A stretch of DNA of 64,000 nucleotides from Callorhinus ursinus. Its lineage: Eukaryota; Chordata; Mammalia; Carnivora; Otariidae. Of this stretch, positions 1 through 64,000 are shown one piece after another. The notes under the pieces are model-generated. The model was not told the origin of the DNA. It did no database searches and worked only from the letters and a program-made list of their open reading frames with translations. Each line of letters starts with the position of its first letter. Positions within the stretch are counted from its first letter, which is position 1. The stretch covers positions 6,671,812 through 6,735,811 of the forward strand of contig NW_020312968.1 in assembly GCF_003265705.1 (NCBI RefSeq), in the 5' to 3' direction. A program made the position numbers and the translations under genes.

Positions 1-294
1 CTATTTGAAAGAAGTGATTTATAATACTTAAAATTTCTAATTTTCAGGACTGTAGAAAGAAATTTTAGACACATGATATTGAATGTATAAAACCATTCCC
101 CTTTCTTCCTCCCATCTAATTTGTCATGATATTCTAATATAATGTTCTCCAAACATTTACTGTAGGATATGCATTTTAATAAGGCTTAACCACTTTTATT
201 CTACAGCAACAAGCTTATTTAAATCCCCCAAAGTAATACTCCACTTGCCATTCCTTGGTCATATACATAAAAACATCCTCAAAAATGACTTCAT

Positions 295-485
295 GGGGCA
301 CCTGCGTGGCTCAGTTGGGTAATGTCTGCCTTCATCTCAGGACATGATCTCGGGGCCCTGGACTCGGGCCCCACATGGTTGGGGAGGGCCTGCTCAGCAA
401 GGAGCCTGCTTCTCCCTTTCCCTCCACCTCTCCTCCCTGCTCATGTTCTCTCTCTCTCTCTCTAATAAATAAAAATCTTTTTTAA
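295..485 (+). mobile_element. CAN-SINE (tRNA-Lys-derived), full length
   Basis: Diverged head (GGGGCACCTGCGTGGCTCAG), pyrimidine-rich CT tail region and A-rich end. A target-site duplication AAAATGMCTTCAT flanks it (281-294 and about 485-498), with one mismatch. Confidence 0.9.
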
Positions 486-1894
486 AAAATGCCTTCATCA
501 TTCTCTTATTGTAAACCTGATAAAGTAAAGGGTTACTTTCAGAATTCGTACCTTACCCAAGATCTGGATGACACTTCCCCTAAACAAAAAAGATACATTT
601 CTCAAATTAATCATATTCTGTGCTTATCCTGTACACATTTGCTTTCCTTTTATTGTTAATGTATTATGTCAAACATATTTAAAAGCATTTCTAGATAATT
701 TGAAGTGGTAATTAGTGAATTTCTCTTCTTAATCAACTTTCAAAGATAATACATCTATGGATGGTCTAATAACAAGTTGTGAAAATTAGCTGTCACCAGT
801 AGCTGACATTCTAAAGAACGTAAGTTAGGTAAATTGCTATTTATCAAAAATGGTTGGAGGGGAGGATAGTTTGGCAATGTGGGAAAACTGATTCAGTGTG
901 TCTGAAGTTAAGAAGATGATAGTAACCATATTTTATCTATCTAGAAGAAAACTTTAGAACTTTCTTTTGTCTAATATTTACTTTTTATTATAATTATTAT
1001 CTTATGGTGTACTGTAAAAAAAAATCCCTGTTTATTTGAACCTTGAGATTATTTGAATTCTGGATAAGCAGATATTTGTGAAAGGTAGTAAGATTGATTG
1101 CCAAGAGTCTCATGAGCAACCCTGAATATTGGCATATTTTAGACCCATTTTCCAATGACCATTAATTACTCTTCCATCAAGCATCGGGGCAGAATCGCAG
1201 GCTGATTTAATAAGGAGGGTATTTGGGATTTTGAGGTTGGTACAAGAGCCATAAATGCCTTCACAGCTCTCTAAAAGAGATGGGAGCTGGAGCCCAGCGG
1301 GCCACCTGAAAAGTTTGCAAAACCAGGGTGAAGAATAGAACACCTTCAGGTAACTCTGGTAAAATGGTACACTGTAGATAGGAAAGATTAAATAAATCAT
1401 GAAAGAAATAAAGAAGAACTTTTGGTGGGCAAAAGTATATGTATCCCCAATGTTTCAGAGCTGACTTCTTTGGCAACTGAAAAAGTTTCAAGTCTCAAGG
1501 AAAAAAACAAAACAATTTTCTCATGTGGTTCCTATCGGCATCCTTTAAGGGAGAAATTCAAAATATTATTTGGAAAACATTATTAAAATTATCCATAGTG
1601 ATTTTTCTAACCACTCACAATAACACAGCAAATACGAACAAGCTAAATCCAAAAAGAAAGAATTGTCAGGATCATTGTTCTTATTTAATAGGAAAGATTA
1701 CTTCTTATGCAATGAAAATGATAAGAGAGGCAATTGGTACAGGTGAACTCAAATGTGAATGATAAGTCAGAAGAGATTTCAGATCCCAATCAAGACTCGA
1801 TTATTGTTAAATAAAAAAATGTCCTCTTAATGTTGAATTTTAAAAGGAGAAAAAAGAAAAAAAAGGGATAAACAAAATCAGACTTTTTTTTTTT

Positions 1895-1981
1895 TAATCA
1901 GATTCTTAAATACAGAGAACAAATGGCTGGTTGCCAGAGGGGAAGTGGGTGGGGGATGGGTGAAATAGATAAAGGGGGTTA
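1895..1981 (+). repeat. Old L1 3' end, left part
   Basis: G-rich L1 3' region resembling the one at 16,080-16,200. It is interrupted by the younger L1 at 1,997-3,570 and resumes at 3,586 with the usual terminal motif (aactgttaaatcatatggtacacc). Confidence 0.7.
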
Positions 1982-1996
1982 AGAGTTCACTTATCA

Positions 1997-3570
1997 GAGA
2001 GCCCAGAAATGGACCCTCAACTCTATGGTCAACTCATCTTCAACAAAGCAGGAAGGAATGTCCAACGGAAAAAAGACAGTCTCTTCAACAAATGGTGTTG
2101 GGAAAATCGGACAGCCACATGCAGAAGAATGAAACTAGACCATTTCCTTACACCACACACAAAAATAGACTCCAAATGGTTGAAAGACCTAAACGTGAGA
2201 CAGGAGTCCATCAACATCCTAAAGGAGAACACAGGCAGCAACCTCTTCGACCTCAGCCGCAGAAACTTCTTCCTAGAAACATCGCCAAAGGCAAGGAAAG
2301 CAAGGGCAAAAATGAACTCTTGGGACTTCATCAAGATAAAAAGCTTTTGCACAGCAAAAGAAACAGTCACCAAAACCAAAAGACAACCGACAGAATGGGA
2401 GAAGATATTTGCAAATGACATATCAGATAAAGGGCTAGTATCCAAAATCTATAAAGAACTTATCAAACTCAACACCCAAAGAACAAATAATCCAATCAAG
2501 AAATGGGCAGAAGACATGAACAGACATTTTTCCAAAGAAGACATCCAAATGGCCCACAGACACATGAAAAAGTGCTCAACATCGCTCGGCATCAGGGAAA
2601 TCCAAATCAAAACCTCAATGAGATATCACCTCACACCAGTCAGAATGGCTAAAATTAACAAGTCAGGAAACGACAGATGTTGGCGGGGATGTGGAGAAAG
2701 GGGAACCTTCCTACACTGTTGGTGGGAATGCAAGCTGGTGCAGCCACTCTGGAAAACAGTATGGAGGTTCCTCAAACAGTTGAAAATAGAGCTACCATAC
2801 AATTCAGCAATTGCACTACTGGGTATTTACCCCAAAGATACAAATGTAGGGACCCGAAGGGGTACGTGCACCCCGATGTTTATAGCAGCAATGTCCACAA
2901 TAGCCAAACTGTGGAAAGAGCCAAGATGTCCATTGACAGATGAATGGATAAAGAAGAGGTGGTATATATACACAATGGAATATTATGCAGCCATCAAAAG
3001 GAATGAGATCTTGCCATTTGCAACAACATGGATGGAACTGGAGGGTGTTATGCTGAGCAAAATAAGTCAATCAGAGAAAGACAGGTATCATATGACCTCA
3101 CTGATATGAGGAATTCCTAATCTCAGGAAACAAACTGAGGGTTGCTGGAGTGGGGGCGGGGTGGGAGGGATGGGGTGGCTGGGTGATGGACATTGGGGAG
3201 AGTATGTGCTATGGTGAGAGCTGTGAATTGTGCAAGACTGTTGAATCACAGATCTGTACCTCTGAAACAAATAATGCAATATACGTTAAGGGGAAAAAAA
3301 AGAAGAAGAAGATAGCAGGAAGGGAAGAATGAAGGGGGGGAAATCGGAGGGGGAGACGAACCATGAGAGACAATGGACTCTGAGAACCAAACTGAGGGTT
3401 CTAGAGGGGAGGGGGTGGGAGGATGGGTTAGCCTGGTGATGGGTATTAAAGAGGGCACGTTCTGCATGGAGCACTGGGTGTTATGCACAAACAATGAATC
3501 ATGGAACACTACATCAAAAACTAATGATGTAATGTATGGTGATTAACATAAAAATAACAATTTAAAAAAA
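1997..3570 (+). mobile_element. Young 5'-truncated L1 with open ORF2 C-terminus
   Basis: The reading frame from 2,009 to 3,109 (366 aa) is the C-terminal part of L1 ORF2. It carries the Cys-rich [18 protein letters not shown] motif and the terminal [18 protein letters not shown] block, then a G-rich 3' UTR (3,110-3,540) and an A-run. Endonuclease and reverse transcriptase domains are missing, so this is a dead-on-arrival copy. A 15-nt target duplication, AGAGTTCACTTATCA, lies at 1,982-1,996 and 3,571-3,585. The open frame over 366 codons implies a recent insertion. Confidence 0.93.
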
Positions 3571-3585
3571 AGAGTTCACTTATCA

Positions 3586-3680
3586 TGATAAGCATTGAGT
3601 AATGTAGAGAACTGTTAAATCATATGGTACACCTGAAAGTAATACAGCACTATATGGTAACTCTACTTCAATACAAGAGA
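3586..3680 (+). repeat. Old L1 3' end, right part
   Basis: Continuation of the L1 tail begun at 1,895, with the typical terminal text before the A/GA-rich tail. Both halves rejoin exactly at the target duplication of the inserted L1. Confidence 0.7.
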
Positions 3681-3739
3681 GGGAGAGAGGGAGAAGAGCA
3701 GAATAGGAGGCGAAGAGAGAAAGATTAAAACTCTGTACA

Positions 3740-3949
3740 GGGCGCCTGGGTGGCTCAGTTGGTTAAGCGACTGCCTTCGGCTCAGGTCATGATCCTGGAG
3801 TCCCGGGATCGAGCCCCACATCGGGCTCCCTGCTCAGCGGGGAGTCTGCTTCTCCCTCTGACCCTCTTCCCTCTCGTGCTCTCTATCTCTCATTCTTTCT
3901 CTCTCAAATAAATAAATAAAATCTTTAAAAATAAATAAATAAATAAATA
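3740..3949 (+). mobile_element. CAN-SINE, full length
   Basis: Near-consensus head and body, ending in an (AAATA)n tail. Target duplication AAAACTCTGYACA at 3,727-3,739 and 3,949-3,961 (one mismatch). Confidence 0.95.
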
Positions 3950-3999
3950 AAACTCTGCACATACTCACAGATATGGGAGGAAATTCTAGAATACAAATG

Positions 4000-4180
4000 A
4001 AAGACATTTAGCAGGGTGTTACCAGCTGTGTGAAACTACTTTACGTCTGTCAATCTCAGCTTTCTCATCTGTAAAATAGGGATAACTTTCTGTTTTCAAG
4101 GTGCTTACGAGGATTAAAAAAGTTAATGTGTGAAGCATCTCCTAGCACAAGATCTGATACATAGTTGACACTAAAAAAAA
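4000..4180 (+). repeat. MIR SINE
   Basis: Matches the MIR core: 'tttctcatctgtaaaatagg' followed by 'gaggattaaaaaagttaatg' and 'gatacatag'. Old and diverged. Confidence 0.8.
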
Positions 4181-5230
4181 AAAAAACAAAAACCTGAAGA
4201 TGGTACCATCCATCTCCAAACCTCATGGTCATCGTCATCAGTAACTCATGATTTGGAAAAGAAACTGGACTTCAGAGTGTAAATCCAGATTGTAGAGCTC
4301 ACTGATTTGTTAAGCTTGTAAACTTTATTAATTACTGGGGAGATACTGAAGGCCTTGAACATAAGGATGACATGTTCAAAGTGGTATTTAAAAAGAACAC
4401 CCTGGCTATCGAGCATGAACACTGTCTTTGGAGTAATATAGACTTGAGTTCTGGTTAGTGAGTGTGCTGAATTATTTGAGACCATTCCATTATGCTATGG
4501 TAATGGATGGAACTCATCAGAAATATTAAGCATAGACAGTAAGAAAGCTCTTGGTTCATAATATTCAGGTGAAACTCACAGGCAGGGTAAATTTGGTGTG
4601 TCTTGACTATGTAGTCACACAGAACCCCATACTCAGGTGGGCCCAGTGCCTACTTTAATGCTCTGCCATTGGTACCTTGAAATCCTTAATAATTGAAATT
4701 CTGAATTATTCTTTTTAACAAAGGGCCTTACATTTTCATTTTCACCAGATCCTGCAAATTATGTAGCTGGTTCAGCACATAGGATGTGTTAAGTATAGCT
4801 AATAAATAAGCCTGTAGCATGTGACACATAGGCATAATTAATAAGATGTGTTCCAATACAGGTCGTGAATAAGTTAGTAACCTGTAATACCTGCCCAAGA
4901 AAGACAGAAAATAGATGGAAAATACAATGAACAAATAAGAATATTATAGTTAGAAGTGGATGGGAAGGCCAACTTATGATCCTGTCACTTTGAGACTGAT
5001 TATCTGTCGCCACTAAACTGACCACCCATTGGTGTCATCCAATATGTTTCTGTTCTCCTCATGTGTGTTCTGCTCAAGAAAAGCAGCTACAACTTGTAGC
5101 ATTTCAACAGGCTAATTGACAAGGTACTACTATAGTCAAGCATACTTGCTCTGTGTCATTCTGATAGAGCAAATGCCTATCATTGGCCTGTCATCTTCAT
5201 TCTACAGGATCCTTTGGGACATCTGTCTTC

Positions 5231-5247
5231 TTTTTTGTTTGTTTGGT

Positions 5248-5281
<34 letters not shown>

Positions 5282-5492
5282 GAGAGAAACAGTACACGTG
5301 CAAGCTCAGGCAGTGGGAGTTAGGGGGTAGAGGGAGAGGGCAAGGGGGAGAGGGGGAGATAGAGAGAATCTTAAGCAGACTCCACAGTCAGCACAGAGCC
5401 CGACGTGGGGCTCGATCTCACAACCCTGAGATCATGACCTGAGCCAAAATCAAGAGTCAGACGTTTAACTGACTGAGCCATCCAGGTCTCCT
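5231..5492 (-). mobile_element. CAN-SINE
   Basis: On + it reads tail-first: (TTTTG)n, then AGAGAGAAACAG, then the body, ending at GACTGAGCCATCCAGGTCTCC (reverse of the head). Flanks TGGGACATCTGTCTTCT and TGGGACCTCAGTCCTCT form an imperfect target duplication. Confidence 0.9.
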
Positions 5493-5799
5493 GGGACCTC
5501 AGTCCTCTTAACCACACCATCAGTAGAATAAGAGAGGCAGGGCATGTGAACATTGTGAAATCCAGGATTCAAGAAGTGTGATCCTGTGGCCTACTATGCC
5601 ACCCTATTGCCATTCCTTCCTGCCATGTTTATTTATCCCACCTATTTGCTCTCACTTGTCACTATACTTTAACGTGACTTAATAGACCATGTGATTTGAG
5701 CATGTTAGTTTGCTCTACAAACCCCTCAGTCCCATGACCACTGGTAGAGCTTGCCCAGTAGTAGACAAAGATCTCCATCTCATCAAAGTAATTTTCTAC

Positions 5800-5945
5800 A
5801 CAAGTTCAAATCATGGGTCTACCACTTAATAGGTGTCTGAACATAAACAATTACTTATCCTCTCAGAGTGTTGGTTTTCTTACATGCAAAACCAAAGTAA
5901 CAAATACCTATCTTGAAGGATGGTTGAGAGTGATAAATGAAATTA
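5800..5945 (+). repeat. MIR SINE
   Basis: Shows the MIR order: sense segment 'acttatcctctcagag', 'taccacttaataggtgtctg', then 'gataaatgaaatta'. Confidence 0.75.
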
Positions 5946-5959
5946 TGATAGTAAAATAA

Positions 5960-6165
5960 TAATAGCTAACATGTGTAAAATGATTATTATGTGCCAGCAT
6001 CATTCTAGGTGCTTTAGATCTTAACTGATTTAATCCTCTCGATAATTCTACAAAGCAGTACTACTTTTATCCCCATTTAGTGAGAAAAAGCAAGGTTGCA
6101 GAAGTTAAGAAAATTGCCCAAGGTCACAGCATAATGCTTAATACCTACTAGGCATTTATTAAATA
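5960..6165 (-). repeat. MIR SINE, inverted relative to its neighbour
   Basis: Reverse-oriented MIR: 'agctaacatgtgtaaaatga', 'gtgccagcatcattctaggt', 'atccccatttagtgag', 'ttgcccaaggtcacagc'. Confidence 0.85.
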
Positions 6166-6183
6166 ATAGAAAAATTGGATGTC

Positions 6184-6400
6184 AGGGTGCCTGGGTGGCT
6201 CAGGCAGTTAAGTGTCAGACTCTTGGTTTCGAATCAGGTCATGATCTCAGGGTCGTGAGATCGAGCCTTGCATCAGGCTCCATGCAGCCTGCTTAAGATT
6301 CTCCCCTTCCCTCTTCCTCTGTCCCTCCCCACCCCCACTCACACATACTTTCTCTCTAAAAAATGAAAATAAAAATAAATTAAAATTAGATTTTTAAAAA
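6184..6400 (+). mobile_element. CAN-SINE, diverged
   Basis: Head GGGTGCCTGGGTGGCTCAGG, body and A-rich end. Target duplication ATTGGATGYC on both sides (about 6,174-6,183 and 6,407-6,416). Confidence 0.9.
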
Positions 6401-9400
6401 AAGAATAATTGGATGCCAACATTACATCTTGATCAACAAAATTCAGATGTACTGATTTCCAATAGTCTCCACTCTTTGGATGAGAAAATCAATATACATA
6501 AGGTACTTATAAAGTACAAGAACTGAAAGCTGCTGCTTTGGTTGAGTTATTGATGAAAAAGAATCCCAAATGGTTAAAGCGTGTGTTAGTAGGTATGTAC
6601 ACATGATTAAAGGTCCTCTTGTGTGGAAGTCTTCATTCCTTCATAATGACAGATAAAGGAAAGGCCTTTGTGAAACAAAGGAGAAATCATGATTCTTACT
6701 TATAAAAATCTCAAGCTCCAAGGAAACTTGAGAGGGATGGATGGGAGCCAGGGGGCTAGTTTTCCCAGATGGCTCTGGCAAAGGAAATCAACTCTGGTCT
6801 ATTCTTACTGTCCTAGAAATATTTTCGTTCCCCTGACCAAAAAAATACAATAAAGTCAAAAACAAAACAAACAAAAAGAATACTGGAGGGTGAAGGAAGA
6901 TTGAGTAAGGAAGAATATTACCTTAATGACTAGCTGACCATTAAAAGCACATGTTTAAGGTGATTGAAATCCTAAGAATTACTTTCTTGGCTTTACTGAA
7001 TGTTCCATTAATAAATCACCAGGCCAAGTCAGCCAATGGACAACTCCCAGAAACACTGGGTCAGGGTGCCACAAAGCTAAGAAATTAAAGCAGTCAGTAT
7101 AGCTAAGTAAACATGGTTGTTATCAAAATAAATAAATGTAAAAGGGCTTCTACCCAAGAGCCATTCTGATGCAAAAGTATACTGAAGTATTCCCATACCC
7201 TGCTCTGTAGACCCATGAAATGTGAGAACTGCTCCCTCCCCAAAATCAGCTTCTTTAAATAATCAATTGAGTGAGGTTTTTAATTATTTCTTGTATTAAT
7301 AGGCACAGAAGCATTTTTTTTTCCTTCAAACAGGTGCTTTATACACAAGTACATTGTGTAGAAGAAGGAAACCGTGAAGTCTCTGCTCGAAGCTGGTGGT
7401 GTAGCCGAGCACCACTCTTAATTAACCTCTGCTCTCTTGCCCTGAAAGGATTTCACCAAACCGCTGGAACTCTGAGGAAAGCAGTCTGAAAACCACCAGC
7501 CACAATCCAATCCCTTCATTGTATAAATAAATCCATGAGGCTCAGAGAGGTGAGGTTAGAGGTAGAACTTAGCCCCGAGTCCACGTCTCTTAATTTTCAA
7601 TCCCCAACCTACCCTACTGGAACAAAATAAAATGGTTGCTTTTTCAGGTGTAGTCAGGCAGGCTTTAAATCTAATCCCGGTAGAATGTTCTGGTACAGTC
7701 AGGTTTGAGGTTTCAGGATGAATAATAAGTAGACCGGTTATTTTCCATCCAGGTGTTTTATATCACCTGTGGTGGTTGCTACCAGGTTAGTGCAGCCACC
7801 TATTACAGGGAGGAATGATCTATCTGGTCAACCAACTTGAGGGAAACGCATTAACAACTTAAAAACAAATTATGCCTAAAATCCTCGCTGTTGGATTTTT
7901 TTTTTTTTGGTTAGTTACTAATAAAACATAGAAATTGACTTTCAAATAGTTGGAAAATACACCAGGATTTCCCTTGCCCTGTCCCACCCCCTCAACATAT
8001 TCTCACCCATTCAATAAACAGTTTATGGAGTAGGACGTTCTGCTTACTGAGGTTTTTCTGCTTCTCAGAATCAAAAGACACGGCCCTCAATCCTGACTGT
8101 ATATCAAGGGCTTTCAGAGCAGAAAACAAAAATATGCATATTGTAGTCTGGGACAGACACATCTGCCCTCCCACCCAGAGATTATCATTCAACAGGTTTA
8201 AGGCCACATGAATGTACAAAACTGCGTTAACACACAGGAAAAGACACTGAAAAACATAGTTCCACAGCGACAGTGGAAAGGATGTAGCTTCTCCTCAGTC
8301 AGAAAAAGCCAATACTGCTGGCCTTGAAAATGCCAAGCTCCAATTCCTGAGCCGTATTTGAGAGTCCTTCGGGATTAACAACCCATTTTTAGGGCTTCGT
8401 GCCTATTATTAACTGCTTATTTTAACTGTCGTTTGGCCCTCAGCTCTGGAGATGCTCACGTTGCTAGGGGTAGATCCTCTTTCAGAATGTGGGAACTATC
8501 CCCGGGCACCACCCACCCCAGCCCCGACAGCATCCTCAGAATAAGCTACTATTCCCAATGCTTTACTCTAAAACACATCTTGAAAGCCTGACCCTCTGTT
8601 AAATCTGTCTTAGAAGTTTCACCAGTTTTTCAGAGTGCAGAGCCAGATGGAAAGCCTTGGAACCTCGGTGCAGATCCAAACCTATGATCAAAGTATCTGC
8701 TCTAGTTATATTGAGCCTAGTGCCTTGGATTCCATATACTTAGCGAAGATTGATGACTAGAGGTAAATTCTGGGAATAACATAATCCTCAGAAAGATTCT
8801 CTCAGAGTTAGACGTCCCTGAAAGACATAAAGCGTAGGAGAAAAGCTCCCTGACTTCCATGTTGGGGCAGAGAAACCTTTACCTCTACTATAAAATATTG
8901 ACCGCTTGCTCTAATAATGTGATTGAAATCCATGAGGGAGAAGCTCAATACAACATTCAGAAACCCACAAAGGGAGACAGCCCGGGCACCATAGTGCCAA
9001 CAGTTTCATAACAGAGGCTGAAATCAAGGGAATCAGGACGACCGTGACCACCAGCACCAGCTGTGCAGAGAATTGCAAAGCTACAAAGCAGGACCCACTT
9101 TGGGCTATGGAGAATCATCACAAGACAGTGAGCATTACTGACAGGTGAGAAGCCATAGTTGTTTCTTCTCTGGGCCTGCATCTGTGCTTCCATTCTGCAA
9201 GCTGGCTTTGAAGCTGATGTTCTGAATCACTGTCTTGGTAACATGCCTAACTTGCTCCCTTGCTGCACGGGTAGGAGGCAGCAGACTGGAATGCATGCAA
9301 GGTTTAACCAAGTAGCATGAGCAACGGATGTAGATTGTTTGAGAACTGTGCACACTGAAAGTGAACGCCAAGTCCCAGCTGCTATTTCCCTGAAGGAATG

Positions 9401-9444
9401 AGGGTCCAGATCCTCCATTTGTCCAGCAGAAGCTGGATGTCTGG

Positions 9445-9446
<2 letters not shown>

Positions 9447-9478
<32 letters not shown>
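9447..9478. repeat. (TA)n microsatellite
   Basis: About 16 TA units, directly abutting a SINE fragment. It probably grew from that SINE's A/T-rich tail. Confidence 0.95.
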
Positions 9479-9480
<2 letters not shown>

Positions 9481-9594
9481 CTCCATGCCCACCGTGGAAC
9501 CCAATGTGGGGCTTGAACTCATGACCCTGAGATGAAGACCTGAGCTGAGATCAAGAGTCAGACACTTAACCGACTGAGCCACCCAGGCACCCCT
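9479..9594 (-). mobile_element. CAN-SINE fragment
   Basis: Only the head half remains, ending on + at CCGACTGAGCCACCCAGGCA. The GA-rich region is lost and replaced by the (TA)n tract. Confidence 0.9.
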
Positions 9595-9695
9595 GGATTT
9601 TTTTTAATGTGAAATCTCCTACTTTTCAATGTTTGACAACAAAGAAAAAATGTTATAAAAAAAAATACCCCCAAATGGTTAAAATGGCAAATTTT

Positions 9696-9701
<6 letters not shown>

Positions 9702-9732
<31 letters not shown>
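9702..9732. repeat. (TA)n microsatellite
   Basis: Second TA tract within 250 bp of the first, about 15 units. Confidence 0.95.
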
Positions 9733-9735
<3 letters not shown>

Positions 9736-10234
9736 TGAAAAATGAAAAAATAATAAAAGAAAAAGAAACAAAAATCATGTGGGCCAATTAAAAACCTAAC
9801 ATTCAGACCTAAGACCTGGATTGAGCTGCAGACTCCCCATATTCAATCTCTGCCCTAGCAATAGGTCCTGGTATTCTCTTACTGCCATCCCAATCCCTCT
9901 CTCCCCCCCTTCCAAAAATGGGTTCATTCCTGGACTCAGCTCAAGGCTCCAGGTCCTGGAATCTGCCACAGGATTACCCTGGGTACATTTGGAAGACCTG
10001 AACGTAGTTTGGCCCCAGATTCTGCCAAATTACCAAGATGTTCTGTTCTTTGTTGGAATGTCAAAATCTGTTGCCCATCTAGACTGCTACCAATGTGTCA
10101 CCATCCCCCATGGTTCCCGAGGTTGTCCCTGGCTAGGTCTGCTTCTACCCAGCCCTGCCTGTCTCATGCTCTCTCCATCTCTCCGGTCACACTGCAGGGG
10201 ACCAGGCATCATTGACTCTGTACTGAGAGGAAAT

Positions 10235-10435
10235 AATAATTACAATTTGTGCTTCCCAGCAATGTGATATGTTCTGGCGCCGTGCTAAGTGTTTTATGTA
10301 AATTATCTCACTTTATGATGCCAATAACCCTGTAAATTAGCATAATTTCATAAGGAACCTGAATGGCAAAGAGCTACACAATTCATTCAAATTCGCACAG
10401 CTATTAAGTGAAAGGTCTGAGATTCAAACTGAAAT
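10235..10435 (-). repeat. MIR SINE
   Basis: Reverse MIR: 'gccgtgctaagtgttttatg', 'aattatctcactttatgatg', 'ttcgcacagctattaagtga', 'gagattcaaactgaaat'. Confidence 0.8.
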
Positions 10436-12134
10436 CAGAAGCCCATTCCTGCTCCACGGCCCTACATGGGAGATAGAGAAAAGGGAGAGTGGGGGGTATT
10501 TCTATGCCTTCTGCAGGTAGAAAGGGAAGATCCACTCTTTGGCATTCTTACTCAATTTCACACCATGCTTTGAAATTTCACAGTATTACCGCTTTCCAAT
10601 GTGACAATGTTCTACACACAGTTACCTGTGGTTTCCAGTTTGGGGGAACTTTATGGCCAGTAACTTTTCAAAATATATTTCGGAAGCAGCATAAGGTGGT
10701 TGCCAAACTTGTATTTTGCCAAGTAAGGACATTTTTAAACCTATAATTTGGCATCATTATCACTTCACTGAATGAAAACTATTTTAACAGACACGTGCAC
10801 ACATACCCACACACGTGCGTATGCACACACACACACATGACTCGCTCCATGGAACCAGGCACCCTGTTTGTCTTTGCTTTCATTCATGGCTGGTGTGTCC
10901 AATGTACATGGAGTTCCCAGCCTACAACTGCAGTGTTCTAGAACTTTGCTGGGAAGACCATTGTTTGGAACTTGGAAAACTTCATTCCGCAAAACAAAAC
11001 GATGCCATTATAAATGATGGCTAGGTTCCCATTTCACAGGATAGATCTAGAATCTCTTGTTTTAGTTTGGATATGAGGTAACTGAGGCCCCAGAAGCTTA
11101 AGCAATGTCCTTAAATAACACCTACTTTTTTGCAAAGCTAAGATTAGAAGTGAAATATCCTCATAACTACTTCAGTTCTTTTTTTCATCACCAAAGACAA
11201 TGATACTATACTATAATATTTAACATTATTAGCCCAACATCCCGGTGGAAAGACAGCTTTGGCAATTTACGACCATTTACAAAAATGGTTCTGTGGAAAA
11301 ATGCAATCGGTAGCACAACTGAAAGATATAAACATGCTTGTTATCACAGACACATTCCCTCATAGTCATGCCTCACCTACCCAACAACCTTGGCATGGAA
11401 ATAAGAGTGTGATCCTCAGAAGTGATCAGAAGTGAATCTGCTCCCATTCCTCAGAAAGAATCATTTGTCTTTTCATATAGGGAGTTGGCAAATCTATGTG
11501 CCTCTGAGTGTGTTTTACTCTCACCAACACCCAACGGAAGACTGAAATTGGGTCACTGACATGTCACCATGGAATAGCTATTTAGCATAATCCTTAATTG
11601 GAATCCTGTGTACTGTTCTGTTGGCTTAATATCATCCCTGTGCTTTAAAGAGAGCTGTCACCTGATTATATCATTTGAGGCTGGGACCCTGCAGAGAAAC
11701 ATGAATGTGCAAGCCACACAAACGTGTAAAAGTCAAATATGTTATCTCTTCAGAGAGATAGGAACGAACGTATTAAACTAAAGAAAGTCTCAGTTCAAGG
11801 AACAAATAACTAAAAGTGACCAGAGGTTATAAGACTCTGAACAATGAATTTGCTCATAGTTTTTTCAAAAATATAATCATTAGTTCAGTCTCTCTAATGA
11901 TGACAATATATAAGCATCTATGTACATATATATGATGTGTTCACATACATGGCATTAACATATATATTATGCTGTATAGTGTCTATGACCATGAATATTA
12001 TATATAATAATGAGTATTCTATATATGTGATATACTATAGATAGCACTATGTATAAAATATAGGTAATTCTCAGAGGATTTAGGAGATCAGCAATCAGGC
12101 AAAGTATGTTTAATTACAAAAAGTGGCATCATAC

Positions 12135-12263
12135 TTGAGAACTTCAATTTTCTTCTCCATTTTCCAAGGCTTGCATTTGACAGTAGCAATCATTTGTTTT
12201 TTCTCATCTAACTCTGCCTTCAGTCTTTCCAATTCCTCTTCATTAATTTCTTCTTCTTCTTCC
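12135..12263 (-). CDS. TMC1: TMC1 coding exon (fourth coding exon of the gene)
   Basis: This encodes part of the cytoplasmic N-terminus of transmembrane channel-like protein 1, the pore-forming subunit of the hair-cell mechanotransduction complex. Read on minus, a pyrimidine tract and CTTTTAAAG acceptor precede the exon, and CTCAA|GTATGA is the donor. The first base completes the Ala codon left open by the 20,193 exon. The peptide then runs [18 protein letters not shown], then [20 protein letters not shown], then I-E-V-L-K, nearly identical to mammalian TMC1. At 129 nt it is, as I recall, one codon longer than the human exon (126 nt, c.237-362), in the Glu run. It has the first in-frame ATG of the three minus-strand exons (KKQ-M-IATV). 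The basic KCKPWK segment leads toward the CIB2-binding N-terminal region known for this family. Confidence 0.95.
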
Positions 12264-14384
12264 CTTTAAAAGGGAAAAAAAAAAGTTAAGTTTTCCTTGA
12301 TTTCCAAACTTAAAGAAGAATGCTATCCGATACTCGGTCAATGTGAATCAGCTTAGCTGTACATAGTGGATGCTGAGATTTATAAGCATTAGAGCTTGTA
12401 TCTATGTGAATGCTGATACAGGATTTCTGGAATTATTATAACTTTAAACAATAGTGTTTACATTCTGAAGTCCTGAAACTGTTTTACGTCCACAGCCTCA
12501 AAGTCTCAGGATGAAAAAAAATCTGTGGAAGATTAGTTCCAGATCTATCAACATATTTTCCTCTCTTCTTTGTTCCCTTGTACACTTTCCCCACCAATTC
12601 TTCATTTCATTGAAAAACGTTACTTTTCGATAAGGATAGTACATCAGAGGTGAAGATGTCTTTGAAGTGCCCTTACAAATTTGTTAGCCATGTCTCAAGA
12701 GAAAGAGAAAAATTGAATTAGGGGAAAATAAAAAATCTATTTCTCAAAGGTAACTTAATCTGCTAATTAAATTCAAAACTTCAGTTGATAAAATTCAACT
12801 TGAAGTATATTTGGCGGAAGTGAATCCTTTGAAGAGACCTTCAAAGGAATTTAGTTTCTCACTGAGCAAATGAGATGTATCTTTTCTCTTCTATATTCCT
12901 AGGACTGCAAAAATACCACGTAGTCTAGAATTAACAAAACAAAAAAAAACTAAACATGAACAACATGATTTTAAATCGAGGAATGAAATGCCCTATTGTA
13001 ACGATCAATTGTTTTAGTGATAGATTGTTTTATTTATTAAGTTATTGTCATTCAACTTCAAACTCACTTCTATACTAAATATTGTGATGCTGGAGCTGGG
13101 ACTCTATAGGGGACCCTTCTGCTTTGTTGGCCGGCTCAATGGTAGGCCACCAACAGAAGATAACAAGAAGGGACTTAGGCTTTCCTTTGGCTTCCTGGGG
13201 TGGCAGATCCTCCTTAGTAATTCCTCTTCACCCCACTAACTGAAGGGCCTTCCCACAGCTGCGGGTGAATCTAGTTTGCCAACTTTTCCAACACTCACAG
13301 AACCAGCTTCATCGCCACTCCCAAAGAAACCAAATCCCTTTAGCATCACCCCCTCCTCAGTGGCTTCAGCCCCTGGCATCCTTCCTCTATGCTTCTAAGT
13401 TTAAATTTCAACCCCTTTCCACCATTCCTCCAGCCTCTGGAGTGGTAGCTTCTTCTCATACTTGCTGTCACCATGACACGTTAAGTGTTCTCTTGTCACC
13501 TTTCTAGTAACCTAGTTTACAATTATTTATACCTACTCATCAGTTCTCTGAGTAAATACTTTCTGTTCAATTAAGTGCTGAAGTTTCTTTCTCCTAACTA
13601 AACCCTGACTGACAAATTGTAATCTGACTCAGCCTTAGTCAGAAACATTGTTGCTCACTCTACTCGTCCTGACTCCACACAGTAGGACTATGGCATGGCT
13701 GCCTTTGAAAGTTCCCGCTGAGGAACAGGAGGACATAGCCATGGTTTTATGGCCCACCGTACAAAATGACTTTGCCTCCTCCGTTCTTTCCCACCAACCC
13801 AGTTTTTAATCATGTCATGAAATAAAGACTCACCTTAATTTTCTAAAATAACACTTCCTGTTGACAGTTTGATTTCTTGACCAATTCAGATATTTGGCTT
13901 AGAATAGCAATTCACAGTAAGGGAACTATGGAAGTACACTCTAAAATACAAATCTGATTGCCATTAGGTTGTTTCCCTTTTAATTATTTGATGTTTAGTA
14001 TATAAAATCTTACAGCGCTGCACAACTATGACATAAAATACTTGAGAACATTTTTACTACATCTATATCCACAGTTGTTGTTTGCTTAATTTGCCAATCA
14101 GAATAATAATGTGTGTGTTGGTTTGTCATAAGAGGAAAACATATATTTTAGTAAAAATGATTGTTTTGCTTGTCAAATCACTATGTTGTACACCTGAAGC
14201 TAATGTAACATCGTGTGTCAATTATATTTCAGTTGAAAGAAAAGATTGTTTTATTAAGATTACTCAAAAAATTGTTTCCATGTAGACATAGACTAAGTCT
14301 AGATTATATAGTTAACTGTTTCATTGAAATCGTTATGGAAACTATCAAAAGGAAAAGAAAATATGTCAAGAAACTACTACAAAT

Positions 14385-14580
14385 GGGGGTGCCTGGGTGG
14401 CTCAGTCGTTAAGCGTCTGCCTTCGGCTCAGGTCATGATCCCGGGGTCCTGGGATCGAGCCCTGCATCAGGCTCTCTGCTCAGTGGGAAGCCTGCTTCTC
14501 CCTCTCCCACTCCCCCTGCTTGTGTTCCCTCTCTCGCTGTGTCTCTCTCTGTCAAATAAATAAATAAAATCTTTTAAAAA
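14385..14580 (+). mobile_element. CAN-SINE, full length
   Basis: Near-consensus body with a CTCTGTCAAATAAATAAATA end. Target duplication AAGAAACTACTAMAAATG on both sides (14,369-14,384 and 14,580-14,596), slightly diverged. Confidence 0.95.
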
Positions 14581-14981
14581 AGAAACTACTAAAATGAATT
14601 CACTTAGAAAAAAAAAAGAGCAACAAAAAGATTTCAGATAATCCAACTGCTTGATATTTTAAGTTTTTAACTTGCCCATCCTTCCAAAAAAACTCAGAGT
14701 ACAGTTGACCCTAGAATAACAAGGTGCTTAGGTATGCTCACCACTGGGCAGTCGAAAATTCACATATAACTTTAGACTCTCCCAAAACTTAACTATTAAT
14801 AGCCAACTGTTGACCTGAAGTCTTACCACTGACATAAAGGGTCAATTAACACATATTTTGTAGGTTATATGTATTACATACTGTATGCTTACAATAAAGT
14901 AAGCTAGAGAAAAGAAACTGTTAGAAAATCGTAAGGAAGAGAAAATACATTTACAGTACTATACTATATTTATTAAAAATA

Positions 14982-16277
14982 ATCCATGTAAGGCAAGAAT
15001 CTGCAATGGGGAAAAGATAGTCTCTTCAACAAATGATGTTGGGAAAACTGGACAGCTTCATGAAAAAGAATGAAACTGGATGACTTCCTTGTACCATACA
15101 CAAAAATAAGCTCAAAATGGATTAAGGACCTAAATGTGAGGGCTGAAACCATAAAAATCCTAAAAGAGAGCAACAGAGTGATTTCCCTGACATCAGCTGT
15201 AGCAACATTTTCTAGATATGTCTCCTGAGGTAAGGGAAACAAAAGCAAAAATAAACTATTGAGACTACATCAAAATAAAAAGCTTCTGCACAGCAAAGGA
15301 AACAATCAACAAAACTAAAAGACAACCTAAGGAATGGGAGAAGATATTTGCAGATGACATAATCTGATAAAGAGTTAGTATTCAAAATATAGAGAGAACT
15401 TACACAACTCAACACCAAAAAGAAAATAATCCAATTTAAAAAAATGGGCAGAAGACACGAAGAGACATTTCTCCAAAGAAGATATGCAGATGGCCAACAG
15501 ACACATAAAAAGATGCTCAACATCACTAATCAGCAGGGAAATGCAAATCAAAACTATGATGAAATATAACTTCACACCTGTTTAATAGCTAAAATCAAAA
15601 ACATAAACAACAAATGTTGGCGAGGATATGGAGAGAAAGGAACCCTTGTGCACTGCTGGTGGGAATGCAAGCTGGTGCAGCCACTTTGGAAAACAGTATG
15701 GAGGTTCCTCAAAAAATTAAAAATAGAACTACTGTATGATCCAGGAATTCACTACTGGGTATTTACCCAAAGAATATGAAAATACCAATTTGAAAAGATA
15801 TATGCACCACCATGTTTATTGTAGCATCATTTACAAATGGCCAAATTATGGAAGCAGCCCAAGTATCCGTGGATAGATGAATGGATAAAGAAGATGTAGT
15901 ACACTGGAATATTACTGAACAAGAAAAAAAGAATGAAATCTTGTCATTTGTAACAACATGGATGGATCTAGAGTTATAATGCTAAGTAAAATAAGCCAGT
16001 CAGAGAAAGAAAAATGCCATATGATTTCATTCCTGTGTGGATTTAAGAAACAAAACGAATGAAACCAAAAAGAAAAAAAGAGACCAAAAACAGACCCTTA
16101 ACAATAGAGAACAAACTGGTGGTCACCAGAGGGGAGGTGGGTGTGGAGATGGGGGACATAGGTGAAGGGGATTAGCATGAAGAGCGCTGAGTAACATACA
16201 GAATCGGTCAATCGCTGTATTGTACACCTGAAACTAATATAACACTGTATGTTAACTATACTGCAATTAAATTTTTT
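14982..16277 (+). mobile_element. Old 5'-truncated L1 inside the DNA transposon
   Basis: Decayed ORF2 C-terminal region: remnants of the [20 protein letters not shown] block near 15,615-15,675 and the terminal block near 15,890-16,010, broken by stops and frameshifts. A 3' UTR follows, ending 'actatactgcaattaaa'. Its target duplication is AATCCATGT (left about 14,982, right about 16,503). Confidence 0.88.
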
Positions 16278-16466
16278 TTAAAGATTTTATTTATTAATTT
16301 GACAGAGAGAGACACAGCGAGAGCAGGAACACAAGCAGGGGGAGTGGGAGAGAGAGAAGCAGGCTTCCCGCGGAGCAGGGAGCCTGATGTGGGGCTCGAC
16401 TCCAGGACCCTGGGATCGTGACCTGAGCCGAAGGCAGACATTTAACGACTGAGCCACCCAGGTGCC
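16278..16466 (-). mobile_element. CAN-SINE inserted in the L1 tail
   Basis: Full-length reverse SINE ending GAGCCACCCAGGTGCCC. The duplicated target CTGCAATTAAATTTTTTT is at 16,261 and again at 16,467, so it landed at the very 3' end of the L1. Confidence 0.95.
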
Positions 16467-18520
16467 CTGCAATTAAATTTTTTTTTAAAAAAAGGAAAAA
16501 AAGTCCATGTGTATGTGGACCCATGCAGTTCAAAATCATGCTGTTCAAGGGTCAACTGTATCTACACGTAAGTGTCTTAAAGCTTTATATTAATGAATTC
16601 CTGTTAAGAAACATATCTATAACAGTATCTCATTTAATCCAGAGTCACAAAAAATTTTTAAAAAATGATCTGTTAGGTATGTGGATTTACCATGTAATCA
16701 CAGCTTATTTCTTCACATGCCAATTTTTAGAAACCATTTAATGGAGATCTTCCTAACACTAATTATACACTTTCCTGCTATCTTAAATCCAGTTATTTGT
16801 GTTTCACCTATTCTATGATTCCTTAAAAGATTATATGAAATCTCTTCAATAACCCCCTTTTCTGATTATCCACATATTTATCATCCCGTATAACAAATAG
16901 TTTCGTCTTCTCTAAGACTCCAAACAACTTTGTCCTTCTTCTTTGGTGCATTTATATTGTCTTACTTCACAATAATTTGAGTCTAAGTGGCCCCTCCCTT
17001 ACTTTATTATGAACTCCTAGAGAATACAGTCAATTGTGTATTCATACCCATGTCTTACAAAGGAATTAGCCAATTAGCTTCCACAGCAGTGGAGCTGGAT
17101 AAATATTAACTAAATAAATGTTTATGCACAGAATCTTTCTGGATGACAGGGTTATCATTATAAATCCAGGACTCAAAGTCCACTAACATAGAACAATGTC
17201 CTCCAAGATTAGTATGGTATGGAAAGATAAGAATAAATCCTTACGCTAAATAACCCCAGATGGGTATATTTTTAAAGTCTTTGTTGTTAATTGCTCCAAA
17301 CAGATAATGTTGTGCTACCAGGTATAGTTGTTTCCTGAGTTATCTTCAAATAGGCAGGTAATTAAAATATTACTTCTGCCAGCATATAAGGGGAATCGCT
17401 TTTCCAGGAATCACTCAAAGAAAGTGCTAATCATGTTAAAAGAATATCTCATAGATATGCTTCATCTTCGAAAATGTAGGGCTAATCTGTGAAAGAATGG
17501 CTTTCTATCTTAAGTTTGATTTACTTAAACAACAGTTGTTGGGGGGGAAGGCATAATGTGCTGAATTGCTCACTGCTATGAACATATTTCTTATTCACTT
17601 AAAACTGGGTCAGGAAAAGCCTGTCGTATTATTAGAAATCCTCCAAAATGTCTAACGAGGCAGAGTTTTTTAACTGTCTCCAAAGATAGTTAGCATTACA
17701 ACCTTGGTTTTAGTTGGCTTCAAATGTTTTGTCAGTGCGGGGGAAATTCCCTTAGGTGTGTCACTTGAACGTTTAAGTTTAAAAAGACCATAAATCGGTT
17801 AATCTAAATAAATGTGCCCTGATTTGCCTACAACTTTTTTTCAAAATATATTTGCTGATACATTTTCTTTAAAGAAATACTTATCTTCAAAATGAACAGG
17901 AGAAAATGAATCATCAATCATCACAAACAATTTATGATACGATTTAGCTTAGTTGTCCAAATTAGAGCAGTAATTATATAATTTGAAAAACCTTTGGAGA
18001 CAAAGTTCACTTTAGCCAAATTTGGCTGTGTGGAGAAGTGGGGAGGACAGGTGACAGGGGTGCTTGGGGGACTCTCAGAATGAAGACGTAAGTGGTACCC
18101 GCTAGGGGCAGACACTCTGGCACTGAGACATTCTCTCAGGTGCCGAGATTCAGTTGATTCATATGGTCCTATCTCTAGGAGGTTGAGCAGTTCACCTGAG
18201 AGCCTTAAGCAGACCGAGAGAGCACAGAAATTTTCATCCAACTCACCTTTTTAAAAGGACCTCTCTGAGGCACAAGTGGAGAGTAAAAGCAAATTCTGGA
18301 ACACAGCCTACATCATGCACACTTCTATTGATGAAACAGCGCCATCAGCAAGCACAGGCGTTGCTAATAGGAAATATTACTACATCATAATAGTGGTAAC
18401 AATAAGACATAGAACTTAAAAGTGTGAGATGATTTTTTTTGTTTGTTTTTTTAAAAAAAAAAAAAAGCACAGGAAGACATAAAAAGGAAATAGGAAAAAA
18501 AATACCAGGGGCAAAATTTA

Positions 18521-18728
18521 TTTTTTTTTTAAAGATTTATTTATTTATTTATTTGAAAGAGAGAGAGAATGAGAGAGAGAGAGAGCGCACATGAGATGGG
18601 GGAGGGTCAGAGGCAGAAGCAGACTCCCCGCTGAGCAGGGAGCCTGATGCGGGACTCGATCCCGGGACTCCAGGATCATGACCTGAGCCGAAGGTAGTCG
18701 CTTAACCAACTGAGCCACCCAGGTGCCC
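18521..18728 (-). mobile_element. CAN-SINE, full length
   Basis: Target duplication TACCAGRGGCAAAATTTA (18,503-18,520 and 18,729-18,746) with one mismatch. Confidence 0.96.
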
Positions 18729-19404
18729 TACCAGAGGCAAAATTTAAAGAAGGTGGTGTCTTTTATTCAAAGATGGAAGAAATGAGCTTGGGATGGAGGA
18801 GAGAAAGGAAGAGGCAGAGAGAGATTTAAAAACTGAAATCAACAAAAATATGATGAAGAAACAGGCACCCCCATTTTTCTTTTATTCCTATATTTTAAAA
18901 GGAACCATCATCTATCAATGCTAAGCTTCTCTACCTGCCAAAATCTTCATACAATTGTATTTAATTGCAATTTTTTATGAAAAGGAAAGTAAAAGCTAGT
19001 TGTGAACACTAGAATGTGTCATTTGGGGAAGACATCTTAGAAGGTTCCTCTCCATCCAAAGTCCTAGCAATGTTTTGGAGGAGATTCCCTCACCCCATGG
19101 TGGTTCACCATGGCTCTACTACCTGGAAACAACAGAGAAGCTGTTCTTGTAAAACATTTCCCAGGGGTCTAGATTTTCTATTATTTGATGTGTGTCACAC
19201 GCACACTTTTCTTACTGGCCTGCCATCTGCAAATTTCCAGAAAGCCAAGACTCGAAAATTATTTTCTTGGATTTTTTTCCTAAAGGGTATTTAATATATT
19301 ATTTTATACAAAGTCAGCACTCAGTGAAATGTTTGTCTGGTGGAAATGATAGATGTAGGGTTGTGTTAAAAAGGAAATGACAACCCCAATACTCCATAAT
19401 ATGG

Positions 19405-19815
19405 GCCAGCACACTTTTTTTTTTCTGGAAAAGAACGGATAGTTAATATTTTAGGTTTTGAGAGCCACATATGGCTCTATTCCATATTTGTCTTTGGTTT
19501 TGTTTGTTTGGTTGGTTTTTGTTTTTGTTGTTGTTTCTTCAAGATTTTATTTATTTATTTGACAAGGAGAGAGACAGCGAGAGAGGAAACACAAGCAGAG
19601 GGAGTGGGAGAGGGAGAAGCAGGCCTCCCGCCGAGCAGGGAGCCCGATGGGGGCTCGATCCCAGGATCACGACCTGAGTTGAAGGCAGATGCCCAACCGA
19701 CTGAGTCACCCAGGCGCCCCTGTTTTGTTTTGTTTTGTTTAATCAACAACCCTTTAAAACTGTAATAATAGCTCTTGGGCTGGAATTAGCCATATTTTGC
19801 CAAACCCTGCTCTAT
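19405..19815 (+). mobile_element. hAT-Charlie-like DNA transposon, interrupted by a SINE
   Basis: 'gggccagcacactttt', then 'ctggaaaagaacggatagtt', 'aatattttaggttttgagag' and, after the SINE, 'gccatattttgccaaaccct'. This is the layout of the common mammalian non-autonomous hAT elements with a GGGTYRGCAAAC end. Family assignment is approximate. Confidence 0.65.
19541..19721 (-). mobile_element. CAN-SINE inside the hAT-like element
   Basis: Reverse SINE ending GTCACCCAGGCGCCCC. It is flanked by T/G-rich tracts (TGTTTTGTTTTG) that serve as target duplication and tail. Confidence 0.93.
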
Positions 19816-20191
19816 AAGGTAAAGTGATTTGGGCTCATTTTTTAGGAATTTTCCACTTAATTTTGATAACAATGCCTATCATTAATGGAATAACTTCAAC
19901 ATATTTAAATGAACGCTAATATATTAATAACCTACAACCGTTTAGATCTCTCGTAAGGAAATCTTAGCCCATTCTTAATACATATATTCACTTTTTAATT
20001 GTATTTAAATTTTAATATACATTTAACTAAGTGGAATAAAATGGCAGCATTGGATTAAACCTGTAGTCTTTTTAAAAGTTGTTTTAATTACCAGTTTTAA
20101 GGCCACAGAGTACCTGAAGGGAGTGGTCTTCTCTCAGAGTTAGGCACTTTTGAACGAGTCACAGTTTCAGTTATAGATTAGAGCTCACTTA

Positions 20192-20536
<345 letters not shown>

Positions 20537-21609
20537 TCAAATACACTTATCTAGAATCTCATTTCTTTTGTGGTTCATCTACTCAAATATGTGAATGTGG
20601 ATCCCCAAATTTTAATAATCCTTAGAAATCCAGTCTTCATTTATATGGGTTGCTAGATGACTTAGAGTTTAATATCATACCAAATGCCCTCTAAGACCAA
20701 GTTTAGAGGTTACTGATCTAACACATAAGGATTAAGTGATTAGCTACTATATGTTTACTATTACTTCTATCTTAGACCAAAGGACAGGAAGGACAAGAAA
20801 ATGCAACAAACTAGAATAATTTTGAAGAAACTAACTCAGCCCTTGAGATTTCCCCTAATTCTAATTATCTTTATTCCTGATTCTAAGATTGCTCTTCTTT
20901 TCCTAAATATTTTCCCCTTTCCAAATGAAATTGATACTAAATATATTTATTTACATAAATACTTGCTTGATCATCGTATCTTTATGAATAGAAATAGATA
21001 ACATACAAATTTAATGTAAAACTGAGAGAAATGACATTTTATTTTATTCATCAATGCCTCATCTGTCCATAACTTCGCTGGAATCTTCCAGATAGAGTAG
21101 AGAAAGAATCCAGGTCCTTCCTTCAGTTTATAACATACAATCTTACTTCACTTTCATTTTTGTGCTTCTCCTGATATTTAGAATAATCTGTTACTAAAAA
21201 ATCAACTCATAGTTATCACTCTCCTCTTAAACAGAAGCTACTATAGGGACAAACTGTACTTCAATGGAAAACTATGAATTGTCCACAGTGTACCCTTTCA
21301 TGTTATCTGATTCTGATTCCATGGGAGCTGTTTTATAATTTTGAAAGTTACAGATTACTAGATAGCAATGCAAAATAATCCTCGTCTGTAGACATGTACA
21401 TGAACACAGTCCAGTGGAGAGACAATTTTCCCTCACCAGAAAAAAAAAAATCCCACAAAACAGTCATGCCTCCATCTGCACAATCATTTCAATATCCCTG
21501 ATCTATAAATGTATCTGTTCTTTGGATTTTCCTTTGAACTGGTTGCAACACCTAGAGAGTCCTCATTTGTTCATAAAATATGTTCATTCTTATGTGTGTG
21601 TGTCATAAT

Positions 21610-21806
21610 TTTATTTATTTTTTATCTTTTTTTATTTTTTGGTTTTTACTTTTATGGGGGGGGTAGCAGAGGTAGAGAGAGAATCTTAAGCAGGCTCCAT
21701 GGCCAGCACGGGGCCCCGCCTGGGCTCCATCTCATGACCCTGGGATCATGACCTGAGCCAAAATCAAGAGTCTGAGTCTTAACCCACTGAGCCACCCAGG
21801 CACCCC
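21610..21806 (-). mobile_element. CAN-SINE, diverged
   Basis: Reverse SINE ending CTGAGCCACCCAGGCACCCC, with a T-rich tail at 21,610-21,650 and a G-run (21,655-21,663). Confidence 0.9.
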
Positions 21807-22389
21807 TAATTATCTTTTAACATTACTTACTGAATCATTTTTTATTGATATTTCAAATCTGAGATCTAAATATTACCTACAGTACTAAAGTTTGGCTAGC
21901 AGAGAAAACCAGAAGGGTAACTTTCAAACTAGGCTTTGATAACTATACAGTGTCATCAAAACCAAGAATGATGTTCCACTTGTTAAATATGTGGCAAATG
22001 TTGTATGTTATGTGAACCCCATTCGGACATTCTGAAAATTTGCCCAGTCTTTATTAGTCACATTAGTCACCATTTATGGAAAGAACAAGCCCTTGATAAG
22101 GATCGAGAAACAATTTTCCCACAAATAACTCAAGAACTCAAACAGCCACTTAGTACTATGCATTTTAGGATATTTTGTATTAAGACTAACCTATTAAACT
22201 TGCAGTTTGACCGTGGATGAAAAGTGTTATATCCGATTTCTCTTTTACCACTTGGCAACAAAAAGGCTGTTCTTAGTGCCTTCACTGGTTTCCAAATATT
22301 CAAATGCTAAAACAAATAATCATGATTTTGCAGTTGCCGGCTAAATGCAGAGTTGCATAAAGTTTTACCGTTCGAAATGGTCTTCGTTC

Positions 22390-22990
22390 AGTATGGAAGG
22401 GTAGAGGAATATGCCACCTCAAAATATGACTGCATGAGCTCAGGACATACCACCCCAAGCTGAGCCACTTTGTTATGTTGATTATATCCAGCTGTAGGTA
22501 TTTGAATAACAGCAAATGCCTTGGGAGGTTTTTCCTGAACTCCCCTCCTCTGCCCAAACACAGATCCTCCAAGAGGAACTGAATTGTCCTAAATCCCCTC
22601 ACCAGGAATTTCACCCTTAGGGAAGACTGATTCATCACAAGGGAAGACCCTAGAAGTCAATACCACACCCAGACAAACTTTGTCACAATCATGCCTCCAA
22701 TCTAGTCTTCAAAGGGCCCACTCACCTTTCCTAAAAATTATTTGTTCTCTCCTAACAAGGCCTTATACACCCCTTCTTTTTTCCTTATTAAGATGGTATT
22801 TAAGTCTAAATTCTAAGCCACCTCATAAAGTGACTTATTTTTCCTGAAAATCTCTCATGTATACATGAGGTATTCATATTAATAAACTTCTGTTTGTTTT
22901 TTCTCTTGTTAGACTATCTTATATTACAGAGGTCCCAGCTAACAACTCAGAAGGCTAGAGGGAAAATTATTTTTCCTCCCCTCCAGTACT
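22390..22990 (+). mobile_element. Probable solo LTR (ERVL/MaLR-like)
   Basis: LTR-like organisation: a CT-rich U3-like part, 'gatggtatttaagtctaaat' resembling a TATA region, 'cattcatattaataaact' with an AATAAA signal at about 22,880, and a GT/T-rich stretch ending 'cttatattacag'. There is no internal retroviral sequence next to it. Boundaries and family are approximate. Confidence 0.55.
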
Positions 22991-23753
22991 CAAGCCATGA
23001 CATGCAGAGTCTGTGTGAGACTCTGAGCTGTTTGCATGTAAAATGCATCAAATGACTGAAAACACTCGGCATCATGAACATTCCCTGGCTGCCATATTGT
23101 GCTCAGGTTATTACATTGATGGTGTTGACATATCCTCCAAGTGAACTCTTCTTGAGATACTGCTCTTTCTTTCAGTTTTAGTAAATTCAGAGCTTTTGCT
23201 CATATAATGATCTTTCCCATGCTCCAGTCCATGAGTTGTCTGTATACAAGGGATCACACTCCAAACTCTTAAGCTAAACCTACACAAAGTAAAAACAACA
23301 GAGCAATTCAAAAATACCCATGAATTCCTTACAAATTCAGTACAAAAGAATGTGCTTATTCATTTTAATTGAAACACCTGATCAATTCAGTCAAAATGGC
23401 CAATCTGTTCTATTATAATAGATTGAGCCGTAGAGAAGAGCTTCGAGGACAAAGACCTTAACAGGGAAAATAGTAGAGAAATTTTTAAAAGCAAATTTTT
23501 GTGGACTACCATCTACCTGATCATGAGTAACTTATACTTTGGGTAGAATGTGTGTGTGCCAATTAATGGAATCTAGAGTGGAGATTCCATTTGCTGGACT
23601 TGATCTCTTTTGTGAGAGCATCAAATTTTTCCACACACGTGGTAGCATGCACTCACATGTAGTAGAATAATCCAACAAGATGAGAGGACAAGTCCCCTGA
23701 ATTCACTGCTATTCTACAGGAAACTCATTCCATGTGGGTCCCTCCCCACTTAC

Positions 23754-23801
23754 TTGAGCTTTCTTCTGTGTCATCTTCTTTTTCCTCCACCTGAATTTGC
23801 A
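23754..23801 (-). CDS. TMC1: TMC1 coding exon (second coding exon)
   Basis: A 48-nt exon, read on minus, between acceptor CTTCAACAG|TGCAAATT and donor GCTCAA|GTAAGT. In the phase set by the next exon it gives (V)QIQVEEKEDDTEESS, matching the mammalian TMC1 N-terminus. The size agrees with human c.17-64 as I remember the published splice-variant names. Its first two bases complete a codon that must be supplied by an upstream exon ending in G for Val (or T for Leu, as in the mouse reference N-terminus). It contains no in-frame ATG, so it depends on that upstream exon for initiation. The only candidate in the window is at 45,972-45,987 on the opposite strand. Confidence 0.95.
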
Positions 23802-26800
23802 CTGTTGAAGGACAAATACAGCAATTCTTTAAATGACAGTATAGTGGTTAGTAATGGGATTTTATTGTTATTATTTTCAACATAAAGTTTTCTGTGTGGT
23901 TAATGCAAACATTTTTCAGCGATCTTGTCAAAAACAGCATTGTTTATTAAAGATATACAGCCATGGCATCCTAGACAGTGTTGTGCAAAGACTTCTCTGC
24001 TTCGTTGCCTTCAAAGACTTGCAAAACATATCAATTATAAGCCTTTCAGCTCAATTGAATATAACTGTTACCAAAATAAATTCCGTGTTGTAGTGAGTAG
24101 ACTTAGGGTTTGCTGGGTCATTGCATTCCATAATAAATTGCATTGTTAGTAGTAAAGCTATATCCACATGCATAAACAATGTGGTTATTAGAACCAAATT
24201 AACTTATTAAAATAGAGAACATTTTATTCTAACCAGTTACCAGTGTCCAAGAGCCTTTCAGAAAATGTCGCAAGGCTGATATTTCCTATTTCAGTGATCT
24301 CTGTAGGTCACACATGGAGACAGCCTAGATTTTCCAACATAGGATTTACCTTGACGATGTGGGAACAGGTGATTTTGCAGTTCTTCTCAAAACAAAGAAC
24401 AATTTTGTCTGTGTCTTCCTCACCCCGGACTCAAGACTGTTTTTTCTTTTTAGTTTTGTTCTATTTTTGCAAAGGCATCAAAGCGTTTAAAAAAAAATTG
24501 TAATTGTCTAATAATATGTGAAAATATATTAATTGGCAGATTTTTCCACTTGTCATCTACTATCCATTCATCACAGGTCTCAGCCAGAGACAAAGCTCTG
24601 CAATTTGCCCAGGTAAAAATGAGAGTCGCCTATTTCTTTAAAACCATAGTCTAGTCACCTGTCTATAAAATAGTAACTGTATCATATTTTTACTTAAGTC
24701 GGATGAGCCTGAGTCTGAGAAAGTAAAGACGACAAAACAACGTTGCTGCCAACAGAGGCAACAACCTCTGTTTTGTTTCTGCTCACAGACCGTCAAAGGT
24801 TATTTTTCAGAACTTGACAGGCACATTGAAAACGGAACGCATGCCAAGAGTTTAAATTCCATTCACAAAGAAGATCATTGTAAAAGCACTTTTTGCCTTT
24901 AAACAGCATCTGCATAAAAATTTTTAGGATATGCAAAAATGTTATCACTCAACATCAGCCATGGAATGTGAAAATAAGTGTTCTTTTGTTCCGGGTGGGA
25001 TATGTGCTTCTGTTACCGGCTGTAACTGGATCTGCACAGGACAAAGATCTTTATGTCACTACTGAGAGTCCGCAAGAGTGAAGGCAGACACTTCTAAGAA
25101 GATGTTTTGCATTTAACAATCGGCCTTGGACTTTTATTTGTAATTAATGCCACCACCAAGCTTCTTCAGTCAAGGAAGAATTCCCTAGGAAGGCATTTGA
25201 ATGCTAGAAGGTTAGCCTTGGAGCAGAGTCCGATCTGTGTATATAAGAACAGCTAAAGGACAAACAGCAAGAACTGACCCACAGCTTATTCTTTAACATC
25301 AGAGGCAAAGCAAAATCCACACAAAATACTATGCTGATTTATAACAATCAACTCACTAGACATGATGAAATGAAACAGAACAATTATTAAAGGAACAAAA
25401 ATACAAGCAAATCTTCAGGAAGGATCATATGTTAAGTAAGAACAGCAGAATGAAATGTCCCTAGCCAAGGAGATGAGCAACAAATCCATTTCCTCTGATA
25501 ACCAGGGGAGGAGAAAAGGCAGGGCCGTAGTCATGGATCATCTTCTCAAGTACAGGAAGGGTAGTAATAAATGGCTATTAAATAAAACCTAAAAATCTGT
25601 CAGAGGAGACATCCCTGTGGTTGCAAGTAAAGAACTAAAAAAGCGCTATGGTTTCTAAGTGATGTAATGGAGAATGTTGCAGAAATAGGCCCTTCCTGCC
25701 TCTTGAGGTGACCCTCTGAAAGTGATATTCACCTACGCATGATCATCTGCACACTCTCACTAGGTCCTTTCTTTACTCAATGGCATCCTCTTGGCAGTTG
25801 AGTTAGGGGCAATGAAACAGCTGTCTTCTTAGTTATTGTGATAATTGGATTGTTCTTGACTCAGCTCTCAGCAAAGGCATCATCAGCATCAAGAACTAAA
25901 CAACAGCACTGTGGCCAGATTTAAGACTCCTTCAAGTGCCTCAGACCAACCTTGATTTTAATGGAACATTATTTGACCTGAAAAGCTACTGTCAGTTGTG
26001 GTCCATATCCCCTGCAACTCAAAGCGAAGCTGAAGAACCGAGCTAAGAAACCCCTCCAAGACAAAACCCTGTGCAAAAGAATACCTCAGAACATTTAAAT
26101 GGGAGCTACAGACAGTCTTTTCCCTCCTCAGACAATTTTTGGGCATGGCCTGTTGCCATCCCTTCTCTCAGCAATCCCTAGTAGCTTATTCCCGATCATA
26201 TGACCCCCCCTCATGCTTTGGCTGCTTCCCAAGTCTATTGATTATGTCCTTTAAAAATAACCTCTCTCCTGGGGAGTGATGGGAGGATGGTGAAAGGAGA
26301 GGAGGGGGAGGTCCTGTCAAAACGTTGGAGGCAGCAAGCAAAGCCGCACTGAAGAATGCTATTTAAGAGAGGAATATGCAATCGGAGCAGATGAACGCCT
26401 AGGCAACCCAGATCCTCATTTCATGCAAATAGACCCAGTAATTAAAAACAGTAAGAGGAAACAACAGCAAAATGTCACATTTTAGAGGCATCGGAATCGT
26501 TTGGAGAAGTGGATGTTGTTCTAGGCTTTCTTTTTTAATCTATAGCACTAAAAGTTTATGGTTCTTCAGGTTCAAGGTAGCCAAGTGGCCAGAAAAGTTA
26601 AGCGGTGTTGCCTGTTCCTTTAACCCATGCTGAGCTCTTGAAGAGATGTTTGGAGCACTAGGGGATTACTCTGGAAACTGAAAAGCTTGTTTATCCAATT
26701 AGCATTTACTGTACACTCGCAAGGGAATACAGTGCAAAATACTCTGGGGAGGAAGTTTGTAGACTATAAAAGAAAATATAAGGCGTCCTTAAGGAGTCTT

Positions 26801-27967
26801 GCTATTTTATGCAAAAGAATGACTTTATAAATGAGATGCAAGATTAGGTACGAATATCTTATCTAGCTTCATTGGGTGGTAGCAGTGATGTATTAGATAT
26901 GTTTATTTGGCTTCTTTGTGTGTTTCTTTTCAGGGTTCTTTTTTTTTTTTTTAATGTGTGAGGAAATGTCAACTTCGGTCCTTCCCATATAAATGAGACA
27001 CATGTCACCTCAGACTAAACTGCGTTGGAAGGGATAGGCATCTATGCTGTAACAAGGACATTTCTGAATCTTACCTGAAGAACCCATGCCATCAGTATGG
27101 GATGTGATGTCCATGGAATATGAGAGGAAGAAAAGAATCAAGGACAATCAGAAGGTTTTCACCCTTGGCACCTGGAAAGGTAGAGTCAGAAGAAAAAGAG
27201 ATGAAAAGACTATAGGAAAAATAGTCTCGGTGGGAGGAGCTGAAGACCAGGAGTTTAATATGACATACTGGAATTGGGTTGTCTATTAGATACCCATGCT
27301 TGAGTTGAGTAGGCAGTTGGATATTTGAGTCTGGAGTTCAGAAGAGAAGTCTGGCCTGGAAATACACATTTGGGGATTATTAGCTCACTGATGCTAGTTA
27401 AAGCCACAGGACCAGGTGAGATCACCAGGTAAATGAACAGAAACAAAACAGAAAAGAGAACTCCAAAATTTGAGAGGACAGGGAGAAGAAAAACCAACCA
27501 AAGACACTGAAAATGAATAATCAGTGGAGTAGGAGGAAAATAAGAAATGTGTCGTAGGCTTATAACTCAAATATAATGAGGACTAAAAATTGACCATTGG
27601 ATTTTGCAGTGTGGAGGTCAATGTCGACTTTGGCAAGCAGATATTTAGTGACACGGTATAAGGAAAAGCCTGAATTTCAGTGGTTTTACAAGAGAAGGGG
27701 CAGTGAGGAATAGGAGGCAGTTAGTTATTCTAGCCAAAATGTGTTTACATGCTGATGGCAGAGATCCAGTGAGAATGAGAAATTGACGTAGGTTATGAAA
27801 AGATAATATTGCTCAACAGAGCCCCATAGATTCTGAATTGTTTTAGTTCACTGATGTGCTTTTTGGTTTTGTTACTGAGCTGTGCGTCTCTAACTGAATC
27901 TTTGTAAAGAGATGGGGCAACTTACCCCTTGCTTATATATAGTGTTCACTGTATAGCAGTTCAAAAG

Positions 27968-28070
27968 AATGGGACAAAAGGTGGTGATGGAAGAAGAGAG
28001 AAAAAGAAAAATGGGGAAGAGTAAGGAGAAGAAGGGAAGAATACAACAAATAAAGGGAGATAAAAGGGCA
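27968..28070. other. Purine-rich tract
   Basis: About 100 nt almost wholly A/G on + (agaagagagaaaaagaaaaa and similar). It contains no clean tandem unit. Confidence 0.7.
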
Positions 28071-28696
28071 AAAATGAGGTGAGATTACAGCAAATAAGTG
28101 GGGAAAAATATAAATATAAAGCAAAACACTGCATTTTGTCTTTGCTATGTGTTATAATTAAACACATGTGCATTCTTATACTTATGTAAATAAATATTAT
28201 AAATATGAAATTATAAATTCTAAATTCATGTGCTCAATGATATTTCAAAGTTTAGAAACACCTCAAGTTAACAAAATCTAGACTGTCTTCAGCTATTTCT
28301 TCCGTCAATACTTTTTGAACAAGAATGTGAAGGTCAAAGAGCTAGATAATATGAACAAAATAAAAGTACCTTTTTTCTTAAGAGAGTATATTCCAAAGTA
28401 AAGTTTGCCTTGCTCTGTAAGGAAGAAGAGTTATGATCCCCTTACCAAAAACATGAAATCTCTTTTTTCAAGGGGAAAAAAAAAAAGAAGAGAGAAAATG
28501 ACGAGTGAAACTATGAAAAGTAAGCTATGATTTTTAGAAATATCTTTTAAATGCAGACTCCTTAGGAATAGACGCTGTAAATTTTATGCTCTGAAATTTC
28601 TAGGTCTGATGCCAACCAGTAGCTGCTCAAGTTGCTAATTTTTGATTATAGTAACAATGATGATGATGGTGATGTAATTATGATCTGGAGAAAATT

Positions 28697-28701
28697 GTAT
28701 G

Positions 28702-28735
<34 letters not shown>

Positions 28736-28744
28736 TGTATGTAT
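28697..28744. repeat. (GTAT)n microsatellite
   Basis: About 11 GTAT/ATGT units after a short TATA interruption. Confidence 0.95.
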
Positions 28745-30320
28745 AAGCTGTTTAAGTTATAGCCAAGAACAACATTTAGATATTTTGCTTTTCTAAAAAC
28801 CAAACAGAAGGTAAACCAACCCAAATTTCAAAAAGGAATGAGTAAAGTTAGCCGTAAAGAAGAATTTCCCACCAGTGAGACACTTGGATGCTACATCAAG
28901 TCACCAAACAAACCACATTAAGGTATCCCCTCCCCTGCAGAGAATGCCCCAGCATCCTGCTTCCATTCAGTTATTGATGGGTGCAAAATAGGGAACAGAA
29001 GGCACTGTCAGCAAAATTGAATGAAAATGATGGGATGTGATTCTTCTTCCTCAAGAACAGAACCTACCCAACACATGAAATCTGATTCATTTTAAATCAG
29101 CAGCTCCCCTTATTTTTGTTACTTTTAGGGAAGGACAAGAAGATGCTTGTGACATTTGTTTATAACCTCAACACCTTCAAATGATGGAGTTAAGCATAAT
29201 AGTTGGAAGCCATTGAGTAGAGAAGATTTCTTTTGTTCCTATATCATTCAAATAATGTAAAAACCTGTAAACTATAAGACATTTACAAAATCCTTGGAGT
29301 GGGGAAAAAAACAAACAAATTAAGATCATTACATTTGAATATCATCAAGGATTCTGGGGGAAAAGTTTATTTTGACAGGTTGGGGCTGATATTTTTTCTG
29401 CAGGTGTCAGCATCCTTCTTATCTTCCTTAAGACAATTGAGAAAATGGACCACGGAGCACATACATTCAAAACCACACTAATGAAAACTTTAAAAATAAG
29501 TGCCAAAAGGCTGGTCATATCTTCAATCATTATAATATCTTGGAGATATGAAACAGTTATTTAAAATTGCAGTGTTTATAAAATTACAAAAAATAATAAT
29601 TTTGACTTTTGGTAAGACTCAACCACCCAAAAGGAGGGAGTGGGCAAGAAATTCAACTGCTATAGTCGTTGTCATTCTCCAATATTTTTCCTTCTAGATT
29701 ATATTTATTTTTTTGAGGCTGTGAAGCCCTTAAGAAGTAGAGAATAAATAGCTGCTGATGTCTGCTTTGTTAAAAAACGCAATATAAAATATTGTAGTTG
29801 CCAAACAGAACAGGATGAATTCTGTGGAGAAACACATTTAACTATAAGGTCCTGGAGAGAAACTGGCCAACCCTGAGACCAGAGAGAAAAAAGGAGATTC
29901 ACTCAAAATAAAAATCCTCCTTCTAACCTTTTACAATGATAATAATCTTTTTTATATACATAAGAAGGAGGGTAAGGGCATGCACACCAATTTTTTTTTG
30001 CACATTTTTCCTTCTGTTTTTATTGTACATGAAATTAAAATTAAACACAGGCTGAGTAGGTAGCTGGTATGTTTCCAAGTTCTACCACCCTTGAGCTGGA
30101 AGAGGAAATATAAAATGCTAAAGCATAGTTCTTCAAACAGTGAATTATATACTGGAGTATTTGTGAGAAACTGTAATTAGATATTTTATGACACCATTGG
30201 TCTACAGAAAAACAAAAACAGCTCTTATTCTATCTGGTTTGGGGCGCTGGCTTTTTTTTTTTAACTATTCATATTCAATAAATAGCTATTTACAAAGACC
30301 TTTAGAGTTCTCCGTGGTTG

Positions 30321-30343
30321 CGCGCGGGGGGCGGGGGGGGGGG
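30321..30343. other. G-run cluster
   Basis: GCGCGC followed by G6, C, G11 in an otherwise AT-rich region. It could form a G-quadruplex on the + strand. Confidence 0.7.
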
Positions 30344-32164
30344 AATTAAATGGTGAGTCTTGCTTTTTCTTTGCACATTTAGAATATTCTGGGGGAGGGG
30401 ACATTTCTTATTTAACCACGCTGTCATAACATATATATTCAGAGTGTGTGTTCTCACATTTCAATTACCACCATAAAGAGCAACCACTGTAAATAAGTGT
30501 GCTGAAACGAAAATACATTCTCTTGTGTGAGATTTTGTGGCTAAAATCTTTTATAGTAATAGGATACCAAAATAACAACCAGATGAAAATAATGTGTTGT
30601 AAGCCCTTGGCAGTTACGCTTATATCCGTGGATTGCTTAAAACAAAAAGGAATCTCTTCCCTCCCCCCAAGCATTTCTGCAATATTCCAAGTCACAAAGA
30701 AGAATGCTTGTCAAGATTCAGGGATAAACAAACAACATGAAACAAACAAAAAAGCACTAAAGAAATGTGTAACAACTAAAAGCAGAAGATTGTTCCCAGA
30801 GCATAAAGAGGCAGGAAGCAAGGCTGGCTGAACTCGGTGCGGTCTTCATCCCTCCTTCCCAGCTCCGCACAGAAGATGCTAATTACTTCTCATTAGCATA
30901 CATTAACAAATGTTAATGAGTGTCTTCTAAAGAACAAAGGCAGCGAGGGGCAGCATAGAGGCAGGATGATGGCTGAGTTGCAAGTTAAGCACTGCAACGG
31001 AAGACAGGCAGAGAAAAAGAAAATGAGTGACTTAGGAAGGCATTCGTAATTTCCTAAAATTTGGAAGGAGTGTCTTCCTGACAAAATCGTAAAAGCACCA
31101 AAAAGGATGAAATGATTTCGTTCATTTTAGTTTTTAAGGAAAATTAAAAAGGAGAAGGAAATAAAAGAAAAATCAAGTCATTACCTAGAACGAATTGTTC
31201 TTTTTTTGGGCTCTCTAGCTGTTCGGGAAAAATCATATTTTATAGGATTTGCTACCCAACTAGGGATATTAATTAACATCATCATCAGTTAAGGAAAAGG
31301 AATTCTGAATTCTAGATGTAGGTGTATAAGAATTGTGACCACCCAACTACCCACTCCAATCTTTTTCCCTACAGACTCAATTTATGATTCTCAATAAGAC
31401 TCAACCTGTAAGTAATGTGTACGCGGTCTATAATTTTATCAAAATAGTTCACATAGAATGTGAAATATGTGTTAATTTATATCCTAAATGCAGCTGAATC
31501 ATTATAATATATATTATATGGATATATTATATATAAGTCCTTATAATAAATAAATAAGAAAATACTTTTTAAAATAATAAGTATCTAAATATATAAAATA
31601 AAATAATAAATAAATTAAATTCCTTTTAATAAATCAATAGATGGTAAATGATAGTGAGAGAGAGATAACCTACTGGTCTGTTTCTCTGGAGAACCCTAAT
31701 CCAGACAGTCTTTCTATTCAAGATTACCAGAATAGAACCAAATACTAGAAACAATAACACAAGATATAACTTGACAAGTTCCAATAGAGAAATCCAAGCA
31801 GAAGATCTGGTAGAGTTCATAAGACAGAGGGGGCAATCATGTTCACTAGGGAATTTTAGGATATCTGCTCTTTGTTACAGTTCTTCAAATACTTCTGAAA
31901 ACAGGCAGAAGACTAACCAGGATAAATAAATGTTTCACTATCTGATTTCCTTTGGATTAATCCCAATTCTTTCAACACCATGGCCATGAAGAAGAAAGTT
32001 TGTTTCCATGAGTAGCCAAGTACTGAGAAATATGAAAAAAGAAGGTCTTTTGTTCATCTGGGTCCCTAAAACTATTGCATTCATACCATAGAACTACAAA
32101 AGACAACTCAGAGTTTTCAAGGAAGCAACTGCCTTAGTGGAAAGATCCCAAGTTAGATGAATAT

Positions 32165-32504
32165 TTGTGTTTTGGCTCTGCTACAATTTTATGCCATCTC
32201 ATAACTTTGGACAATTTATTTAAATTCTCTATGCGTTGGTAAAAGGAAGAAGCAATAACAACTATACAGAGTTGCTGTGAAAATTAAAGCTATAATAAAT
32301 GCATATGATGTGGGGGGCACCTTGGTGGCTTAGTCAGTTAAGCGTCAGACTCTTGATTTCAGCTCACATCATGATTTCAGGGTCATAGGATCGAACCCCA
32401 TGGGGCTCTGCACTCAGTGAGGAGTCTGCTTGGGATTCTTTCTCTCCCTCTGCCCCTCCCCACCCTCTCTAAAATAAATAATCTTTTTTAAAAAAAAAAT
32501 CAAA

Positions 32505-32547
<43 letters not shown>

Positions 32548-32595
32548 ATGCAATGTATATAATATAGTGTGCCTGGCACATAGCAAAGGTTAAAA
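32165..32595 (+). repeat. MIR SINE split by a CAN-SINE
   Basis: The left part has 'aactttggacaatttattta' and 'gttgctgtgaaaattaaagc'. After the inserted SINE the MIR resumes with 'gtgtgcctggcacatagcaa'. Confidence 0.85.
32314..32548 (+). mobile_element. CAN-SINE with long (AAAT)n tail
   Basis: Diverged head GGGGCACCTTGGTGGCTTAG and an expanded tail of about 12 AAAT units. AAATGCA(T) repeats at both ends as the likely target duplication. Confidence 0.9.
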
Positions 32596-33408
32596 TAATC
32601 TACAAGGGCTGTTAAAATGCTTTATACATACCTACACACCAAATTTTGACAGTTTTCACCTAAAATTCTAGAAAGACAAGGAAGACACATCTACTCTGAC
32701 CTTTATCTTAATATCTGAGACTCAGCAAGTAGGAAAATTGCCATAATATTCAGTTTGGGATTGTATTAAAGGCCATTTAACCAAAAGATAAAGACAAGGA
32801 ATAAAATATTACCCTAAAGTCTGTCTCTTGGTACCCTTATCTTCTCCTCACCATGCTTGTTGATGATGCCAACCAACATGGAAAGTCATGCTGCTTGAGC
32901 CAAATGTCAGCTTAACCGTCCAATTCTTGCTTGTTAGCAACTGGAGGAGCAATTACAAAAGGTTGAAGTTGACTCAAAAAGGGGCATTAGTGGTCATTGT
33001 GAATAATGGTTTTTTAGTGCCACGAAAGTTATAAAATTAGTTCCATACAGAGACAAAAATCAATAGACTCTGGAATGAGAGATTTGCATGTTCTCTCTCA
33101 CCTAGCTTCCAAATTCAAGAAGTGGTAGTACCCTGGCATCCAGAGGACAAATTATTACACCTGAGTGGCAAGAGAAAAAAAAAGGTGTAGGGTGAGGAGC
33201 ATGTAGTAGTTGGGGGTGGGGGTGCCAATAATTGGCTTTTCTAAGTGCTTCCAGGTAATGCTAATGTTGCCAGACCTCAAATCTCACTTTGGGAACCAAC
33301 ACTAAGAGGCATCCAGAGGGAGTGGGGAAAGTTAATCAGCATCTGCCACCTTCTTTTAGGAACCATAACTATTATGACCTAGAAATTGTTTTTCTTTGAT
33401 TGTCTATC

Positions 33409-34097
<689 letters not shown>

Positions 34098-34716
34098 TTA
34101 CGTATCATTACGATGAGCATTGGGGGGTCTTCCAACTTTGTCCATTCTTTTCAGATGCTTGCTTCTTCTAGGTCCTTTGCATTTCCATATAAATTTTAGG
34201 ATCAGCTTGTCAACTTATGTAGAAATTTTAAAAAGCCTGGTGGGATATTGATTAGAATTGTGTTAAATCTAAAAATTAATTTGAAGAGAACTGGTATTTT
34301 GGTAATGTTGAATCTTTCATTCTACAAATGAGTACATCCATTTATTTAGGGCTTTTTTAGTTTCTTTCAGCAATGTCTTGTAGTTTTTAACATGTAGGTC
34401 TTGCACTACTTTGGTCAAATTTGTTTCTAAGTGCTTTGTAATTTTTTTTCTGATACTGAAATGATATTTTTAAAACTTCAATTTCTGATTGTTGTTTTTA
34501 TACATTGGTCTGTAGTTTTGTGTTCTTGGGAGTGTCTTCATTTGATTTTGGTATCATAGTAATCCTAGTATTGGAGAAAGTTGGGGAATGAAATACTCTC
34601 TCCTCTTCCTTCTTCCACACAAACTTGTGCAAAGTCAGAATTACTCCTTCCTTGAATATGGTAGAATTATCCATGGAAATAATCAAAGTTTGATATATTC
34701 ATTGTAAGACAATTTT

Positions 34717-34919
34717 TTTAAGATTTGTTTATTTATTTGAGAGACAGAAAGAGGGACAGAGAGTGAGATGGGGAGGGGCAGAGGGAGAGGGACAGTCTTA
34801 AGCAGACTCTTCACTGAGAACGGAACCCAACTCAGGGCTTGATCTCACGATTCTAAGATCACGACCTGGAGCTGAAACCAAGAGTCCAACACTTAACTGA
34901 TTATGCCACCCAGGTGCCC
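34717..34919 (-). mobile_element. CAN-SINE, diverged
   Basis: Target duplication TGT(T)AAGACAATTTTT at about 34,703-34,717 and 34,921-34,936. The head reads GCCACCCAGGTGCCCC on +. Confidence 0.94.
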
Positions 34920-36010
34920 CTGTTAAGACAATTTTTAACTATAATTTCAATTTCCTTAACACATGTAAGGCTATTAAGTTCAATTTGTTTCTTCTTGAGT
35001 GAGCTGTAGTAGGTTGTCATATAAGCAATGTGTACAATGTATCTGTTATCAAATTTATTGGCCCAAGTTGTTCATAATTTTGCCTTATTATCCTTTCAGT
35101 ATCTGTAGAATTTGTAGCGATGCTACATCTCTCATTGCTGTCTTAAAATTGTTATTTCTTCTTGATAAATTTCAGATCATTTTTGTCATTGGTTTATTAA
35201 TTTTATTGATCTCCAAGAATATGTTTTGGTGTAGTTTTCTCTATTGTTTTTCTGTTTTCTATTTACTTCAGTTCTGATCTACATCACCTACTTTCTTCTG
35301 CTTATTTTGGATTTTATTTATTCTTCTTTGGTTTCTTAAGGTAGAAACAGATCCTTTTTTCTAATATAGGCATATCATACTATTAAATACCGTTTTAGCT
35401 GCATCTCAAAATTTTGAAGCTTATGTGTTTATTTAAATTCAGTTCAAAACACTTTCTAATTTCTCTTGATTTTTTATTTGGCCCATGGCTCATTTAGAAG
35501 TATAATATTTAGTTTCCAAATATTTTGGGATTTTTCACGTATCTTTTGCTTTAGAGTTCTAATTTAATTCCACTGTAGTTAGAGAATATACTTTGTATAA
35601 CTTGAATCCTTTTAATGTGTTGAGACTTATGTTTTAGAATATGATTTATCTTGCTAAATGTTCTATGTACATGTGAAGAGAGTGTATTCTGTTGCTCTTA
35701 GGTGGAGTTATATAAATGCCAGTTAGTTCAAGATGGTTGACAGTATTGTGGAGGTCTTTTTTTTATATGTTTACTGACATTATTTTGCTTTTTCTATCAA
35801 TTATTGTGAAAACAGTGCTGACTATAACAATAGACTTATTTATTTTTCTTTGCAGTGCTATCACTATTTGCTTTATGTATTTTGAAGTTCTGCTATTAGG
35901 TGTATAAATGTTTACATTTTTTATTTCCTATTGATAAATTTACCTCTATCATTAAGAAATAATGTTATTTATTCCTGATAATATTCTTGGTTCTAAAATA
36001 AAATGTATCC

Positions 36011-36210
36011 GGGGCACCTGGGTGGCTCAGCTGTTAAGCGTCTGCCTTTGGCTCAGGTCATGATCCCGGGGTCCTGGGACCGAGCCCCGCATCAGGCTCC
36101 CTGTTCTGCAGGAAGCCTGCTTCTTCTCCCTCTCCCACTCCCCCTGCTTGTGTTCCCTCTCTCACTCTCTGTCAAAATAAATAAATAAAATCTTTAAAAA
36201 ATAATAAAAT
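36011..36210 (+). mobile_element. CAN-SINE, full length
   Basis: Near-consensus. Flanks AAAATAAAATGTATCC and AAAATAAAGCTTATCC are an imperfect target duplication (35,995-36,010 and 36,211-36,226). Confidence 0.94.
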
Positions 36211-36730
36211 AAAATAAAGCTTATCCAATATTAATATGACCACTTCAGCTTTCTTTTTACTAGTTTAATACAGTATGTCTTTTTCCATCCTTTTATCTTT
36301 AACTTATGTATATCTTTATACTGAAAGTGCATTTGTTATAGGCAACATATAGTTGGATACTGAAATTTTTATCTAATCTGACAATTTCTAACTTTTAATT
36401 TGGGTATTTAGACCATTAATATTTAATGTGCATACCTACAAGTTTGTTTTGAAAGCTATCTTGCTATTTTTTGATTAATCTTCTAGTTTCTGCTTTTCCC
36501 TTTTTTCAGTCTTTTTTTGGATGAATTGACTTTTCCAGTATTACTATTTTATTGACTTTTATGGCCTATTATCTATAACTAGTTAAATACCACTTTACTA
36601 CTTAATATGGTGCCACAGAAAATTATATAAATAGAAAATTATATAAATACCATTTCATTTATAGTGTAAAATCTTATACCAGAATGTTTTCATTTCTTCT
36701 TTTCCAGACTTTATGCTGTTGTCACACATG

Positions 36731-37415
36731 TTTTTTTTTTTAATTTTTTATTGTTATGTTAATCACCATATATTACATCATTAGTTTTTGATGCAGTGTT
36801 CCATGATTCATTGTTTGTTCATAACACCCAGTGCACCATGCAAAACGTGCCCTCCTCAATACCCATCACCAGGCTAACCCATCCCCCCACCCCCCTACCC
36901 TCTAGAACCCTCAGTTTGTTTTTCAGAGTCCATCATCTCTCATGGTTCGTCTCCCCCTCTGACATACTCCCCTTTTCTTCCTCTCCTGTTATCTTCTTCT
37001 TTTCCTTTTTTCTTAAAATATGTTGCGTTATTTGTTTCAGAAGTACAGATCTGTGATTCAACAGTCTTGCACAATTCACAGCGCTCACCGTAGCACATAC
37101 CCTCCCCAATGTCTATCACCCAGCCATCCCATCCCTCCCACCCCCAACCACTCCAGTAACACTCAGTTTGTTTCCTGAGATTAAGAATTCCTCATATCAG
37201 TGAGGTCATGTGATACATGTCTTTCTCTGATTGACTTATTTCACTCAGCATAACACCCTCCAGTTCCATCCACGTCGTTGCAAATGGCAAGATCTCATTC
37301 CTTTTGATGGCTGCATAATATTCCATTGTGTATATATACCACAACTTCTTTATCCATTCATCTGTCGATGGGCATCTTGGCTCTTTCCACAGTTTGGCTA
37401 TTGTGGACATTGCAG
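36731..37415 (-). mobile_element. Young L1 3' part; probable inversion breakpoint element
   Basis: A poly-T start, then the reverse of the carnivore L1 3' UTR and the ORF2 terminal block, ending at 37,415 in the text for A-M-S-T-I-A-K-L-W. The 3' flank in L1 orientation is CATGTGTGACA (36,720-36,730). The 5' flank beyond 37,415 (AGGTCCTCTTTTTC) shows no matching copy, so this element lacks a target duplication of its own. Its missing copy is found at 63,693-63,708 in front of another L1 piece. Confidence 0.9.
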
Positions 37416-37846
37416 CAGGTCCTCTTTTTCTGTCTAGCTTCTTTCACTCAGCATGATCATTTTGAGATGCATATACATGCTGTTGTGTGTATCGGGAGTT
37501 TTTTCTTTATTATTGTCAATTAACATTCCATCGTAAGGATCCATCGCAGTTTCTTTATTCACTGGTTGATGGACATTGGGTCATTTCCAGTTTTGGTTGC
37601 TGTAATCATTCATGTAAAGTCTTTGTAGGGACATAAGCCTTTATTTCTCTCGGGTAAATATCTTAGAGTGGAATAGCTAGGTCATATAGTAAATGTCTTT
37701 AACTTTTTAGAAGTTGCCAGACTCTTTTCCAAAGATATGCCATTTCACACACCCACCCGCTGTGTATGAGAGTGCTGTTTCTTCCCATACCCAACCCTCA
37801 GTATAGCCAGGTTTTAAAATTTTAACCATTTTAATAAATGTGTCAT

Positions 37847-38043
37847 GGGGGGCACCTGGGTGGCTCAGTTGGTTAAGCGTCTGCCTTCGGCCCGGGTCAT
37901 GATCCTGGAGTCCCGGGATCGAGTCCCGCATCGGGCTCCCTGCTTGGCAGGGAGTCTGCTTCTCCCTCTGACCCTCCCCCTTCTCATGTGCTCGCTCTCT
38001 CTCATTCTCTCTCTCTCAAATAAATAAATAAAATCTTTTAAAA
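37847..38043 (+). mobile_element. CAN-SINE, full length
   Basis: Target duplication AAATGTGTMATG at 37,835-37,846 and 38,043-38,054. Confidence 0.95.
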
Positions 38044-38117
38044 AAATGTGTAATGATATCTCACTGTGGTTTTAATTGCATTTCCCTAATGACTAATGAT
38101 GTCAAGTGTCTCTTCTT

Positions 38118-38761
38118 TTTTATTTTATTTTATTTTTTTATGAACATATAATATGTTATTTGTTTCAGGGGTCCAGGTGTGTGATTCATCAGTCTTACAC
38201 AATTCACAGCACTCACCATAGCACATACCCTCCCCAATGTCCATCACCCAGCCACCCCATCTCTCCCACCCCCACCACTCCAGCAACCCTCAGTTTCCTG
38301 AGGTTAAGAGGGTTAAGAGTCTCTTATGGTTTGTCTCCCCCTCCAGTTTCAGCTTGTTTCATTTTTCCCTCCCTTCCCCTATCATCCTCTGCCTTGTTTC
38401 TCAAATTCCACGTATCAGTGAGATCATATGATAATTGTCTTTCTCTGATTGACTTATTTCGCTCAGCATAATACCCTCTACTTCCATCCACATCATTGCA
38501 AATGGCAAAATTTCAATTTTTTGATGGCTGCATAATATTCTCTTGTGTATATATATGCCACATCTTCTTTATCCATTCATCTGTTGATGGACATCTAGGC
38601 TCTTTCCATAGTTTGGTTACTGTGGACATTGCTGCTATAAATATTGAGGTGCATGTGCGCCTTTGGATCACTACATTTGTATCTTTGGGGTAAATACCCA
38701 GTAGTGCAATTGCTGGGTTGTAGGGTAGCTCTATTTTCAACTTTTTGAGGAACCTCCATCG
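38118..38761 (-). mobile_element. 5'-truncated L1 with intact target duplication
   Basis: Reverse young-type L1 3' UTR and ORF2 end. AGTGTCTCTTCTT occurs at 38,105-38,117 and 38,762-38,774, so both ends of this copy are original and it is not a breakpoint. Confidence 0.93.
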
Positions 38762-39868
38762 AGTGTCTCTTCTTGTGCTGATTTGCTATCATTATCTTCT
38801 TTGGGGCAATACCCATTTAAGTCTTTTGCACATTTTTTGGGGGGTTGTTTTCTTATTATTAACTTTTGAGGGTTGTTATATATATTCTATTATTTATTCT
38901 GATTATGAGTCCTTTTTCAGATATATGATTTGCAAATTTTTCTCCCAGTCTGTGATTATCTTTTCATTGTCTTAATGGGGTCTTTTGAAGAGCAGACACT
39001 TATAATTTTAATAAAGTCCAATTTATAAATCTGTTATTTTATGGATTAAACATTTGGTGTTACCTCAAAAAATTTCTGCCTAATCCATAGTCTTCTATGT
39101 TTTCCTTTAGACTTTTTATGTTTTTAGGTTTTATACTGGGTCTATGGTCCATTTTGAGTTAATTTCTGTATATGGTATAAGATGCAGATTGAAATTCTTT
39201 TTTTTAGTGTATATCCAATTGTTCCAACACCGTTTATTGAAAAGACTATTGTTTCTCCACTAAATTGTCTTTGCACCTTTGTTGAGAATGCTTTGACCAT
39301 ATATATATATATATGTGAGTCTATTTCTGATTTCTCTCCTGTTCCAGATGCTTGTGATAGCCTGTTGGCTTCCCAAGTTCCCTCTCTGTCTTGGGTCTTT
39401 CCCACAGCCTCTACCCATTCCCGGTATTTGTCAGTTTCCCCCAGATCAGCAATGGACTCCCACCATCATAAATGTCTTGTCTTATGCCTGGCTTCTGCAT
39501 GGGTATACCAGGTACTGGGGGTGGACTGAGGTATCTTGGTTTTAATTCCTGAAGTGAATGTGGCCTGATCAGGGCCTTCAAAGACAGGGCAAACAGATAT
39601 AGTCAGGAAGGTCCCTTTGGCACTGCAAATTGGATGCTTTCCCCCATGAGAATACAAGGTTTTTATCTCTCCAATACCAGAGAACATATTGGGCATTGAC
39701 ATCCTATAGTCAAACTCTGCAAACTTCTATCAGTGAATCCTGCCTTTGGGGAAGAGTATTCAAACCAGTACTGAGGGGAAACACCAAGTGGGTACCCCAG
39801 TGAAGAGTGGTAGCTGTCAAGCAATATAAATCGCCTGGGGGTATAAAGGAATAGAAAAAGCTATCTGA

Positions 39869-40069
39869 GGGGCGCCTGGGTGGCTCAGTTGGTTAAGCGA
39901 CTGCCTTCGGCTCGGGTCATGATCCTGGAGTCCCGGGATCGAGTCCCGCATCGGACTCCCTGCTCGGCGGGGAGTCTGCCTCTCCCTCTGACCCTCTTCC
40001 CTCTCATGCTCTCTATCTCTCATTCTCTCTCTCTCTCAAATAAATAAATAAAATCTTTAAAAAAAAAAA
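39869..40069 (+). mobile_element. CAN-SINE inserted in the ERV
   Basis: Target duplication AGAAAAAGCTATCTGAG (39,852-39,868 and 40,070-40,086), perfect over 17 nt, with a near-consensus body. A relatively recent insertion. Confidence 0.97.
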
Positions 40070-43000
40070 AGAAAAAGCTATCTGAGAACTGCACTGAATA
40101 AGTATTGTACGCCCTGCCCATAGTGTTTTCATTAGCCCAGTATGAATGGTAAAAGAAGGCAGATGGCTCATGGCAGTTGACTGTGGACTACGAAGAAATT
40201 AAACAAGGTGATGACCCCATCAAACAGCTGTGCCCCACATTGTATTTGTGACTCCAGAAGACACTACGGCAGAGACAACAGGAGAGAGTGTCCCTAGGAT
40301 TTTGGTCCCAGCCTTGGAAGGGGCAGAAACCTGATACAGTATCATAGAGGACAGCTCCTAGCTGTGTCCACAGCACTCCTCCAGGTAAAGCCTCTCGTGG
40401 AGCAACAGCAAGTCAAGGTAAGAACTTTCTTCCTTTCAAGGGATGGGTTGAGCATAGGTTCCATCAACCCCCTGCTGTGGCTCAAATTCCCGCTTTAAGT
40501 GCATGCCTCTTTGCAGCAGAGGGGCACCCTGTCCACCAGCCCACTGTCTCTAGAAATTCAGGTACTCTTGAGGATGTAGACCCTCCAAACGCCCCTGCTT
40601 CTATTCCTTTGGTGGCCCCTGCCGAGAGACAATGAAAGTTCCCCCTGATGCCAGGTATACAGATGGGCCTAGCAGGGGCAAGACACCCACATGCACTGCA
40701 GTCACTATTCAGCCCAACACTGACACCATCTGGTTGGAAGAAGGAATGAATCTCAGCAATCAATAGGCTGGACTTGGAGCGGCTTGGCTGGTGATTGATT
40801 ACTCACGCACTCTGACCATTAACCCTTTTCACTCATAGTTGGGCTATCTAAAAAAAGATTAACCTCATGGCTTGGACAATGGGAAGCCAAGGTGTCTATG
40901 ATCATGAATCCTCATGGGGCACCATACGTGGAAAGACATTGGGTTTGCCTGTGAGAGCCTGGGGCAGTCGTCCTTTTCCATATTCTGGCCCATAAGGCAT
41001 TGACACACCCTGGCAATCAGGCAGCTGATGCCTTCGCTTAGGCATAAGCCCTAGTAACTAACCCTTCAGTAGATACAGCAGATGGGGTACGCGGAAAGAG
41101 TAGCCACTGCAGTGCCCAAGTGGGATGACACATTGCCAAGGATGCTTCCTTGCCCTTGAAATACAGTGCCTTGGTCAATGCAGCAACAAACAGCGTGTCC
41201 TGTGTGACCTGAACAATGCCCAAGGCCACTACCAAAGGAGTCTGTGGGGTCATCCACTGGAGTTCTCAACCAGTGAGGGATTGGCAAATTGATTATATTG
41301 GCCCCCTGCCTCCTAGTAGGGATCCTAAATGTGCCTTGCTCTCTGAGTATGACTTATTTGGCCTAACCCAAGCTTTCCCCTGTTGCCACACAAGCCAGTC
41401 TGCCACCATTAGGGGATTAGAGAAACTGAGTACCACGTACGGATACCCTTGCTGAATAGACAGTGATCAGGGGTCACATTTTAAGGGTCATGATGTGCAA
41501 GACTGGGCAAAAGTACATGACATTGAACAAAGATTCCATTGCCCCTATAACTGCAGGCAGCAGGTTTGGTAGAAAGGAAAAGTCATGGTAAAGCAGCAGA
41601 TTAAATTACCAATAGGTTAAAACCACCTTGGCGGGGCAAACTAAAGTATTATCCCAGGCTTTGATACATTAGAATGATCAACTGGTAGGTCCTGTTGTCC
41701 TGTGTGCCAGACTGCGGACACCTGCTCAAACACACAACATTATAAATGTATGGAAGTTGCAGGAGATGTCATTGCCCCGACTCTCACTGTGGATCAATAT
41801 GCCATGCTGCTGAAAACACCAAGCCCCTTCACGCCAGGGAGAGATGTTATCTACTGAAATCTGCCGTAGGACATCCCACCCTGATGGGTGAGTTACCTTG
41901 TATCTCTGAGTGAGGAGGAATTGCTCAATCTCTACCAGGATCCCATTGTCCTGCTGCAAGCTGGACCTATGGAAACACACCCTACCTGGAATACAACATG
42001 CACCTTGGAAGGAGGCGGAAAAAGACAGGGGTGCTAGTCTGGCATATCCAACCCCCTGTCCACAGTGCTGCCTTCTATAACCAACATGCATGGTCAAGTT
42101 CCTAAAGCTACAAGCCCCAACATTAACTTCAAGAATCAGGCCACAGGTGTAATTCTTACAGAAGGGAAAGACCTTCCCATACAAGTTCATACTCAGTATC
42201 TGTCATTTTGACCTTAAACTTCTGCTGCTCCTGTGGTATCCAGTCACGGGCACCTGATAGAAATGTCTTTCTATGGTGGGTCCACTTGTATGCCCAACAA
42301 AGGAATCAGTCTAACTGCTAGAAATGTGGGCAGCTGCCCCTCTCTAGCTCTGCAGGACTGCTATGGTGGGTATCTCCCTTTCAGGTTGGGGATTAGAAGG
42401 CACTAAAGCAGTACATTAAGGGAGAACAAGCTAGGATTGGCACTCTTAATTCATGATATTACCAATACTGACCCAAACATCTGGTTTGTGGCACACAGTA
42501 TTAATAACATTGGACATGGGTATTTTTTTCTGTCAATCCGACTACACAGGCAGCCTGTCAAACTGCTCACCAGAGGGGTCCTAAAAAACCACCATCAGAG
42601 CCATGGGTAGCTACATTCAAATTTGGGATGGGGTCATATGGGTATTGAACTTTTGAGCACTCATGCGCTCCTATGTTGAGAACAGAAAAACCACTCTAAA
42701 CAGAACCTACCCAGTTGTACCAGGGATATAGACTGGATGTCACCAGAACTATGCAGTCATTCTGTCACATTAAAGGATATTGGCTGGTTTGGTAGTGACT
42801 GGTCATGCTGCTCAGGTATTGATTGGGTAGCCCCAGTTGGGTCTCAGTGGTTGTGTGGCACAAATCTTTGGCCATGGCTTTCATCTGGGGGGTTGGGCTG
42901 CTGCATCCTGGATTTTCCCAGGACACAAAGGAAAATCCACCTGACAACAACAAGAGTTGCCAACTTCCGTCTCCTCAAGGCCAGTGGTCATGTTCTGGGT

Positions 43001-43506
43001 TTTCCACTGGTACAATCATCTGGCCACCATCTTTATTCCCTATATTGACCTGGAGGACGTGATAACACAGATAGCAGCCCTTCTTAAATTCGCCCCACAA
43101 GCTTTAACGTGATAGCTGACAAAGCCTATCCTTACTGAACCCTGAAATGTCTCAAATGAGAAAAACTGTCCTCTGAAATAGGACGGCCTTGGCCATTATT
43201 GCTGCCTCACAAGGAAGCACCTGGGCCATTATCCATGCAAAACATCGTGTGTTCATAGCTGAGGAGTCTGCTCATGTATCCTCTTTATCAAAGCACATGA
43301 GGATACAAGCAAGCACCCTGAGTGATTTGACCCCCAGCCTAACAGACTCAATAAAGTCAGTGCTTCCGATCACAGGACTTTAGGTGGGGGGGGGGGGAGT
43401 TACTTACTTTGGGAATCATTGTCTTAATCTGTGGTACCTGCCTCTGGTATAATGAGTCACCTCCATGTGAATGAACCCCCGGCTGACCATTCAGGGCTCG
43501 CTGTGA

Positions 43507-43519
43507 AACAGGGGAAATA
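43507..43519 (+). other. Candidate retroviral polypurine tract
   Basis: AACAGGGGAAATA immediately before a TG that would begin the 3' LTR. This is the expected arrangement for plus-strand priming. Confidence 0.5.
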
Positions 43520-44240
43520 TGTCAGATCCCAAGAACCGGTCATAAGGGGTGGAGTGCTAGAGAAGGTCATCCAGAGGGCATGACTGCCGGTTGACCCTCC
43601 AGCTGGTCCCTGGCAATTGGAGGCTCCTCTCCCCCTCCCCTATCTTTGCAATGTACACTCTGCCCGCCATTCTCACGGCTGGAGCTGTTTTCAAGGACAC
43701 GGCCTCGAGAGCGCAATGCATTGTTGAGACCATTTGAACCCCATTAAGGCCTCCGTATGAACTGTGAAGATTCTGGCGGGCGTGTACAGAGATTTACTTG
43801 TCTCGAGGTCGCCCAAGACAAGCCTTGTAAGTACACTCCCTTGTTTTTTATAAAACTGCCACCTACAGGGGCTCCTGGGTGGCTCAGTCGGTTAATCATC
43901 TGGCTTTGGCCGGGCGCCTGGGTGACTCAGTCGTTAAGTGTCTTCCTTCAGCTCAGGTCATGATCCCAGGGTCCTGGGCTTGAGCCCCGCATCGGGCTCC
44001 CTGCTCAGCGAGGAGTCGGCTTCTGTCTCTTTGCTCCTTCTCTCCCCCACTCCCACCCCCGATCGTGCTGGCTCTCTCTCTCGAATAAATAAATAGAATC
44101 TTAAAAAACAAACAAACAAACAAAAACTGCCATGTACCCATCTTCAGTGCCCTCCCCTCTCCCGCCCCTCTGTGGACCTGGGCCTGTTTCAGGTTCACCC
44201 CAAGGAAGTCCAAGGTTTCAGACCAACATACCCACACCAT
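43520..44240 (+). mobile_element. ERV 3' LTR, interrupted by nested SINEs
   Basis: It starts TGTCAGATCCCAAGAACC. A TATAAAAC box lies at 43,848, just before the SINE pair, and GC-rich LTR-like text resumes at about 44,123 ('cccaaggaagtccaaggtt'). No matching 5' LTR is in the window, and the 3' border is uncertain. Confidence 0.5.
43868..44122 (+). mobile_element. CAN-SINE inserted into another CAN-SINE
   Basis: A first SINE head (43,868-43,911: GGGGCTCCTGGGTGGCTCAG through CTGGCTTTGGC) breaks off after 44 nt and a second complete head begins at 43,912 (GGGCGCCTGGGTGACTCAG). Host flanks AAAACTGCCA appear on both sides (about 43,851 and 44,125). Confidence 0.85.
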
Positions 44241-44249
44241 CAGCGGTGT

Positions 44250-44850
44250 TGATTTGTGTTTCTCTAGGTAAGATAGGGCCTTTCTTCATATGTCTGTTGG
44301 CCATATGTTTCCTTCTTTTGTGAAATAACCTTTTACGTTGTTGTTCGTTTTTTTCTTGGGTTACAGGCCATTTTATATATTTATGTGTGAAATGTTTGTT
44401 CAGATCTTTTGTCATTATTTTTTTTTCCCTTTGGGGTTCATGTCTTCTTGTCAAAAGATAGAGGTTCTTTGTTTTTATACTCTCATGAAGTGCTGTGTGA
44501 GATGTAAATCTACTTTAGTTTCTTCGAAACATCTTATGGTGAATAGAATTTTTTTATTTTAAAGTAGTTGAATCCATCTATTTTTAATGTTATAATTTCT
44601 GTCTTTAATATTTTGTTTAGTTTTTTTGTACAGTTTTCTGGATACAAGACTTGCAGAACATCTTTTGTTATTTTACTCATAAATTTATGATGGCTTTTAT
44701 TAGAATAGTGTTTAGAGTTATTTTATATATTCATATTTAATATAAATTAAATTACATATTATTTTCACCCTAGGTTAAATGTCCAATGATTTACAATAAA
44801 ATTTCTTGATGTCTTTATAAATTCTCAAGTTGAAGAACCATTCTGGGCAT
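44250..44850 (-). repeat. Old L1 fragment
   Basis: Reverse L1-like text, e.g. 'cttcatatgtctgttggcca' and 'cttcttttgtgaaa'. Heavily diverged. Confidence 0.55.
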
Positions 44851-44865
44851 CTTTATTTATTTATT

Positions 44866-45000
44866 TATTTATTTTTTAAAGATTTTATTTATTTATTTCA
44901 GAGGGAGAGAGAGACAGAATGCAAGCATAAGCGGGGTGGAGATAAGGAGAAGCAGACTCCCTGCTGAGCAGAGAGCCCCATGCAGGGCTCCATCCCTACT
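44866..45000 (-). mobile_element. CAN-SINE lacking its head half
   Basis: The tail (ATTT)n, GA-rich region and CAGGGCTCCATCCC are present, then the match stops abruptly at about 45,000 and non-SINE text follows. The tRNA-like head is absent, unlike every other full SINE here. Confidence 0.85.
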
Positions 45001-45824
45001 TTGGCTAGAATCTGCGTACTAGTCTTTATATGCAAAAAGGCTCAGATCTGTGCACCAATCCATCTGTGAAGCCAAAAGCTACTCTGGTGTAAATATGCCA
45101 TGGGGATCCATTTCAAAACACTGCTTCCTTTTGCCAAGGTCAGTGGCTATCACCGAAGTAACCAGAGAATGCCTGTGTCCTCACTCTCAAAAAGGCAGCC
45201 TCTTTTGCGACATTAAATTACAGCACTTTCTGTCCCTTTCTTTTCAACGGTAGAAATCTTTTTTTATCATTTTAAAGCAAAGATTGACCACCTTTAAATG
45301 AGAAGTTCTGATAAAGAGGAAAGTTTTAAAATTGTGTCCAGAAAGTAGCACCTTCCTCTCACAGCCAGTTTTATTGTCCAGGAGTTGAGAAAATAAATAC
45401 AATGTGTCCAGGTTTCCCCACATTGGAGACTGATGGCTAAGTTGAATGCTCTATAGTTTTGCTATTACACCCTAACTCCAGATGTAGGAGTATCTTGTTT
45501 ATTTCCTCATTTCTTTTACCAAGTACATTTGGTGGTCAGTATTTCTCAGTAAGAGTCCGTAAGAGTGCACTCACACTGCCCTCAGTATTTGTAGTTCTGA
45601 TAAAGCCCTAAAATGGAAGGGATTCAAAACAAGGCAGGCTAGCACATACATACTGGGCTGAAGCCAGATTTGCTTTGAATATAGCTTACACGATCAGTTT
45701 AGTTTTATTTCAAACGCAAGCCCCAAATACAACCCTTTTGACCTGAGTACTCCATCCCTAAATGGCAAACTAAACATTCATGAAAATTTAATGGCGAGGA
45801 AATTAGTACCTTCTTATGTTTCAG

Positions 45825-45971
45825 ACTGTGAAATGGCACCAGGGAGCACTTTCAGAGACAGGCAGAAGCGTGTGGATGTGCTGGACCAAACCTGAAACAT
45901 TTGTCCCTTCCACCTGTCATCCTTCATTAAGTCAGCTGGCTGCTAAGACACTCTGACAGGACACCGTCACG
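45825..45971 (+). other. TMC1: 5' UTR part of the TMC1 start-codon exon (inverted orientation)
   Basis: A strong acceptor, TACCTTCTTATGTTTCAG, ends at 45,824 and is followed by 147 nt of non-repetitive DNA up to an ATG. Together with the donor after 45,987 this defines a 163-nt internal exon on the plus strand. Human TMC1 likewise has non-coding upstream exons, so an acceptor before the start codon is expected. Confidence 0.65.
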
Positions 45972-45987
45972 ATGCCACCCAAGAAAG
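45972..45987 (+). CDS. TMC1: TMC1 first coding exon, 16 coding nt, on the wrong strand
   Basis: ATGCCACCCAAGAAAG followed by GTATTT encodes M-P-P-K-K plus one base. Human TMC1 begins M-S-P-K-K with 16 coding nucleotides before the first coding intron (c.16, from memory of the splice-variant c.16+1). Joined in phase to the 23,754-23,801 exon, the last base makes the Val codon that exon needs. A at -3 gives a fair initiation context. The other TMC1 exons are on minus, so in this assembly the piece cannot be spliced to them. I found no equivalent start exon on minus between 23.8 and 64 kb. The inversion inferred from the L1 breakpoints (36.7 and 63.7 kb) explains the orientation. The alternative is a chance exon-like sequence; the length, peptide, phase, acceptor and donor together make that unlikely. 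Confidence 0.75.
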
Positions 45988-48900
45988 GTATTTCAAAATA
46001 AAGACCTGGTTCTAGAATATTCTACTTTCCTTAGAGATTGGGAACTTGGAATAGATTTTTTCCAGAATTTTTCTTCCCTCTTTGGGTTTTCCCTTTTTTT
46101 ATATTTCTGTGGTTTGAGACCTTTTGGGTCTTGAGAAATTGGAAAGGGTTTATTTTTTCCTTTAATCTCTTTTCTTTAATGGACATATGTTTCACCAACT
46201 AGTAAGTGCTCAAACTTACCTTTCTTTCATTCGGGGAGACAGTGTGGGGAAGCAAAATACACTGAGGTTCAGAGCAACAACTGAAACTGGGGGTTCTGTG
46301 TCCCAGCAAGGGACCTCTTGTCAGATTGGTGGGGGGGGTCGCAGCTTTGTGAAGGGGACCAGTTCTGATGCAGTTAGTGAATTAAATACAGTTCTGAAGT
46401 AAGTAAAGCTGAAGGGGAGAGGGAAGGGAATTGAGGCAGAGAAAGTGAAGAAAAGAGGCATAAAACCCTCCTGTGGGGGGTGTATGTGAAAAGCAGAGCG
46501 ATATGATGACACACATTTTTGGTTGCTGTGACTTGTCACAGGGGTACATTTTCAGTACCCTGGAGATAGTGTGCAGCATGTTTGGCTGTCACTCTGTGAT
46601 GTTTACTGAGCTTACATTGGCTCTGTTTGCAGCCTCATTTCAGTCCCCAAAAGACAAACGGGTAGAATTTTCAACTAGGGAATAACCTGGAAATACATGT
46701 TTGCTTTTCGGCATAGAACCATAGAATCCAGATGGCCCTGGTCCTGGTCCTTTCTTCAGCTGACTTGTTGAATCTTTAAATGGAAAGAGGAGACAGAGAC
46801 CTCACTTAGAAATAATCCATTAAAGTCACCGAGCTTCAGGCTTGTGTCTAGAGAATGTGAGCAGGATCCTATTTAATAGGCTTAGTTGTTTTATTGACGT
46901 CAAACATCTGGACAGGCTTAGGAATATCATTATCAAAGTAGGTCAAAGTTTTCAGAAAACAAAAACAAAAGCAACCACTTTTGTGAGGCTCTACACGCAT
47001 TTTCAAAGAAACTGTTAGAAATGGCCCAAAGATGCATATTGGCTTTTAATAGGGTGGGATTGGTTTTCCATTAATAAGGACAGTGCTTAAATCTTATTAA
47101 GATGTTCGAATTCAGCCCCTTTAGGGTTTTCCAACCTGGGGTCCTCAAGTTCCTGGTTTTGGTAGTTATAATGTTTTCAGGCTCATTTCCGATCTAATAA
47201 TCCTTACAGAAACTTGCAATAAGGCTACACAAGCTCTCCTAAATGCCAACCATTTTGTTAAACAAGTAAGAATGGCATTGATTATTCTTGCTGTTTATTC
47301 ATGCTATTATTTAACATTTATTAACCTTATTGCTTTCATAACAACAGATGTTTTAAAGTTTAATCATTTTATTTTGATAGTGGATGGAATATATCTTGTG
47401 GCAGAAAAATGTGTAAATTTTTGAAAAGCGTATTAAAGAAAAGCAAAGAATCCCACCACAAATAGATTACTGTAGACATTTGGTTTTCTTCTTCCAGACT
47501 TTGTCTATGAAAGTTATGTTTGGTTTATATTTAACAAAATGGATACAAATTAATTGATACATAATGAATGCAGTTTTTGAGACAATGGTCTGGCTTCATA
47601 AGAAACTAAAAGAACAATAGCGTTGCCTATTTTGGATACATAATATCATAGTATCATAATAATTGTTTCCATTATTGAGTGCCTATGACATGCTAGGCTC
47701 TATATAATATGTAGTGACGAATTACCATGATGGTTAGATGTGGAGGGATAACAAGTGATATCTTACTGTGATGGCTACCACTTTCAACACGCTGGGAAGG
47801 GACATAGGAGGTCAACTGGCAGGTGCATTGCTCAGCATGTTGAACTTCCCTAGACAGGGCACAAGAAAAAACTGCTTATGGGTAGCCCATGAAGAGATGA
47901 AGGAAGGCAAACTGGTCTGCTTTGATCCCCCCTGTCTCCTGTTTTCACTTCATGGAGTTAGCACAACACATCACTGAGTTGTGTTACCTGCCCCCCGGCA
48001 ACAGCGCATTCCTGTAAGATGCCAGATCCTGTAAGATGCCAGATGCCACACTCCGTGTGCTGTTCCATTCAAGCCTGGAAGTGGCAGAGATCCTAACACT
48101 CTGGGCCTGCTAGTGGTCGACTCTGCTGGGTGCTTGGTGCTCCAAGGGCAGGTGATTGGTTGGGACTGGGATGCTGTTGGAGCTGTAGGAAGGAAGGAAG
48201 CATTGGAAGGAATTTGATGAGGTCCATGAGGTTTGTGTCTGGCACAGAAAGGAAGGATTCCAAAAACATTTAGAATATGGAAATACTAGTACTTTGTGAG
48301 AATGAATGTGGGAAGATGAGAGAGGGAGTGTCAAAAATGGCTCTTGTGATTCTGGGTTCAGCAGCAGAGTAGAAGGAAATTCCAAAAAATAAAAGACTCT
48401 GGGGGGAGAAAAGGTTTGGTTGAGGGTATGGCTTGATTATCTGCAAAGTATTTTCTGGTGATAGAGATTTTGGCTGGGAGTTGAAGTTCCTAGAATCACA
48501 TAACTTCCCAGGAAGAGTGTATAGCATAGCAAGGGAGGATAGCCAACAGTGGAACCCCAGGGGGACAACTTCCACATTTAGTGGTGACTGGAGGAGGGTA
48601 AGCCCACTGAAGAAACAGAAAGGATGGGTCAGAGGGATAACCGGAGATCCTGCAGATCAGAGAAGCTAAGGGAGTGGAGAGTTTCCAGGAAGAGGACTGA
48701 TGGTCAATTAAGAACACTGGTGTATTGGGAAGAACTATCTTGCAGTGCAGACTAACCATTTGTAAAGATGATGATAATTCTGGGTTGTAATTTAAAATGT
48801 AATCATGTTGCACACTCTCTCTCTCTCTGTCTTTGTTTAGAACAGATTAACAAAGTGTTAACTAGAAAAGCCCTTAGAAATTTTTCTTCAGTGCATGAAC

Positions 48901-49589
48901 AGATTCTGTTATTTATAGTTAGAAGCTGCCTTTTGCTAAAAATAGTGCTCCTAAATGCTTTAAATGAATTAATGTTTGTGAAGGCCACTTGTAAACCCTG
49001 AAATGACATGCAAAATGAGGGTGGCGATCATTGTCATGTTGTTACACTGTTGTTTGGTCAGATGCTTTTATCCCCAACAATGCAAAATAAACCCCGGCTC
49101 TGCTTATACAGCTTCTTCAAGGTTCTAAATTTGTGATGCTCATATAGATGATGTCTTACTATATTTAAAGATGAATAGACAGCATTTCCTAAAGAGATAA
49201 ATAATATATATAGAAGTGTTAGAGTTATAAATTATCATAGAAATTCCTTCTATTCATTCACTTATTTATTTGGTCACTTCAACGAACAATGCATTTGATT
49301 CTTTTCATGTGCTCTGGGAAGAATGTGATGTGGCAGAGTTATCCTTCTCAAAGAGTTTATAGATTAATATATTCGGGTCAGTGCTGAACGGTTGTCGGAA
49401 CAAAACCAGAATCAAAACATTGCTTTACAAGGTACAGAGGGCCTTTAAAAATTAGGAACATTGATGCATTTGTTTCTCACTGGGCCTGTGATTTCAGGAT
49501 TTCTCTGCAATGGACAGCACTTCTTGGGTTTGAAATGCCCATCAGTGTTGACCAACGGATGATAAGGGAATGATAAATTATTGACACTC
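45988..49589. other. Intronic sequence with no gene seen
   Basis: Single-copy-looking DNA. A faint reverse MIR piece at 47,640-47,700 ('gtgcctatgacatgctaggc') is the only repeat I can suggest. Short open frames at 46,187, 47,768 and 48,433 do not resemble known proteins. Confidence 0.6.
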
Positions 49590-51517
49590 TTATTTCCACT
49601 TCTTTGATTCCATTTTAAAAACCAGCCTTGTTGAGATACAATGTATGCACAATAAACTGTACACATTAAAAAGGTACAATTTAACAAGCTTTGACAAATA
49701 TATACATAGTGCTATAATGACCAACACCATCAAGACTTCTGCTCCTCCCGAATGGTCCTTAGTTCTCTTTGGCATAAATCCATACATTCCACCCCCAACC
49801 ACCCCTACACTCCACCACTAGAGCCAGGCAGTTGCTATGCTGCTTTTTTGTCATGGATTACTATGCATTTTCTAGAATTTCATGTAAATGGAATCATGCA
49901 GTAGGTACTCTTTTGTGCCTGGCTTCTTCCGTTTAACATACTGCTTTTGAGATTTACCCACGTTATTAGATATACCAATAGTTTGTTTCTTTTTATTGTT
50001 GAGTAGCGTTCCATTATATGGGTGTACCACAGTTTGTTTATCCATTCACCTGTTGTTGAACATTTTAATTGTTTCCAATTTGGGGTCATTATGCATAAAG
50101 CTGCTGTGAACATTTGAATATAAGTCTTGTGTGAATATATGGATTGAAATTTCCAGGTTGTATGGCAAGTGATTGATTAACTTCATAAGAATCTGCCCAA
50201 TTCTTGGGGCACCTGGGTGTCTCAGCTGGTTAAGCCTCTGCCTTCAGCTCAGGTCATGATCTCAGCGTCCTGGGACTGAGCCCCCTGTGGAGCCCCACAT
50301 CAGGCTCCCTGCTCATAGGGAGTCTGCTTCTCCCTTCACCCCTCCCCCTCTCCCTCTGCACCTCCCCCTCTTCCTCTGCCCTCCCCCCACTCATGTGTGC
50401 ATGCATGCGCATGTGCTCTCTCTCTCAAATAAATAAATAAGTAAATAAATAAACTGCTCCATTCTTTTCCAAAGTGGCTATAGCATTTGTATTTTTACCA
50501 GCAATGTATGACAGTTCTAGTGATCTGCATCCTCGCGAAAAGTGGATGTTGCAAGTAAATCTTTTTAATTTTAGCCTTTTGAGAAGGTGTGTTGTAGTAC
50601 ATCCCTATGACTTTTATGCACGTTTCCCTAATGACTAATGATGTTCAGAATGTTTTATGCTACTTTCTTTCTTTTGTCCCATCTTTTCTTTGTTCTTTAT
50701 TCTCTTTTCTTACCTTTTTCTGGATTAAGTATTTTTTTAAACCATTCTATCTCCATTCTTGGTATATTAGCTGTATCTTTTTTTGTTACTCTATTTTGGT
50801 AGGTTTACAATATGCATCTTTAGCTTATCACATTGTACTTTCAAATAATGGTATATCACTTTACAGATATTTTAAGAAACTTAATTATAGTATAATTTCA
50901 TGTCCCCCTCCTGTATCTTATGTTACTGTTTTTGTACATTTTATTTCCATATGTATTAGAAACCACAATCTATCATTCTTATTTTTGCTTTAAACATTCA
51001 ATTATCTTTACAAAGAAATTTGGAAAAATAAGAAAAAAAGTCTTTTGTATTTACCCATATATTTACTATTTCCAGTGTTTTTCTTCCATATTTCAGATGC
51101 ATTTTTTTTTTCTTCTGGGATCATTCTTCTTCTGCCTGAAAACTTCCTTTAGTATGTCTTGTAGGACAGGTCTGTGGGCAATGACTTCTCTCAAGATTTG
51201 TATGTCTGAAAGAGTCTTTACCTTAATTTTTTGAAAGATATTTTTTAGTGGGAATGGAATTATAGACTGACAATTTTTTCCCTTTTTCTTTTGTTTGTTT
51301 GTTTTCCCTTTCAGTGCTTTAAAAGTTTCTCTCTTTCATAGTTTCTGATGAGACGTCTGTGATCATTCTTATCTTGTGTCACTTTTGTCTGGCTGTTTTT
51401 ATGGTATTCTCGTTATTACTGTTCATTCTGGCAATTTGTTTATGCTGTGCCTTGGTATAATTTCATTCAACTCTTTTTCTGTTTGGAGTTCACTGAGATT
51501 TTTGGACCTTTGGTGTA
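49590..51517 (-). mobile_element. Old L1M 3' portion
   Basis: Reverse L1 text: 'accagccttgttgagataca' near the 3' end, 'tttatccattcacctgttgt' (terminal ORF2 region) at about 50,037, and internal text to 51,517. It is split by a SINE at 50,206. Confidence 0.75.
50206..50450 (+). mobile_element. CAN-SINE with extended CT region
   Basis: The CTCCCCCTC-rich segment is expanded. Flanks ATCTGCCCAATTCTT and AACTGCTCCATTCTT (50,191-50,205 and 50,451-50,465) are a diverged target duplication. Confidence 0.92.
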
Positions 51518-51536
51518 TAGTTGCAATCAAATTTTT

Positions 51537-51737
51537 TTTTTTTTAAGAGAGAGAGAGAGAGAGAGAGTACCCCCCGTGCCAGTTGGGGAAGGGGCAAAGG
51601 GAGGGGGAGAGAGAATCCCAAGCAGTCTCTCCGCCCAGGGAGAGTCCGATGCCGGGCTCAATCCCATGGCCCTGAGATCACAACTTGAGTTGAAATCAAG
51701 AGTCAGATGCCCAACTAACTGAGCCACCCAGGTGCCC
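51537..51737 (-). mobile_element. CAN-SINE
   Basis: Target duplication TAGTTGCWATCAAATTTTT (51,518-51,536 and 51,738-51,756) with one mismatch. The GA-run is a simple (GA)n. Confidence 0.95.
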
Positions 51738-51756
51738 TAGTTGCTATCAAATTTTT

Positions 51757-52760
51757 AAAACATTTTTGGCCATTATTTCCTCACTTTTTTCTGACTCCCC
51801 CTTCTGGAACTTCAATTACATATATGTTAGATAATTTAATTTCATCCCACAGGTCAGAGATGCTCTTCCATTTTTTTTTTTAATCTTCTATTTTACTTCT
51901 TTCATTTTGGGTAAAATCTCTGTCTTCAAATTTGATGCTCTTACCTTCATCAATGTCAAATCCGCTGTTGATTGCATCCAGTGTATTTGTCATTTCAGAT
52001 ATCCTATTTTTCATCTCTAGAGTTTGATTTATATTTTCACAATATTTTTTATTTTTTCACATCATGTTCTTAAGCACATGGAGTGTATTTATTTGCTGGT
52101 TTACTATTAATGTGTGCTAATTCTATCATCTATGACATTTCTGGCATTTCTGTGTCTATTGATTCTTTTCATTGCTCTCTTGGTTGGGAGGTATTCATTT
52201 CCCAACTTCTTTGTCAGCCCGGTGATTATTTTATTTGCTGTTGGAGATGTTGAATTTTACATTTTTGGGTCCTGGGTTCTTTGGTATTCCTTTAAATATT
52301 GTCGGATTATATTCTGGGATGCAGGTAAGTTACTTCAAATTAGCTAGATACTTCTGAGATTTGATCTTCAGCTCTGTTAGGGTGAGCTCAGGGTAGATTT
52401 AGTAGATTTAACTTGGTCTAGGCAATGACTTTCTAAGGGCTCTAACCAATGCTCCATGAACTAGGAGGTTTCTCCTCCCTGCCTAGTGGAAAACCTCAAC
52501 TGTTCCTGTCTCTTGTGAGCTCCAGAAATTATTCTACCTACTCTTTTATTTCTGGTATTTCACCTCACACATTCTAGCTACTTTGGGCTCCCTGAAAACA
52601 GAACTATGTCCCCTCAGCTCAGTGAGACCATAAGCCTCTGTTTGGGTCCCCCTCTCTATGTTGCAGCCTAGAAACTCCTTAGGCATAGTGATCAGGCCAT
52701 GTCAGGGCTCATCTCATTTGCTCCCTTTCTTTCCAGGATCACTGTTTTGGGCTGTCTGTT
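51757..52760 (-). mobile_element. Old L1M portion, continued
   Basis: Continuation of reverse L1 text ('aattacatatatgttagata', 'cccacaggtcagagatgctc', 'gatatcctatttttcatctc') after the SINE. It fades out at about 52.4-52.8 kb. Confidence 0.6.
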
Positions 52761-55737
52761 CAGCAATTCCACTCTTGTCTGATGTCTTTATAGGTCTTGG
52801 AGAGACTTAAAGAAGAGTCATGAAGTCCATAACCTTTACTAAGTGAGAAATTAAAAGGATCAAAACCAAAATTGCCCTAGACAATGACACATACCCCTCT
52901 GAAGAAGCCAAATCTCTAAGGCTTTTCCTCCTGTGACATATTCCACAATGATTGCTCCAATTTGGAGAAATTTATCCATAATATTAACTAATTATCTCAT
53001 GCTAGTAGGTGAGAATTCTTCCTCTTCTTCTGGTTATGGTATGGAGAGAAGTCAGTTCCCATCAATGCAGACATTCATAACAAATTATTAAATTGTTCTC
53101 TTAGTCCCCGGTGTATGAATAGGCTGTGTACCTTCAATTTTAGCTCATTTAACACAATATTTATTGTTTATTGAATACAACAAAAAACATGATGTCGAGA
53201 AGCTCAGAAGCTTTTGGGGGAAAATGAGACAAAGACAGAAAATATTAAAAAACAGCATAAGACCATAATGAGAAAGATGTTTGGATGGAGGATATGAAGT
53301 GTCAATTGAATTGTAGAGGCAATACATACTATGTGCTTTTTCTCATTTCCAACTCTTTAATCTTCTTTTATGGCTCTCTAGGGAACATTCTTCAATTTAT
53401 TCTGACCATTCCTTAGCTGCTGAGCTGAAACATTCAGAAGATATGAATTTGATGAGTTCTGAGTATATTCTGACTGCTAGCATTCTGTCTATGCATCCCA
53501 GACCTGCACTTGTTCTTATCAGCACATCATAGTATTATCTCTTGGCATTGTGGGTCGTGGAACAAATGTTGGGATCATGCAGGCCTGAGTTTGGATCTTT
53601 GTTACCTTTGCAGCCTTTAGATCTTGAGAGGGTGTATTAGTTAAGGGCGATTTCGTTGAAGACAACATATTCCAGCTTAGCTAGCTCAAGCTACAAGATA
53701 GCAGGGGGTGACTCATGGAACTCAAAGGCAAGAATGAAATTGAGTCTCAAGCTCAGATAGAACCTGAAAATGTGGCACTCTGGGAAATATGCTTCATTCT
53801 TCTTTCTGGCTGCGTATGGTTTTCTCCCTCCTGTAGTAGACATGACAGGTAAGGCCAAGGCCAAGAGTGACCAAAGCCTTCATTTTCTCAGCCATGTGGG
53901 TGACAACATATGTGTATGTTTATGTCAGGGTACAGTTCACAGAAAATGTCGGGGAGGTGGTAGAAAAGTTCCCATAAAAGCAGAGTAACTGGGAGAATAA
54001 AACGATGATTACTCTCCATAACGAATCATTTCACCTCTTTTAGTTCAACTTACTTCTATATAGGAGGTCCTCCATAAATATTAACTCTCTTCTCCCTGAC
54101 TTTCTTTCTAGTCAGTTTTCATTCTCTGTCCTAGACAATTTTCTGCTAAGAGTGGACAAGATGTACTGCCCACAAATAGGAATATGTCTTGATAAAACAA
54201 GTTACATTTCCGTAATTTATCAAGGCAAGGATTCATATATTCCTCCTGGGTCAAATTGATGCTGTGGAAAGTAACAGAGATTGGTTTTGAAGATTCTTCA
54301 CCCAAGAAGGTTGCCAGCTGGGGTGAGGATTATGTAGATACAGAGGCTGCGTGTGGTGTGAACTCCTGGGCTGTCCTTTGGGTATTGCAAACGGCCCTCA
54401 GGAAAATGCATTAACCAAGTCAAGAAACCATAGTGTGAGGATTCCCTCAGGGCAAAAGGGATGGTTTTTGAAGAACTCACAAATTTCCCCATGCAATGGC
54501 CATGGATGGCCACAAGAAGACATGGTAGCCACTAAGTGTGAGTAAAGATACTTAACTTTTTGTCTTTCTAATACTCGTTCTACTATTCTAGGCAAGAACC
54601 AGAAGCTACATAGTGAGTAGAAAAGGAGGCATAGGTCATGAGAAGTGGTCAAAGATATGCTTCCATTTCCTTCCCCACTTAGGTCTCCAGGCCTCAGTTG
54701 TTGGCATGAATGAGGAGAGGGGAGAATCTTTGAATAGGCTGTGAGATTGCAGTTTTAACTTAGACTGGACTGGGTATTTTAATACCTTACTACCAGAAAA
54801 TGGGTATGAATGATCAAAGTGAGGTGGTTCTTATAACTATACAACCTATGGAATCTGTCTAAAATATTATCCAGGGCTGGGAAAATGAAATCCAATGGAG
54901 CCTGATTTAAGGTAGCATTATATTTACCCTTTAATTAAATGATCTACACTTATTGAAGTGAATATAGTTATAATTAGTAGGGCACATAGTAGATTTTGAT
55001 AGAAATACTCAGTTCTTTCTCTTAAGGGAACTAGTTAAACCTTTAAGCAGGACAGCCAAGGAATTGCTTAGAGGGTGGTATGGCTCATCCACCATTCTCT
55101 GTGCTCCATTCTGCTCCTGGCCTGATCTTAGCTGAGATCTCTAGTTGCGATTCTTCTTACTAATAACCTATGACCAAGAGTTCGCAATCTTTGCTTTCTA
55201 ACTGTGAGAATGACTTCATGATGCTGCAAGTTCTTCTCTACTCCTGAGTACTGATGTTCTGTCTTCTTCCTCATGTCCTCCTTGAAGGGGAAGGTGGTCT
55301 ACACACTGTGTAGATCGAAGAGGACTTTCTCCCCCTTTGATGTTAATGCTATTTTCTGCTTAAAGTCTTAACTGGAAATGGGTCCCTCGTTTATGCCACA
55401 CCATGACACTTTGAGTAATAAAGAATTAAACAGCCTTCTCAGCAACAGTCACTGTTTTGTTTTTCTTGCACTTCATAGCCAGCATTGTGTGCAAGTTAAC
55501 ATTACAAAGCCCAAGCCTTCACATATGATGATTTTGTGAAATGGAATTCTCAACTTCAAATATATTTCCTTTTTGCTGAACCTCCTGACTTGCGTTCAGG
55601 TCAGTTCTCCTGTTCTTAAACATCTGGTTTTTGAGAAGCGGTGACCAGTACAATAAACTCTCTTCCCCCAGTTCTATCCACCTTAAAAAATTATTGGACT
55701 CAAAGAAGGAAAGTCTTCTTGCCTTTCTGCCCTCTCC
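52761..55737. other. Intronic sequence with no gene seen
   Basis: No exon or clear repeat. The stretch around 53,640-53,900 reads like an old interspersed repeat that I cannot classify. Confidence 0.5.
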
Positions 55738-55755
55738 CCAAACACACAGTTTTTT

Positions 55756-56540
55756 AAAAAAATTTTTATTGTTATGTTAATCACCATATATTACATCATT
55801 TGTTTTGGTGTAGTGTTCCATGATTCATTGTTTGTTCATAACACCCAGTGCTCCACGCAGAATGTGCCCTCCTCAAAACCCATCACCAGGCTAACCCATC
55901 CCCCCACCCCCCTACCCTCTAGAACCCTCAGTTTGTTTTTCAGAGTCCATCATTTCTCATGGTTCGTCTCCCCCTCCGACTTACTCCCCTTCATTCTTCC
56001 CCTCCTGCTATCTTCTTCTTTTTCTTTTTTCTTAAAATATGTTGCGTTATTTGTTTCAGAGGTACAGATCTGTGATTCAACAGTCTTGCACAATTCACAG
56101 TGCTCACCGTAGCACATACCCTCCCCAATGTCTATCACCCAGCCACCCCATCCCTCCCACCCCCGACCACTCCAGCAACCCTCAGTTTGTTCCCGAGATT
56201 AAGAATTCCTCATATCAGTGAGGTCATATGATACATGTCTTTCTCTGATTGACTTATTTCACTAAGCATAACACCCTCCAGTTCCATCCACATCGTTGCA
56301 AATGGCAAGATCTCATTCCTTTTGATGGCTGCATAATATTCCATCGTGTATATATACCACCTCTTCTTTATCCATTCATCTGTCGATGGACATCTTGGCT
56401 CTTTCCACAGTTTGGCTATTGTGGACATTGCTGCTCTAAACATTGGGGTGCACATACCCCTTCGGGTCCCTACATTTGTATCTTTGGGGTAAATACCCAG
56501 TAGTGCAATTGCTGGATCGAATGGTAGCTCTAATTTCAAC
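55756..56540 (-). mobile_element. Very young 5'-truncated L1
   Basis: Reverse carnivore L1 3' UTR and the ORF2 terminal block, truncated at the text for [25 protein letters not shown] occurs at 55,738-55,755 and again from 56,541 with no mismatch. The element is about 785 nt and the terminal ORF2 frame is open (56,210-56,540). Confidence 0.95.
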
Positions 56541-57214
56541 CCAAACACACAGTTTTTCAGAGCTCCAGAGTTTCTATGACTCCACATGAAAGATTTTGCA
56601 TATAGATACATCTCAGTAATACTCACCTGTGGAACACTTCTGAAATAAATGTATTCTAGTCTTTAATACCTTCCTGTCAAGGATCTTCTTGCAAAACTGT
56701 CTCCTGGACCCTGCAGGTGAGGACTTGTAAGTTTCAGTCAAAATGTGAAACAGCCCAGGATTCATGCCCTTCCCCATATTATGATAATACAATGTGATCT
56801 AGGATCCAGTCCTCCAAAGCTCTCTGACTTCCACCTTTTATTTTAGCTTCCTTTCATGGAGGTATCTGAGTTTCTCATAAAATTATCAATACAATATTTT
56901 CACACTCCAGTGTAAATTATTGGTAGCTAAAAGAGTGCTTTGCAGTTTGCAGCTCTGGCTCATTTTTTAGCCTTGCCTAATTCCTACAGTATCATCCGTT
57001 ATGTCCCCTCCTTCATCGGAAAGCTTAGTTGGTTTTACATTGTTCTCATGTAATGTTTAGACTCCCCAGTCTGGTGTCTCATGGGCTTTTGCCATTTGAA
57101 CTTAGTCTTATTTTAAATTCATATCAAACCCCTTTGATCTACTTTCCATTTCCGGCATATTGAACACGTTTTTCCAACCTCTATGTTTTATTTTTTGGGA
57201 GTAATCACCTTAGC

Positions 57215-57380
57215 TCCTCTCAGTTTTTGCTCATCATTTTCCTATCCATCCTTCAAGGCTCAGTTGATAACCACCTCCTCTGTGATGTTTTTCTGGATTT
57301 CCTCAGTAAGACATAATTTCTTTCTCTTCATATTTCATGTGGCATTAAATATTCATCACTTATATATTACTCTTCTCCAA
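57215..57380 (+). repeat. L2 LINE 3' fragment
   Basis: 'catccttcaaggctcagttg' followed by 'accacctcctctgtgatg' and 'ttctggatttcctcagtaag' is typical of the L2 3' region. Orientation is as I recall the consensus. Confidence 0.65.
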
Positions 57381-57759
57381 GTGCTTTGGAGTGGATGTTA
57401 TTTGTGTCCTTTATACAGCTGCTGACTATTTTTTCCAAATATTGACATACTTGGCCAGATCTTTTTTTTTTTTCAATTTGTGAGTTTCTTTATATAATAT
57501 TTTAAATACACTTATAAAATTAAATTGTATTTTGTTAGGTTGTGAGCTTGAAAAATTTCAAGACTGAAGTGAGCTTGTTGTGGCCAATTGGCTAGTTGCT
57601 AAACTGATGGTTTGTGTTTGCTGGACAACACATTATTGCCTTAGAGAAAATTTACATGGGGAAGCAGATTGCAATGCACATGTTGCTTGGAGAGCCAGTG
57701 AAAAGACTTGAGGGATATTTCAGCCAGGTCTGATGGAGCATTCCAGTTTTGCCAGCAGA

Positions 57760-57788
57760 AACACACACACACACACACACACACACAC
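57760..57788. repeat. (CA)n microsatellite
   Basis: About 14 CA units. Confidence 0.95.
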
Positions 57789-57856
57789 TGGAATGGCTTG
57801 TCTTCTCCAGGATTTGTATCTCTTTAACTGGATAATGTTTAATAAGCACTAACATT

Positions 57857-58046
57857 GGGCACCTGGGTGGCTCAGTTGATTAAGCGACTGCCTTCGGCTC
57901 AGGTCATGATCCTGGAGTCCTGGGATCGAGTCCCACATCTGGCTCCCTGCTCAGCAGGGAGTCTGCTTCTCCCTCTGACCCTCTTCCCTCTCGCGCTATC
58001 TCTCATTCTCTCTCTCTCAAATAAATAAATAAAATCTTTAAAAAAA
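57857..58046 (+). mobile_element. CAN-SINE, recent
   Basis: Perfect 16-nt target duplication AATAAGCACTAACATT at 57,841-57,856 and 58,047-58,062. Confidence 0.97.
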
Positions 58047-58062
58047 AATAAGCACTAACATT

Positions 58063-61000
58063 ATTTCTTCTTTGACTTCCCATTTTCTGTGCCTCTTTTT
58101 CTGATCACTTTCTCTTTGACCCCTTTGTTTTTTACGTTTATTAATACTACCATTTTGGCTATTTATTCTGCTTTAGGAGCCACTCTGTCTCCTTAGGAAG
58201 GTTTTGCATGTGTCAGATCCCGTCTTTTATGTTTTGATGTTTAATAGCACTCAAAAGTTTTGGATTTCTGTTTTTTGGTTTTTTTTTTAATATTAGAGTG
58301 TGCTCACTTACTAAGCTACATAATCAACACTTTCTTGCTTTTTTCTTGCTTTTTTAATAAAGAAAAATAGAAAATTCTGCAATAATATATTATAGTTTGC
58401 AAAACATTTGTAACCAGGACTCTTCCAGAAACTCAGGATGTATCATCCTGTCACTAATTACCCTGGAAGCTCTGGGAAAGCAGGGACGTGGCAGACTTTT
58501 AATACTGTATATCCCCTACTGCAACAAGAATAGTTAAGACCTTGTAAATATTTATTGAGTGAATGGCCAACTATAAAGCATAGGTGCAGGCATAATGGGT
58601 GAGGGAAACTAGGTTTTTTAAGACACCTCCTGAGACCTGCTTTCAGGTTGTATAAGAGGAGGTAATTATAGTCTGGGACTTCACTCCCTGTTCTTAGCTC
58701 ATGCTTGCAGGAGGCGTTAGAAAAGGAGCTTGGCCTCTGGTACTATTTTCCTCTGTAGGTTATATGGAAGCAAAGGCAGGACTTAAGGAAGTAGGTCTAT
58801 TTTTAGACTCAGTGACATATTTAAATAGGTTGCAATAGAAAGTAGTGCAAAGATATTTCACAGGTAGAATATCACATCCCGGGTGCTTTAACACTGCATT
58901 CAAGTGACCTGTGATGGGATGGGTAGAAGCATCTGTAAACTGAAATAAGTCACTGTGAGCTCCTCTTTGTAACCTACGACTCCGGCAGTGGGTGACTCAG
59001 GCTGTGGGGTCAGGAGACCTGGGTGTTATGTCTAGCACCATGATGCCACTTTAGTTTACAGACTTGGAGATTAATCTAATGAACCTTCAGTAGTTTTCTT
59101 CATTAAAAAAAAAATCTGTCTAGTTTTTTGTTCCCCCATAAATTTCTGTTGGTCTATGTCCAAATGTTGGTGAGGGCGCTAGATCCTCGTGAGCTAGCAG
59201 CACCGATTGTTAGGAGGGGAAATTATCCCACTCATGAGTGAGTGACATTTGCTTTCCCTGTGAGGAAAAATGATCTGCATAATGCTGGGTAGAAGTAGGG
59301 AACACAGCCTGCGGTTCCCTCCGATGACCTTGATCCTCTGCAGTTGCATCTCCTCTGGATGGAGGGATGGGCTGTTTGAGGGACAGAGCTGCCAGCCTGC
59401 ATGAACACTAGAGCCAAAGATGGCAAATTTAAAAAATCAGAAATTTCAAGGGGAAAGATTTATAATAGCTACACTAAGAAGTATGTTGATATTGAGAGCT
59501 CTGAGAGGTCCAGTGAAGGAAAATAGAGGATCTTCTCTAAGAAAATTATGAAAGAGCCCCACAGAAGCAGTCCTAACCTAGTCTGGCAAATCTCGACTCT
59601 CTCTGTGGCTTGTGCCTCCTTCTTCCATGTGACTTTGCTCATGGTACTCCTTCCTCTTGGAAAATTTTCCTGTGCTAATCCAAAGCCCCCAAGACTCAGG
59701 GGAAAATGTGCTAAGTCTGAGACTAGAAGGAAGTTTCTGTGTGATATCCCTTTTGTTCATTCATGGCTTGGTTCATCCATCCATCCATCCATCCATTTAT
59801 TTACTCATTCCTGTCACAAATGTTGGCTGAGTGCTTACTCTTTGTCAGGCACTAAGGAAGAAGAGTTGAAGATCAACCAAGGCCCCGTCTTCCTGGAGTG
59901 TGCTTGCTTGTGGGGAAAATAAATAGTGGATCAATGAACAACTAACTAGATAACAGAAGGCCATGTGGTGACGGGGTTAGGAAGAAAATTAAAGAAGGGT
60001 GAGAGAGCTAGTGATGACATAGTTTTTGGATTCTTTGTCGGTCCAGCTGCACTTGCCCCTCAGTGAGATGGACCGGCGAGGGAAACTTGGCAGAGCTGAC
60101 TTTGAGTTTAGGGTGGTTTTTCACCCCATGTCTCTCCCTCCGGTCTCTAAGATCTGCAGCTGAAGGCAGCTCCTTCTCTCTTTGTTGCCACTTCACTGCA
60201 TTGTTTGGCTCGGATGAACCAGAAACCTCTTTTCTTTTTCTCATGTTCACAGTGTTGTAGAAATCGCCCATCTGTCCATGTTCCTGTTTTCCTTTTGTTT
60301 TATGCATCTACACCTTCTAAGATCCCTTCACTACCACGTACAGTCGGATCTTGGGATGTTTTAAAGACAAGTGCATCTATACAATCCACCACATCTAAAT
60401 GGGTTCATCCACTTAATCTGTTTAAGACTGAGATAACAACACAGCCATCACTCAATGGGCTGTCCTTCCTCTTGGCCGATTCTATTTCTTTTTTAGAGAT
60501 TCATTTTAACTGTCAGAGTTGTCCACATGGAGCATCCAATAATTTGTCAATTACAGTTTCGGTTTTCCTCCCTAGTAACAGTTCCCACAGCGGTTTCTGC
60601 TTGTGCATTTCTGGCCTGGTAAGCTGTTTTTGTTTCTGCCTGTCTGTCTCTCCAATTCTGGGGGCAACGGTTTTCCCTGGGAAGCTCAATTCTCCAACAG
60701 AGCTAAGAAGAGTTGATTTTCAGTTTGTTCAGCTTTTCTTTTATAGGATGGGAGTGATGGCTTGAGTGGATTAAAAATTGCCATTGTTACAGGGCTAGGA
60801 AAATTTTTATGTATGAAAATGGCTATAACCTTACACTGAGTACAAATAATACTTAAAAGCATGTGAAGATGTGATCATCTGTGATGTTACTTATTAAAAA
60901 AAAGTATACATATCTTTTGAAGTGTTGAAAGGAAAATAGTACTTTATATGCTTTATAGCATCACTTTTTGTAAGTATAGAATATATTCTTGTTTATGTAT

Positions 61001-61384
61001 CCGTGTTCTGTTTTGTAGCCTTAAGAACTATTTTGAATGTATCTGAGTATATGAAACAAGAGTAAATGTCCTATGTGACGTGATGCTGCATTATATATAA
61101 AACTGTGTATATAAATTTTTAAAAAAAGTCTTCATACATCTAGAGACTCAGTTTAAGTCTACATGCTCTGACCATTTCAGCTCCTTGGGATGTCTTCCCT
61201 TTCTTGGCTTCTACCTTTCATAGTAAATATTAGGATGCTCAATTATATTTCACCTACAACAGCTGTTTTATTTGCACATATCTTGTCCTGTAGCTAGTTG
61301 GGGACCTCTTGGAATGAAAAGAGAATATCTTACTCACTTATAGCTGCCCAGATTTTATTGGATGAATATAGATTTGAATGCCTT
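58063..61384. other. Intronic sequence with no gene seen
   Basis: Contains a (CCAT)n stretch near 59,774-59,797 and a faint L2-like piece at 59,590-59,760. The 186-codon frame at 60,205-60,765 has no recognisable domain, and I do not call it a gene. Confidence 0.55.
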
Positions 61385-61560
61385 CCATATGCTCAACACT
61401 GCTGTTTTACTTCATGATCACATCACTTCTATGAGATAATTTGTTTTCATGATTTGTTGAAATGAAATCTGATCCTCAGGGGGGGTTACAAATTTGCCTG
61501 TGGTTACTCTTTTTGAAGTGGCCGAGCTAGGTTTTGAATTCAGGTCTGTTTGATTCTAAG
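61385..61560 (-). repeat. MIR SINE
   Basis: Reverse MIR: 'tatgagataatttgttttca', 'tgaaatctgatcctcag', 'gccgagctaggttttgaatt', 'caggtctgtttgattctaag'. Confidence 0.7.
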
Positions 61561-62649
61561 AACAAGACGGTGCTCCTTCAACTATAAAAAGCCATACTTA
61601 GTGCTTTGTCTCATAGACACAAGTGTATTCTTGTTGACTGAGTGAATTAGTGGATGAATTCTCTGTACCTCCTTTCTACTTACTGTTTCTCTTCTCTGTA
61701 AAACGATCATGGAAGGAACCTGACCTAAGAATCAAATAGTCCACTGAGGTCTCTTAATTTGGCAACCAAGAGAAGGTAGAGTTCATTAACTAAAGCTCTC
61801 TCCCATCAATTTTCTTTAAACTTCCAGAATGTTTCAGAAGCATTTTCCTGAGTTCCATTACAAGGTGGAACATTTTAGCCATTACCGAAGACAGCACTAT
61901 TAACATTTTATGAGTTGGCTCCTTTCTTCCTAACACTGTGAGAATAAAACATTGTTTGCTAAATTCTGGCTGCTCAATTCCTATTTTTTCATGACGTTTT
62001 ATAATCTCGGCCTTCATTATAGGAACATATGGGTATGTTTATTGCTGCAAGACCAAACAAAAGAGTGCCTGAGATCCTAGGAGACGTGGCTAAGCAGTAA
62101 TCTTTGACTTTCTGTAGCTTTCCATTAAAATTATCTCTCATTTTTTATCTCCTTAAATTTCATTCTTAGAAATAAAAACAAGAACACGAGTTAGTCTTTT
62201 TAAACATAATACACATCTATTGTATAATTTGAAAAAGAAAAGATCCAAAGAGGAAGAAAATCTCACAATCTTACCATCCAGATACGGTTGCTAACATTTT
62301 GGCATATTTCATCTCACTCCCTGCCCTCCCTCCCACTATCTTTGCATAAGGCATTTATTTGAGATATATAGATACATAGAATTTTAATAATCTTTTTGCA
62401 CAATATAGATTGTAAACACTTCTGCTTGTCATTAAAATATTTATAAACATTATTTCTACTTAGTGGATTCATAGTAAATTGATATAACTATTCTCTCAAA
62501 ACTGGTAATTCCATGTCGAATTGCCTGGAGATAATTGGGTGTGAAACCAAAAGAAAGGAATAGGAGGCAGCCAGAGTTCTTGACCCATATTTTTTCTCAT
62601 GTACTGGAAAAAAAAAAAAAAAAAGAACTCAACTTAAGACACTTATGAA

Positions 62650-63706
62650 ACATTTAGAATGAATAAATTCCTCATGGTCAGGATGGAGTACACATACTGA
62701 ATTTACTCTTTATGTGAAACAAATAAAAATGGACAAAACATATGAAATAACAAATTGCAAGACATTATACCTCAGACAACAAAGGAGAGTAACCTCTGAG
62801 AGATGGAAAATAAATGAGGTTTATTGCCACAGCTGACTGTCTAGCGGGTTTCCAGATCATAGTACAGGGAGGGGGATGTGAGTAGAGACTAGTGAGCTGC
62901 CAGAGTTGAGGAGATAGAGCTGAGAGTTTGGGGAGATTAAGTCAGCTAAAATGCCCAGGGAAGTGTCCCAGAGAAGGGAAAGCTGAACAGACAGAGAGTT
63001 CTGGAGATCTGCATAGTGTTCTTACTGCGTCTTCAATTGACTAATGATCAGTGTATTCACGTGGCTGGGAATGAACCACCCTGTAGGATTAGAGGGAACA
63101 ATCCCTAGAGCTCATACAGGCTGGGAGTTTCCTCCTCCCACCAGCAAGAGTATAAAACCTTATAATTCGTGGGATGCCATGTAGAGTACTCAGAAGGTGT
63201 TTGCTTCAGCAATAGGAAAATATTAGTCCTAGGATAAACATTGCTTTGGTCTTACTAGCAACTTAAAAGTGAGATCTTAAATGATAAAACTGATTCCAGG
63301 TAACTTAAATGCATATCAGAACAAAGCTAAAGAATATTTATGGGAATATAAAAATACCTAGCACCCAATAAGGAAGAATTCGTAATGTTTATCATGCAAT
63401 CAAATATTACCACTAATGCAGAGAAGCATGAAAATACCCATAGTTAAGAGAAAAATCAATTAAACATAATCATCCTATAATTGACACTGTTGATATAATT
63501 GATATGCAAACAGTTATGAAATTGTGTTGTATGTATTCAAGAGGCTAATGGAAAAATTGAGTAGAGACATAGATGAAATTAAAAAGACAAAATTCACCTT
63601 CCACAGATGAAAAATGCAATGTGGGAGATGAAGCATATGCTTTATGGATTAGCGTAAGGTTAGACATTGCAGAAGAAAAGATTATTGAACTTAAAAACAT
63701 GTGTGA
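62650..63706 (+). mobile_element. Old L1M 5' region and ORF1 (5' part of a split L1M)
   Basis: Text such as 'gagaaaaatcaattaaacat' and 'gtattcaagaggctaatgg' belongs to the L1M 5' region. 'gatgaaaaatgcaatgtggg', 'gacattgcagaagaaaagat' and 'tattgaacttaaaaacatg' belong to ORF1. It stops at TGTGTGACA, where a young L1 begins. The sequence that should follow (ACAACAGCATAAAGTCTGG) lies reversed at 36,730 and below. Confidence 0.75.
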
Positions 63707-64000
63707 CACCGTCAGAATGGCTAAAATTAACAAGTCAGGGAACGACAGATGTTGGCGGGGATGTGGAGAAAGGGGAACCCTCCTACACTGTTGGTGGGAA
63801 TGCAAGCTGGTGCAACCCCTCTGGAAAACAGTATGGAGGTTCCTCAAACAGTTGAAATTAGAGCTACCGTTCGATCCAGCAATTGCACTACTGGGTATTT
63901 ACCCCAAAGATACAAATGTAGGGACCCGAAGGGGTACATGTACCCCAATGTTTATAGCAGCAATGTCCACAATAGCCAAACTGTGGAAAGAGCCAAGATG
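63707..64000 (+). mobile_element. Young L1 5' junction, running off the window; probable inversion breakpoint element
   Basis: Starts at about CGTCAGAATGG in ORF2 and is open through the Cys-rich block [18 protein letters not shown] to the window end. Its 5' flank AAAAACATGTGTGACA (63,693-63,708) matches, inverted, the 3' flank of the L1 at 36,731. The last 41 nt are identical to the reverse complement of 37,369-37,410, so the two pieces overlap in L1 sequence. Confidence 0.92.

What the first reader, a model, noticed from the sequence alone, without database searches (positions are those of the whole stretch)
36720..64000. About 26 kb inversion bounded by two inverted young L1 elements
Seen: the L1 at 36,731-37,415 (-) has 3' flank CATGTGTGACA, reading on minus from the poly-A, and no matching 5' flank. 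The L1 at 63,707 (+) has 5' flank AAAAACATGTGTGACA. These are the two target-site copies of one insertion, now 27 kb apart and in opposite orientation. A chance match of 11 non-poly-A bases at exactly these two junctions is very unlikely. Inference: recombination between two oppositely oriented young L1 copies (or a misjoin across them) flipped roughly 37.4-64 kb, leaving two hybrid elements. The L1 pieces overlap by at least 41 identical bases, as expected for a crossover between homologous copies rather than a clean cut.
Basis: partly seen in the sequence, partly recalled or inferred. Interest (0 to 1): 0.92.

Follow-up and report, generated by a model that had tools for sequence, protein, structure and literature searches.

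The report
Inversion between two inverted LINE-1 copies
A stretch of about 26,000 DNA letters in a mammal genome, near the start of a gene that looks like the hearing gene TMC1, was most likely flipped end to end by recombination between two jumping-gene (LINE-1) copies; this is a known kind of event, here with an unusually clear molecular trace.

Summary
The minus-strand L1 at 36.7-37.4 kb has CATGTGTGACA after its poly-A and no copy at its 5' edge. The plus-strand L1 at 63.7 kb is preceded by AAAAACATGTGTGACA. Two other young L1s in the window have paired target-site copies, so the test works here. Independent support: both flanks belong to an older L1, and un-flipping 37.4-63.7 kb joins its ORF1 side to its inter-ORF/ORF2 side in the right order and strand. 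All 5 of 26 related loci that carry both parts show that order. A second contig, probably the other haplotype (99.83% identical), has the same arrangement, and no further close copy of either flank was found, so a misjoin or an inverted duplication is unlikely. Best reading: a retrotransposon recombination-mediated inversion (Lee et al. 2008) of about 26.3 kb, lying 5' of the first coding exon found of a TMC1-like gene. It is a known kind of event and a well-marked new example.

The parts
36720..36730 (-). 3' target-site copy of insertion A (CATGTGTGACA on the minus strand)
36731..37413 (-). Left young L1, 5'-truncated, poly-A at its left end; inferred hybrid (A 3' end, B 5' end)
   Evidence: hybrid nature inferred
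37414..37429 (-). 5' flank of the left L1, AAAAAGAGGACCTGCT: inferred 5' target-site copy of insertion B
   Evidence: its partner was not read
37414..63708 (.). Inferred inverted segment (about 26.3 kb; the true ends lie at the unplaced crossover inside the L1s)
63181..63700 (+). ORF1-side part of the older L1 that hosted insertion A
36230..36719 (-). Inter-ORF region and ORF2 start of the same older L1 (ORF2 endonuclease N-terminus near 36,447)
63693..63708 (+). 5' target-site copy of insertion A (AAAAACATGTGTGACA), preceded by TT as at L1 nick sites
63709..64000 (+). Right young L1, 5'-truncated, runs to the window end; inferred hybrid (A 5' end, B 3' end)
   Evidence: hybrid nature inferred
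55753..56540 (-). Control: young L1 with paired target-site copies AAAAACTGTGTGTTTGGG
38115..38764 (-). Control: L1 with paired target-site copies AAGAAGAGACACT

Best explanation
Two young, 5'-truncated L1 copies, A and B, lay head to head in opposite orientation about 26 kb apart. A sat in an older L1 that already carried an internal deletion. Recombination between A and B inverted the segment between them. The left L1 now has A's 3' target-site copy on one side and B's 5' flank on the other; the right L1 has A's 5' target-site copy. Shown: A's two target-site copies are separated and inverted; un-flipping restores the order of the older host L1; the arrangement is on two homologous contigs. 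Inferred: both L1s are hybrids, the event was non-allelic homologous recombination, and the present orientation is the derived one.
For: Target-site copies in register with one L1's poly-A and the other L1's 5' edge. Controls with paired target sites. Older host L1: of 26 related loci, 5 (L022, L032, L034, L037, L041) carry both the ORF1-side and the ORF2-start part, and in all 5 the ORF1 side is upstream on the same strand. TGTGACA at the end of the 63.7-kb copy lines up with inter-ORF sequence, not with ORF1. Second contig collinear over 64,009 aligned bases, 80 mismatches, 20 gaps. Each flank has a single 100% place per contig. Known precedent (PMC2603318).
Against: The reciprocal target-site copy of B was not seen. 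A third 11-mer lies in the window by chance. The un-flipped older L1 needs a private deletion of about 0.7-0.8 kb whose join falls inside the 16-bp target site, and no other scored copy shows that join. 21 of 26 loci carry only one of the two parts and do not bear on order. Inter-ORF similarity is weak.
Confidence: 0.84

Rival explanations
1. Assembly artefact: the assembler flipped the segment between two inverted L1 copies.
For: Inverted repeats at both ends are where such errors arise (established knowledge). Reads and assembly method were not available.
Against: The same structure stands on two contigs that differ by 80 mismatches and 20 gaps over the window; at the left L1 they differ only by one base of poly-T in the 901 bases compared. 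The shared inverted sequence is under 1 kb, while the contigs are 19.88 Mb long.
Confidence: 0.06
2. Insertion-coupled inversion: two L1 insertions happened at the same time, and the 5' end of each cDNA was joined to the other site. No recombination between resident copies took place.
For: It would give the same swapped target sites. L1 cDNA bridging distant breaks is described in tumours (PMC7058536, passages). The two L1s are of similar, moderately young age: K2P 0.045 (667 bp) and 0.034 (150 bp) to the 55.7-kb copy.
Against: It needs two coincident insertions and two cross-joinings. Recombination between resident L1s is the documented route between human and chimpanzee (21 L1 cases, PMC2603318).
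Confidence: 0.06
3. Coincidence: two unrelated L1 insertions whose flanks happen to match, each with a lost or altered second target-site copy.
For: The 11-mer occurs once more in the window.
Against: Anchored 11-base identity has probability 3.3e-6 per pair of sites, and both flanks are parts of the same kind of older L1 in the predicted order and strand.
Confidence: 0.02

Closest known systems
Retrotransposon recombination-mediated inversion, L1 type (L1-RMI), Lee et al. 2008, PMC2603318
   Same: Two oppositely oriented L1s at the two breakpoints; target sites no longer match within an element; L1-RMI size is similar in order (human-specific mean 14,294 bp); about half of the reported RRMI events involve exonic or intronic regions.
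   Different: Found from one genome by target sites and a host repeat, without an outgroup; not in a primate; the reciprocal half is unread; the host L1 gives a second line of evidence.
L1-L1 homology-mediated structural variants in humans (PMC12350158, passages only)
   Same: Truncated L1 copies as substrates of homology-driven rearrangement.
   Different: The passages seen on L1-L1 events concern deletions and insertions, not this kind of balanced inversion.
L1-retrotransposition-mediated rearrangements in tumours (PMC7058536, passages only)
   Same: L1 sequence at rearrangement junctions, with endonuclease-type motifs.
   Different: Somatic. The passages seen describe deletions, translocations, duplications and fold-back inversions with one L1 bridging the breaks, not a balanced inversion with an L1 at each end.

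Membership tests
L1-RMI | Elements of one family span both breakpoints in opposite orientation | tested here: met
   Minus-strand L1 at 36.7 kb and plus-strand L1 at 63.7 kb, both aligned to the 2.5-kb L1 copy.
L1-RMI | Target sites do not match within the element but match across the two elements (insertion A) | tested here: met
   Left L1 own-flank score 0; cross match AAAAACATGTGTGACA.
L1-RMI | Reciprocal target-site match of the other insertion (B) | not testable with these tools
   The sequence needed is withheld. In the rest of the genome the 15-base B flank occurs at the junction on both contigs and at five other places; none of the five shows an L1 3' end in the 90 bases before it.
L1-RMI | Chimeric elements with a mappable crossover | not testable with these tools
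   The two L1s overlap by only 41 identical bases in the window, and no pre-recombination copies are available.
L1-RMI | Orientation differs from an outgroup | not testable with these tools
   No relatives of this genome are held.
L1-RMI | Not an inverted duplication | tested here: met
   Each flank has one 100% place on each homologous contig; the next best scored hit is 70% (40 of 876 candidates scored).
Insertion-coupled L1 rearrangement | Each L1 is a single cDNA inserted at the time of the rearrangement | not testable with these tools
   Needs a relative with the un-flipped state, or the full right-hand L1.

The most novel reading that the evidence does not exclude
A balanced germline inversion made by two simultaneous L1 insertions whose cDNAs were joined crosswise, leaving swapped target sites without recombination between resident copies, in the 5' region of a TMC1-like gene.
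Probability: 0.06. Interest if true: 0.7.

Novelty: new member of a known kind. Interest (0 to 1): 0.34.

Why it matters
Swapped target-site copies reveal an inversion and its derived state from one genome, without an outgroup, and here the host repeat confirms it independently. The segment lies 5' of the first coding exon found of a TMC1-like gene, so it may have moved regulatory sequence or untranslated exons; that is a suggestion only. As a mechanism it is known.

Tried and rejected
The 63.2-63.7 kb translation had no L1 match in the PDB (one lipocalin hit, E=0.68) or in Pfam. The 36.7-kb side gave only a weak L1 endonuclease match (E=0.003) and no L1 family in Pfam. The 20.2-kb exon had no PDB match. 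Exons as a test of the flip: three TMC1-like exons were found, all left of the segment, so they do not test it. Mismatches between the two contigs are unremarkable: 43 of 80 lie inside 37,416-63,708. The 36.7-versus-63.7 row was dropped, since it aligns beyond the true 41-base overlap. A local-alignment scan of 15 inter-ORF copies gave z from -1.2 to 8.9; in 3 of 15 (L028, L036, L042) the best alignment was not collinear with ORF2. It served only to choose copies. Pooled Pfam scanning of the segment failed and was not replaced, so coding content was not surveyed fully. Paper searches listed no report of this inversion; one of them named Carnivora and listed 3 papers. I saw listings only, apart from the four papers cited with call numbers.

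Full report
What is there. The window lies on contig C127 of a 2.67-Gb genome of 1504 contigs. At 36,731-37,413 on the minus strand is the 3' part of a young L1. At 63,709 on the plus strand another 5'-truncated young L1 begins and runs to the window end. The left L1's poly-A is followed by CATGTGTGACA; its 5' edge abuts AGACAGAAAAAGAGGACCTGCT, which holds no such copy. The right L1 is preceded by TTGAACTT-AAAAACATGTGTGACA, which has the look of an L1 nick site and target-site copy.

Controls. Two other L1s of the window have both target-site copies: AAAAACTGTGTGTTTGGG at 55.75-56.54 kb, and AAGAAGAGACACT (then one mismatch) at 38.1-38.76 kb. Of 19 element entries with a readable 3' flank, 8 have an exact own-flank match of 8 or more bases after leading As; the 36.7-kb L1 scores 0. 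The entries were made by script (16 SINE, 4 L1), and two near 43.9 kb may be one SINE. Of 361 pairings of different elements, 6 reach 10 bases; five are T-run/A-run matches at one SINE and the sixth is this pair. Against the reading: the 11-mer occurs a third time, at 20,453, with 0.07 expected. The 16-mer has 7 places in the searchable genome, 4 of them this pair on two contigs; the reversed control has 3.

The host repeat as an independent test. Left of 36.72 kb lies an older L1 on the minus strand: a stop-masked translation matches the L1 endonuclease N-terminus (PDB 7n8s, E=0.003), which puts ORF2 about 275 bp on. Before 63.7 kb lies ORF1-side sequence of the same kind of L1, on the plus strand. 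The two flanks, joined as the un-flipped site, were searched in the genome (40 of 876 candidates scored). Among the 26 loci compared, 5 carry both parts (L022, L032, L034, L037, L041), and in all 5 the ORF1 side is upstream on the same strand; 4 carry only the ORF1 side and 17 only the ORF2 start. Five longer stretches around ORF1-side copies were then taken (the C33 copy was left out as the near-identical partner of C34): 2 of 5 show both parts in that order (these two are L022 and L032 again), 3 of 5 show no ORF2-start part in 8 kb, and two of those three contain some N. Compared with L022, L032 and L037 (SINE lengths subtracted), the un-flipped element lacks about 0.83, 0.71 and 0.79 kb between ORF1 and ORF2, so it had an internal deletion; no other scored copy spans that join. 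In an alignment with six copies, TGTGACAACAGCATAAAG lines up with inter-ORF sequence (clearest in L037), while ORF1 similarity ends near CAT (blastn ends at 63,700 in L022 and L032). So the copy at 63.7 kb ends in bases that belong with the sequence now at 36.7 kb, as a single pre-insertion site demands. That the deletion join falls inside the 16-bp target site is a coincidence that I cannot explain further.

Misjoin and duplication. Contig C128 matches the window end to end: 64,009 aligned bases, 99.83%, 80 mismatches, 20 gaps. At the left L1 the two contigs differ by one base of poly-T in the 901 bases compared. That C128 is the other haplotype is an inference. Each flank has one 100% place per contig and no other close scored copy, which speaks against an inverted duplication.

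Not tested. The sequence that would show the second L1's other target-site copy is withheld. In the rest of the genome its 15-base 5' flank occurs at the junction on both contigs and at five other places; none of these shows an L1 3' end in the 90 bases before it, judged by eye. No relatives are held. The crossover cannot be placed.

Mechanism and kinship. Lee et al. 2008 (PMC2603318: abstract, first part of Results, Discussion and Methods read; [quoted passage not shown] They report 21 L1 cases among 252 human-chimpanzee inversions. Here the orientation criterion and one half of the target-site criterion are met. Two simultaneous insertions joined crosswise would leave the same target sites; tumour work shows L1 cDNA bridging breaks (PMC7058536, passages). 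I rate that at 6%. The L1s are moderately young: K2P to the 55.7-kb copy is 0.045 for the left (667 bp) and 0.034 for the right (150 bp).

Setting. Three stretches matching a recalled TMC1 N-terminus lie on the minus strand at 23,749-23,811, 20,192-20,362 and 12,134-12,259 (E=6e-5, 9e-32 and 2e-20). The flipped segment begins more than 13 kb 5' of the first of these. The TMC1 query found no convincing exon inside the segment; other coding content was not surveyed fully.

Verdict. Most likely a real inversion between inverted L1s: a new member of a known kind.

Noticed in passing
23749-23811, 20192-20362, 12134-12259 (-): Three coding exons of a TMC1-like gene (query recalled from memory); the inferred inversion lies 5' of them.
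   Followed up: partly
33736-34083 (-): Frame-broken, intronless-looking copy of dynein light chain roadblock (best PDB match 1y4o, E=7.7e-28; two frames), probably a processed pseudogene inside the older L1.
   Followed up: partly
36719-36720 and 63700-63708: The join of a private 0.7-0.8 kb internal deletion of the older L1 falls inside the 16-bp target site of the young L1.
   Followed up: partly
20453-20463 (-): A third CATGTGTGACA, without an L1 beside it.
   Followed up: yes
contigs C127 and C128 (also C42/C43, C33/C34, C955/C959): The held assembly carries near-identical contig pairs at several places, so it seems to hold both haplotypes in part.
   Followed up: no
L059 around its match: One genomic copy of AAAAGAGGACCTGCT follows AAGAAGCCAGACCC, much like the left L1's 5' flank, so that flank may itself be older repeat sequence.
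   Followed up: no
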